DNA of 64,000 nucleotides from Jaapia argillacea MUCL 33604 (lineage: Eukaryota > Basidiomycota > Agaricomycetes > Jaapiales > Jaapiaceae), in the NCBI GenBank assembly GCA_000697665.1, contig KL197712.1, positions 1,609,855 through 1,673,854 on the forward strand, written 5' to 3'. The notes below the pieces were generated by a model. The model was given only the letters and a program-made list of their open reading frames with translations, searched no databases and was not told the origin of the DNA. The position numbers were made by a program, and so were the translations under genes. Position 1 is the first letter of the stretch. Every line of letters starts with the position of its first letter. Below, piece by piece: positions 1 through 64,000 of the stretch.

Positions 1-1154
1 ATGGGGAGGTGGGGGTCGGTATCTTGAGGGCCCGGAGTGAATCCCTCGCGCCTTTAAATGGGAGATTTAACGATATTAGGGATAGAAGGTAACAAGTGCT
101 GAGGGAATGTGAATCTTCAGGGAGCGAAACCATTTTCGAACACCAAACGCCGATGAACGGCAGACTCAAGTCTCCGAGGTCGGTTTCGGCTGCATAATTG
201 TCCCCGAAAGACGGGTGGATGTGAATGCCTGATCTTTTCTGTTGGATCAAGCAGAGTCCGGTGCAGATGCCTGAGGCCTGAGAGGAGTTAAGTACTCAGA
301 GGTGCAGATTGTTTCAAGTTGTCACAGCGTGACTGCTACGCCGAGCGTCGTTGACGCGTTCATTCGGGTTGCCTCAGCGGCCTCTCATCCACATGAAACC
401 TCCCTCGGAATGACTGCTCTATAATTACTTGCTGTAAAATCTTCGGCGACATCTTTCCCTCCCCCGGATGCGATGGTACCATGCGTAACCATGTTCTCTT
501 CACCCTGGCCAATGGAGCACTATCTTTGGATAAGAAGCCAAATGTCGTTGTCTACACCGTGGTTCTGACTGCTACTATCTTGTGGGCAATGGGGAACGTT
601 TCACACCTGCCGTTGACTCGGGTGATGGAAATCATGCGTACTTGTTTGCTTCGGTCGTCGGTTTACCCACCGTATAACTTCGATCCGCCGGCGAAGTCCT
701 AACTATGGACAAGCAACTGCTGCACGAGATCCCGCCGTGATTCGAGTCGGAACATCTTGCACGACCCATGGAACGTTTTACCTCGGACAGAGCTCGGATG
801 CGATGAAAGTCATGTACTCTCCTTCATGGGACCTCGATTTGATGCGAAGGCTACCTATGTCTCATTAACAACTTCATCTTTCAAGTGAACCTGTGATTCT
901 CTAATTCGAGAAAATTCAAAATCCATGGTCTTTTACAGGTCTTCTCGACCAATATTGGACACAATTGCCACAATGCCCAACATCACGTTCGCAGCTATTC
1001 CCTACTCATGCCGCACTCTTGCACGCGGTACCCAAGATCTCCTCTCCACAATCACCTGCATCGTCTCTTCCCTCCCTTGTATATTTAAATGGCTCAAACC
1101 CTCGAAGATGAAGCCGTGCAAGGATCTGCATACTAGAGCCCCTCCCTGTACACG
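1..1154. other. Left edge, no gene recognised
   Basis: Only short open frames occur here, on both strands, and none resembles a family I know. One + frame at 481-702 begins with ATG and is hydrophobic in its middle, and another reading between about 730 and 850 is open, but neither has a convincing exon partner. The right end holds the promoter of the first lipase. A decayed gene is possible. Confidence 0.4.
1080..1088 (+). promoter_or_regulatory. TATA-like box of lipase 1
   Basis: TATATTTAA lies 75 bases before the lipase 1 start codon. Lipase 2 has TATATG at almost the same distance (74 bases), which supports a shared core promoter. Confidence 0.45.
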
Positions 1155-2420
1155 ATGATCTCTGGTCGAGTTTTCCTGGCCTTGGCCCTCGGGGCTCTCT
1201 CCGCTCAGGCGATCCCGTCCTTAAAGCCCCGCCAATCTATCTCCACTCTCAGCACCACCCAAATCGATACCTACACACCATACACATGGTATGCCAGTGC
1301 AGCTTATTGTGCACCTGCGAATACGTTAGCATGGAACTGTGGTAGTGCGTCCCTGCATTTTCCTTCTTAACTTTTGTGATGATAACATTTTGGCTTGCAA
1401 TAGCGAACTGTCAGGCCAACCCTACGTTCGAACCCGTCGCCTCAGGCGGAGATGGAGACGAAACTCAGTACTGTATGTATTCTCCAGTGTGCGTAGCTTT
1501 GTGGAGACTCTGAACATGGGAGGTATGCAGGGTATGTTGGGTATGATCCCACGCTCGAGACTATCATCGTCGCACATCAAGGAACAAATCCTTCCGAGTT
1601 GTATGTTGAAGTTTCCCTTCAACTCGGGGTAACACTCTGATTTTTGTGGATAGCCTATCTCTCCTGACAGACGGCGAAATTGTTTACTCAAGTTTGGACC
1701 CCACACTCTTCCCTGGCGTTCCTTCGTCAGTGGAAGCCCATGATGGGTTCCAGGCCACACAATCACGGTAAGATTCTCCAGCGGCTCTTGGTTGCTTCGT
1801 TCCTCAACCACTTACTCACGTGTTGCAGATCTGCTCCAGGTGTCCTTGCGGGTGTCCAATCAGCCATCGCTACATATGGTGCAACTCAAGTAACTGTTAC
1901 TGGTCATTCTCTCGGTTCGTGCCTTCCTTCTACCACGGTCTTTGTTTTCACAACTCATACCTTTCCTACCACCGATCCGATTTAGGCGCTGCAATCGCCC
2001 TCCTCGACTCTATCTACCTCCCCCTTCACCTTCCCTCTGACATCCACGTTAAGTTTATCGGTTATGGCCTGCCCCGAGTCGGAAACCAAGACTTCGCTAA
2101 CTACGTCGACGCAAACGCCGCAAACGTTCCCGTCACACATATCAATAACGAAGAGGATCCAATCCCGATTTGTCCTGGAATGTTCTTGGGCTACGTACAT
2201 CCCAGTGGTGAGATTCATATTCAGGATAGTGGCAGCTGGGATGCCTGTCCCGGTAAGTTCTCGCTCCGCTCCTTGGATGACGAGATAAACTGATAGGTGG
2301 TGGGATGTAGGACAAGATAATGAGAGTGACCTTTGCATCGTTGGTGATGTTCCTGAAATCTGGGATGGTGATATTTCGAACCACGATGGGCCTTATAATG
2401 GTGTCACTATGGGCTGTTAA
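1155..2420 (+). CDS. Secreted class 3 lipase (lipase 1)
   Basis: Probable extracellular triacylglycerol lipase of the alpha/beta-hydrolase fold (fungal lipase class 3), splitting ester bonds of acylglycerols. The first exon encodes a signal peptide (MISGRVFLALALGALSAQA) and then a likely propeptide ending in KPR. The following exons give YDPTLETIIVAHQGTNPSE, the usual strand and oxyanion region, then the nucleophile elbow GHSLG near 1905-1920 (Ser), the acid in EEDPIPICP near 2150-2175 (Asp) and the base in HPSGEIHI near 2200-2220 (His). All three catalytic residues are present. About seven exons with short GT-AG introns make roughly 300 residues, normal for the family. The frame ends in GVTMGC-stop. 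Lipase 2 lies 1.3 kb downstream in the same direction with the same exon plan, so the pair is a tandem duplication. Confidence 0.88.
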
Positions 2421-2680
2421 ATATTGTATGCAATAAGGGTACGACGTGGTGAACTTATGTATGGTAGTCATTATTTGGGATAGGGATTTGTGTGTATACC
2501 GATTTTTTGAATTGGGCTCGTGCCTGCTCTGGTCGAAGAGTGGGTTTAGTCGTATCACGTCCCGAGCCAATCATCCAGGAATCACTGGGATCTCCTGTGC
2601 GAGTCGAGTCGGGAGATCCTGCTATCCCAGGAACGGAAGATAAAGGTCCATGATATGTGGATCTGCTGTCAAGCAGCGTA

Positions 2681-2899
2681 CTATCACGCGGGTAGTTCTT
2701 AGCGCTGATTCGATGTTTTGCGTCTGGCTCCTCCTGCACCCCACTCACGGGGATACTTTTGGCAAGAACCTGTGCAATAGTTTACCTCAAGTTGTGGTGT
2801 GCCAAATCGTAGAATTTTAGAGCAAGTGTGGAAGGCTACAGGAGCGATTTTGACGATAGCTAAGATTGATACACGCGATAAGAACTACCCGTGTGATAG
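2681..2899. mobile_element. Putative MITE with TA target duplication
   Basis: The two ends are near-perfect inverted repeats of about 25 bases. The left begins CTATCACGCGGGTAGTTCTT and the right, read on the other strand, CTATCACACGGGTAGTTCTT, and both continue with A, one differing base and CGC. TA lies directly outside each end (2679-2680 and 2900-2901), as expected for a Tc1/mariner-type insertion. The interior of about 170 bases has no open frame that could be a transposase, so it would be a non-autonomous element. I found no second copy in the window. Confidence 0.6.
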
Positions 2900-3253
2900 T
2901 ATCTGTGTCGTCAAACAAACCGTGATTAGTCACGCGTGACCTCCCCAAAAAAAACACATGCCATCCTCCTACTCAACCACCTCAACCACCTCATCTTTTC
3001 CAACGTCCATGCTGTCACTCTGAAGCCCGGAACGTCGTTCACTGCCTGGAAAATTCTACTCATTCGCAGCTCAAATTGGGCACATGCATGCACATGTCTG
3101 TCGAACGTTGTATCTCCCTCCGATTCCTTCCCCTTGGCGAATCATCTCGAACGACTTGTCCAGCCGGAAGGGAAAGTGTCTTCTTGTTCGCCCCAAATAA
3201 TTTTGTTATTCGCAAATCCGTGTTGGACTATTGTACAATTTTCAAGCAGCACC

Positions 3254-3480
3254 TGAAATGAAGGAACCTGCCGGACTACTCTTAGCATGCTTGTCAAGCT
3301 TCCGTGCTCTCTAATGTTGATTTCTGTTGCGGCGAGCTTCCGTCTCGCTCCCTCACTAGACGCTACTTCGCTCGTCTATTCGACCACTTTCTGGTGGCTA
3401 TCAAACATCTTCCATTGAAATACGGCTTGAAATGAGAACACTCCCGGACTCCTCTCCGTGCTCGTCAAGCTTCTGTGCGC
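3254..3480. repeat. Imperfect direct repeat, two units
   Basis: Units at about 3254-3307 and 3428-3480 share TGAAATGA, then CCGGACT and GTCAAGCTTC in the same order and spacing. They are diverged and lie in the promoter region of lipase 2. This looks like an old small tandem duplication. Confidence 0.45.
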
Positions 3481-3638
3481 TTTTGGGACTATACCTGTCA
3501 ATGTCTATTATGATCCACTGCCGAACGTTCCTTCACGCCTTCACCCCTGCGATCTCCTTCCATATTGCCCCCAAAGCATACTTCAAACTTCGCTCTTGGT
3601 TCTCTACACATCTCGCTTGGCGATCTCTGCTCTGTCTG

Positions 3639-3644
3639 TATATG
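3639..3644 (+). promoter_or_regulatory. TATA-like box of lipase 2
   Basis: TATATG stands 74 bases before the lipase 2 ATG, the same place as the TATATTTAA of lipase 1. Confidence 0.4.
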
Positions 3645-3712
3645 AGGCGCGATGTTTCTCGCATTGAAGACCCAGCAACAACAGCAGCTCTCTAAAATAT
3701 CTCTCAAACGAA

Positions 3713-5031
3713 ATGATATCTGCCGCTTTGATCTCCTACCTCCTCGCTGGAGCTCTTTTCGTAGAGGCGGCGCCTGGTCCTTCGCTGTTTTCTCGGCAGT
3801 CGATCACGGCGCTCTCAACGTCCCAGATCACTACTTACAGACCATACACACACTACGCCTCAGCAGCGTATTGTAAGCCAGCTACTACCTTGGCTTGGAA
3901 TTGTGGATGTGAGAAGTGATTCACTCCTCGAAATGAAGAAAAACTAACAGCCGAGATTTACTTAGCGAATTGTCAAACTAATCCTACGTTTAAGCCTGTT
4001 GCGTCGGGTGGAGATGGGGATAGCGTGCAATTCTGTAAGTGTACGTCTTTTTCGGGTATCATTAGTGTATTGATTCGTGGAAAGGGTTTGTGGGGTATGA
4101 TCCTACACTTGCGAGTGTCATCGTTGCCCACCAAGGAACCGACCCCTCCCAAATGTAGGTCCTAACATTTTCAACCGCTGAATCCTCCCGATTGACACTT
4201 CTATGGCCTTTAACGCGTGGCCTACCTGTCCTAACAGATGCTAATATCATTCAGTTGAGTTTGGATCCCTCCCTCTTCCCAGGAGTCAGTTCGTCTGTCA
4301 CTGCCCACGACGGTTTCCAATCTGCTCAGGCTGCGTATGAATTTCACCTCGCCATGCTTTCCTCTTGAGATTCAAACAAACATCCGAGTTGTAGGGCTGC
4401 AACTGCGATCTTGTCTGCCGTTCAGACTGCTATTTCTCGATACGGAGCTACGCAGGTCACGGTTATCGGACATTCACTCGGTACAGTTTCGACCCTTCTT
4501 TCAGGCCTTTTCTAGCGTTCTGACTGTCAATTTTGTGGGATAGGCGCGGCGATTGCTCTTCTTGATTCAGTATACCTTCCCCTCCACCTCCCATCCAAAA
4601 TTCACGTAAAAATGGTTGGCTACGGTATGCCTCGAGTGTGTAGCTCCACTTCCTATCCCTTTATACGCAGCCCCAACCATACATTTATAGGTCGGCAATC
4701 AATATTTTGCAAACTATGTCGATGCGCATAGCTCCTCCACGCCTGTCACACATATCAACAACATGAAGGATCCTGTCCCAATCTTACCAGGTCGGTTTTT
4801 GGGTTATCATCACCCTTCTGGTGAGATTCATATCAAGGAGGATGGGACTTGGGTTTCTTGTCCTGGTTTGTCGTTTTCATTCTTGCATTCGGTTAGGTGA
4901 ATTGATGGATTTGAGTGATAGGCCAAGATAATACCAACTCGCAATGTGAAGGTGGGGACGTTTCGAATATCTTTGTGGCTGATGAAGGCAATCATGATGG
5001 GCCGTATGATGGGATTACTATGGGCTGTTAA
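3713..5031 (+). CDS. Secreted class 3 lipase (lipase 2)
   Basis: Paralogue of lipase 1 with the same exon order. It has a signal peptide (MISAALISYLLAGALFVEAA), the YASAAYC and WNCGANCQTNPTF region, YDPTLASVIVAHQGTDPSQ, the GHSLG nucleophile elbow near 4470-4485, the acid in MKDPVPILPG near 4765-4795 and the base in HHPSGEIHI near 4810-4835. It ends in GITMGC-stop like lipase 1. One oddity: the exon starting near 4221 follows GG, where lipase 1 (1652-1653) and the damaged copy near 11.27 kb both have AG. The only nearby AG (4239-4240) would bring in a stop. The gene may therefore use an unusual acceptor or be losing function. A small extra intron near 4637-4691 also seems to be present. Confidence 0.78.
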
Positions 5032-5803
5032 ACGAGATGACATTGCTCGGTTTTCTTCTTTCGTTCAATTATTCGGGAAAGTGGCATTGTAAATGGGAGT
5101 GTCGGTAGGGTACATAGTGTGTTCAGGTCCTCAAGGAGGAATATTTATAACTTGTGTCCTTATCTGTTGGAAGACCCATCGTGCGGTAGTTGGTTCCCAA
5201 GTACTAATCTATTCCCCACTGGTAGTCGATAATCCCCTCCACGAGAGTCGTGGGATGATGAAATCAAATTATGTAGCTCAGCAACACAGTTTCCTTCGCT
5301 TGGAGCTTGAGCTTGAACGCTCAGGTCGTCGACTCAGCCGACCGATCTCCTCCTGGACGTTTCCACTTATACCAAAGCTTCACTGGCAACCAGGGGTAAC
5401 TTATGCAGGGCCGAGGAGATCATTTCAGCCACGTCGGAGAGCTCAAACCGTGCAGGGAGTTTGCTCAGACTACCAGATGTCGCCGTCCATTGATCGCAGT
5501 TCCTGTCACCATGACCAGGGATTGCCTCGCTGTCGACGGAATACCTGGCACCCACTCGCCATGTCAGCTCAGCCAACCCGTTTCTACTTCTGTATCCCTG
5601 TTGCACCACCCGTTCATTTCCGGGTTCGGTTCATCGCCCTGAGGCGGTGAAAACTTCACCAACATCACTGCGCACAGGCCGATTCAAGTTCGACGCTGGG
5701 ATTGGTGCCCTTATCTATGTACTAGCCCGACACGAACTATAAAGTTGCATTGGTTTTGAAAAACATACCCTCCCATCACTCGTTCGTCTCAGGGAGTCCC
5801 ACC
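5032..5803. other. Spacer and 5' region of the left CNH gene
   Basis: From about 5369 on, this stretch matches the opposite strand upstream of the right CNH gene (30520-30954), so the left arm of the inverted repeat begins here. Long open frames at 5093-5650 (+) and 5367-5609 (-) are partly kept in the other copy, but neither looks like a known protein and they are probably fortuitous. Confidence 0.5.
5738..5743 (+). promoter_or_regulatory. TATA box of the left CNH gene
   Basis: TATAAA lies 61 bases before the start codon. The right CNH copy keeps the same box 60 bases before its start. Confidence 0.55.
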
Positions 5804-7568
5804 ATGAACACCCCAACCATTGCGCCATTCGAACTGGAAGTCCTCATGACTGAGACGCTCACTTCGGCAGCGTCTGACTTTGAAACAGCGGAATCGGAGG
5901 TCAGAGGGTTGACGGTTGAGAAGAGAGTGGAGTGCTCCGCGCCTTTCAGTGCGTCCTTCTCCTTCGTTTTGTTAGCTGGGTCCCCGGTCTCGCCCTTTGT
6001 TCTAACTCCGGTTCTGTTTCCCCAGAGACCAGCGACGGGAGACAGTTCATCGCTATAGGGGATTCTGAAGGTGTTTGGATTGGATTACAGTCAGATCCTT
6101 CCTGTACGTCCTCCCCTGTAGAACATCTCTTCGATCTCCTCGCCTTCGATTGATGGTCGTGAAATTTGGTGAATACCCACAGCGATCCGTCCTGTCCTAC
6201 ACAAGAAATTCGTCAACGGGCTCGGTGTATTAGACGATGAAGGATGGTTAATCGTCTTATCTGCAAAGGTATGTTCGATTCCGTCGTTCTGGTGGATCAT
6301 CTTTGACCATGAACAATGTGCATTGTCCCTTCCCTTCTTTTGGTGCGCTGCGAATTCAACTAGACGTTATACGCATACCGCATCGAGTCACTCATCCCTC
6401 CCCCCTCCGAATCTTCTCAAGATCACCCCGCCACTCTCCCGGAAATGCTGAGTAAGGATGGGGAGGTGGAGTTTTTCAGGATTGGGAGGTTTAAGGGACG
6501 GAGTTGTATAATATGTATGACGAAGGAAGGGGTAAGTTGTATCCCAGGCTCCTCGTTCACCAGCGAGGTATTCTGAGAGAAAGATTAACTAATCTTTCGA
6601 TTCTGTAGACGGATAGCAATTTCAGGGTTTGGAAACCTGCTTCTTCGGGTGTTAAGTTTTTCTCTTGGTTGAAGAAAAAGTCCGGGCCGTTCGTGGTTTC
6701 TCGAGTATGCCTTTTTGCATCACCTACAAGAGAATATCCGACTAATTGACCAGTAGGATTTCTGCGTGCTCTGCCATGCCTACGACGTCGAGTTCCTCGT
6801 CAATGCCATCGCTGTCCTGTGTGACCGAGGCTTTGAGATCATGAAAGTCACCAAGTAAGCTCGTCTTACTTGTTCAGCCGCGTCCCTTTTGAACCATCGT
6901 TTCTCGGTATGCAATTAGACTCAAGTGTACCACAATCCCCGATTGTGACGAACTCCACCTCGAGGAACTTTCTGAAAGGATCGGGAGGAGTAAACCGTTA
7001 GCCCTTTGTAGGCATGGTGAGACTTCTCATTTGCTTTGTTACTCTCGTGCGTATCAATTTCCCTTCTTTTCCCTTTTCCTTCTCACTCAGATCTTATATC
7101 GTAGACTTTGGGTTATCCGTCGACAACCATGGCACGCCCACTTCGCCACTCAATATTGTCGAATGGGAGAACGCAGCTGAGAGCGTAGCGTTTCACCCTC
7201 CTTATGTCTTACTATTCTCCGGAAGTGGTGTTGAGATTAGGCATATGGAGAGTGGCGTAGTGGTCCAGAGGATTAGGGGGAGTGGGGTGAAATGCACGTG
7301 GAAGCTTTCGCAGCAGACGTTGGTATGGGATGGAAAAAATAGGCAGGAAGGGGGGGATGTCAAGGTTCACGGTGTCTGGAATTCAACCGTGTCGGTGGAC
7401 CCGCCACGGCCGTTGACAGAACCTGATGGTGGGGCTGGGGCGGCTTCTGTCCCGCAGCGCGTTCATCTGCGAGAGGTGTTTCAGTTGAGGCTTAGAGACC
7501 CTGGAAACGAGGAGTCCTCGGCTGGTGAGTCGATGATGACAACTGGAATCCTTGTTAATTTAAACTGA
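5804..7568 (+). CDS. Stand-alone CNH (citron homology) domain protein, left copy
   Basis: CNH domains are beta-propeller-like modules that bind small GTPases or other partners. This protein has no DH, PH or DEP part. It starts at the ATG in TCCCACCATGAACACC and reads FELEVLMTETLTS, then CSAPFS, then DGRQFIAIGDSEGVWIGLQSD, TLYAYRIESLIPPP, EVEFFRIGRFKGRSCIICM, a WLKKKSGPF linker, AIAVLCDRGFEIMKV, and in the last exon FGLSVDNHG, IVEWENAAESVAFHPPYVLL and HGVWN. Each block has a counterpart in the same order in the CNH part of the Rho GEF at 48.6-55.1 kb (for example GCAEGVWIGF, AILCTRGFEIMDL, FGLYVDRHG, IEWEGTAERVAWHPPYVLL). About eight exons. I infer that it arose from the 3' part of such a GEF and took up a new start. 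It may act as a competitor or scaffold in Rho signalling; function is not shown. Confidence 0.75.
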
Positions 7569-8042
7569 CGTATTGCATACGCTACTAGACGATAAGGAAT
7601 TATGATTGTGGAGTTCATTTCGTGCCTACGCGGACACTGGACAGTAATTATACCTTGGACATTCGTAAGGACTATTCTTGTTGCACCTCGGACGGCGGCA
7701 TTGTGGTCGATGACAGGTCATACGGCCCGGGTCCTCGTTGCATCTCCATGAAGCCTACTCTTGCTATGTTAGAACGCCGCCACGAGAATAATGGACACTT
7801 CTGCCTCGGTTGAGAGCATAAGCGTGAACTCCAGCATGCCTGGGTGGTGAAACGTCGGTGTCTGGTGTCCCCGCCAAAACGTGGGAGAGGGCGGGACCGC
7901 CTATCCGCCACATGACCTGTCGATGCCTTTACCTGATTCCGAATCATCGTGACTCACATCCTCGCTCTCTATCTAGTAGCACAGTAAATCAGAGTTTCCT
8001 GAAGTATCAATCGCAGACTGTTCCCCTTTAAGAGCTCACACC
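7569..8042. other. CNH-to-F-box spacer, repeated four times
   Basis: The spacer between the CNH tail and the F-box start occurs four times with moderate divergence: here, at about 11660-12148, and on - at about 25553-25978 and 28624-29079. It contains the block TGGACACTTCTGCC and GCCAAAACGTGGGAG. Short open frames inside are not consistent among copies. Unlike the other three copies, this one has no TATAAA before the F-box gene (it reads TATCTAGTAGCAC). Confidence 0.55.
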
Positions 8043-11000
8043 ATGGTTCAAACTCGTCGACAATCTGGGAAGCTTTCAATCCCTCGATACAACGAGGATG
8101 ATTTGTCCGATGAAGAACGTGTTGGTGGTGCCAATGGTGTGTGTGCTCGTCGTCGACCAGAAATCGATTATTGTTCATATCCAAATTAAGCCCATAAACG
8201 ACGAAGAATATCAGAATTTGGGAAGCGGAGGAAGATAAGAANNNNNNNNNNNNNNNNNNNNNNNNNNNNNNNNNNNNNNNNNNNNNNNNNNNNNNNNNNN
8301 NNNNNNNNNNNNNNNNNNNNNNNNNNNNNNNNNNNNNNNNNNNNNNNNNNNNNNNNNNNNNNNNNNNNNNNNNNNNNNNNNNNNNNNNNNNNNNNNNNNN
8401 NNNNNNNNNNNNNNNNNNNNNNNNNNNNNNNNNNNNNNNNNNNNNNNNNNNNNNNNNNNNNNNNNNNNNNNNNNNNNNNNNNNNNNNNNNNNNNNNNNNN
8501 NNNNNNNNNNNNNNNNNNNNNNNNNNNNNNNNNNNNNNNNNNNNNNNNNNNNNNNNNNNNNNNNNNNNNNNNNNNNNNNNNNNNNNNNNNNNNNNNNNNN
8601 NNNNNNNNNNNNNNNAATTTGGGAAGCGGAGGAAGATAAGAAGACCAAACCCGAAGGACGGAAAGTTAAGCATCCTATCGTCTATCCCACTTGACATTCT
8701 TTTTGAGGTAAGTCCCTACCCCTCTTACCCAAACCAATCACTTAAAATCACTGCCAAGATCTTCACTCACTTATCACCAAAAGACCTTCTCACCCTCTCT
8801 CGTACCTCCCGTATCCTTCGTTCCACCCTCCTATCCAAAAATGCAACTACCGTTTGGAAAAGGTCTCTTGCGAATATGCCCGGTTCACCTCCTGCTTGTC
8901 CGAAGGATATTTCAGAGGCAAGATGGGCAGAGTTGCTTTACGGCGCTACGAATTGTCATGTCAGTCTCTCCCACCTGCATTTTGATGTTATGATGCTGCC
9001 ATTCTAACGATACGAATGGTATAGATATGTGGGGCTGTAAATATTTTCAATATCGACTTCAGTTTTCGGCGCAGACTTTGTTTAAGCTGCAAAAAGACCA
9101 AGTAAGTAGTGTTACTCCGATCACCTCCCCGCTTCCTCTCAATCCCATCTCCAGCCTCGTATACTCTAGCAAATTCTCCAAGAAGTTTCCAGAATTCGAC
9201 CCATTAATCCTCGACCTCATCCCCTACGCCACCAGTCAGTGCCCCCCGCCCTCTCCCTCAAATAATACTAACTCCACTGTCACCAGTATCGGGCTCCTAC
9301 CCCCCAAATCACAAACTCCACAACAAACCCCCCTCCAAATACTTTCTCGAATCCGACATCTACTCGATGGCTCAAACCTTTGGTCTTTTGGCCAAAAACA
9401 TCCACATGCGAAAACCGGGTGCGAAAGCTAAATTGGAGGAGTTTAAGAAGGAGAGGGCGGAGTTTGTCAAGGATGTTGCGGAGTATGCAAAGGTGTGTGA
9501 AGGATGGGCGGTTGAGGAGAATAAGAGACTTTCGGGTTTGAAGGATGAGGCGGTGACTAATCGACGTAATGAGTGAGTATGTATCAACTTGTATCAGGGG
9601 TTAGTAGTGATGATGAGCGTTTCTTAGGATTATTAGCCGACTTCGGTCTCTTGGGTATGACCAAACCGACTTGAACGCCATCTCATGGAGTCGTTTCGTC
9701 CACCAATATAAAGACCTAACTGCGCGCAGTGAGCTTCCTTCCCTCCCCCTCACCGCCCAATTATACTCACCAAACGACACAACAGGCTGGAACATCATGC
9801 TCCCACAGCTCGAATCAGAATTGAAGGAGCGAAGAGAAGCCCGCTTGAGAGCAGAACGCAACCAACTCATCTATAACCGAAAACGTCTCGCGGCTTCCGC
9901 TTACAGGAATTGGAAAGTGAAAAATATCCCTCGGAGGGATTGGCCGCTTCTCCCGCAAGATTTTCAGGTGGTGGCTTGGGAGGGGTTTGAAGGTGTTATT
10001 GAGGCTCATTCGGATGTTGTGGTTGGGGAGGAGAGTTTCGAGGAGGCTCTTGGTGGGTTGGAGGAGGTTATCGAGAAGTGGAAAGTGGATAAAAAGCGGA
10101 AGTTGGTTTCATTGGTGCCGGTTGGAGCCCCCAGTTCGAGCTCGATATCTGAACCGCACGCGGGGCCCCAAGATGTGGATACGAGTCCTTTGGATCTTGC
10201 CACCTCCATTTTTGCCTGCAGGCGACCTTGTTGCAAGTCGATCCGCTGTGGAGGACTGCCACCCGTCCTGGGCGCAGCTCAACTTCTCTCCAACACTTAT
10301 CCATGTTTCCCTTTCCCGATCTCCGACGGCGGCTCTACACCCCAAGTAGCAGCACCATTTGAGTTTAGGTTCAATGAGGATTTGTCGAGAGTGGCGAAGA
10401 GCCTTGTTGAGTGCATTGGTGGGGACGTGGAGAGGATGACGATGAAAGATATGGATGAGCGAGATGCCAGGTTTTTTTGTGTTAGTTGTTCTAGAGTTGA
10501 GAGATCTCGTCTTGGGGAGGATGATGACCAGCGCCAGCAGCGGGACGAGGAGAAGGGGTTGGAAGTGGGTGCTCTATCTTGGCGGGCTTGCGTGAGTTTT
10601 TCCCATTCGAGAAGATGTTTCGCACTCATCCGATCCGTCCTCCGTTAGATTAACCACCTCACGACAATACACAGGGCACAGAAGGAACACCGAGATCCGT
10701 CCAACTTCCGCTTACTCCCTCCTGTTTTGGCGGAACAAGCAAAAGCTCAGGAATGTTGCGAGCCTGACCCCGCGTTCCGACAGAGTGAGTACGTGGCTTT
10801 GCGCTTGTTGCGCTTATCATGTCCACAGGGGAGAAACGAGGGACGACGCCTTTGCTCATGTCAAAACACAGTACGAGACCGCCCTTATCCCAACTGACAA
10901 ACTTGTGGACACTCACTTTGCTCTGGTACTTTAGACATGACATTGAAAATCCCTTGGAAGATGAACATTTTGTGCTTGATTCCAAGATCAGCAGATATTT

Positions 11001-11052
11001 GCGACGTCCTCAGGTCGTTCGGCTGGATGAAGAGATACTGTCGGAAATCTGA
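8043..11052 (+). CDS. F-box protein, copy 1 (interrupted by gap, probably frameshifted)
   Basis: F-box proteins link substrates to SCF ubiquitin ligases through Skp1. The start is MVQTRRQSGKLSIPRYNEDD, followed by a basic stretch and the F-box itself (VPLDILFE-intron-IFTHLSPKDLLTLSRTS, 8680-8830 in this copy). A CxxC...CxxC zinc-like pattern follows, then a long middle region with EEVIEKWKVDKKRKLVSLVP and a second CxxC near 10480. Three signs of decay or assembly trouble appear. There is a run of N in the first intron/exon area. Four extra bases (AGTA, about 10788-10791), absent from the other three copies, break the frame before the LCACC motif. The TATA box is missing. The last exon is again clean and ends in VRLDEEILSEI-stop. 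About 700 residues would be expected if it were intact. Confidence 0.6.
8242..8615. other. Assembly gap (374 N)
   Basis: The 27 bases just left of the N run (8215-8241) are identical to the 27 bases just right of it (8616-8642). F-box copy 2 contains this segment only once (about 12322-12348), with nothing inserted. The gap is probably a scaffold artefact between two overlapping contig ends. Confidence 0.85.
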
Positions 11053-11249
11053 GGGAACGCTCGCTGTGATGAAATACCTCGGTCGAGGTTCGCTGGCTGG
11101 TGGACGTTGTGATAGGATCTATGCCCGCTGTCATTTGTATCGTCTTTCCTCGGCTTTGATACCCTTCGGAAACTCGTGTAACTTTGTATCTCCACTGTGG
11201 GCTGGAATTAAAAACTGTAAACTCATACGAATTCCAAGCTTTACAGTAG

Positions 11250-11660
11250 CACGTAGCTTACCCATCCTAGAAGATGGTGATATAATTCGGTCAAGTTTGG
11301 ATCCCTCCCTCTTCCCAGGATTCAGTTTCGTACGTCACTGCCCACGACGGTTTCCAATCTGCTCAGACTGTGTATGAGTTTTCACCTCGCCATCCTTTCC
11401 CCTTGAAATTCAAAAAAGCATCTGTGATGTAGGGCTGCAACTGCGATCCCGTCCGCTGTGCAGACGACTATTTCTCGGTACTATGGAGCTACGCAGGTCA
11501 CAGTTATCGGTCATTCACTCGGTACAGTTTCGACTCGACGTCGCAAAGGGCAACTACTAAGGAGAGAAAGCAAAATTCCTAAGTCGCCGATAATCCCCTC
11601 GACGAGAGTCACTGAGTCGGTGATGACAGCTGGAATCCTTGTTAATCTAAACTGACGTAT
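11250..11660 (+). pseudogene. Scrambled lipase 2 / CNH tail fragment
   Basis: From about 11261 to 11540 the sequence follows lipase 2 (SSLDPSLFPG, then YYGATQVTVIGHSLG), with its frame broken in the middle. About 45 unplaced bases follow, then 11587-11610 resembles 5224-5252 (GATAATCCCCTC-ACGAGAGTC). From about 11611 it matches the CNH gene tail (7528-7590). The pieces stand in the original order, lipase 2 - CNH upstream region - CNH tail. They therefore look like the remains of a second lipase-CNH unit after large internal deletions, and not like a working gene. Confidence 0.7.
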
Positions 11661-12087
11661 TGCATATGCTACTAGACGATAAGAAATTATGATTGTGGTT
11701 TTCATTTCGTGCCTACGCCGACACTGGACAGTATTTATACCTTGGACATTCGTAAGGACAATTTATGTTGCACCTCGGACGGCAGCATCGTGGTCAACGA
11801 CAGATCATACGGCGGGGGGTCCTCGTTGCATCTCTGTGAAGCCTACTCTTGCTATGTGAGAACGCCGCTATGATAAAAATGGACACTTCTGCCTGGGTTG
11901 AGAGCATAAGCGTGAATTCCAGCATACCTGGTGAAACGTCGGTTCCCCGCCAAAACGTGGGAGAGGGCGGGGTGGCTATGCCCAGGGCGGGACCGCCTAT
12001 CCGCCACATGACCTGTCGTTGACCACGATGTCGACGCATTTACCTGATTCCGAATCATCATGACTCACATCCTCGTTCGGTATATCC

Positions 12088-12093
12088 TATAAA
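12088..12093 (+). promoter_or_regulatory. TATA box of F-box copy 2
   Basis: TATAAA lies 61 bases before the start codon and is kept at comparable places in copies 3 and 4. Confidence 0.5.
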
Positions 12094-12148
12094 TCACAGT
12101 GAATCAGACTCTCCTAAGTATCAATCGCAGCCTCTAAGAACCAACGCC

Positions 12149-14764
12149 ATGGTCCAAACTCGTCGACAATCCGGAAAGCTTTCAATCCCTCAATACAATG
12201 AGGATGATTTGTCCGATGGAGAACGTGTAGGTGGTGCCAATGGTGTGTACTTGTCGTCGTCGACGACCAGAAATCGATTGTTCATGTCCAAATTAAGCCC
12301 ATAAACGACGAAGAATATCAGAATTTGGGAAGCGGAGGAAGATAAGAAGACCAAACCCGAAGGACGGAAAGTTAAGCATCCTACCGTCTGTGCCACTTGA
12401 CATTCTCTTCGAGGTACGCCCCTCCCCCCTCTCACCCAAACCAATCACTTAAAATCACTCCCAAGATTTTCACCCACTTAACACCAAAAGACCTTCTCAC
12501 ACTCTCTCGTACCTCCCACATCCTTCGTTCCACCCTCCTATCCAAAAATGCAACTACCGTTTGGAAAAGGTCTCTTACGAATATGCCTGGTCCACCCCCT
12601 GCTTGTCCGAAGGATATGTCAGAGGCAAGATGGGCAGAGTTGCTTTATGGTGCTACAAACTGTCATGTAAGTCTCCCGCCCTGCATCTTGATGTTTTGAC
12701 TATTCCGTTCTAACGATAAGAATTATATAGATATGCGGGACCATCAATATTTTCAATATCGACTTTGGTCTTCGGCGCAGACTTTGTTTAAGCTGCAAAA
12801 AGACTAAGTAAGCGATTACTCCGATCACCTCCCCACATCCTCTCAATTCCCTCTTCAGCCTCGTATATTCTGGTAAATTCTCCAAGAAATTTCCAGAATT
12901 TGACCCCACAATCCTCGACCTCATACCCTACGCCACCAGTCAGTGCCCCCCGCCCTCTCCCTTAAATAATACTAACTCCACTGTCACCAGTATCAGGTTG
13001 GCGAACGTTCCAACGCTCCTACCCCCCAAATCACAAACTCCACAACAAACCCCCCTCCAAATACTTTCTCGAATCCGATATCTACTCCATGGCTCAAACC
13101 TTTGGTCTCCTAACTAAAAATGTGCACATGCGAAAACCAGGTGCGAAAGCTAAATTGGAGGAGTTTAAGAAGGAGAGGGCGGAGTTCGTCAAGGATGTCG
13201 TGGAGTATGCGAAGGTGTGTGAAGGATGGGCGGTTGAGGAGTATAAGAGACTTTCGGGTTTGAAGGACGAGGTGGTCACCAATCGACGTAATGAGTGAGT
13301 GTGGTCAACTTGTCTCGGGGGCTAGCGATGATGAGTGTTTCTTAGGATTACGAGCCGACTTCGGTCCCTTGGGTATGACCAAATCGATTTCAACGCCATC
13401 TCATGGAGTCGTTTCGTCCACCAATATAAAGACCTAACCGATCGAAGTGAGCTTTCTTCCCTCCCCTCCACCGCCCCTTTATTCTCATGAACCAATCCAA
13501 AAGGCTGGAACATCATACTCCCAAAACTCGAATCTGAAATCCAAGCGCGAAGAGAAGCCCGCGCAAGAGTAGAACGCAGCCAACTCATCTATAGCCGAAG
13601 ACGTCTCGCGGGCCCCGCCTATAGGAATTGGAAAGTCAAGAATATCCCTCCGAAGGACTGGCCGCTTCTCCCGCAAGATTTTCAGGTGGTGTCTTGGGAG
13701 GGGTTTGACAGTGTTATTGAGGCTGCTTCGGATGTGGTAGTTGGGGAGGAGAGCTTTGAGGGGGTTCTTGGGGGGTTGGAGGAGGTTATCGAGAAGTGGA
13801 AAGTGGATAAAAAGCGGAAGTTGGTTTCATTGGTGCCGGTTGGAACCCCCAGTTCGAGCTCGATATCTGAACCACACGCGGGGCCCCAAGATGTGGATAC
13901 GAGTTCTTTGGAACTTGCCACCTCCATTTTTATCTGTACGCGACCTTATTACTCTTCGGTCCGCTATGGAGGAATCCCACCCGTCATGGGCACAGCTCAA
14001 CTCCTCTCCCACACTTATCCATGTTTCCCTTTCCCGATCTCGGATGGCGACTCTACAACCCAAGTAGCACCATCATTCGAGTTTAGGTTCAGTGAGGATT
14101 TGTCGAGTGTGGCAAAGAGCCTTGTTGAGAGCGTTGGTGGGGACGTGGAGAGGATAATGATGAAAGATATGGATAAGCGGGATGCGAGGTTTTTCTGTGT
14201 TGGTTGTGCCAGGGTTGAGAGATCTGGTCCTGGAGAGGGCGATGCTCAGCACCAGCAGCGGGACGAGGAGAGGAGGTTGGAAGTGGGTGCCCTATCTTGG
14301 CGAGCTTGCGTGAGTGTTTCCCATTCGAGAAGATATTTCGCACTCATCCGATCCATCCTCCCTTAGATTAACCACTTCATGACAATACACAGGACACAAG
14401 AGGAACACCAAGATCCGTCCGACTTCCGCTTACTCCCTCCCATTTTGGAGGAACAAGCTATAGCTCAGGAATGTTGCGAGCCTGACCCTTCGTTCGGACA
14501 GAGTGCGTGGCTTTGCGCTTGTTGCGATTGTCATGTGTATAGGGGAACGACGAGGGATGGCGCAATTACCCATGTGCAAACACAGTACGTGACCACCTTG
14601 CCCCAACTGACAAACTTGTAGATACTAATTTGCTCTGGTGCTTTAGACACGGCGTAGAAAATCCTTTGGAGGATGAACATTTTGTGTTTGATTCCAGGAT
14701 AACCAAACTTTTTCGACCTCCTCAGATCGTCCGGCTGGACGAGGAGGTGATGTTGGGACTTTGA
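12149..14764 (+). CDS. F-box protein, copy 2
   Basis: The cleanest of the four copies for reading the gene plan. Exon 1 (12149-12242) encodes MVQTRRQSGKLSIPQYNEDD and ends in phase 1. Exon 2 (12322-12413) encodes FGKRRKIRRPNPKDGKLS and VPLDILFE. Exon 3 from 12466 gives IFTHLTPKDLLTLSRTSHIL and the NMPGPPPACPKDMSEARWAE block typical of agaricomycete F-box proteins. Next come a CxxC...CxxC pattern (HICGT ... LCLSCKK), SMAQTFGLL, GLEEVIEKWKVDKKRK, FFCVGC and WLCACCDCH. The last exon ends VRLDEEVMLGL-stop. Around 700 residues in about ten exons. The cysteine pairs suggest two zinc-stabilised parts. The substrate is unknown. Presumed role: adaptor of an SCF E3 ligase. Confidence 0.75.
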
Positions 14765-15164
14765 TGGAATGCTCACTGTGGTGAAATAATTCTTGGCTGG
14801 CTAGTGGACATTGTGATGGAATGTGTGCTCGCTGTCCTTGTATCTTCTTTGATTGGCTTTGATATTCTCCATAAGCGTTGGGCAGTCATGTAACTCTTTA
14901 TTTCGGTGGACTGTAGGACCAAAACCTGTAATTTTGCCTTCTTCAGCCGACGCGACCTTCGGCGCTGACCTATCTTCAGATGGGATTCGCGCTTATACCT
15001 AAGTCCACTGTAAATTAGACAAGGCTTTGTAGAAAACAATTCTTTAGTTTTAGTTATCCGTCCATATTGGAGATCGGGTTAGGGTAAGTGGCAGTGCATA
15101 CTTAATTTACGATGATCTGCATCTCAGCCACTCTCCAGCCACCTCCCTCTCACTCCGCCTTACC
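14765..15164. other. Spacer, F-box copy 2 to TBCB
   Basis: Holds the 3' end of F-box copy 2 and the promoter of the tubulin cofactor gene. The first bases resemble the 3' trailer of copies 1 and 3 (GGAATGCTCACTGTGGTGAAAT). No other gene is seen. Confidence 0.5.
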
Positions 15165-16144
15165 ATGTCAGGCACGCTAACAGTCTTTGTGCGATCACCC
15201 GATACCCGTTCGGAGCGTCGGTTCGACCCTCATCTAACAATCGCGCAACTCAAGGTCCTTAAATTATTCCATCCTGCGTCACATTCAAAGGCTAAATAAT
15301 AATTCGATTGGATGCGGTAGGCGAAGCTCGAGTTGATCACTGGGATACCGGTCCCGAACCAATCGATTTCGTTGTTGAATTCGGAGAGTGACGAGCAGGT
15401 CCTCGCTAAGCTTGACGATGATTCAAGGCCGATTGGGTTTTACGGTGTGAGGGACTTTCAGGTGTTGAATGTACGTTCTTTGGTTGTTTCGTTGATGTTG
15501 AGGAGAGAACGTTGAGATGAGATGCACGATTGGGGTTTTAGGTGGTGGATACGAACCCTTCCACGTCATTTACGGGTCAGTTGACCGATGTGTCTCAAGT
15601 TGAGAAGTTTGAGTTAAGCGAGGCGGAATACGAGAGGCGACAAGGTCCGTCTTTCCCTCCTCTCCAACGGCTTCCGTCGACCAATTCTTCCACACAAAAA
15701 ATAGATAGCGTCCTCGCATACAAACAGCGTCACCAACTCGGTCGGTTCGCGCCCAAGGACGCCACTACCAAACCTGAGGCAGAAACACCACCCGAGGTGA
15801 TCAATTCCATCAAAGTAGGTTCCAGGTGCCAAGTCGAGTCGTCAGAAGAAGATTTGCATAAGAGGGGTACGGTTAGGTATGTTGGTGAGACGAAGTTCGC
15901 TACTGGTGTTTGGGTTGGGGTGGAGTTTGATGAGCCGTTTGGGAAGAATGATGGCTCGTGAGTGCTTTCCTATTCCCTTATTGGATATTCCGGGAGAGAA
16001 TTTGTGTGTTGATTAATGTATAGGGTGAAGGGAGAGAGATATTTCGAGTGCAGACAGAACTATGGGGTGTTCGTTCGGCCTAATAAGGTGCAAGTGGGAG
16101 ATTTCCCAGTTGAAGAGATTGATTTTGATGATGAGGAGATGTGA
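15165..16144 (+). CDS. alp11: Tubulin-folding cofactor B
   Basis: Cofactor B takes part with cofactor E in folding and turnover of alpha-tubulin in the cytosol. Four exons can be read: 15165-15254, 15321-15470, 15542-15957 and 16024-16144, giving about 258 residues, the usual length. The N-terminal ubiquitin-like part includes MSGTLTVFVRSPD and RRFDPHLTIAQLKAKLE. The middle has the FELSEAEYERRQ and SVLAYKQRHQLGRF motifs of the family. The CAP-Gly domain is at the C-terminus (GSRCQV, RGTVRYVGETKFATGVWVGV, GKNDGSVKGERYFEC, YGVFVRP). The chain ends in an acidic DFDDEEM, an EEVD/EEY-like tail typical of this protein. Exon phases join without loss. The name follows the fission yeast homologue; Alf1 and TBCB are synonyms in yeast and human. 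Confidence 0.92.
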
Positions 16145-17050
16145 AGGATGGTTTTTTTTCCTTTGTACAGTAAGCATATCCCCATCCCTGTTTGATTTGA
16201 AGAAGCTGATGTCCCCTTTTCCACCTCCAGAAAAGTGATGTCGTCGTGTGCACCTATTCTTCGATTATTCACAGTTGTATCATACGATCAGGAGGAATCT
16301 TGTTTCTCCTCATGGGTATCTTCCCTGCGAGATTGTTAACACCGGTCAGTGCTTCTCGAATGAGCTTCAATGACCGTCACCCCATTTAAAGATCTGGAAG
16401 CGAAGTATAGCGCGCAGGTCGCCTCCTCCTGGTTCTGCATTCTTTTGATCCCCTTCCTCACATTGACACAATCGGGTTGAGACCCAATTCTTGTCTAGAC
16501 GCCTTTCCGTGCTGTTGGCACTTGTGTCGGGTTGGGGACGAGTCCTCTTCTCGCCTCGTGGATCTTCTGCATACCTTAGAGCATGAAAGTCTCACCGTAC
16601 TACCGAAGCTTTCACTGATTTTTTGCCCCCCTAATAAGCCATCACGTCCTTCTAGCAGTCCTCCGAGTTGGAGAAGCTAGGATGGCCTGTTGTGTGATTT
16701 CCTTTGCTTACCATCCTTCTCTAGAAGACAATATAACGAATAACACAACATCATAGGTCCTATGCAATTGTTTAGTACCCGACTGCCTCGCGATAGCACA
16801 AATACTGCGCTGTCCTCATATCAGCCACGTTGTCCTGACTTGGAAAAGAAAGTACTGGAAGGACCACGAACCTGAGCCCAAAGTTCACACGGCTCGCTAA
16901 TCTCCTTCGCGCTTTCTGGTGTAGGAGGACGCGCGTCGCCCTTTGACCCTCAACCACATAAAAGCTCGACTTGTCTCATCTTCTCTACTTCCCTTTTACT
17001 CCTTTTCACGTCCTTGAAACGATCCCAGCCTTTAGTGAAACGCTGTAAAC
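16145..17050. other. Spacer, TBCB to CDC48
   Basis: A mix of 3' and 5' flanking DNA. Open frames at 16477-16680 (+) and 16772-16957 (-) have no family resemblance. A pyrimidine-rich run just before 17051 (CTTTTACTCCTTTTCACGTCC) is a typical fungal core-promoter feature. Confidence 0.5.
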
Positions 17051-20094
<3,044 letters not shown>

Positions 20095-20740
20095 TCCTGC
20101 TGTTGTTTTGGACGCTCTCCTCCCCCATTGTTCTATCTCTTGTCTTCCCCATCATTCTCTCTCCCTGCACGTTGGTGTCGTCATCGTTTCCTTGGCCATA
20201 CGCACGTTTCTGCCTCGCTAGAGCTCTTTGTAATGTTACCGAAAGAATAACGAGTTGCATGCATGCCATCGCGTCGCCGAGCCAATGTTTTTACGCTCGT
20301 TGCGGTACTTGTGCGCGGTGGAACCGTCTGTAAGAATTTATAGCTTGCCTCATGGGCGTTCCTCGTGTGGCGAAGAAGCGTAGAAGGACTGCAAGTTTAG
20401 GAAGAGAGAACACCCCTGATTTGAAACGACGCAATGCAGAGATGTTTATGGTAACTGCAAGGCTTGCTGGGGAGGAGCTCTTCCGATCGCTCTTCGTGTT
20501 TTTTCTTCCAGATCTGGCTGGGAATCATCTGCGCGGCTTGCCGTTATCGAGCTCGACGACGACCAACGAACAAGTTGAACGGCCGCAATAAGTCTCCAAT
20601 TTAAAGACTTCGTGTCCAGTAAGCACCGGCCTAGGACTCGCTGTCTGGTTTACCGGTTATCAGCTGCTACTGTGCACCTCGACTTGCCCTTGCCTGCCGC
20701 CTTACGCCTTATTCTGATTCTACCCTCGGCCGGGCAAGCC
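20095..20740. other. Spacer, CDC48 to DGAT2
   Basis: CDC48 3' flank and DGAT2 5' flank. The 3' flank is rich in CTCTCC. No other gene can be supported; an open frame at 20352-20591 has no recognisable motif. Confidence 0.5.
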
Positions 20741-22654
20741 ATGGAACCTCGAAATGTCTTATCGGCTGCGTCTCGAACTTTGTCGTCTTCATCTTTGAAG
20801 GAGAGGCTTTCGAAGTTGTCTGTTACTCCGCTTAGACCTGTGGCTGCTCTCCAGGCTAATATCGAGTGAGTTTTTCTTCCTTGGTTGGTTGGAGCGGGAG
20901 TGTGCTGGGAGGTAGAGGAAGAAGTGAATGGAGAAAGCTGATCTTAAGGTTGGGATGGCAGTTTTGTACCCGCGAAGGTACCGAGGAAGAGAAGATTGCA
21001 GACGCTGGCTGTTTCGATATGGGCATTGTTGATGCCCATCACCACTTTTATCTTTTTAATACTTTGGTGAGTTCTATTCCGGTATCCGTCTCCTTACTCG
21101 GTCCAACTTATTTGACTCTAACTATCTATGGGCCCTTCGGCGCATATATGCAGTTCGTTCCCTCAATTATGGCCATTCATAGCTGTATACCTCGTATGGA
21201 TATTCTGGATCGACAAGAGTCCGGAACAGGGAGGGAGGATTAGTCCTTGGTTCCGTTCAAGTCGGTTTTGGAGATATTTTGCAGAGTATTATCCTGCTTC
21301 GTGAGTTTTATTGCTTGTTTTTGACTTGATGTAAAGGGGTGGAGGTTGATGTGATTTGGATGTTGGTGTTGGTGTTGGATAAAGGTTGATCAAGGTGTGT
21401 TGGGTGTCGTTGGAGTGACTGGCTTGGGCATGACTGGAGGGTGTATGTAGGAATACGACCTCCCACCAGATCGGCCGTATGTCTTTGGATATCATCCCCA
21501 TGGTGCGTTGACCCATCCCAACCCTTCCTCAACCAAATTCCTGAATTCGCCGTGTTCATCACAGGCATCATTGGCATGTATGCCGCGCTCCACCTGATCC
21601 ATTTTAGCCCCACTCACACCTACCTAGGGGCGCAATGGCAACTTTCGCAACAGAAGCCACCGGATTCTCCACCGCCTTCCCAGGCATAATTCCCCACCTC
21701 CTAACCCTCTCCTCCAATTTCACAACACCTATCTACCGCGACATCATCCTCGCCCTTGGTATCTGTAGCGTAAGTAAACAAAGTTGTTCGAATATTTTGA
21801 AGAAGGGGAATGGGATGGCTATTACTATCGTTGTGGGTGGTGCGGCGGAGAGCTTGAGTGCGAGACCGGGGACGGCGAATTTGACTTTGAGGAAGAGGTG
21901 AGTTTGTTTGGTTCTTTGGTTTGGTAGTCGATAGGAGTGGCGGGAGTTGATTGGTGGTGGTTTAGGTTGGGCTTCATCAAGGTTGCAATACAGCATGGGT
22001 GAGTGTCCCTTTGTCGATCTCATGGACCCCTCGTAACCCATGACCTCAGAGCGGCGCTGGTCCCAGTGTTCTCATTCGGCGAGAACGACGTGAGTTTATC
22101 GAGGTTGTGACCGCACGCATCTGAATCTGAGTGTACCACTGTACCAATGCCAGATATATCAACAAATGCCAAACCAGCAAGGCACGACAGTATACAAGAT
22201 ACAGAAGAAGTTTCAGAGTATCTTTGGGTTTACGTTACCACTTTTTCATGGGAGAGGGATGTTGAATTGTACGTTGTCTTCTTCCACTTGTTTGTCCTCG
22301 TATGATTCAGTGATGGACTTGGTTACAGATAACTTGGGTCTTATGCCGTATCGGAAACGGATAGTGTCAGTTAGTGCGTACCCTACTTCCCCTCCCCACT
22401 CTACACAGAAAATATTGACCTCATCCAACTCCCTAGTTGGCCGTCCGATTCAATGTGAGAAGTGTGATCATCCTACGCTTGAGGAAATTACAAGGGTACA
22501 GAAGGAGTATATCGAGGAGCTTGTCAGGTACGTGTTTCGTCGATTCGGGGCTGTGGTTCTCCCTCGCTGAATGGTTACGACTGTTAGGATATGGGATACG
22601 TATAAAGATAGTTTTGCAAGAGCGAGGAAGAGCGAGTTGAGTATCATTGATTGA
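20741..22654 (+). CDS. DGA1: Diacylglycerol O-acyltransferase 2
   Basis: Adds an acyl group from acyl-CoA to diacylglycerol, the last step of triacylglycerol synthesis at the ER and lipid droplets. Exon 1 encodes MEPRNVLSAASRTL. Exon 2 has VPAKVPRKRRLQTLAV and the first membrane segment. Exon 3 has a second hydrophobic run (LWPFIAVYLVWIFWI) followed by the FRSSRFWRYFAEYYP motif. A 10-base exon (21385-21394, GTTGATCAAG) then supplies LIK and joins in frame to EYDLPPDRPYVFGYHPHG, the HPHG catalytic motif. Later come ATEATGFSTAFPGI, VVGGAAESLSARPGT, the RLGFIKVAIQHGAALVPVFS block, SFGEND, and GRPIQCEKCDHPTLEEI. It ends KSELSIID-stop. About 360 residues, a normal DGAT2 length. The neighbouring lipases act on the same lipid class, but the link is only positional. 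Confidence 0.93.
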
Positions 22655-22970
22655 TTCCCTGTTGCTGGTAGGGAGTTGGGGGAAGGGGGGGGGGGAGTGG
22701 ACTGCTTTCTTTTGTGACCGCGCATACATAGAGCTACTCTTGTCGCAATACACCATCGTCGTGTTTATTAAAGCCTGGAATCCGTATGAATTTACAGTTC
22801 TTGGTTGCAGCCTACAGTCCATGCATATGAAAATACAAAGTTACACGAGTTTCCGAAGGGTATAGAGGGTATCAAAGCCAAGGAACGACGATACAAATGA
22901 CAGCGAGCATAGATTCCATCACAACGTCCACCAGCCAGCCAACAAGTATTCCACCACAGCAAGCATTCCA

Positions 22971-25552
22971 TCAGATTCCCAGCAGAGCCTCCTCGTCCAG
23001 ATGGACGACCTGAGGACGTCGTAAATGTCTGCTTATCCTGTAATCAAACACAATATGTTCATCTTCCAAGGGATTTGCAATGTTATGTCTAAGATACGAG
23101 AGTAAATCAGTATCCACAATATTGTCAGTTGGGGTAAGGCGGTGTCGCACCCCAATATCACATGACCAATTGCATCGTGCCCCGTCGCTGCCCTGTGCAC
23201 GTAACGATCGCAACGAGCGCAAAGCCACGCAATCTGTCCCAACGCGGGGTCAGGCTCGCGACGTTCCTGAGCTTTAGCTTGTTCCTCCAGAGCAGGAGAG
23301 AGCAATCGGAAGTCGGACAGATGTTCATGATCCTCCTGTGACCTGTGTATTGTCATGAGATGGGTCATCTAACGGTGGATAGATTGGATGAGTGCGAAAC
23401 ATCCTCTTGAATAGGAAAGACTAACACAAGCCCTCCATGATAGAGCGTCCACTTTCACCTCCTTCTCTTCATCCCCAAGACCAGATCTTTCAACTTTCGC
23501 ACAGCAGACACAAAAAAACCTCGCGTCTCTCTTATCCATCTCTTTCATCGTCATCTTCTCCACATCCCCGCCAACGCACTCAACAAGGCTCTTCACTACT
23601 TTCGACAAATCCTCACTGAACCTCAACTCGAATGGTGCTACTTGGGGTGTGGAGTTGCTGTCCGAGATCGGGAAAATGAAACATGGGCAAGGATGGGAGA
23701 GGAGTTGACTTGTTCCCACGACCGGTTGGGGCGCCCGAGAGCGGAATGAAGAGCAACGGGGTCGAGTACAAATAAAGATGGAGGTGGCAAGGTCCAAAGG
23801 ATTCGCATCCCCATCTTGAACCTCCGAGTGAGATTCGGATATTGAACTCGAACTGGGCGTTCCAACCGGCACCAACGAAACCAATCTCCTCTTCTTATCC
23901 ACTTTCCATTTCTCGATGACCTCCTCCAACTCCCCAAGAATCCCCTCAAAACTCTCCTGCCCAACCACCACATCCGAATCAGCCTCAATAACACTCGCAA
24001 GTCTCTCCCAGGACACCACCTGGAAATCTCGCGGGAGAAGCGGCCAATCCCTCGGAGAGAAGTTTTTCATTTTCCAATTCTCATAGGTGGAGGTCGCGAG
24101 ACGTTTTCGGTTATAGATGAGTTGGTTGCGTTCTGCCCTTGCGCGTGCTCCTCTTCGCGCTTGGATTTCAGATTCGAGCTTTGGGAGCATGATGTTCCAG
24201 CCTTTTGGATCGATTCATGAGGATTAAGGGGCGGTGAAGGGGAGGGAAGGAAGCTCACTTCGTTCGGTTAGGTCTTTATATTGGTCGACGAAACGACTGC
24301 ATGAGATGGCGTTCAAATCGATTTGGTCATACCCAAGAGACCGAAGTCGGCTCATAATCCTAAGAAACACTCATCATCGCTAGCCCCCGAGACAAGTTGA
24401 CCACACTCACTCATTACGTCGATTGGTGACCACCTCGTCCTTCAAACCCGAAAGTCTCTTATACTCCCCAACCGCCCATCCTTCACACACCCTCGCATAC
24501 TCCACGACATCCTTGACAAACTCAGCCCTCTCCTTCTTGAACTCCTCCAATTTAGCTTTCGCACCCGGTTTTCGCATGTGGATGTTTTTGGTTAGGAGAC
24601 CAAAGGTTTGAGCCATGGAGTAGATGTCGGATTCGAGAAAGTATTTAGAGGGTGGTTTGTTGTGGAGTTTGTGATTTGGGGGGTAGGAGCGTTGGAAGGT
24701 TCGCCAACCTGATACTAGTGACGGTAGAGTGAGTACTATTTGAGGGAGAGGGCGTGAGCACTGACTAGTAGCGTAGGGTATGAGGTCGAGGATTGTGGTG
24801 TCAAATTCTGGAAATTTCTTGGAGAATCTGGCAGAGTATACAAGGCTGAAGATGGAATTGAGAGGACATGGGGAGGTGATCGGAGTAATCGCTTACTTAG
24901 TCTTTTTGCAGCTCAAACAAAGTCTGTGCCGAAGACCAAAGTCGATATTGAAAATATTTACAGCCCCACATATCTATACCATTCGCACCGTTAGAATGGC
25001 AGCATCATAACATCAAAATGCAGGTGGGAGAGACTGACATGACAATTCGTAGCGCCGTAAAGCAACTCTGCCCATCTTGCCTCTGAAATATCCTTCGGAC
25101 AAGCAGGAGGTGAACCGGGCATATTCGCAAGAGACCTTTTCCAAACGGTAGTTGCATTTTTGGATAGGAGGGTGGAACGAAGGATATGGGAGGTACGAGA
25201 GAGGGTGAGAAGGTCTTTTGGTGATAAGTGGGTGAAGATCTTGGGAGTGATTTTAAGTGATTGGTTTCGGTGAGAGGGGGGAGGGATGCACCTCGAAGAG
25301 AATGTCAAGTGGCATAGACGGTAGGATGCTTAACTTTCCATCCTTTGGGTTTGGTCTTCTTATCTTCCTCCGCTTCCCAAATTCTGATATTCTTCGTCGT
25401 TTATGGGCTTAATTTGGACATGAACAATCGATTTCTGGTCGACGACGAGCACACACACCATTGGTACCACCTACACGTTCTTCATCGGATAAATCATCCT
25501 CGTTGTATTGAGGGATTGAAAGCTTTCCGGATTGTCGGCGAGTTTGAACCAT
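22971..25552 (-). CDS. F-box protein, copy 3
   Basis: Same plan as copy 2. The start ATG (25550-25552) opens MVQTRRQSGKLSIPQYNEDD, followed by the F-box with IFTHLSPKDLLTLSRTSHIL (about 25215-25265) and NMPGSPPACPKDISEARWAE. Then come the CxxC pairs, SMAQTFGLLTKNIHMRKPGA (about 24560-24616), a long exon with LEEVIEKWKVDKKRRLVSLV and FFCVCC, and WLCARCDRYVH in the penultimate exon. It ends VVHLDEEALLGI-stop at 22971. No frame break was seen. The middle shares ESHSEVQDGDANPLDLATS with copy 4, and not with the left-arm copies, which read EPHAGPQDVDTS. The second cysteine motif is WLCARCDRY where copies 2 and 4 have WLCACCDCH, so metal binding could differ. Confidence 0.72.
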
Positions 25553-25978
25553 GGCGTAGAGGTACTTCAGGAAAGTCTGATTCACTTGGCTTTATACTAG
25601 ATAGCGAGGGAGGATGTGAGTCACGATGATTCGGAATCAGGTAAAGGGCGGCGGCATCGTGGTCAACGACATGAGGATAAGCGGTCCCGCCCTGGGCATA
25701 GCCACCCCTCCCTCTCGTTTTGGCGGGGACGTCAGTTTTGTCACCCAGGCATGCCGGAGTTCCCGCTTTTGCTCTCGACCGAGGCAGAAGTGTCCATTAT
25801 TATCGTAGTGGCGTTCTACCATAGCAAGAGTAGGCTTTATGGAGATGCAACGAGGGGCCCCCGCCCCAAATGAGCTGAAATCGACCACGACGGCGTCGTC
25901 GGAGGTGCAATATTAAAAATCCTGACGAATGTCCAAGGCATAAGTGTACAGTGTTCGTGGAGGCACAAAATGTCACAA
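25553..25978. other. Spacer between F-box copies 3 and 4
   Basis: Carries the F-box 3 promoter and a copy of the spacer that normally follows a CNH gene. F-box copy 4 ends directly in the CNH-tail side of this spacer, so the CNH gene once placed between the two F-box copies has been lost almost completely. Confidence 0.55.
25591..25596 (-). promoter_or_regulatory. TATA box of F-box copy 3
   Basis: TATAAA on the - strand, about 40 bases before the ATG. Copy 4 has the same box 66 bases before its ATG; the difference comes from a short 5' leader deletion in copy 3. Confidence 0.5.
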
Positions 25979-28623
25979 TCATAATTTTTTATGGTCTGTA
26001 GCATGAGCATGTAATCCGAACAACGTCTCCTCGTCCAGCCGAACGACCTGAGGAGGTCGCAAAAGTTTGGTTATCCTGGAATCAAACACAAAATGTTCAT
26101 CCTCCAAGGGATTTTCTACGTCATGTCTAAAGCAACAGAGAAAATCAGTATCTATAAGTTTGTCAGTTGGGGCAAGGTGGTCACGTACTGCGTTTGCACA
26201 TGAGTAATCACACCAACCCTCGACGTTCCCCTACAATACACATGACAATCGCAACAAGCGCAAAGCCACGCACACTGTCCGAATGCAGGGTCAGGCTCGC
26301 AAAATTCCTGAGCTATAGCCTGTTGCTCCAAAACGGGAGGCAGTAAGCGGAAGTCGGACAGCTCTTGGTGTTCCTCCTGTGTCCTGTGTATTGTCATGAG
26401 GTGGTTAATCTAACGGAGGATGGATCGGATGAGTGCCAAATATTTTCTCGAATGGGAAAAACTCACGCAAGCCCTCCAAGATAGAGCACCCACTTCCAAC
26501 TTCTTCTCCTCGTCCTGCAGCTGCTCATCACCCTCCCGAAGCCCAGATCTCTCAACTCTAGCACAAGCACCACAAAAGAACCTCGCATCCCGCTTATCCA
26601 TATCTTTCATCGTCATCCTCGCCACGTCCCCACCAACGCACTCGACGAGGCTCTTCGCCACTCTCGACAAATCCTCGCTGAACCTTAACTCAAATGGTGC
26701 TGCTACTCGGGGTGTGGAGTTGCTATCCGAGATCGGGAAAGTGAAACATGGGCAAGTATGGGAGAGGAGTTGACTTGTGCCCAAGACCGGTTGGAGCGCC
26801 CGAGAGCGGAATGAAGAGCAATGAGGTCGAGTACAAATAAAGATGGAGGTGGCAAGGTCCAAAGGATTCGCATCCCCATCTTGAACCTGCGCGTGCGATT
26901 CGGATATTGAGCTCGAACTGGGCGTTGCAACCGGCACCAACGAAACCAACTTGCGCTTTTTATCCACTTTCCACTTTTCGATAACCTCCTCCAACCCCCC
27001 AAGAACCCCCTCAAAACTCTCCTCCCCAACCACCACATCCGAATCTACCTCAATAGCACTCCCTAAACCCTCCCAAGACAACACCTGAGAATCTTGCGGG
27101 AGAAGCGACCAATCCCTCCCAGGGATGTTCTTCACTTTCCAATTCCTATAGGCGGAGGCCGCGAGACGTTTTCGGATACGGATGAGTTGGTGGCGTTCTG
27201 CTCTCAGGCGGGCTTCTCTTCGCGCTTTGATTTCAGATTCGAGCTTTGGAAGCATGATGTTCCAGCCTTTTGGGTCGATTCATGAGTATTAAGGGGTAGT
27301 GGGAGGAGGGGAAGGAGGCTCACTGCGTTCGGTTAGGTCTTTATATTGATGGACGTGACGACTCCATGAGATGGCGTTCAAGTCAAATTGGTCATACCCA
27401 AGAGACCGAAGTCGGCTCGTAATCCTAAGAAACACACTTCATAACTAGTAACCCCTGAGACAAATTGACCACACTCACTCATTACGTCGAATGGTGACCA
27501 CCTCGTCCTTCAAACCTGAAAGTCTCTTATACTCCTCAACCGCCCATCCCTCACACACCCTCGCATACTCCACAACATCCTTGACAAACTCTACCCTCTC
27601 CTTCTTAAACTCCTCTAATTTAGCTTTCGCGCCCGGTTTTCGCATGTGAATGTTTTTGGTTAAGAGACCAAAGGTTTGAGCCATTGAGTAGATGTCGGAT
27701 TCGAGAAAGTATTTGGAGGGTGGTTTGTTGTGGAGTTTGTGATTTGGGGGGTAGGAGCGTTGGAAGCTTCGCCAACCTGATACTAGATACGGTGGGGTTA
27801 GTGTTGCTTGAGGAAGGGAAGGGGAGGACTGACTAGTGGCGTAGGGTATGAGGTCGAGGATTACGGGGTCGAATTCTGGGAATTTCTTGGAGAATTTTCC
27901 AGAGTATACGAGGCTGAAGGGGGGATTGAGAGGAAGTGGGGAGGCGATTGAAGTAATAGTGCTTACTTGGTCTTTTTGCAGCTTAAACAAAGTCTGCGCC
28001 GAAGAGCAAAGTCGATATTGAAAATATTCATAGTCCCGCATAACTATATGATTCATATCGTTAGAATGGCATAGTCAAAACATCAAAACACAGGTGGGAG
28101 AGACTGACATGACAATTCGTAGCACCGTAAAGCAACTCTGCCCATCTCGCCTCTGACATATCCTTCGGGCAAGCAGGGGGTGAACCGGGCATATTCGCAA
28201 GAGACATTTTCCAAACGGTGGTTGCATTTTTGGATAGCAGGGTGGAACGAAGGATGCGGGAGGTACGAGAGAGTGTGAGAAGGTTTCCCGGTGATAAGTG
28301 GGTGAAGATCTTGGGAGTGATTTTAAGTGATTGTTTCGGGTGAGAGGGGGGAGGGATGCACCTCGAAGAGAATGTCAAGTGGCATAGACGGTAGGATGCT
28401 TAACTTTCCGTCCTTCGGGTTTGATCTTCTTATCTTCCTCCGCTTCCCAAATTCTGATATTCTTCGTCGTTTATGGACTTAATTTGGACATGAACGATCG
28501 ACTTCTGGTCGACGACGAGTTACACACACCATTGGCACCACCTACACGTTCTTCATCGGACAAATCATCCTCGTCGTATCGAGGGATTGAAACCTTTCCA
28601 GATTGTCGACGAGTTTGAACCAT
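25979..28623 (-). CDS. F-box protein, copy 4 with a replaced C-terminus
   Basis: Intact in all exons I could follow. It has MVQTRRQSGKVSIPRYDEDD at the start (28623), the F-box IFTHLSPGNLLTLSRTSRIL, NMPGSPPACPKDMSEARWAE, SGWRSFQRSYPPNHKLHNKP joined to KYFLESDIYSMAQTFGLLTK, GLEEVIEKWKVDKKRKLVSL, FFCGACARVE, and WLCACCDCHVY. The last exon follows the others through VVRLDEE and then reads TLFGLHAHATDHKKL-stop. The DNA under this extra end (about 25979-26015) resembles the tail region of the CNH gene (bases near 7580-7605 and 11670-11690). A deletion therefore seems to have fused the F-box end to old CNH-tail DNA. Presumed SCF adaptor like its paralogues. Confidence 0.74.
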
Positions 28624-29079
28624 GGCGTTAGTTCTCAGAGGGGAACAGTCTGCGATTGATACTTCAGGAAAGTCTGATTTCACCGTACTTTATACTAGAT
28701 AGCGAACGAGGATGTGAGTCACGATGACTAGGAATCAGGTAAAGGCGTCGACATCGTGGTCAACGACAGGTCATGTGGGGGATAGGCGGTCCCACCCTGC
28801 ACCCCGCCATCTCCCACGTTTTGGCGGGGACATCAGACACCGACGTTTCACCACCCAGGCATGCTGGAGTTCACGCTCATGCTCTCAACTCAGGCAGAAG
28901 TGTCCATTATTATCGTAGTGGCGTTCTAACATAGGAAGGGTAGGCTGCATGGAGATGCAAGGAGGACCCCCGCCGTATGACCTGTCGTTAATTCATTGAC
29001 CACAAAGCCGCCGTCCTTACGAATGTCCAAGGTATAAGTATTGTCCAGTATCTGCGTGGGCACGAAATGAAAACCACAG
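28624..29079. other. Spacer, F-box copy 4 to right CNH gene
   Basis: Fourth copy of the CNH-to-F-box spacer. It contains the F-box 4 promoter. No conserved open frame is seen in it. Confidence 0.5.
28689..28694 (-). promoter_or_regulatory. TATA box of F-box copy 4
   Basis: TATAAA on the - strand, 66 bases before the start codon, in the same sequence context as copies 2 and 3. Confidence 0.5.
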
Positions 29080-30519
29080 TCATAGTTTCTTATCGTCTAG
29101 TAGCATATGCAATACGTCAGCTAAATCAACAAGGATTCTAGTTGTCATCACCGACTCACCAGCCGAGGACTCCTCGTTTCCAGGATCTTTAAGCCTCAAC
29201 TGGAACACCACTTGCGGATGAACGCACTGCGGGATAGAAGTCGCCCCAGCTCCACCATCAGGTTCCGTCAACGGCCGTGGCGGGTCCTAGGGAGGAATCG
29301 ATACGCACGAGCGTAACAAAGTAAACTCGCATTCTCGCCATACCTGCAGAGGCCTAACGGTTTACTCCCCTTGATCCTTTTAGAAAGCTCCTCGAGGTGG
29401 AGATGGTCACAATCGGGGACTGTGGTACTCTTGAGTCTAATCGCACAACGAGAAATGATGGTTCAGAAGGGACGCGGCTGAATAAGTAAGACGAGCTTAC
29501 TTGTTGATTTTCATGATCTCAAAGCCTCGGTCACACAGGACAGCAATGGATTTGTTGATGAACTCGACGTCGTAGGTATGGTAGAGCATGTAGAAATCCT
29601 ACTAGTCAGTCAGTCGGGCATTCTCCGGTAGGTGATGCAAGAAAGGCATACTCGAGAAACCGCGAACGGCGCAGACTTTTTCTTCAGCCACGAGAGAAAC
29701 TTCTTCTCTTTCGCACTCGTAGAAGCAGGTTTCCAAACCGTGAATATGCTATCCGTCTAAGGGTCGAAAGGTTACGAATACCTTGCCAGTGAACGAGGAG
29801 ACAGGGATATAACTTACTCCTTCCTTCATACATATTATATAACTCCGTCCCTTAACCCTCCCAATCCTGAAAAACTCCACCTCCCCAACCTTACTCAGCA
29901 TTTCCGGGAGAGTGGCGGGGTGATCTTGAAAGGACTCGGAGGGGGGAGTGACGAGTGACTCGAGGCGGTATGCGTATAACGTCTAGTTGAGTTCGTGGTG
30001 CACCAAAGGATGGGAGGGAGAATAAACATAGTTCAGGGTCCACCAAACGACTGAATCGAACGTACCTTTGTAGATAAGACGATTAACCATCCTTCATCTT
30101 GTAATACACCGAGTCGGGTGACGAATTTCTTGTGTAGGACGGGACAGATCGCTGTGGATATTCACAAAATTCCCCATGACCATCAATCAAAGGCGAGGAG
30201 ATGGAGGAGATGTTCTAAAGGGGAGGACGTACAGGAAGGATCAGATTGCAATCCAATCCAAACACCTTCAGAATCACCTAGGTCTCTGGAGGAGCGGAGC
30301 CGAAATAAGAACAAAGGGTGAGACTGATGAGCCAGGTAACAAAACGAAGGAGAAGGACGCACTGAAAGGCGCGGAGCACTCCACTCTTCCTCTAAACGAC
30401 TTGTCAACCGTTAATCCTCCGGTCTCCGATTCCGCTGTTTCAGGGTCAGACGCTGTTTCAGGGAGCGTCTCAGTCATGAGGACTTCCAGTTCGAATGGTC
30501 CATTAGTTGGGGTGTCCAT
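29080..30519 (-). CDS. CNH-domain protein, right copy, internally deleted
   Basis: Paralogue of the left CNH gene in inverted orientation. It begins MDTPTNGPFELEVLMTETLP at 30519 and keeps CSAPFS, AYRLESLVTPPSES, EVEFFRIGRVKGRSYIICM, WLKKKSAPFAVS and AVLCDRGFEIMKI. The section that in the left copy encodes FGLSVDNHG through HGVWN (about 7060-7397) is missing: sequence from the last intron continues straight into GGACCCGCCACGGCCG. A small indel also changes the tail, which reads MTTRILVDLADVLHMLLDDK, where the left copy stops after LVNLN. The protein would lack the last blades of the propeller-like domain, so it may be non-functional even though the upstream exons look clean. Confidence 0.55.
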
Positions 30520-31256
30520 GGTGGGATTTCCTGAAACGAAAGAGTGATGGACGGTATGTTTTTCAAAGCCAATGTAACTTTATAGTTCACGTCAGGCCAA
30601 TACATGGATAAGGTGCACCAATCACAACCTCGAACTTGAATAGCTCTGGTCGCAGCAGTGATACGGGTGGAGTTTTCACCGCCTCAGGGAGATGAACTGA
30701 ACCCTGAAATGAACGGGTGGTGCCAAATGGATACCAAAGCAGAAACGGGTTGGCTGATTCGGCATGGCGAGTAGGTGCCTAGTAGTCTGTGGACGGTGAG
30801 GCAATCCCTGGCCATGGTGGGATCTATGATCGACGGCGACGGCGACATCTGGCGGCGTCTGAGCAAACTCCCTGCACGGCTTAAGCTCTCCGACGTGGAT
30901 GAACCTCCTCAGCCTTGCGCAAGTTACTCCTGGTTGCCAGTAAAGCTTTGGTATACATGTAGAATTTTTCAAACAGTGATTTTCGTTCCGGCGTTTAGAC
31001 TGACAGCATGCATATGGACGAGGTCGTTGAGGATGTATGTGGTTTTAGGTTTGGAGAGGTCACGCGTGACTGACTTTCTGAACACCTCGGCGGATGAGAT
31101 TGGCCAACCCAAAAGGGAAGGTCTCCTTCCTTTTTGGATTAGTCACCCACTCGTTCGGGCAGGTTGATCGCCGGTGTTGATTCAGGCACGCAAGTCGTGT
31201 CCTTTTCCTTTCCCCGCATCTCCCAAAATCCAATCTTGTCGGTGCTGGTTTGAACA
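30520..31256. other. Right CNH promoter and arm boundary
   Basis: The part up to 30954 matches the left arm upstream of its CNH gene. Beyond that the DNA is unique. Open frames at 30676-30972 (-) and 30775-31167 (+) are not known proteins. Confidence 0.5.
30579..30584 (-). promoter_or_regulatory. TATA box of the right CNH gene
   Basis: TATAAA on the - strand, 60 bases before the ATG, matching the left copy in sequence and distance. Confidence 0.5.
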
Positions 31257-32423
31257 ATGTCTGCGATGCTGCTTCGAAGTGCCCGTCTCCTCCAACTTCG
31301 AGATGTTTGCGGTGTTCGGCACTCCTCATCTTTAAGGGTTCGTATTTGTTTGAAGGAGTAGTGTGGAATGACTTGTGCTGATTGTATTTCGTGGGATTGT
31401 GAATGGATGGGTAGTCACTTCAAGCAGCATTCAAAGACCCCTCCTCTCCTTTTTACCTGGCGCCAGGGACTCAAGGTCACATACTTCTCTGTCACACTTC
31501 CCTGTCCCCGCGTTTTCCTCACATCCCGCCCCAATCCTGATAGGCCCTGACTCTCCAGACGCCCCGCCCTCTCAAAATCAACCACCCCATTCCAACTTCT
31601 CCACATCTTCAGTTACTGCATCCCTCGGTGCTGATACCAAAGCGGTCCAGGGAACAGCAGAGGAAGAGGCAAAGGAGAAGTTGTTGGAGTTGGGGTATGA
31701 TCTTGAGAGTTTTTGGGAACAGAAGATTGTTTGGGGGGATCATGACTCGATGCAGTGAGTGGTTTTTTGAGCTCTTTCTGTGGGGTGAGGGTTCTGACGG
31801 ACGTGAAGGCATGTGAACAATGTTCGGTATCGTACGTTCTCCCAACCTTCAAGCGATAGAGGCCCTGATGACGCTAACTACGTACCATGTAGTCCGTTTC
31901 CTCGAATCTGTACGTTTGCCCACTTCTCCCCTTTTCTTGTGTTGACCTTCGATGTGAATGCAGAGCCGCGTTCATTGGATGAACTCCATTGCGATGGAAC
32001 TGGGCGGTCCGCAACGAGCGTCGGACATGTCAAAAGGAAAGGGAGTCTCATTAATCCTCAAGTCTATCACTCTTAATTATAAGAGACCCGTCACCTATCC
32101 CGATACCGTGCGTCTCCCTCCTGCTCCTCTCCTCCAGCCAACCTAACAGCATACACATACATCCACAGCTATTAATCGCCCACAAACCCCTCCCACCACC
32201 CGCACCTTCTCCCTCCCATCCCCCCTCCTCTCATTCACACAACGCACATCTAACGCAATTCAACTTGGATGCTATTGCGTATTCGTATGCTCAGCGAAGT
32301 ATTGTGTTGACTTCGTCTTCGGTGTTGGTTTGGTATGATTATGATACGTTGAAGAAGTGTGATCCGGGTGAGGAGGCTAGGAAGGTTGTTTGGGGGAGGT
32401 GTAGGGAGGGGAGGGTTATGTGA
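31257..32423 (+). CDS. Hotdog-fold thioesterase, probably mitochondrial
   Basis: Member of the 4HBT-like acyl-CoA thioesterase / thioester dehydratase superfamily. Exon 1 opens with a basic, serine-rich leader (MSAMLLRSARLLQLRDVCGV) that looks like a mitochondrial presequence. After a Pro/Ser-rich linker, ELGYDLESFWEQKIVWGDHD leads into HVNNVRYLRFLE, the family's HVNNxxY(V/L)R(F/Y)LE signature around the active site. SSRVHWM, KGVSLILKSITLNYKRPVTY and LIAHKPL follow. The last exon holds FNLDAIAYSYAQRSIVLTSS and SVLVWYDYDTLKKCD and ends CREGRVM-stop. About six short exons; roughly 240 residues. The first intron boundary is uncertain by a few bases, since several donors fit. Confidence 0.8.
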
Positions 32424-32839
32424 GGGAGGGTCGGGAACTTTAAGGATTTGGGGACTGAAGGGGAAAATTGGGAGGGTGGAGGAATTTATGGACGAAAGGC
32501 GGCGTCTTCAATGTATATTGTGTATTATACTTGCAATACCCAGCATCAAGCTATGAAACATACCATCGGGACGTGGTAGTGCTGTCCACATACAGTTTTT
32601 CGTCGCACATGTACCGCATGTAACCGTACATAGCCGTACGTAACCGTAATCACATAACCATAACCGTATGCAACCTCAACCTCAAACACCGCTAGCCCGT
32701 AGTCCCTGCTCTCCGAGTATCCCCCGAGCTCACTAACCCTCATCTCATGACAACCTAGCGTAGTATTTGAGGTGACTGCCCCGGTGGGTACCAGCCCCCC
32801 TAACTATCCATCGATCCTCTAAGTACTCACACATCGACC
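32424..32839. other. Spacer with ACCGTA-rich patch
   Basis: No gene. Around 32600-32675 there is a loose run of TAACCGTA / ATAACC words (for example GTAACCGTACATAGCCGTAC). It is too irregular to be telomere-like or a true satellite. Confidence 0.4.
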
Positions 32840-34161
32840 ATGGCAGGTATCGCAATCCTCGGCGCAGGCATATTCGCCAAAGAAGGTACGTCTCCCTCCA
32901 CCCCTTAATCAAATACCCTTATCAATCTTCTCGACAGCCCACCTCCCCGCCCTCGCCTCCCTCCCCCCATCCACCTACTCACTCAAAGCAGTTTACTCCC
33001 GCTCCCAAGCTTCCGCCCAATCCCTCGCAGACGCAGCTTCAACCACTCTATCCCTATCCCCTTCCACAATCGGGGTTTACTACGACTCTCCTTCATCCCC
33101 CTCGCACTCACTCTCCTCCCTCTTATCTCGTTCCGACATCGCCGCTGTTATTGTCGTATTACCGATTACGACTCAGCCGGGTATCATACTTCAATCACTA
33201 GAAGCGGGTAAAAACGTCATCAGCGAAAAACCAATTGCACCGACCGTAGCAATCGCTCTCGATCTCATCAAAACATACGAATCGAAATATGAGCCGAAAG
33301 GTTTGATATGGCGCGTTGCTGAGAATCATGAATGTGAGCCTGGGTATCGGAAAGCTGGGGAACTAATCGAAGAAGGAAGGGTGGGGAAAGTCATTGGGTT
33401 TGGAGCGAATATGGTTAATTATATAGATAAGGATAGTAAATGGTATAACACTCCTTGGAGGACTATTCCAGATGTATGTTGATCACCCACTTTACGTTAA
33501 CCGTCGCATCACTAACTCGATAGTCAGTACCAAGGTGGTTTCCTCCTAGATGGAGGTGTGCATTTCGCCGCTGCACTTCGTACGATACTAGGACCCTCTT
33601 ACCCCCTCTCGAAACTATCTGCCTTTTCCGCTCTACATAAATCGTGGTTATTGCCTCATGATACCATCAACGCTGTCATCAGGTGCAGTACCGCGGCCTC
33701 CACTGGTATGTTTATCCAGTTTTGCGGATTCTGGGTCGAAGTTAACTGTGTCGTTGTGGTTTGTAGAAGCCTCATCAGCCCCACAAGGAACGTACAACCT
33801 AACATTCGCCGCTCCCTCCTCCTCAGCTGGGAAATCCAACGGGTACACAATAATAGGCACAACCGGTTTCCTCATAATCGATAAACTGCAATCATCCATT
33901 CGCATCACCCTCACCACAGTCAAAGTGGACCCAGTAACAGGTAAAGACCTCGGCGAGGAGGTAGAAGTATGGGAGGAAAAGCAGTGTGGGGTGAAGATGG
34001 AGTTGAGAGAGTTTTTGGGAGCTGTGAGAGGGGAGAAAGGGTGGGAGGTTGGGAAACCGAGGGAAGCTGTTAAGGATGTTGCGATTATACAGGCTTCGCT
34101 GGAGAGTGAGGGGAGATTGGTGGATTTGGAGAGGTTGGTTGAGGTTGGGAGTACGTTTTAG
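32840..34161 (+). CDS. Gfo/Idh/MocA family NAD(P)-dependent oxidoreductase
   Basis: Dehydrogenases of this family oxidise or reduce sugars, inositols or related compounds. The start MAGIAILGAGIFAKEAHLPA carries the Rossmann GxGxxG/A pattern (GAGIFA) at the very N-terminus. VIVVLPITTQPGIILQSLEA and GKNVISEKPIAP give the family EKP motif, whose lysine contacts cofactor or substrate. WRVAENHECEPGYRKAGELI, GRVGKVIGF, WYNTPWRTIPDYQGGFLLDG and GGVHFAAALRTILG follow, with the GGVH-type motif that contributes the catalytic histidine in many members. After an intron near 33702-33765, the C-terminal beta-sheet part includes YTIIGTTGFLIIDK and KPREAVKDVAIIQASLES. It ends LVEVGSTF-stop. About 370 residues in four or five exons. 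Substrate not deducible. Confidence 0.85.
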
Positions 34162-34907
34162 TGTGGGGGATGATGATTTTGTATGATTGTTGTTTGTATG
34201 TTGAGATTCAATGAGAAGGATAAAAAGAATGGAAGTGTACGTTTTTGCAGAGGTCGTTTTCTGAGTGTCGTTGGCTGCCTTCCACCTCCGATGATTCATA
34301 TATTCATAGGAGAGGATATTCCAAGACAGTTGACATCTCCGGACCTGTACACATGCGCGACGAACCCCCAAAGCGACGAGAGAAACTCCACGATAATCCA
34401 GAACCCCAGGAGGGCTGCCTAGCAGGCTGCCGTTAAGAAGCCGAAAAGAAGCGTATCCAAAAATGGTAAACGACCTTCCTTTCAAGGCAACTCTCTTTGA
34501 TCACGTGGGCATATGCTTCCTCTCTCTTCTTATCTCCTCGTCTCAGTTTGGACCGTCTACCCATCGGGGGAGAATATGGATGACGTCGAATCAACTTGCG
34601 GCTGACTCTCCCTCTCTCCTGTCGGAGTTTCAACGCCAGTATAAGAACCTCGTCTCGTCGTTCACGTTGCTCCATCCCCTTTCCCTCCCCCCTCCATAAC
34701 CCCGCTGCTTTGTTTTTGTTTTCGAGTCCTGGTGACCTCCTTTTCACAAACTATTAATCTTCACCTTCAACCTTCTTGCGACTGGTTTCGCCCTTATTCA
34801 CTTGTTCACCAACATCTACGCGTCTACTATCCAACTGCCTACTCTCGCTTCAAACATAGATCTGTCTGCGACTACTCCACTCTCTACGCCTATTAATAAT
34901 CTCCAAC
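34162..34907. other. Spacer, oxidoreductase to His-rich gene
   Basis: No convincing gene on either strand. The last 150 bases are rich in C and T, as in many fungal promoters. Confidence 0.45.
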
Positions 34908-37370
34908 ATGGTCGTCCTCTCCTCCCGATTCTCTGCGCTGGTCGCTCTCTCTGTCATTGCCCTATCTGGATTCTCTCCCGTCGCCGATGGTGCTCCCGCT
35001 CCCGGACCTCCTTACCGCGCAGAATTTGCACCGAAGAGCAATCTCCCGATGAAGAGACCTCAGACTCCTGCTACGAGGATGTTTATACCTCTGCCTACCC
35101 CTGTTCGAGGCACGTCGAACCAAGCTACGTTTGATGCTAGTCAAGGTGATGGTGTAAAGAGTCATGCTGGTGCGGAGCATGGAAAGAAGGGTCGTAAGGG
35201 AAACAAGAAGGAGAAAGTGTGTCCTCGTCCTGTCTCCCTCGTCTTACGTTTTGATGCTGATGCTATATGTTGTGGTATAGAGAGATCCGAGTGCGAACTT
35301 TGGTCTTATGGACCCTTTCCTTCGCATGGGTGACATTTACTTCCGAAAACGCGCCATTGACGAAGCCCGGGATTTGGATGTAGATGTGGAAAAAAGACAT
35401 CATTATCATCATCCCAAAGTCATCATCAAAGGGGAAAACGATCACGTTCATGTTGGTCGCTCTTCTCGGGTATTTGGTCGACAAGGCATCCATCAAGAGT
35501 CTAACGATGGTTCGAGACACGAGAACGTCGACGTCGACCCTCGCCAGTTCGGTGGCGACAGAGTCAGGTTAGTCGAGTGCGATCTCAGTGAAGAGAAGGA
35601 ACTAACCGTCATCCTAGTGGCCTCGGTGACCTCGACCAGATCATTGATGCTAGGTAAGTTTGGGATTTGATTCTATTAGCGCATAGTGCTCACACCCCAT
35701 CCCATACTAGGTCTCCTCGTCATCACAACGATCATCATGACCATGAAGAAGTCATCGTCAAGGGTGATAACGACAAGGTCCATGTTCATCGCTCGCCTCA
35801 CCACCATGACCACCATGATGATCGCCATCACGAGAAGGTCGTTGTTAAAGGCGATAACGACAATGTTCACATTCATCGCTCCCCTCACCACGACCACGAC
35901 TACGAGAAGGTTATCGTCAAGGGCGATAATGAAAATGTTCACGTCCACCGTTCTCCGCACCATGACCACCATGATGATCACAATCACGAGAAGGTCGTCA
36001 TCAAAGGCGACAATGATAATGTCCATATGCACGACCGCCGAGCCGTCCGTCTTTTCGATAGTCGTGGCTTCACCTTTGAAGTGTCTGGGCATCGAACCAC
36101 TGAGCGTCGGGAGCAAGTGGTTGGGCATGCCAAGCGCTTTACTGCATCAGCTGACGTTGGGCCTAATCTCGCCGCAGGTGTTCCTGGAACTATTGATATC
36201 ATGGTATGTCTCCCTTCCTCCTTACGTTCACTGGCCCCATGCTCATTGGTCCCTCAGAGTCAAGTCGCCGGCTCTTCCCTAGGATCGAAGATTGCATCTC
36301 TTGTTCTTGCTCTCTCGGATACTACATCTGGTGACAACTCGACTGCTCCTCGAAACTCTAGCTATGTCTTAAACTTGTCCGACACCAATCAGACGAGCTT
36401 GTATCTGGTCCCAATGTCCACCCCAGCGCCGGTCTCTCCTCTTGGGTCCTCTCCCACATCTGATCTCCCTGTTGCTCTGAGAGTGCCCCTGTTCAATGCG
36501 GCCAAAGCGTCAATGGTCAACTACTGTGCCACCTTTGACCCCAATCCTCCCAAGCCGGCCCCGATGACTGTTGAAGAGTGTTTCGACCCCGCCACGCCGC
36601 CCGCTCACAAGAGCCAAGTCTTTGCCTACGATCCTGCATCTGGAGGTATCAAGCCCATGTGGTTCGCTGGAGAAGATGACGGAACAGACGACAGCCAACC
36701 CGAGGACCCTACGGATGCTGCCATTCAAGATCCAGCCACTCCCGATGGTGCGAATATCGCAAGTGTTACTAGTGTCGATCCCACCGATGGTATGGCCGAT
36801 GAGGACTTTGGGAATGCGACTCGACCTCCCCCTGCTTCTGTCATGTCTGCTGATTCTGCGCCCCCAACGGACGGCTCTGGTGAAGCACGCAACGTTACCC
36901 TCATCTTCAACCCTTCTACTCCAGAGGTTCCCCCTTCTGCTCAAGCTGTCGAGCCTACGTCTGCTTCTTTGGCCACATCGTCCACAACCTCCACGACCAC
37001 AGATTCGACAAGTTCATCCGTCGTCATAGCTGCGGCCACTTCAAGTGTGACGTCTGTCTCGACGACAGACACGTCCTCCACCACAATTCCCTCTCCATTA
37101 GTCCAAGATGTGGGGCAGACCACGACCGCGCCGGCTTCCATGGCATCGTCGACCTCGAATGCATCTGCTGCTTCGCCCACTCCCCTCAATGTTGAGGTTG
37201 TTACCCCGATAGCCTCCTCAACTACCTCGTCTGGTTCGCCCTCTACTTCTCTGGGCGCTCAAGCCGTAGCAACCTCCACCACCGATTCGACACCAACTAC
37301 TTCAATGACGCCGGTCAGCACAGCTCCATACGAGTGGATGTTTACTCCATCCGCTGGTCATTCTGGATAA
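34908..37370 (+). CDS. Secreted histidine-rich repeat protein with Ser/Thr-rich tail
   Basis: Not a family I can name. A clear signal peptide (MVVLSSRFSALVALSVIALS ... ADGAPAPG) is followed by a basic stretch (KKGRKGNKKEK). After an intron, RDPSANFGLMDPFLRMGDIY leads into five copies of a unit built on KV(I/V)(I/V)KG(D/E)N(D/E)xVHxHRSPHH, with runs such as HHDHHDDHNHEK between cores. The last unit ends VHMHDRRAVRLFDSRGF. A globular-looking part follows: SLVLALSDTTSG, YVLNLSDTNQTSLYLVP, ALRVPLFNAAKASMVNYCAT and FDPNPPKPAPMTVEECFDPA with two cysteines. The remaining 240 or so residues are Ser/Thr/Ala-rich and probably O-glycosylated. About five exons and roughly 700 residues. The His/Asp clusters suggest metal binding at the cell surface or wall; that is inference. 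Confidence 0.72.
35396..36032 (+). repeat. Five His/Asp-rich coding repeats
   Basis: The units have a core of about 18 residues (KVVVKGDNDNVHIHRSPHH type) separated by HxHHD spacers, for a period near 25-28 residues. The first, diverged unit (KVIIKGENDHVHVGR) is in an earlier exon. The other four are contiguous from about 35745. Confidence 0.8.
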
Positions 37371-39823
37371 GGGGAGAATTCGAGGGAATGAGTATTGTGA
37401 TGTGAGACGGGAGGAGAGATATGTATCATGTAATAACCGTAATGCCCATGCGAATTTACGTTCCAGTTCTGGTCATGGTCTGAGCCCGAGCATCGACTCG
37501 GTGTCGATGTCGATGTGCGCTTGCGACGCTTTGCGATATACAGTATCTCAGACTATAACATACAACGCACATACCTAGGCCACTCAGGCGCTTACAAGAC
37601 TCGAAAATTGGGACGAGGCTGTGGAGTTACTCGCCCAGTCCCGTATAGAGGTCGAAACGCACATACACCCATCAGTTGGCGAGTGTATCGATACGGTGTT
37701 ACTCGCAATCGTCACTCACAGCGAAGTCCAACACAGGACGGGAATGCGCTCCGATTCACGCGACCATACCCGCCAATTGGCGGGTAACGGTATGTGGGTC
37801 GAGGCAAGCGAGTCGCGAGATACTGTCCCACGCCCCCTACTCGGCCATTCGTCTCTCCTCCACCTTGTATACTCTATACACAGAATCTTTTGCTACTTTT
37901 ATATATTAGACGATCTCGGCTTGCTATACCCCGAATTTGAAGCAAATCCGTACAATATGGAAAGAGAAATCATTCAACTGAATGGACCAACTCCGAATCT
38001 AGCTGGATTTCCCACGTTGACAAGCCTCTGCATCCGTTCTCCTCCCCTCCTGCTCTGAATACGTTCTCGTTTCGCTTGGTTCAATCGCCAGTCTACACTG
38101 TTAGGTCTCTCCTTTCAGAAGGTGGGTTCAATTCCCTCATAACGGCGACATTTTATGAGGTATGGGGTTCACACTATGGTGCCTTGGGGATTGCAATGTT
38201 TGGAGAGGGAGTGGGAGATGGGAGGCTAGGACTCGAGGCCGAAGAGGAGTGGCTTTTTCTTTGCCGTGAGTCCATCTACTGACCTTTGAGTCTCTAACAC
38301 TCACCTTTTCAGATTTTTTCTGTGTTCTGTCGATATTTGGGGGGCCTATCAAGACGAAACTCCTGTTTGCTCCTCTTCCCCCCTTCACGAAAGCGGATCA
38401 CCGGCTCTTACCCTCCGGACACTTCAAAACATTTCTCAGTATATTCTACCACATCCTGGGTCTACATCCACGCCTTCCCAGTCTCGTTTGAACCCCTCCT
38501 TGCCCTATGGCATCCCTTATTCCGCCACAACCCCTACTTGCACTCCACCACCCATGATTTTCCCTTCTCAGTTCACACCCACACCTACTGAACATGTCTT
38601 AGTTGCCCCTGTATAATGTCCATTGCTTCACTGCAACACCTTACGAGCCCAAGCACCACTCTTATATCGACCCCACCATCCACTGTAACGCCTGGCCGAG
38701 TACACGGTCACGGCACCTTTTGTGACTCCCCGATCCAGAATATTCGTAGCACTTTTTCATCTCACTCAAAAATAATTCTTATAGCGCTCGTGCATGAGTT
38801 GGAAGGTTTACTACACACCATTGAAGACTGTTTAGGATTCAGTCGAAGGACAGTGAAGGTGTTTCGCAAATACGGTAGAGTGGCCGAGTACTGGGCGTGG
38901 GACAGTACTCCGACCCGTTATTGCTTCCGACTCCATCGACGAAAACCCTGTCACATGCAATATGCATGGCTTTTGCCCACCTCAGACTCCACACACTTCG
39001 AATTCCATGCCAGCTGGATTATACGTGGAACATACTTAAGCTTGCAATTGCCGTTCGTGGTTCCCTGCGATGCCAGTGTCACTCTGAAGGCTTCCAGGTT
39101 CTGTTCGCTACACTGAAGCATGTTCCAAATGTCATAACGACAACCTTCAAGTGACGGATACACCTATGCTTGATCTAGTCCACCACCCTCGTCCTTAGAA
39201 AATATTCAGCAAATCAACCATCTCTAGGGGAGAGAAATTTGGCATCGAATCAACCTTCGCTCTGGATCCGATAGACAACCCCGATGACGACTCACCGTTG
39301 GGATGTTCCCTGGGCCCCAGCGAATTCTGTGGCACCGTCTTGCACCAGGCCCTGTTCGGCTCCCTTCCATAATGTCGCTTTAGACCGAAGGCAAAAGATA
39401 GAAATGGAATGACTGGAAGGTGAGTTTTCAACATACTCGTTCTTCCAAGTTTCTCCTGTACGTGCGTGTTCACCTTCGTAGAGGAATATTACCAGTTGCG
39501 CGACCTCCGCTCAACGCAATTTGACAGGATTTCACTGCCTTTCTCGAGATAACCTCGCCAAACGTCTCCTTTTGCTTCCCCTCCAAGAATCCAGGCGGAA
39601 TTTTGCAACGAGTCGAACTTAGTGTGCTCATGCTCCTCGGTCGATACTCGGACCCCCGTACTTCCATACACGACACATGTTCTTCGAACGTCTGCACGAT
39701 GCTCCTTGTTCGCTTGAAGTGCCCTCTGCCTTGATATAAAATCCGTCCAACTCATCCCACCATTTCCTCAGCATCCCTCTTGTTATCTTGTGGATCTTGC
39801 TACACTCTCTTTCTCGCCTCACC
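37371..39823. other. Long stretch without a recognised gene
   Basis: Several open frames of 60-165 codons occur on both strands (for example 37621-38058 and 38616-39116 on +), but none has a signal peptide, domain or plausible exon partner. Contains a perfect 18-base palindrome, ACCCGCCAATTGGCGGGT, at 37768-37785. The last 90 bases are the promoter of the 39824 gene. Confidence 0.45.
39735..39740 (+). promoter_or_regulatory. TATA box of the 41-residue-repeat gene
   Basis: TATAAA 89 bases before the start codon, followed by a CT-rich leader (CTCTCTTTCTCGCCTCACC). Confidence 0.55.
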
Positions 39824-40684
39824 ATGTTGTTCACTCTCAAATCCTCTTTTGTCGGTCTCGCCGCAGCCATCCTCTGCATTGAGGTTCTTGCTTTCCCGAT
39901 CAAAATCGATTCAGGCATAACTTGTACGTGCAATAGGTTTTTTATTCTCGCTCAGTATTTCGATTTGCTAACTGTATTTCCCCCCATCATCTTTAAAGGC
40001 ACATTGAACGAAGATTCTACCGTGCCGGATTGCAAGTTCGCTCCTCCGCGGCGCCGTCAAGACACTCCAGCCTTTGTAGCAGGCGCCGCCGCCGGTGCGG
40101 TATCTGTCGTCACTGGCGAGAACTCCGCTGGCGGTGCGGGAGCGTTAGCCGGAATCATCACCCCTGAAGGAGCTGTGGGGGCCGGGGCTGGAAGCGTCGG
40201 AGCTGTAGTAGGGGGAGTCAGTGGTGGTGGATCTGCTGCGGGAGTGGTTTCTGTGCGCCCGGTTCGTCGTGACGAAGAGGGTACGGAGTTGCTCGGCGGT
40301 TTACTCGACGGCCTTCCGTTGGTAGGAGGGCTATTAGGAGGACTGGGTGTTCGCGACGAGGAGAAGAAAGAGTTGCTTGGGGGTTTGCTTGGTGGGATCC
40401 TCGGTCGTCGCGATGAGGAGAATACGGAGTTGCCACCCGGGTTGCTCGGTGGCCTGTTAGGAGGGCTGGGTCTCCGCGACGAAGAGGAGAAAGAGTTGCT
40501 TGGGGGGTTGCTTGGTGGGATCCTCGGTCGTCGCGATGAGGAGAATACGGAGTTGCCACCCGGGTTGCTCGATGGCCTGTTAGCAGGGCTGGGTCTCCGC
40601 GACGAGGAGGAGAAAGAGTTGCTTGGGGGGCTGCTTGGTGGGATCCTTGGGGGTCGCGATGGAGAGGCTAAGCAGCTCATCTGA
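39824..40684 (+). CDS. Secreted Gly/Leu-rich protein with exact 41-residue repeats
   Basis: No family recognised. The signal peptide is MLFTLKSSFVGLAAAILCIE followed by VLAFP. One intron (about 39924-40000, GTACGT...AAAG) joins SGIT to CTLNEDSTVPDCKFAPPRRR, which gives two cysteines and a basic site. An Ala/Gly-rich part follows (AGAAAGAVSVVTGENSAGGA), then VRPVRRDEEGTELLGGLLDG. Next come repeats of GRRDEENTELPPGLLGGLLG plus GLGLRDEEEKELLGGLLGGIL. Hydrophobic LLGGLLGG blocks alternate with charged RRDEE or RDEEE blocks. Dibasic RR sites before DEE could be Kex2 cut sites, so the precursor may release several peptides like fungal repetitive secreted proteins (for example Rep1 of Ustilago). This is inference. 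It ends AKQLI-stop, with about 260 residues. Confidence 0.75.
   Translation: MLFTLKSSFVGLAAAILCIEVLAFPIKIDSGITCTCNRFFILAQYFDLLTVFPPIIFKGTLNEDSTVPDCKFAPPRRRQDTPAFVAGAAAGAVSVVTGENSAGGAGALAGIITPEGAVGAGAGSVGAVVGGVSGGGSAAGVVSVRPVRRDEEGTELLGGLLDGLPLVGGLLGGLGVRDEEKKELLGGLLGGILGRRDEENTELPPGLLGGLLGGLGLRDEEEKELLGGLLGGILGRRDEENTELPPGLLDGLLAGLGLRDEEEKELLGGLLGGILGGRDGEAKQLI
40403..40648 (+). repeat. Two near-identical 123-base coding repeats
   Basis: Units 40403-40525 and 40526-40648 each encode 41 residues and differ at only a few bases (LLGGLLGG against LLDGLLAG). A diverged half unit precedes them and another follows. Such similarity suggests recent tandem expansion. Confidence 0.85.
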
Positions 40685-41646
40685 GGGTTGCTCCACGGTC
40701 TCACTGGTCGGTGGTCTGCAGGGAAGGTTAGTCGATGGGGGTATTGAGGGAGGGGCGAGTGGATTGGACGGTGACGATTGAGCGGTGTTGTCATTTTTTC
40801 TTCATTTCTCTGTTTGTTACTCGCATCGGATGGGCACTCTTCGCTTACCCACGAATTTTCTTGTTGTAAGACGTCCTTTATTGTAATACTTGACATGGAT
40901 ATCACATCGAATTTAGAGGCGTATCAACACAAGTGCACCGTCTTACTGAATATCTGACTGTGAAACCATCCTGGGAACATCGACGATATACAGATGAGAA
41001 GCTGGGCAACGGTCCTGACCCATAGAAGGAAGAATGTATGCTCCAGCCGCGTCTCAAGTGAACAGCAACGGAGGGGGGTTCGGGATGTGCCTCTTGACGA
41101 TCCTGTAGGGGGACTCTATCTTACCGACGGATATTTGAGGCATAACAAGGGAGCGCGATCCAGCTTGAGAGATGGAGCTCAGGGAAAGCCTTCGCATGAA
41201 GTTTGAACAGTCAGGCACTTGTACGTGCGATAGGTTTTTATTCTCGTTCAGTAATTCAACTAGCTCACTGTATCCCCCACGTCTTTGCTAGGTACATACC
41301 ACGAAGACTCTACCATCCCCGATTGCAAATTCATACCTCCGCAACGCCGTCAAGACACTCCAGGCTCTGCAGCCGGTATCCGCCCGTAGTTTACTTGTGC
41401 TCACTGTCCTGCAGCATACGATTTCTTCGCTATCGTACTCAACATAAGGTCTGAGGGACCCACAAGGAATATTAATCATCGTTGCTCGTCCCCTCTCCTT
41501 CAAGCGGCGTAAAAAAATCAGTGGTAGGACTGAATTAACTATCGAGGATGTATTCGATACGAGGGTCTCGGAACAGCATGGAGGAACAAGTCGATTCTAT
41601 TATATCGTACAGGTAGCCAACTACGACTAAACTCACGAATACTCCA
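40685..41646. other. Spacer around the partial repeat-gene copy
   Basis: Apart from the fragment at 41206-41390 nothing is recognised. The right end holds the 3' flank of the - strand permease. Confidence 0.45.
41206..41390 (+). pseudogene. Partial copy of the 41-residue-repeat gene
   Basis: Matches the intron and second exon of the 39824 gene. TCAGGCACTTGTACGTGCGA leads through an intron-like stretch to an exon reading TYHEDSTIPDCKFIPPQRRQ and DTPGSAAG, after which the match ends at a stop. The signal-peptide exon and all repeats are absent. A truncated duplicate, about 1.2 kb from its source. Confidence 0.7.
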
Positions 41647-43845
41647 TTAGAATAGCACTGCACCGATTTTACCCCAGATCGTAGTCGGGGGGATCAACTC
41701 CTCTTCGGTCTCTTCCAAACTGGGGATACCCTACCAGGCACATGGAAAGTCAGCCCAGTCGAAAAACCAGGCAACTGAAGGCACTCACGGTGACGAAGTC
41801 CATTTCGCTGGGTTTCCAGACCTTTGTGCGCTTCCAGATCTTCCAGAACAAATACAGGCCGACAAAGATGGGGATATTGATATCTGTATAACGTCGCAAA
41901 GGTCAGTTACCCCGTCCAATGGACAACAAAGGAGTCAATAACGCACACGATGTCAAGAATCCAGATGCAGTGAACCCCCAGAAAACGGCGAATCCATTGA
42001 TGAGGATAAATAATGCATTCCAGAAGATACCCCAGTAGGCGAGGTAGGGCTGGAGGGAACTGTGATACACGAGCTTCTTGCGGTCAAGACCTTGCGCCTT
42101 GAAACCGCGATAAAAGAATATGTAGGTGAAATTGATAGACAACCAGCTGAAGAAGCCACCGGTCGCAGTCAAATTGACGAGCCAGCTATAATATACAACA
42201 CACGCCGGTCAGAATTGATGGGATTTTGAGAGATGCGGAACGTACTTGAATACGGTCGCACCACCGTTGCTGATATTCATGAAACTCAGGAGACCGAACA
42301 GAGAACAGAACAAAACAGAGTAGATGGGCAAGCCGCCCTTGGTGCAATACGTGAAGAACTTGGGAGCTTGTCCACGGAGAGACAGACCGTACAGAACACG
42401 GGAAGCGCAGAAAAGGAACGAGTTGCCCGCTGAAAATGCTGAGGTAAAGATTGCAGCGTTCACGATGGACGGAAGGGTTTTGATCCCTGCGCGAGTCATG
42501 GCAATCACATACGGTGATTGTGCGGCGTTTCCAGTGGCTGAGAATGGAATGAGTGTGATTTTCCGTATTGAATGAGAGGGATTACATACCCTGGAGGAGA
42601 TCGGTGTCATTGTAAGGCACGAGCATACCAGTGACCAAGACACCTGAGACGCAGCGACGTGCTGTTAGAACGACATTACCAGATAAATGGCTCAACAGAG
42701 CGACATACCCAGGATGTAAAAGATCACGATCCGATAGAATACTCGGCGAACAGCTTTGGCGATGTTTCTTCTAGGGCTGCTCGTCTCTGATGCGGCACTG
42801 AGACGGAAAGGCATCAACGGAACATCTCATCTTGGAACACAAAAGAACCTACACAGCGACCAACTCCATTCCCTGGAACGAGAAGGCAGCTTGGACGATG
42901 ACAGACAAGAACCCGAGGAACTTGTCAGTGGTCTCATTGCCGTGAACGAGGCCGGCCCTTGCGAAAGCTCCAGGATTCTTCCAGTAGCGGAAGCCGACAC
43001 GTTGGTGATTCGGGCCTCCTCCCAGGTCAATGATGATACCAACCAAGATGAGTCCTGTAATGAGCGCCAGTTTGATGCACGAGAACACAAATTCGGCTGT
43101 GAAATGAAAGGGGTAAGCGCCGAGAATAAGTGGTATGTCGGTGAAGTGATTTCATTACATTCTCCGAACCATCGTACGCCGAAAATGTTGATCACGCATA
43201 CCAGTACGGCCACGATCGCAGTGTAGATCGCGGCATGGTGGGGCTAGAAGGGAAAACGTTAATAAGGTGAGATCTGGTCTGCATTGAACGACAAATACAT
43301 ACGTTGGGGTCCCAGTAAGTGACTAGAATCGCAGCAGCCGTAATTTCGACGGGGAAGGCCATCAAATTAGTGTAGAAATAATTCCATCCCGTGGCGAACC
43401 CAAGCGCTGGGTCCACCCATCTTGCTGCGAAATGGGGGAAGGTACCGGAGATGGGGGCGTGACTGGTCATTTCACCGACGGCGCATAGAGAAGAGTAGGC
43501 CACCGTTCCGACAAGTGCGTAGGCGATCAGTGCACCTGCGGGGCCGGCACCTGCTAATGCATGTCCGGAACCCAAGAACAAACCTGGTACGGATGATTGA
43601 GTAATCGAGGCCGACGATGTTCCATGGAAGAAGTTAAACTCACCAGTTCCAAGAGTCCCGGCGATCGCAATCATTTGGACATGACGCTGCCGAAGTTTTC
43701 GCTGGACTCTATCCAGATCAGCAGCGTCAAAGTGGTACTTTTCATCAGCGACCGCATATTCATTCATCACCCCCTTCTCCGCAGAACTCGGTCTGTCAAG
43801 ACTGGCCTGATCCTGGGCCTTCTCGTTTTCGTAAGACGCGCTCAT
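41647..43845 (-). CDS. Amino acid permease (APC/YAT family), copy 1
   Basis: Plasma-membrane proton-coupled amino acid importer of the fungal AAP (Gap1/Agp1) type, with about 12 membrane segments. It starts MSASYENEKAQDQASLDRPS at 43845. The cytosolic N-terminus runs into DLDRVQRKLRQRHVQMIAIA, then GTLGTGLFLGSGHALAGAGP (the conserved first-helix region), YALVGTVAYSSLCAVGEMTS, PISGTFPHFAARWVDPALGF, the FQGMELVAVAASETSSPRRN motif, and GNAAQSPYVIAMTRAGI. The last exons include FFYRGFKAQGLDRKKLVYHS and IPSLEETEEELIPPTTIWGK, ending IGAVLF-stop. About 560 residues in roughly 11 exons. A second copy (57329-59541) has the same intron plan and orientation. Substrate range cannot be read from sequence. 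Confidence 0.92.
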
Positions 43846-45270
43846 CACACAGTAGGTTGAGGAGAGCAAGCGACCAAGGCACGAGACCACTCAAACTTGA
43901 GGGGTAAGCGGAAGTTTGGTGGGAAGGGGGAAGAGTGGGAAGGGAATAATCGTCATAATCGGTCATTTATATTGGGAGAAGTGGAGGACTTGGATGGCGT
44001 GGGGACGAGAAAGCTTTTGAATCACGGCAGAGCAGCTCACCATCTCATCAATATTTTACAAGAGATCGGGAGGAGCGAACACCGAGGCCGAAACTGGACG
44101 TCTGGTTACCAGGTTTTGAGCAGTGCGCAGTCCAAATCTGACCAAGGCGGCGTCTGAGTCGGATCACCAAGAATAAAGAGTATATTGGTGTTCATAAGTA
44201 GCGCCTTGCATTGAAATGGACGAGCGCTTTGGAGGAATGGGATATCAGTGTCCACTTGGGCATTGATGAGAATGCCGGCAAGAGAAGCAGACGAGCATGC
44301 GTATATGCGGCCCGGATCACGAGCCCACACTGATAAGAGCCATCGGTGGGAGCTGTGGGAGACATGCACATATGTCAGGGGAGACATTGAGTGTGGTTCG
44401 CAGGCATTCTGTTCCTGGAGAGAAAACTGTCAGCGCCCAGCCAGTCATCTTGCTATTTTGCGTCAAGTCCATCTGAAATTCGGAGTTTCGTGGTGACTTT
44501 ATCCTTCGGGAAATCGTGTCGGCCATGATAAGGTATTTCGGAAGGAGCTGTTCTTTGGTCAGATTGTATTACTCTGAGGGATGGAGATGGCAGTTGGGCG
44601 CTTACCACCACACCGCAGTCAGTGTCGATACCAAAATACGGATTTTTGCATGGGGCGCCGCCTGGTGTGCGTGTCGCAATGTTGAGACAGCTCGTCGTTA
44701 AATTTCAAGACGAATAAGCAATAACTGAGGCTGGCAGTGATGATGGAAGAGACTTTGTACGAAGAGCATGGTAAAAATGCCACCCTTGTGCCGACAGGTA
44801 CCATCAAACTCAAATTTCCCTTGCGGATACGATCCTTCCTGTTATGGAAACCGCCTCTGCAATTCCTTCCTTTATAACCACCATCATGTTCCATTACTCG
44901 TCGACACATGCTCCCCGCTCACGAAACAATCAGCTGCGCGGGGACCAATATTTCAGAATGGAGGAAAATCACCTCGAACCATCGTTAGACCGGACTGATT
45001 TCCATTCGGCTGCTTCTTTTCCATTCTCCTCTGCATTCTCCGGTTGAGCGGGCGCTTGACGGGTTTCTTGCCGCCTTTTCTATCAGCTGGACTGATTTTT
45101 TGAAGATCTGGCTTGTGTCTGAACCCACTGGCCATCCTGTCTCGTTTGTCTCTCGACATCGCTGTGCCCAGTGCACACCAGCGAACCCACATTCCTTCCC
45201 TCTATCTTGGTCTGGTCCACTCGTTAACCACCACTCATTCATTCCTTCGATCCATCAAAAGTTTGAAACC
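43846..45270. other. Spacer, permease 1 to lipase 3
   Basis: Divergent promoter region: permease 1 leaves to the left and lipase 3 to the right. No gene is supported in between; the open frames at 44106-44387 and 44619-44909 (-) show no family motif. Confidence 0.45.
43966..43971 (-). promoter_or_regulatory. TATA box of permease 1
   Basis: TATAAA on the - strand, about 121 bases before the ATG. Permease 2 has the same box at about 124 bases, inside similar flanks (GGTC-TTTATAT and GAGAAG-GGAGG read on +). Confidence 0.5.
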
Positions 45271-46690
45271 ATGGTGATCACTCTCCTCCTCCTGGCTCTC
45301 CTCGCCTTTCACTCGGTTCTCGCCGCCCCTCTCCCACTCTCCGGTCTGGTCCTCCCAAACTCGAACCTCGCCACCCCAGTAACCCTCTCTGTGGCCTCCA
45401 TCCAAGCAAACCTAGTTCGCCCAGCAATGTTTAGTCAGATCGCTTATTGCCCCAGCGCGAAAGTTCTGAAATGGCAGTGTGGTGCTTCGAAGTGTGCGGC
45501 TGTAAGTGGTGTTCAGGTCTTGCAAGCTGGCGGAGGTGAGCCAGTGGTTATTTCGCGGAAAGTTCTATTGGAGCTGAGGATATGTTATTGTGTGTAGATG
45601 GTGGTTTGGTGCCGTATTGTAAGTGGAAGGTGTTATTTTACTCTTCCGATGGACGATTTGAGTTTGCTAGACTATGTTGCCTATGACCCGACTACCCAAA
45701 GTATCGTGGTTGCTCACGAGGGCACCAACCCACTTAACATGTACGATTTCCCCCCTCCTTCCTGTCTGACTGTCTTGACATTGTGGACGCTAGTCTTTCT
45801 ATCGCCAACGACCTCGAATTCGGGTTGGTTAACTTGAATAGCACACTATTCCCTCATGCTGGGAGTGAGTTTCTTCTCCTCGCTTCTCCCCAGGCTTCGC
45901 TTTGAACACGTCTGTACGAAGGTGGGGTACAAGTTCATGAAGGGTTTCAGCAAACCTTTGGCAGAACCTCCGACACCATCCTCGCCGCTGTCAAGAACGG
46001 TCTCCACTCGAAAGGCGCTCGTAACGTCGTTGTCACAGGACATAGTCTGGGTATGTCTCCAATTTCCGTTGGAGTACGTTTCCAGGACTGACAAGATAGG
46101 ATGTAGGCGCTGCCATAGCCACGATGGACGCTGTGATGCTTCGACAACAGCTCGATCCCTCCATTAGTGTTACATCTGTCGTCTTTGGTTTACCTCGTGG
46201 GGGCAACGTAGGTTGGGCGAACTTCGTCGACTCCACCGTAAGGCCATCTCACGAACTCCCGTTCTCCCTCACCTCCCTAACTTGTTCATCAATCACAGTT
46301 GGGCACGAGCTTCACCCACGTTACAAATCAGAATGATCCAGTCCCAACTGTACCCCCCGAATTGTTTGGTTACGTTCATCCCTCTCAAGAAGTCCACATC
46401 GTCTCGGCCAACGCTGTAGGCGCCACGACAACCGTCGCGTGTCCAGGACGCGAAAACCCCGTGCGTGCCTACTAATCTAACCCTGACAGGCAATTCAATG
46501 TTGATGTGGCGCGATAAATAGCATTGCTCTGATGGGGATTCCTTGTTGAATATCAACGTGGCCAACCATCTCGGTGAGTCAACCCCCGATACCTCCGGTT
46601 GGGTATCACGCTTCGCGGGTGACTGAGATTGGGATTGTAGGTCCCTATTTCCAAGATATCGTTTTGAGCACAACCAGTTGCCCTTTGTGA
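45271..46690 (+). CDS. Secreted class 3 lipase (lipase 3)
   Basis: Extracellular lipase, only distantly related to lipases 1 and 2. Signal peptide MVITLLLLALLAFHSVLAAP. The first exon continues with SQIAYCPSAKVLKWQCGASK. Next exons read GGDGGLVPYYYVAYDPTTQS and IVVAHEGTNPLN (strand and oxyanion region). The nucleophile elbow is VVVTGHSLGAAIATMDAVML (Ser near 46045). The acid lies in NQNDPVPTVPP near 46330 and the base in GYVHPSQEVHIV near 46375-46400. C-terminal exons give PGRENPHCSDGDSLLNINV, ANHLGPYFQDI and a Cys near the end (TTSCPL-stop). About eleven exons. The disulfide-rich C-terminus and the three catalytic residues fit a working enzyme. It stands alone beside permease 1, about 40 kb from the other lipases. 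Confidence 0.87.
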
Positions 46691-47167
46691 CGTTCTGTTT
46701 GACTGTTTCAGGATATTTGAGACGGGGATTGTGATTTCATTCGTTCCTTTTCGAGATAAAAGTGCTTTTAGTGTTGTATCAGATACCCTTGTGTTATGAC
46801 GTTCCTTGAGGAAACGTCCTTGTCTCGAGAACGGACTTTTCGTGGGTCCAACGGAGCCTACCTCGTGGTCGCGTTGTTGACGCGTTATTTGTCCCCCTTT
46901 CAAAAAAGGAAATAAGCCCCTCGTGGCCTATTACTACAAGTTCGAACCAAATCGTGGAGTCGCAACCGATCCCAGCTCCTCATATCTCGTCTCTATCCCC
47001 GTCAAAATTTCTCTGGTCCTGACCAGGCTTACAGTGCAAGCACATAGTTAACCCGCTGTTTTTTCCTGGACGATCGCTATCGCGGCCCTCGATTTGTAAA
47101 ACCGATTACCCCTTCTTCAGTGTGCCTGTAGCACTAGCAACCAACGACACTAAACTTTACGCCGATT
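46691..47167. other. Spacer, lipase 3 to 47168 gene
   Basis: Nothing recognised beyond flanking DNA; the segment 46901-47167 has the CT-rich look of a promoter. Confidence 0.45.
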
Positions 47168-48014
47168 ATGTCTTCATATAACTCCTCTTCCTTCGGTTTA
47201 CTCAGGCCTTCCACTCCTCCGCTATCTCGTCGCTCAGCAGACCCCATCCCATCCAGCCCCTGCATGATCCTTGACGCCTGCGACGACCTCGACGTCGAAC
47301 GATCCATCACCCCTACCCAAGCCAGCCCACGAAGACTTTCCGTCCCCACACTCCTAGCAACCTCACCCACACCCGAACGTCCCCATCTTCGTAGGCGACG
47401 TAGCAGCTTGAGCGTTCAAACAAACTCGCTTGCGAATATCAAAAGTCCCCAGAGGACCGCTGGTGTTGCCTTCCAGAAACAAATGCTCATGTCTCCTAAT
47501 GGGTGCAGGGCTAGGAGTGGGAGTTTGGCGGAGGGTGTTGTTGGACAGGGTACCAACGCTGCTGGTTCAGCATCGGTTAGAGTCAATAGATTGAGAAGCG
47601 GGAGCTTGGCTGGTGCGCTACGGTTAGTTCTTTTTTCACTTCACTCAACTCAGGACCCTTGGCTAATTCAATTCTTTCTGGTTGGCTAGTAACCGAAGAC
47701 TCCGCGTCGGCCCCGCCCCGCCCCCACCAACAGCTCCCCTCCCTCCTATCCCTTCCACATTCCCCTCCCATTCCTCCAACCGACCTCGTTCAACAACAAT
47801 CGACACAGTCTCCCCTCCGACCCTAACGATCCGCCGTCCCCTCTTCCCATCCCGTCGTTCACAAACAGCCGACAACTACCCATTATTAACACACGATTTC
47901 GCCGACAAGCTGGTCAACGCTATGAACTCCGTCTCTGCGGAACCGAGCCCTGTCGACATGGATAGAGTGTTTTGGGCGAATGAGGCTATAGATGAAGAGA
48001 TGAAGGAGAATTGA
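47168..48014 (+). CDS. Basic Ser/Pro/Arg-rich protein, function unknown
   Basis: Starts MSSYNSSSFGLLRPSTPPLS and is mostly low-complexity: SP/TP pairs (SSPCMILDACDD, SITPTQASPRRLSVP, TSPTPERPHLRRRRSSLSVQ), then RSGSLAEG and RLRSGSLAGAL. One intron (about 47622-47693) leads to a proline-rich second exon, PAPPPPTAPLPPIPSTFPSH. This ends in a better ordered stretch (ADNYPLLTHDFADKLVNAMN, SVSAEPSPVDMDRVFWANEA) and IDEEMKEN-stop. The RRSSLS and RSGSL patterns look like basophilic kinase sites (PKA or AGC-kinase type), and the protein is probably disordered and intracellular. I know no named family. About 255 residues. Confidence 0.7.
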
Positions 48015-48568
48015 TGAGGGGTTTGTGGAGTGGTCGTTGGAGTGTATAGATTTATCTTCTGTTTCCTTTCTGATCATGAATTTTCCAGCCCGTCCGAACT
48101 ATGTGTATCTTGCTCTCGTATGTTTTCATGCTGTCTTTTCGCACTTTCGCATACCTTTCAATGTGCTTCATCCCCATTGCATTTATCTATTCCTCACTCA
48201 TGAGTATTTATCTCTTACCATATTCGAATTCTTTCTTAATCGTCCTTGGATTGACATTGGCTGAGCCGTGCCTGTCTTCTTCTACTTATCGTCATTTCAC
48301 CTTTCCTTTCGTCTGTACGAACTGAACTACGAGAACCCTTTCGAGATTCGTGGCAGGTTACACAATTTGCATCTTGATCTATGAACAGACGTTCGTCATG
48401 TATTGTGCCAATATACGTTTTATCAACAAGCTACAGTCCCGGTTCCAATTGCAAACTTCTGGCCTACTAAAACAGATGCATGAAGGAAACGAAACGGAAG
48501 AGATACATGAAAAAGAGATACAGGACTTTAACACAGGGACATCATCAAAGGTCGTGAACGTGGCAATG
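48015..48568. other. 3' flank between two convergent genes
   Basis: Convergent 3' region of the 47168 gene and the Rho GEF, AT-rich compared with its surroundings. No gene seen. Confidence 0.5.
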
Positions 48569-51500
48569 TCATCTCCATTGAGGATTCAAATTGGGCGAGT
48601 GGGGAGGCGAGTTGGATTGAGGAAAGTAAGCGGGCTGTGATGGAGATGTCAATGGCTCCGGAAGGTAGAGTGGCACAGTAGGGACGAGTTCGAAGACGTG
48701 CTGGGCAACAGCTCTGATGGTTTTGTTCCCAGTCCCAGGGAGAGTGACTGGTTCCGCGACGTTCATAACTCCATGGACTTTGGCGTCTTGGTTGACACCA
48801 TTCTCCTGCCATCCATCGGGTCCAGGAGTAGAAGTATTCCCATGTGATCCTCGTCCATCCCAAATACATCTTAAATCGTTGCCGGGAATAATTTGGACCA
48901 ACCGACCGGTTTCGACGTGACGGACTTCGATGAAGCGAGTGTCGAATAGGAGGACGTATGGCGGGTGCCAAGCAACTCTCTCCGCAGTTCCCTCCCATTC
49001 TATAGTGTTGATAGCACGGCTGAGATCGCCGTGGCGGTCGACGTAGAGGCCGAATTCTAACGGAACAGGGATGACTAAACGATCATCTGGAGATAACATG
49101 AGCTACTTACCGTCATAACAGAGGAGGAATTCATCCTCGCTGGATCGGAACATCCCAACAGGCTTACACGATTCGCAACGTTTGGCTAACTTCTCAAGGC
49201 GAGCGTCGTCCCGCTGAGGTACAGTCGTACTCTTCAAACTAGGGCTAATAGTTTAGTAAAATCCACCCGGTAAGTCGAAATGGGACTGACTCAATGAGAT
49301 CCATGATCTCGAACCCTCTGGTGCACAGTATAGCAATCTTTGCTTTTAAGAAGATGAGGTCGAATGATTCCGAGGGCAGGAAGAAGTCCTGGAAATAGAA
49401 ATCAGAAATCGATTCCGAAGGTAGCCAGGTAACGGGTCTTACTCGGTATACTCTGAACCATTCTGACTTTCCTGGTCGCAAGCCAAACCGACTACCAAGC
49501 GACATGGGAGCGCGGGTGCGGTCGTTAATATTGGCCACTACAGGTTCGAGAACGCGGAAGATACTCTCCAGCTATTTGTAGATAAAGTTCATCAGTTTCG
49601 TGAGCAACTTCAATCCGAGATAACAGCACATACGCCTTTCTTCTTCATGTAGATAACGAGAATACGACCTGCGAGATTACCAACACTGAAGAACTGGACA
49701 TCTCTGTTGCCGCTAAGCTTCTGCGGCGTTTGCGAAGTGTGTGCACTTTGAGGGGAGGAGGGCACGAGAGCTTCGATGTGGTACGCAAACAAGGACTGGT
49801 GGAGGTACGCAAATGTTGAGACCGAGGTATAAGCATAATGTAGAGAAGCTGACCTTGTCCGCTAGAACGAGGAAGATTCCAAACTCCTCCAAGATGGCGC
49901 ACTGAGTCACCATTTTGAGGTGGAGGACTCGTCGCATTGCTGTATCGACAATATGAGCGCAATCCATCATTCAAGGAGAAAATCTCGTACACTTGGAATC
50001 GTGTCGGAAACCAATCCAAACACCTTCAGCGCATCCAATGGCCACCAAGGGACGTCCGTCGGCGGTGTCTAGGATGGATGACGTTAGTAGAGTGTCGTGT
50101 ATTCTGACGCGTAGACTCACTGAAAGGAACAGAGCACGTAACCTTTCCGGTCAAAGAGTTCTCGTGGCTCCATGACGGGCTGGTTGTCCCCGCTCCGATG
50201 GAGGGGATGAGGAAGGTATCCGCGCTAAGAGTTTCGACCTCGAAGACTTTATTGGACTCCTGCACAACCTTGCGAAGGCCGATGGCTTCCTCCAGTTTTT
50301 GTTTCCATTCAAGGCGGGATGGGGCGGTCTCCGCATAAAGAATATTAAGACCTCCCATTCGACCGTTGTGGTGGACACTCCATGGATAGACAGCCCGAGC
50401 ATCTGAGGAAGTTTCTGGACTGTTGGCCACCCCTGGAGAAGTCACTCCTGGAGTATCACCATGCTTCTCTCCGCCTCGCAAGCCACGAAGGAGACCAGTG
50501 CTCCGTGGAGTAGGAGGGTCATTAAAATTGACAAGGGTAAGGAGGTCCAGTGGGATTGGCTGCTCTCAAATCAGACAGGTGGGGGGTCGGGAGAAGGAAG
50601 CTCCTTACCCGACGATTGACATGGTATTTAGTCACGCCATCCTTCTCTCGAGGTTTTGTCATCACCACTAAACATGGATGAGGTCAGTCCGTCGCTGAGT
50701 GGTTGCTGGAGTACTCACTATAGTTATCGAATAAGAGGATGAAGAGTTCGCTCCAACCGCTCCATTCGAATCCAGTATCTGGTTGCCGAAGCACCTTGCC
50801 CGTGTGGATCAAGGAACGGTTCTCGTTCAGCAAATCCATATCCTAGAGAAAAATCATGGGTTCGACGCAATGAGAGAACAAGTAAGTTGGCTTACGATGG
50901 CTTCACCAGGTTTAAAGACAAGGTTGGCGTTGTACCGCCATAGCTCGACCTTTTGCTTGGCAGATGTGACTCCGGGCTCCGTCTCCTTCCCAAGAGCTTT
51001 GATAACTTCCAAGAGTTGAGGGACGGCTTGCCTATCGTCGTGTCCAGGAGGAGTTTCGTCCAGGATACTCGTGAAGAGAAGGTCGTATCGGAGTAAACGT
51101 GGAATGGGCCTCATGATGAAGCTCTTCATGTCGAGTTTGTGGGCATCGGGGTTGCGGACACATTCCTGCGTAGTCGAGCATAGGTCTCAATGCGGTTCGT
51201 CAAGAAATGAACCAAATACAAACCTCGACAAAAGTCTTGAACGCCGGATTGTTGGCCAATTCGTCGTCGATGCGATAAGAAGCAATGGGATAGTGGGGAA
51301 CATACTCCAGGTATGCGTCGCGAAAGTTAAGAAAGGCATCCAATACTGCAGCCGTCAAGCTTCGGATTAACGGGTGCTCCTCACGCTGGATCTCGTGCAA
51401 AGCTTCGAGTAGTTTTCGATGATGGGCCACAAGCTCTTTGTAGTTGTGGAAGACATCGCTAATGAACGAGTCCAGCCGCTCTGGAGGGATAATGGGCGGG

Positions 51501-54500
51501 TCTGCTGAGCGTAGAGGTTTGATGAAAATCTGAAGATGTAAGTCAGCGCCACCGCATCCGAAAGAAGCACGGCGCATACAAATTCGAAATTTTCCAAATC
51601 CCTGACGTAGGACATTTCACCCTTGATCACCTCGAAGAGAATCCTGAATGGGCGTAGGTTAGGATGATGGAGGAACGAAATCAAATATCAACACACGATT
51701 GGCGTTTTGGTTCTTTCTTGGGAAGACTGAGACGGAACTCTTCGGACACCAGATTGTGCCACTCAAGCTTGGCAGTTGGACCTTTGCACATAGCACTTTG
51801 GAAGGTTCGTAACTGTGCCACGGACTGTAAGTTCTTGATTGCCTGAGTGGCTTCCTTCAAAAAGTCGGCGTCGGCATTCCCTTCTGCTGTTTCGTGCTGG
51901 ATTGCCTCTAACAAAACTGGATACTTCTGTAGATGCTCGGAAGGGCGATTCAAGAAGTGTTTCCAATCCAATCGACGTGAGTCCGGATGTCTAGCGGCTT
52001 GCTGCACATCCGAGGTCATTAGCACACTGCGAAGCGATCATGAACGCGATAACAACCCACTTCAATAAACATTCGGAACTCGAGGTTATTCTCCATCTCA
52101 TCTCTCATCTTCTTCTCCGCCAGGGGAAGATGTCCCATATAAATTGGATAGGCCAGTCGAAACTCTGCTGCTGCACCCAAGAACACATCGCCAATTCTCT
52201 GAATGATCGGAGCTTGCTCTCGTTGTCTCACATACAAGTTCTCGAGAAGACGGCGATTGCACTCCCTGAGGTCGAGAATATTACCGAAAATCTCGTCAAT
52301 GACTTCGTCGAGGCGAGCAGGGTCGATGATTGGAGGGCTGGCATTTCGTAATGGCTTGATGAACAACTATAACGAAGACGAGCACGCTATGAGTTAAGGA
52401 AGGATCCCAGAAGGAGGTACAAACCGATTCGACAATATCCAGGTCCTCGCAATACTGTTCCTCTTTGCTTATGACCTTATGAATAATGCTAAAATAACGA
52501 AGGAAAGTTAGTGAATCCATCACAGTTTCGAGCGAAACGAAAGTACGTTTGACGACTGATTTCGCTTTCAGGCAAAGATCTCAAAATCTCAGGAGGGATA
52601 GTCTGAGACCACTCTTCGGCCTTTTGCTGAAAATTGAAGGTTAGATGGGTGATAGCCCTGTCCATGAACGAGCCTTACAGTGTCCTTTGGAGGCTCGGGT
52701 AATGGCAGCTCATCAAGTAAGGGCTTTTGCTGTGGACACCATCGTTAAAAACCGTGCATCACGGGGTGAGAAAGAACCAGATGAGAACGTACCCTCCTTG
52801 GACACGCATAAGCATAGCAAGGGTCTTCCTCCGTGCAACTTGGACTATAACATTTCGTCAACATCGTAATCACTCCAGTGGGCAATTCCTCCATCTCAGG
52901 CCTCGCTTCAGACCCGCCCTCTTGATCGTCCAAAAACATATAAACATCTTCAACACCATCCTGCAGGACACGCCCGCCCCATTCCACCTCGTAGAAGAAG
53001 AGCTGGCTTTGCAAGCTACGAGCCACCTGGAGAGCTGCTCGGCGGTCGTTAGTTGAGATGCCATGGTTGATAAGCAGTTCGCGTTGGATTTGGGATTGAA
53101 TGGTCGACTGGAGAAAGCGTCAGCAAACAAGAATTTCCCGCGTACACGAACAGAGATTCTCAGAGAGTAGAATTGAGAGAACAAAGGATGGAATGGGTAC
53201 GCACCACAATGTCTTTACCAGTGAAAGCCCTTGGATAAGGGATCCCACCCTTAACATGCGTACCCCTCGGAACCCTATCCCTCAACCTAACAGCCAAATG
53301 GCTCACGAGCGCAAAGTTCACAAATCGATCTTCAGGCTCCGAATCCTCCGACTCCCCATCAAAGTACAAATCATCATCATAATCATCCACAACGTCCTCA
53401 TGCAACTCCAACTTGGGCTTGAACGTCTCCAACTGACGTGTGTACTCGTTCTGATGGCGGTGCTGGTGTTGATGAGAAGGACCGGGTTCTGGCTGAGAGG
53501 GGGTCGTAGGTGTGCGAGCGTCACCGTCGGGGTGAGCTTGGTAGGAAGCGTCGTGGCGAATTGTGTGTTCAGCTCCCGATGGGAAGTAGGAACTATTGTA
53601 AGAACTGGTGGAGTCTCCGCGGTCGAGAGATGTAGGGACCGTAGATGTAGGACTTGAGAACAGGACTCGATCGAAGTCGCTGAACGGAGTTGACGACGAT
53701 GTGGAGGTCATCGAGATAGCGCGATTCAGGCTATCGTAAGATACCACCGAGCCGGCCGAAACGGATCGGTCGAGTTGGGATGAGGACCCGTTGGTATCTA
53801 AAAGAAGATTCTCAGTACTCAAGTTACCAGAGTCGAAAAAGAAAACTAACAAGAGGGAGTTCCTTGGGTATGTGCTGGGAAGCCTGATTGAGGAGTCCTG
53901 AGATCCTCGGAGGACACGCGTCCATTGTTGTTGAGGGCTGTTCGAGAACTGGAACGCGAGGGAGCTTTTTGCAAGGACGACCCGGGTTTCAGATACTGCG
54001 CATATGCGTCAAGAGGGGGTGGCGGTGGTGGTACGGGACCAGGAGATCCACCATTCACCTCAGAACCATCTTCTGGAACAATGTAACCCGGATGCCCAGG
54101 AATCTGAGGAGCTAATGCCCCAGAAGGCCTCACAGAAGTCTTCCTCCCCATACCACCAGCACCACCATTGCGTCCATTCCAGGTTGCACCGCCTCCTTGA
54201 CGATCGACATCGTTGGTGGAGATCTCAGGGATGGGCATATGATACGAGTACTGGGAGTGAGCTGAGGTACGAGCTGAGCTTGGTTCGTATGCCAGGTCGA
54301 AACTGGATGTGGCAGATTCGGGTCTCACGGGGACTGCGTTTGCGGACGAGTGCGCCGAGTTTGAAGGGCGTGGGTTTGACGGAAGGCCCGTATGTCTGGA
54401 ATCGGCACTTGATGGGCGAGCTGTGGAGGTTTGGCCGTTTCCTCTGTGATGGGCAAAGGGTTTATAAGGACAGAGAGAAGCGAAAGCAATTATACTGACG

Positions 54501-55057
54501 GTTCTGATGCCGCACTCTTCCCCCCACCGGCGCTAGACTCGGGGGAATAGTAAGGCCGTGGCTCCGGCATGGGCGGACCAATCGAGGAGATGCTCGCTGA
54601 ACTTCCAGGAGGTCGTGGCAGAGGCCTCATCCCTCGACCAGAATGACCAGATTGTAGACTTGGAAGAGGTCTCCCAACGTCCCGAGGGTTGGTTGGAAGG
54701 CGAGGTGATGGAGATGGCGACGGTGCTGCGAAAGATATCAACAAAACACGATACATCTGCATCTCGAAGCTTCAACTCACAAGGTTTCTGTGCTACACTC
54801 GCAGACGGCGTTCGAGAAGGTGGTTGAGCAGTAGTAGAAAACGATCGCCCTAAATCAACGTTTGCTTCGCCGCCGTATGCGCTGTAGAGCGCCTCGAGAT
54901 CCCGTTCGCCTTGCTGAGAAGACGAAAGTATGGTAGTTGGAGAGCGCTCTGCGGTTGGAGATTCATCAACGAATCCCGCTAATACCTGATTGTACAGAGC
55001 TTGCAAGTCCTCCTCTCCAGGCGGGGTTGGGCGAGATTGGGCGGCTGCGGTCGACAT
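48569..55057 (-). CDS. ROM2: Rom2-type Rho1 guanine nucleotide exchange factor
   Basis: Activates Rho1 in cell wall integrity signalling at the plasma membrane. The start is MSTAAAQSRPTPPGEEDLQA at 55057. About 500 disordered residues follow (Pro- and Ser-rich, with PPPPPPLDAYAQYLKPG). The DEP domain runs about 53350-52790 (VSHLAVRLRDRVPRGTHVKG, YPRAFTGKDIVSTIQSQI, ARSLQSQLFFYEVEWGG). A first DH-like segment lies at 52530-51690 (VISKEEQYCEDLDIVESLFI, KPLRNASPPIIDPARLDEVI, HFLNRPSEHLQKYPVLLEAI). A second follows at 51650-50880 (FEVIKGEMSYVRDLENFEFI, FIMRPIPRLLRYDLLFTSIL). The PH domain spans about 50880-50260 (TGKVLRQPDTGFEWSGWSEL, VMTKPREKDGVTKYHVNRRP, WKQKLEEAIGLRKVV). The CNH domain spans 50240-48700 (GRPLVAIGCAEGVWIGFRHD, LFLKAKIAILCTRGF-like block, FGLYVDRHG). 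It ends NLNPQWR-stop. More than 20 exons. The DEP-DH-PH-CNH plan is that of Rom2/Rgf; two DH segments in tandem is the agaricomycete form as I remember it. Confidence 0.9.
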
Positions 55058-55396
55058 TTGGCCCTAAGATTAGAACAGCCAATATCCAAGCCTCAGCTGG
55101 TGACTCGATGAGCAGTCAAGCCAAGTTTCGCAGCGCAAGAAAGTCAAAAGACAGAATAATCAGGCAACTAGATGGCAGATCTAAATGGATGAGGGCTTTT
55201 GTGGAGAGGCGTGCTCGTTGTGCCCAACGGCGCAAGGTGGCTACAGCCGTGATGTCGGGAATTGGCGTGCACCGATTCAGAGTCCCCGAACACCCCTTTA
55301 AGCTCTCCCTTTGATCTAAGCGATCGTTTCTGAGAGAAACAGAACATTATCACAGCATTATTGTTCATTTCACTGGCTGATATATTTCGCTAGGCT
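55058..55396. other. Divergent promoter, Rho GEF and tRNA methyltransferase
   Basis: About 340 bases between two divergent starts. No TATA box stands out. Confidence 0.5.
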
Positions 55397-57141
55397 ATGG
55401 AGGATCAACGTGCATCTGATGGCCACGATGCTCAAGAGCCTGCCACCCTTAAAGTCACTTCTTCGGTACAGGACATCAATGCCCGGGCGCCGCCATTTGG
55501 TTCGAGGTATGGGGGACTTTCTCTGGGATTCATTCATGTCCATATTAATCCAAACGGAAAGGCAGGTTCCTGACAGATGAAGCTGACGTTTGGAGCCAAA
55601 ACGCATGGGATCATGTCCCCCTCCCTGATGATCAGGTTGAGGTGATAGCAGCTTCCTTGGCTAAGCAGCGGTTAGCCCCCGTCCCAGATGACGACAAGCC
55701 AAAGTACAACGAGAAGCCTGCTAGACATTGGTTCGTTCTCGTCTCTTGAGTGTTTATCATTCAAAACTGAGGCCATGCGGAAGGGATAACTTCTACAAGA
55801 TGAACGCAGACAACTTCTTTCGCAATCGAAAATGGTATTTTGATGCCTCTCCTCACATTAATTGCAAAAAAACACTGAATGCTCCCGTTCAAGGCTTCAC
55901 AACGAATTTCCAGAGCTTGTCGCAGCAGCTGAACCTGAGGTTTGCCAACATCTCGCAAGTCCTCATTTTCCTGAAAAATCTCACTACCTAACTCCCAGGC
56001 TGGTCCAATGACAGTCGTAGAAATTGGTTGTGGTAACTGCAATATTGTATCACAACAAGACCGCCATGATTGACCTTCCATAACCCACCAGGTGCCGGAA
56101 ACGCCGTCTTTCCCCTCCTCTCAGCGAACAAGAACGCCCATTTATCTCTCCTCGCCTACGATTACTCTTCTCATGCAGTCAAACTAGTCCAGGTGCATAC
56201 TTCTTTGATCCGCCTCTTTGTATGAAATATTCAATACATCTTTAGCACAACCCGCTATACATTTCTCCACCCATAGGCTCCATCCAAGCAGCAGTTTGGG
56301 ACCTCACCTCCGACTCATTACCAGATGGAGTCCAGCCTGGGACCGTCGATATCGCCATCATGGTATTTGTGCTCAGTGCTCTGCACCCGGAAGAATGGGG
56401 TCGTGCGATCTCCAACGTTTTCAAGGTGAACTTTCAGAATCTCTTCTGAAAAGCCATACATAGATATACAACATTTGATGGCGAGCTAACTAACATACTA
56501 GATGCTAAAACCTGGAGGCCTCGTCGTTCTTCGCGACTACGGCCGTCACGACCTTACCCAACTTCGATTCAAAAACGGTCGATTACTAGACGATAACTTT
56601 TACATTCGCGGAGACAAGACCCGGGTGTACTTCTTCGAGTCAGGTAATCACACCTGTCACTCCTTGCTAAGAGCCTCTGACATTAAAAAAAACTCCAGAC
56701 GAATTGGCCTTGATTTTCACCGGCTCACCGGCGTCCCCAAAAACAATCACACATACGACAAACGTCGTCGAAGATCTGGACAGCGAAACGGGAACTCCTT
56801 CTTTAGGCCACTTCGGCTCAATAACTCCGACCGCGTCATTGGAATCTTCAGATACATCCTCCCCTCCAGAATTCACTTCCTGTTCAAGTTCAGCCCCCGG
56901 CCCCTCCTCTCCGCCTCATGGACTTGCCCTCCCATCCATCCACCCATCCCTCGTTTCCTCGACGTACCCGATAACCCTCCCCAATTGTCCCCCGCACCCG
57001 CTGTTTACCGTCGAACAACTTGGCGTCGATCGTCGTTTACTCGTCAACCGGAAACGACAATTAAAGATGTATCGAGTCTGGATGCAGGGCAAGTTTAGGA
57101 AACTCGGAATGCAGCCGTGGCCACCTTCCAAGTATCTATGA
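55397..57141 (+). CDS. TRM140: tRNA N3-methylcytidine methyltransferase (Trm140/METTL2 type)
   Basis: SAM-dependent enzyme that methylates C32 in the anticodon loop of some tRNAs (Thr and Ser). It starts [40 protein letters not shown] is joined across an intron to [17 protein letters not shown], the family's WDxFYxxxxxxFFKDRxWL signature. [20 protein letters not shown] holds the SAM-binding motif [38 protein letters not shown] and [20 protein letters not shown] follow. [20 protein letters not shown] and LIFT carry the substrate-binding signature. The tail after a Ser/Pro-rich insert reads [20 protein letters not shown] and QGKFRKL, the usual C-terminal signature. About eight exons; roughly 400 residues. 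The insert near 56790-56960 (about 80 residues) is longer than in yeast or human enzymes as far as I can judge. No actin-binding N-terminus like budding yeast Abp140 is present. Confidence 0.92.
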
Positions 57142-57328
57142 TGATAACTGATAGGAAATTTATTGAGTCCTGGAGTACATATCCAGTGATGTGTGTGCAA
57201 AAGAATGCTATCTCAATGCAAATATTATGTATATATCACAAAGACCATAAGGCGTCTATATAACACGTAAGGCGTAACGTACGCGCATCATCCCAATCGT
57301 ACAACCAACAACAACATCAGATAGCAAA

Positions 57329-59541
57329 TTAGAACAAAACATGAGCGATCTTGCCCCAGATTGTCGTGGGGAGAATCTCCTCCTCCTCTGTTTCCTCAAG
57401 CGTGGGGATACCCTAAGCGCAAAGGGTCAAGGATCAGACACCGCCAACCACAAATAGATTGAGAGAAACGACATACAGTGACAAAGTCCATTTCGCTGGG
57501 TTTCCAGAATTTTGTGCGCTTGTAGATCTTCCAGAAGAAGTAGAGACCGAAGAAGATGGGAATGTTGATATCTAACATAGCAAATATCGTTAGCAGGTGA
57601 TCCAATACCAAATACCAGACAAATACGCACAGGCGGTGAGGAAGCCTGAAGCATTGAAAGACCAGAACACCTCGAAGCCATTGATGAGGATGAAAGTGGC
57701 GGTCCAGAAGATACCCCAGTACGATAGATATGGCTGGAGGTTACTGTGGTAGACAAGCTTCTTTCGGTCAAAACCTTGAGCTTTGAATCCACGATAGAAG
57801 AAGACGTAGGTGACGTTGATGGACCACCAGCCGAAGAAGCCACCGACAGTCGACAAATTGACGAACCAACTGTTCAGAGGTAACCGCAACGTCAATAAAG
57901 CGTCCCAAAGAGGACGATAAAACGAGATCACGTACTTGAACACAGTGGCAGATCCATTGCTAACATTCATGAAACTCAATAACGAAAACATAGCACAGAA
58001 AAGAACGGCGACGATGGGCAAGCCATTCTTGGTACAATAAGCAAAGACTTTGGGTGCCTGACCACGGAGGGAAAGACCGTAAAGAATACGAGAGGAGCAG
58101 AAGAGGAAGGAGTTGCCGGCAGAGAAGGCAGAAGTGAAGATGGCGGCGTTGACGATCGAGGGGAGGGTGCGGATTCCAGCACGTGTCATGGCAATGACAT
58201 AGGGTGACTCGGCAGCGTTACCAGTGGCTAAGGAGGAGAGTATTTAAGTATAAGTTCGAGGGAAGGAGATGAAGTAACTCTCACATCTGAGGAGGTCGGG
58301 ATCGTCGTAGGGCACAAGCATACCCGTGATTAAGATACCTGCGGGCATATATTGTCAGAATGGCACAAACGATGGAAGCCAAGCCAATCATACCCAAGAT
58401 GTAGAAGATGCAGATACGGTAAAACACCCTACGAACAGCACGAGCAATGTTCCTTCTGGGACTCCTTGTTTCTGAAGCAGCACTGTCCCAACAGATGAGT
58501 CTCCAGTATCCGCCACCACAAGCAAAAAAACATGGGACATACATCGCGACCAACTCCATACCCTGGAACGAGAAGGCAGCTTGCACGATAACCGACAAGA
58601 AACCAAGGAACCTGTCCAATTGGACACGCTGTGGCTCCAAGCCTGCACCGTTGAAAGCACCGGGGTTTTTCCAGTAGCGGAACCCAAGGCGCTGATGATT
58701 GGGTCCTCCACCGAGATCGATGATGAGACCAACCAAAATCAGGCCGGTAATGAGGGACAGCTTAATGATCGAAAAAACGAATTCCGCTACCACGCCAAGA
58801 ATAATCAGCGAAAACCCCACGCGAAAAAAGCAGAGAAGAAGCACCTTCACCGAACCACCGAACACCGAACACGTTGATTGACGACACGATTACCACCACG
58901 ACAGCTGTGTAAATCGCGGAATGATTGATCTATCAAAGGTTAAAATGCAAATTAAGCACCACAAATGACACCGTGGAAATTAATAACGTCAACGTACATC
59001 AGGATCCCAGTAAGTGATCAAGATGGCAGCGGCGGTGATTTCGACGGGGACGGACATCAAGTTGGCGTAGAAATAATTCCAACCAGTTGCAAAACCGAAG
59101 GCGGGGTCCACCCATCGGGCGGCAAAATGGGGGAAAGTACCGGAGATGGGGGCGTGGCTGGTCATTTCACCAACCGCACAAAGTGACGAATATGCAACAG
59201 TACCGACGAGTGCGTATGCAAGCAAAGCACCCGCAGGACCTGCACCTTGCAACGCATGCCCGGAACCCAAGAACAAACCTATCCCGACACTTTCAGTCCC
59301 GTCGATTCTGGTAAAATCGGAGCAAAGTCAACACACCTGTTCCAAGGGTACCGGCGATAGCAATCATCTGCACATGACGTTGCTTCAGCTTACGCTGCAC
59401 TCGATCCAAATCTGCAGCATCGAAATGATAACGCTCGTCGGCGACAGCAGCGTAATGGGTTTCAGGGCCTTTCTCGAGCGAGGAGTCCTGCTTGTCGAAA
59501 CTCGCTTGGTCGTGAGGCTTCTCTTCGTAGACACCACTCAT
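57329..59541 (-). CDS. Amino acid permease (APC/YAT family), copy 2
   Basis: Close paralogue of permease 1, same strand. It starts MSGVYEEKPHDQASFDKQDS at 59541. DLDRVQRKLKQRHVQMIAIA, GTLGTGLFLGSGHALQGAGP, YALVGTVAYSSLCAVGEMTS, PISGTFPHFAARWVDPAFGF, FQGMELVAM and ASETRSPRRNIARAVRRVFY follow in order. Then come GNAAESPYVIAMTRAGIRTL, FFYRGFKAQGFDRKKLVYHS, and the C-terminal GIPTLEETEEEEILPTTIWG, ending KIAHVLF-stop. Around 12 membrane helices and about 560 residues, with intron positions like copy 1. Between the two copies lie lipase 3, the 47168 gene, the Rho GEF and the tRNA methyltransferase, so the duplication is dispersed, not head-to-tail. Probably a proton-driven general amino acid importer. 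Confidence 0.92.
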
Positions 59542-59967
59542 GGTGGAGTGCTCAACCCTGTCGTAATTTGATGGGGAGGGAAGCACGAAATGCTCAAGCC
59601 TAAGAGGGGAGAGCGAAGGGGGGGAGGATGACCTGGTGGGAACGGCTGGAAGCTAAATATGGTCTTTATATGGAGAGAAGAGGAGGCGCCAAGGTACCAT
59701 GTGGAAGCAGCTGCAAGTGGTGCCTCGTCTGTCCATCAATGGAGCTTGCATCGTAGCGATAAGGGAGCCGCCGATAAGAATTTGAAGGCGAGTGATGCCT
59801 CGGTAGCTCTCGGGTCGTCCACCGAATAGAATTGCGAGCCGTGTTGACAGGCCCTATGTATCGCGGACCTTGGTTTCTTTGCATTGGTCTTCTCGCGACA
59901 TCGAGCAAGAAGCTCGCAGCATATTGCGAGAACGGTTTGAGATTCCAATCGCTGGAGATATTTTTGC
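59542..59967. other. Permease 2 promoter region
   Basis: Upstream DNA of permease 2, and 3' flank of a possible - strand gene. Nothing else recognised. Confidence 0.4.
59665..59670 (-). promoter_or_regulatory. TATA box of permease 2
   Basis: TATAAA on the - strand about 124 bases before the start codon, at nearly the same place as in permease 1. Confidence 0.5.
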
Positions 59968-60800
59968 CTAGCGAGACGCAAGGGAGGGGAAGCAGCAGAA
60001 ACCTCGTGGAAAGCCAAATTGGGCCAGATAAAAACCCTGCACGTCACGTGGCAGATAGAGATGCATCTGGGCACTGTGATTGAGCTCCCCATTTAGGTCG
60101 ATCTCTGCAAGATCTCTGAAAATCGTTCGTGTGAGCTCAAGGTTGTGTCTGAGACGAAGCTCCACCAGGCCACTCGGGTCGAGCATATAGCCTTGGATGG
60201 AGGGCTGAAGTTTTGGGAGTGGAGCTTGAGTGGATCGGGTGATCGTTGTAGCACCATGCACACGACCACAAAATTTTAGCGGGTCGGCTTGTGCAAGCCG
60301 GGCAGAGTCGATCCCAAGTAACGCGGGGAGAGCGCTGAAGGCCATTAAAAGCGGAGCAGCCAGTGATCCGGATGAGTGTTGCGAAGGATGTCGCCACACC
60401 TGCTGCATCGCCGCAACATTTCCAGCATCTGCTCGCGTAGCAACTGCTGAGATGGTGGAGCCACGCGACCACTCGTCGTAAATGGATCGTTCGAGTGCAA
60501 ATTCCAAGTGAGCTCCCGACCGGTCCAGCGAGGCACAACTCCCCATCATGATGATCGTTTATGGATGTTCACGGACGTCGGAGATGCCAAGGTCTTCTCC
60601 AGAAGCAGACGGTAGCAGTACTGGTATGACGCGGTAGGGGTAAGTAGACCGGATGCTTGTGATATCGATACCGGAGCCTCTGCAACTGCATGGCTCGTAG
60701 CATACTGGACAAGGACTGAGAAAGGCATGACTTTCCCTCCGGTTAGATAGCTAAGCGAGCGGCGAAGATGCATTTGAACTTCGGAGGAGCAAGTGGCCAA
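59968..60800 (-). CDS. Hypothetical protein, possibly two abutting frames
   Basis: Two open frames abut on the - strand: 60800-60546 (MATCSSEVQMHLRRSLSYLT ... VNIHKRSS) and 60549-59968 (MMGSCASLDRSGAHLEFALE ... CCFPSLASR). The first stop overlaps the second start as ATGATG/TGA. The second frame is 193 codons without an intron, long for chance, and contains LAAPLLMAFSALPALLGID and HNLELTRTIFRDLAEIDLNG. No family came to mind. They could be one gene with a short intron or a one-base shift, two frames of which one is real, or neither. It is divergent from the GPATCH1-like gene with a 300-base spacer. Confidence 0.35.
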
Positions 60801-61100
60801 AAGAACGCGGGAGTTGTCCGCGCCGTCACCGCTGCGCCATCAACTGCCAACGAAACGCAGTGAAGCCCGACTGTCAAGCGAGGATCCCACCAAGGATTGG
60901 GACATATTATTGACCGTCGTCGAGACTATCTTCGTCCAGAGTTGCCCAGAGCACAGAATACAAATCAACAGAGTCAAAAGTCGACGTTGACAATGATGAG
61001 GTTGACTTTTGACTTTACCGAAATAAACAAATGCCAACACGTTCTGGGTTCATACGCCACCGTCATTCCCCACCTCAGCACTCGGTCATAAATTGGCGAA

Positions 61101-64000
61101 ATGCATTCTAGTAGGCTGAAGCGTAAACTAAATGACCTTGGGGTCGATACGTCGAGCAATAAAGCCAACGAGTCATTTTGTTTAGTGAGTGTTGTGAACC
61201 AACTTCCCGAGGGGAAGATCTTATGATTCAACTTCACACAGATTGGCACTCCTTTGCCACCCCTCGAGAAATCGAGGGATACAGGCGAATTTGTACCGTT
61301 ATGGAAGCAGGATGTACGTGTTCTTCTCATTCAACATCGCTGTGACTATCTCACTCCAGTAATGTAGGTGAGGGATGAGAAGGGGAGGCGAAGACTCCAC
61401 GGCGCTTTCACTGGCGGGTTTTCCGCTGGATACTTCAACACTGTAGGGTCCAAGGAAGGTAAGTGAACAAACCCGAGCCATATTCAGTTTGTGACTTTCT
61501 CTCTACAACAGGATGGGCCCCGTCGACCTTCGTCTCGTCTCGATCCGACAGAGCCAAACAAAAATCCGCCCGACCAGAAGATTTCATGGATGAAGAGGAC
61601 CTAGCCGAGCTCGCAGATAGCAGAAAGCTGGTAGATGAGAATGAAGAGATGGATTTATTGGGAGGGACTCAAGCCGAGATAAACCGCCGAGCAGGTGGTG
61701 GCGAAGTCGAGAAAGAGTGAGTACCACACTTCAATCCCCTCATTAAACTCATGATTTCCCTCGACAACCGACAGCTCTATGGCATTCAAACTAGAAGAAG
61801 CCCTCTTATCCACCCCAACAGACTCGGCCGGAGCCCGTATCCTGCGCAAAATGGGATGGCGTCCAGGACAAGGAATCGGTCCTCGATTGACTTGGCGTCA
61901 ACGAAAACTACAAGACCTCCGAGCTGCCACTGGTCCTCCACCGAAGTCTTCGTCAAATGAGTTGGTAGATGGAGATGAAGAGGAGGACGAAGAGGCTAAG
62001 AAACATATGTTCCCTCCTAGAGATACACCTGTGTTGCTCGCTCCGAGGAAGGAGAATAGTCATGGGTTAGGGTACGTACCTGGGATGGGATTGAATGAGA
62101 GTCTCGGGGTAAAGGCTGGAGAAGGGAAAGGGCCACGTTTATCATGTGCGTCAACTTCTCAACTTGCCTCTTGTAAAGCTCTTTAATGATGATTAAATGG
62201 TAGCCGGCTTTGGACTGGGAGCGTTAAACGACGCAGAAGATGATGATGTGGACGTTTACGACGTCGACAGCAGTCATAAACGAACTAGAATGGCCTATGA
62301 TATCATAGACCGTGACGACGACGAGCATGTATCAGTCGGAAGTCGACAGCATGGGGTCAAGTTTGCGGTTAGTGGACGCGATCGTCCTCCTGTGAGTTTC
62401 TCCCTGTTATCTTCTGCTATCGACGCATCAGACTCACTTAAACTGCGTTCGCCCGTAGCCTCAAACGAGTAGTACCTTCCGCGATGGCAAACCCGCACTC
62501 CGTGGCTTCTTAGTCTCAGAAACACCAATTTCAGAAGATAGATGGTACTGTGATCAACCACCGTGGTTATCCTTGTCTGATGACCTTCTCCCCTTGCCTC
62601 CCACCCGTTTTATCATTCTAGGTTCCCTTTACCTGATATACCAAAAGGCTGGAAACCCGATCCCCGAAGGGTATGGGCGAAAGATAAGGAGAATCGTGAG
62701 AAGGTTGATTTGGCGACGAAGAAGCCTCATGAAAAGATGACGCATGCGCAATGGAAGGCGGGCGTTACACCTGATCAGGTATGTTTGGTCTTGAATAGTG
62801 GGTGTTGGATGGGATTTATTAAATGTTTGCATAGCGCGGAACGATACTGGGAGAGACGCCTCTACCTTCCGCTCCGAAATCGATATTCGAATTTATATCC
62901 CAAAAGGATCGAGAAAGGTTAAAGAATATCACTACGAACCTCTCCCACCCATCAGCCTCTACATCGTCTCTTCCTCCACCTCTACCACCTGCGCCCACTG
63001 TCACAGCCCTCGACCCTCAAGTTGCCCAACTAGCTCTAAGAGGTTTCCAACCCTTCACCACCGACCCCGTCAAACAATCTCGATACACCACCTTCCTCCG
63101 TTCCTCCGCCGAACCCGACGCTCCCCTCCCTCAACTCAAAGCACTCCCCAATCAATCAGAACATGACTTCCAAAAGGAAATAGAAGATTATAAGAAGGCG
63201 GCGTTTGTGTTCAAACCACTTTCGGGTGCTATGGCTGGGAGGTTTACGAGTTCTGCCACAGTTGAGTTTTCGACGAAGGCGACGGAGGGGTTGCATACGC
63301 CTAAATTCGAGCCTGAGACGAAACCTAGTGGCGGCGAGGAGGAAGAGAAGAAGGTGGAGGAGGAGGATGTGAGTCCGAAAGCCCATGCGGCTCGAATGGG
63401 GTTGTATGGGTCTATGACAAGGGACGTAACTTCTTGGTACCCTCACAGACTCTTGTGCAAGCGGTTCGGAATCAAAGACCCTCATCCAGACGGTCCTGTC
63501 ATGACCTCCACGACATCAGGTGGCGTTCCCACAGCCAACGCCAGCGCACATCATCCAAGTGTTAATTGGACACCTGAAGCTGCTATGGCTGACCTTGCCG
63601 GTTTCGATCCTACTGCAACCGGTTCTACCACTCCTCATGGGACTTTCTTACCCCCTCGAGCTGTTTCGCCTTCTGGAGGTGGTTCGGGAAGAGGGAGGAG
63701 AGATCTCAGTAATGTTGGATTGGGAGAGGACGAGAGTCAGGGGGTTGATACGCTGACGTATGAGAGGCCTCCTATGGATATCTTCAAGGCTATCTTTGCC
63801 AGCGACGAGGAGGGGAGTGATGATGATGATGACGGGAAAGAGGAGAAGGAGACGAAAGATGTTACACCCGTGGCGTCGACTTCCACTTTGACAGGTCCTT
63901 CCAAGGGAGATCCGGTTCCAGTGCCTGTACCTGCGCACCTCCATTCTGGCCCCCCGATTACCGCCACATACAATCCCGTGCCCTCCTCTTCTACCACGAA
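61101..64000 (+). CDS. GPATCH1-like G-patch protein, 3' end outside window
   Basis: Homologue of the spliceosome-associated G-patch protein GPATCH1 (Evi-5/TGH type in other organisms), which is thought to act in the nucleus with a DEAH helicase during splicing. It starts [40 protein letters not shown] and [20 protein letters not shown] plus [20 protein letters not shown] are the conserved N-terminal block. [20 protein letters not shown] follows. The G-patch is [17 protein letters not shown], preceded by TDSAGAR (near 61820-61890). [53 protein letters not shown] and [12 protein letters not shown] come next, then [12 protein letters not shown] and [20 protein letters not shown]. About eight exons are inside the window. 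The open frame continues to the right edge, so the protein is longer than what is shown. Confidence 0.9.

Follow-up and report, generated by a model that had tools for sequence, protein, structure and literature searches.

A mirrored array of F-box and CNH genes around TBCB-like, CDC48 and DGAT2-type genes in Jaapia argillacea

A 64,000-nucleotide (nt) stretch of the Jaapia argillacea MUCL 33604 genome (contig C4, positions 1609855-1673854 of the forward strand), here called the window, contains two arms in opposite orientation, each with a CNH copy and F-box genes, on either side of three unrelated genes. In our preferred reading, to which we give a probability of about 0.85, a lipase-CNH-F-box unit was duplicated locally, in tandem as well as in inverted orientation; its passenger genes decayed, and the F-box copies stayed under constraint and exchanged sequence. 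Duplication with exchange is an ordinary kind of event. The locus is a well-preserved record of the growth of a fungal F-box family, from which it can be read what is copied, what decays, what stays under selection and what trades sequence.

Architecture of the inverted array

Comparison of the window with itself gave an anti-diagonal of positions 5368-14903 against 30955-22769, confirming a large inverted array proposed in an earlier note on this DNA. The gene order is CNH-F1-F2 in the left arm, TBCB-CDC48-DGAT2 in the centre and F3-F4-CNH' in the right arm, with F2 mirroring F3. The outer coordinates given in the note (5369-30954) match the recomputed ends within one base. Its left arm, drawn to end at 11.2 kb, stops short of F2, another F-box unit that follows F1 at 11613-14903; each arm therefore holds two F-box units. 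Inverted matches cover 8176 of the 8187 bases of the right arm (22769-30955) and 8461 of the 9536 bases of the left arm (5368-14903), where a run of N was counted as uncovered. BLAST between the arms (E <= 1e-3) returned nine pieces. Seven were long and inverted (79-87% identity, gaps counted); two were direct and had 26 and 23 bases. The longest exact inverted match measured 198 bp, and identity reached 97% over 388 nt. When 20 block-shuffled right arms were compared with the left arm, zero matches were obtained at E <= 1e-3, and positions 31001-64000 of the window likewise gave no match to the left arm.

In the left arm, the CNH gene with its upstream stretch occupies 5368-7605 on the plus strand. 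Its coding part (5804-7605; nine exons, 401 amino acids) is intact, and residues 54-320 match PF00780 with 121.9 bits, over the curated cut-off. The region corresponds to 30955-29289 in inverted orientation. The right-arm copy, CNH' (29122-30955, minus strand), lacks 25 nt of exon 2, its exon 8 is shorter by a net 291 nt, and its PF00780 score in a genome scan was 24.1 bits, against a cut-off of 26. CNH' is probably a pseudogene; it is possible that it encodes a shorter product. The same scan found PF00780 matches in both arms, at 48.9-49.8 kb of the window, at 206 kb of contig C4 and at 1112 kb of contig C8. In a comparison of the left CNH protein with the places at 48.7-50.1 kb of the window and at 206 kb of C4, the best match was to the minus-strand gene at 48.7-50.1 kb (32-39% identity). 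We assign this gene to the Rho GEF type because a PH-like match (23.7 bits, cut-off 30) and a RhoGEF match (37 bits, cut-off 27.6) adjoin its CNH domain.

The central segment holds three genes on the plus strand, whose ends were set by eye. A putative TBCB-like gene (15165-16144), named after the earlier note, contains a CAP-Gly match (PF01302, 56.9 bits, within 15542-15958). The CDC48 AAA ATPase gene (17051-20094) matches PF02359, PF02933 and PF00004 over the cut-off in separate exons. The DGAT2-type acyltransferase gene (20741-22654) matches PF03982 in two exons, with 93.7 and 56.7 bits.

Constraint and mosaicism of the F-box copies

All four F-box units exceed the curated PF00646 cut-off of 20.5 bits. 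F1 (7526-11243, plus strand; exons within 8043-11052) has its F-box match at 8744-8842 (28.1 bits); an 18-nt deletion in its exon 6 is in frame, and a 4-nt insertion in exon 9 causes a C-terminal frameshift. The other three units are intact. F2 (11613-14903, plus strand; PF00646 28 bits) has 10 exons in 12149-14764 with GT/AG at the internal borders and encodes 696 amino acids. F3 (22769-26004, minus strand; exons 25552-22971) encodes 686 amino acids and, when its start is spliced, scores 36.9 bits. F4 (26015-29158, minus strand) is coding from 28623 and scores 33.5 bits, again with a spliced start; its 3' end extends into the remnant that precedes F3 and thereby acquires a short new tail. With single exons, F4 reached 19.8 bits, just under the cut-off, and the F1 frame used, being a different one, gave no match. 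The TATA boxes had been described as copied together with the genes. The description fits both CNH copies as well as F2, F3 and F4; F1, by contrast, has lost its TATAAA.

The four units are 86-89% identical without gaps (86.1-89.0%), and the F-box pairs diverge by 11-14% overall. Ratios of dN/dS (Nei-Gojobori, own script, with F1 truncated before its frameshift) were 0.29-0.35 in all six pairs. Codon columns 1-320 gave 0.13-0.22, and the remaining columns 0.35-0.53. The F-box half of the protein is the conserved half. F-box proteins in general act as substrate receptors of SCF ubiquitin ligases; the copies described here are putative SCF substrate receptors and predicted partners of Skp1.

Relationships among the copies change along the gene. 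Among 123 informative sites, 50 support F1F2|F3F4, 49 support F1F3|F2F4 and 24 support F1F4|F2F3. The site patterns are clustered, with 41 changes compared with 78.5 +- 5.1 after permutation (none of 10,000 permutations was as low), and 32 of the 50 sites that join arm mates fall in one 250-column bin. For each pairing, the best segment went beyond permutation (p of 0 for F1F2|F3F4, 0 for F1F3|F2F4 and 0.001 for F1F4|F2F3). The longest agreeing runs, whose length may be exaggerated by constraint that varies along the gene, were beyond chance in three of six pairs: F1/F3 and F2/F3 (0 of 5000 each) and F3/F4 (p 0.0002). The result for F2/F4 was marginal (p 0.024), and those for F1/F2 (p 0.12) and F1/F4 (p 0.07) were not significant. 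Across the arms, F1 and F3 share a run of 27 polymorphic columns (F1 8812-9001) inside the 198-bp exact match (8812-9009); the longest exact matches inside the arms are 72 and 71 bp.

Trees of the four quarters of the gene were also compared. The third quarter separated F1 and F2 from F3, F4 and an outgroup from contig C47 (98%), and the fourth grouped F2 with F4 (96%); groupings in the first and second quarters reached at most 75%. By the permutations and the conflicting trees, the F-box gene is thus significantly mosaic. Had a complete arm with two F-box units been copied in one piece, the mirror pairing F1-F4/F2-F3 would be expected; it has the weakest support of the three pairings (24 of 123 sites). 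The mosaicism is as predicted by gene conversion or unequal exchange, and it is from this pattern that we infer conversion. The proposal that the arms are places where F-box genes are copied or converted thus finds support in the permutation tests and in the conflict between two of the four quarter trees.

The copied unit and its history

Upstream of the left CNH gene lies a class-3 lipase-like gene (3713-5030, plus strand), delineated by searching the window with pieces of its exons (tblastn). One of its exons reaches 15.1 bits with Lipase_3, short of the cut-off (22); an adjacent lipase paralogue (frame 1772-2290) scores 38.7 bits and is above it. Parts of this region recur between F1 and F2, all on the plus strand and in this order: a lipase fragment (11252-11534, 85.5% identity to 4216-4493), 23 bases of the spacer between lipase and CNH (11588-11610, resembling 5227-5249) and a CNH 3' end (from 11613, within 11588-11640, resembling 7526 onward). 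The lipase fragment is the remnant of a second tandem unit. Beyond CNH', 30959-31071 (minus strand) matches the upstream region of the lipase gene at 67% in inverted orientation (3059-2928; E 6e-8, pairwise). Because the remnants occur in the order expected of such a unit, lipase-CNH-F-box was probably the ancestral copied unit, and copies made later would have lost part of the passengers.

In the course of events that we propose, the lipase-CNH-F-box unit would have duplicated locally in tandem and would also have been copied in inverted orientation to the far side of TBCB-CDC48-DGAT2. The passengers (lipase, inner CNH and outer CNH') would have decayed or been deleted, and the F-box copies would have remained under purifying selection. 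Gene conversion or unequal exchange would have let the four F-box units trade sequence within and across the arms, with inversion of the central segment as an occasional by-product.

Related F-box copies exist elsewhere. For the F-box, CNH and lipase parts alike, DNA searches of the whole genome (43.7 Mb, 95 contigs) returned long copies at this locus alone; contig C47 yielded short matches to the F-box unit. C47 carries two F-box units in direct orientation (55.1-58.2 and 64.8-67.9 kb, 84%) and an inverted copy at 88.4-92.5 kb, whose longest piece is 91.3% identical to the second unit. At this C47 locus, tblastn detected no CNH or lipase (42-104 kb and 225-235 kb). A retrotransposon gag match is located at about 101 kb of C47, outside the F-box copies. 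Other family members are singles and neighbouring pairs among the protein matches listed (64 of 80 candidates scored). Since such pairs occur in the same as well as in opposite orientation, inversion is common and not the rule.

Could the scaffolding of repeat contigs have produced the mosaic copies or the mirror-image gene order? The window has a single run of N (374 bases, 8242-8615); this run lies in exon 2 of F1, and its flanks overlap in an identical 27-base string that is present in all four F-box copies (five places in the window, two of them at the gap). With flanks that share a string common to all copies, the break looks like an assembly-type break inside a repeat. Scaffolding is therefore what links the body of F1 to the CNH side, and the 198-bp tract shared by F1 and F3 is possibly a chimera because it starts about 200 bases from the gap. 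The inverted copy on C47 is gapped as well (90472-91410, flanks without overlap). We nevertheless consider an assembly artefact quite improbable. F2, F3 and F4 are free of N, and the stretch from F2 to CNH', with zero N, spans F2, the central segment, F3, F4 and CNH' and by itself displays the inverted order. Further, the F-box pairs differ by the 11-14% given above, and the remnants are consistent with a biological history. That one arm is a duplicate assembly of the other was rejected, because more than 10% of the compared sites differ overall; the decay of the arms differs too.

Spread of the unit by a mobile element that carried it would agree with block copies in both orientations and with the related F-box copies in other places of the genome. 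This explanation is very unlikely, given that the long copies are confined to this locus and that two of the four arm ends (14860-15180 and 30950-31500) are found nowhere else in the genome. Inversion of the central segment between the arms is, from our analysis, possible. A stronger version is an active flip/flop, in which exchange between the arms is ongoing and TBCB-CDC48-DGAT2 occurs in both orientations in the population. There is a yeast precedent: on Saccharomyces chromosome XIV, according to the accessible part of Salzberg et al. 2022 (PMC9731477), arms of 4.2 kb, 97.6% identical in the reference strain, flank a segment of 24 kb with 15 genes that was observed in both orientations. As in this flip/flop class, inverted repeats are present here at both ends of a unique central segment of three genes, and the 388-nt stretch at 97% and the 198-bp exact match connect the arms. 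Near-identity does not extend along their whole length, however; without gaps, the F-box pairs are 86.1-89.0% and the CNH copies 87.2% identical. We regard active inversion as unlikely because arm identity (mostly 79-87%, gaps counted) is below that in yeast, one passenger has decayed and the locus was read from a single assembly. Local duplication of a lipase-CNH-F-box unit, with exchange among the F-box copies, remains our reading.

Comparison with known systems

In the literature searched, nothing joined a CNH domain with an F-box in basidiomycetes, or F-box, CDC48 and an inverted repeat in basidiomycetes. The F-box family papers found deal, in their accessible parts, mostly with plants and also with worms and mammals; F-box genes receive a passing mention in what could be consulted of the literature on Agaricomycetes fruiting bodies. 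Like expanded F-box families, the array shows local clusters of copies, a conserved F-box half and a faster C-terminal half. Unlike in those families, the duplicated unit here includes CNH and lipase passengers. The arms of mammalian sex-chromosome palindromes are near-identical. With these palindromes, the array shares mirror arms and conversion between them, as far as the available text of PMC6790999 describes them, and it differs in that its arms are diverged and partly decayed and have three unrelated genes between them.

A further likeness is to yeast chromosome XIV. There as here, going by the accessible text of PMC9731477, multi-gene inverted repeats of a duplicating family flank unrelated genes, and the arms exchange sequence. 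Unlike the yeast arms, those described here measure 8-9.5 kb, have an identity of mostly 79-87% (gaps counted), are partly decayed and are known from one assembly. It is a speculative and improbable idea that the locus is a basidiomycete counterpart of the yeast flip/flop, in which F-box arms exchange across the CDC48 essential-gene island and repeatedly invert it, while the same F-box family builds a second set, direct and inverted, on C47. If both orientations exist in nature, the locus would be another fungal case in which inversion is a by-product of exchange between the arms of a gene family, and it would test how general such inversion is.

CNH domain of a Rho GEF-type gene

A Rho GEF-type gene lies on the minus strand at 48686-51616, where a RhoGEF match is accompanied by CNH matches and by a PH-like match below the cut-off. 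When the CNH protein of the inverted F-box/CNH arms was compared with the CNH domain of this gene, 32-39% identity was found. Three other CNH places were found and two of them compared; of these two, this one resembles the arms' solitary CNH gene most, a hint that the solitary gene arose locally.

Repeats elsewhere in the window

Two class-3 lipase-like genes form an adjacent tandem pair (1141-2419 and 3713-5030), and a third, distant lipase-like match was detected at 45388-46457. Amino acid permease matches were obtained for both copies of a direct repeat (41646-43756 and 57328-59449), which are ~70% identical. Four imperfect 79-base units with a spacing of 72-87 bases (35710-36031) are enclosed by an open frame of 570 codons (35658-37367); a Pfam search of this frame returned no match.

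Second F-box locus

Another contig of the same genome, C47, carries a second F-box locus (42001-104000), with F-box copies in both direct and inverted orientation. One of these copies contains a 939-base gap, and an ankyrin/MYND gene is located in a duplicated part of the locus.
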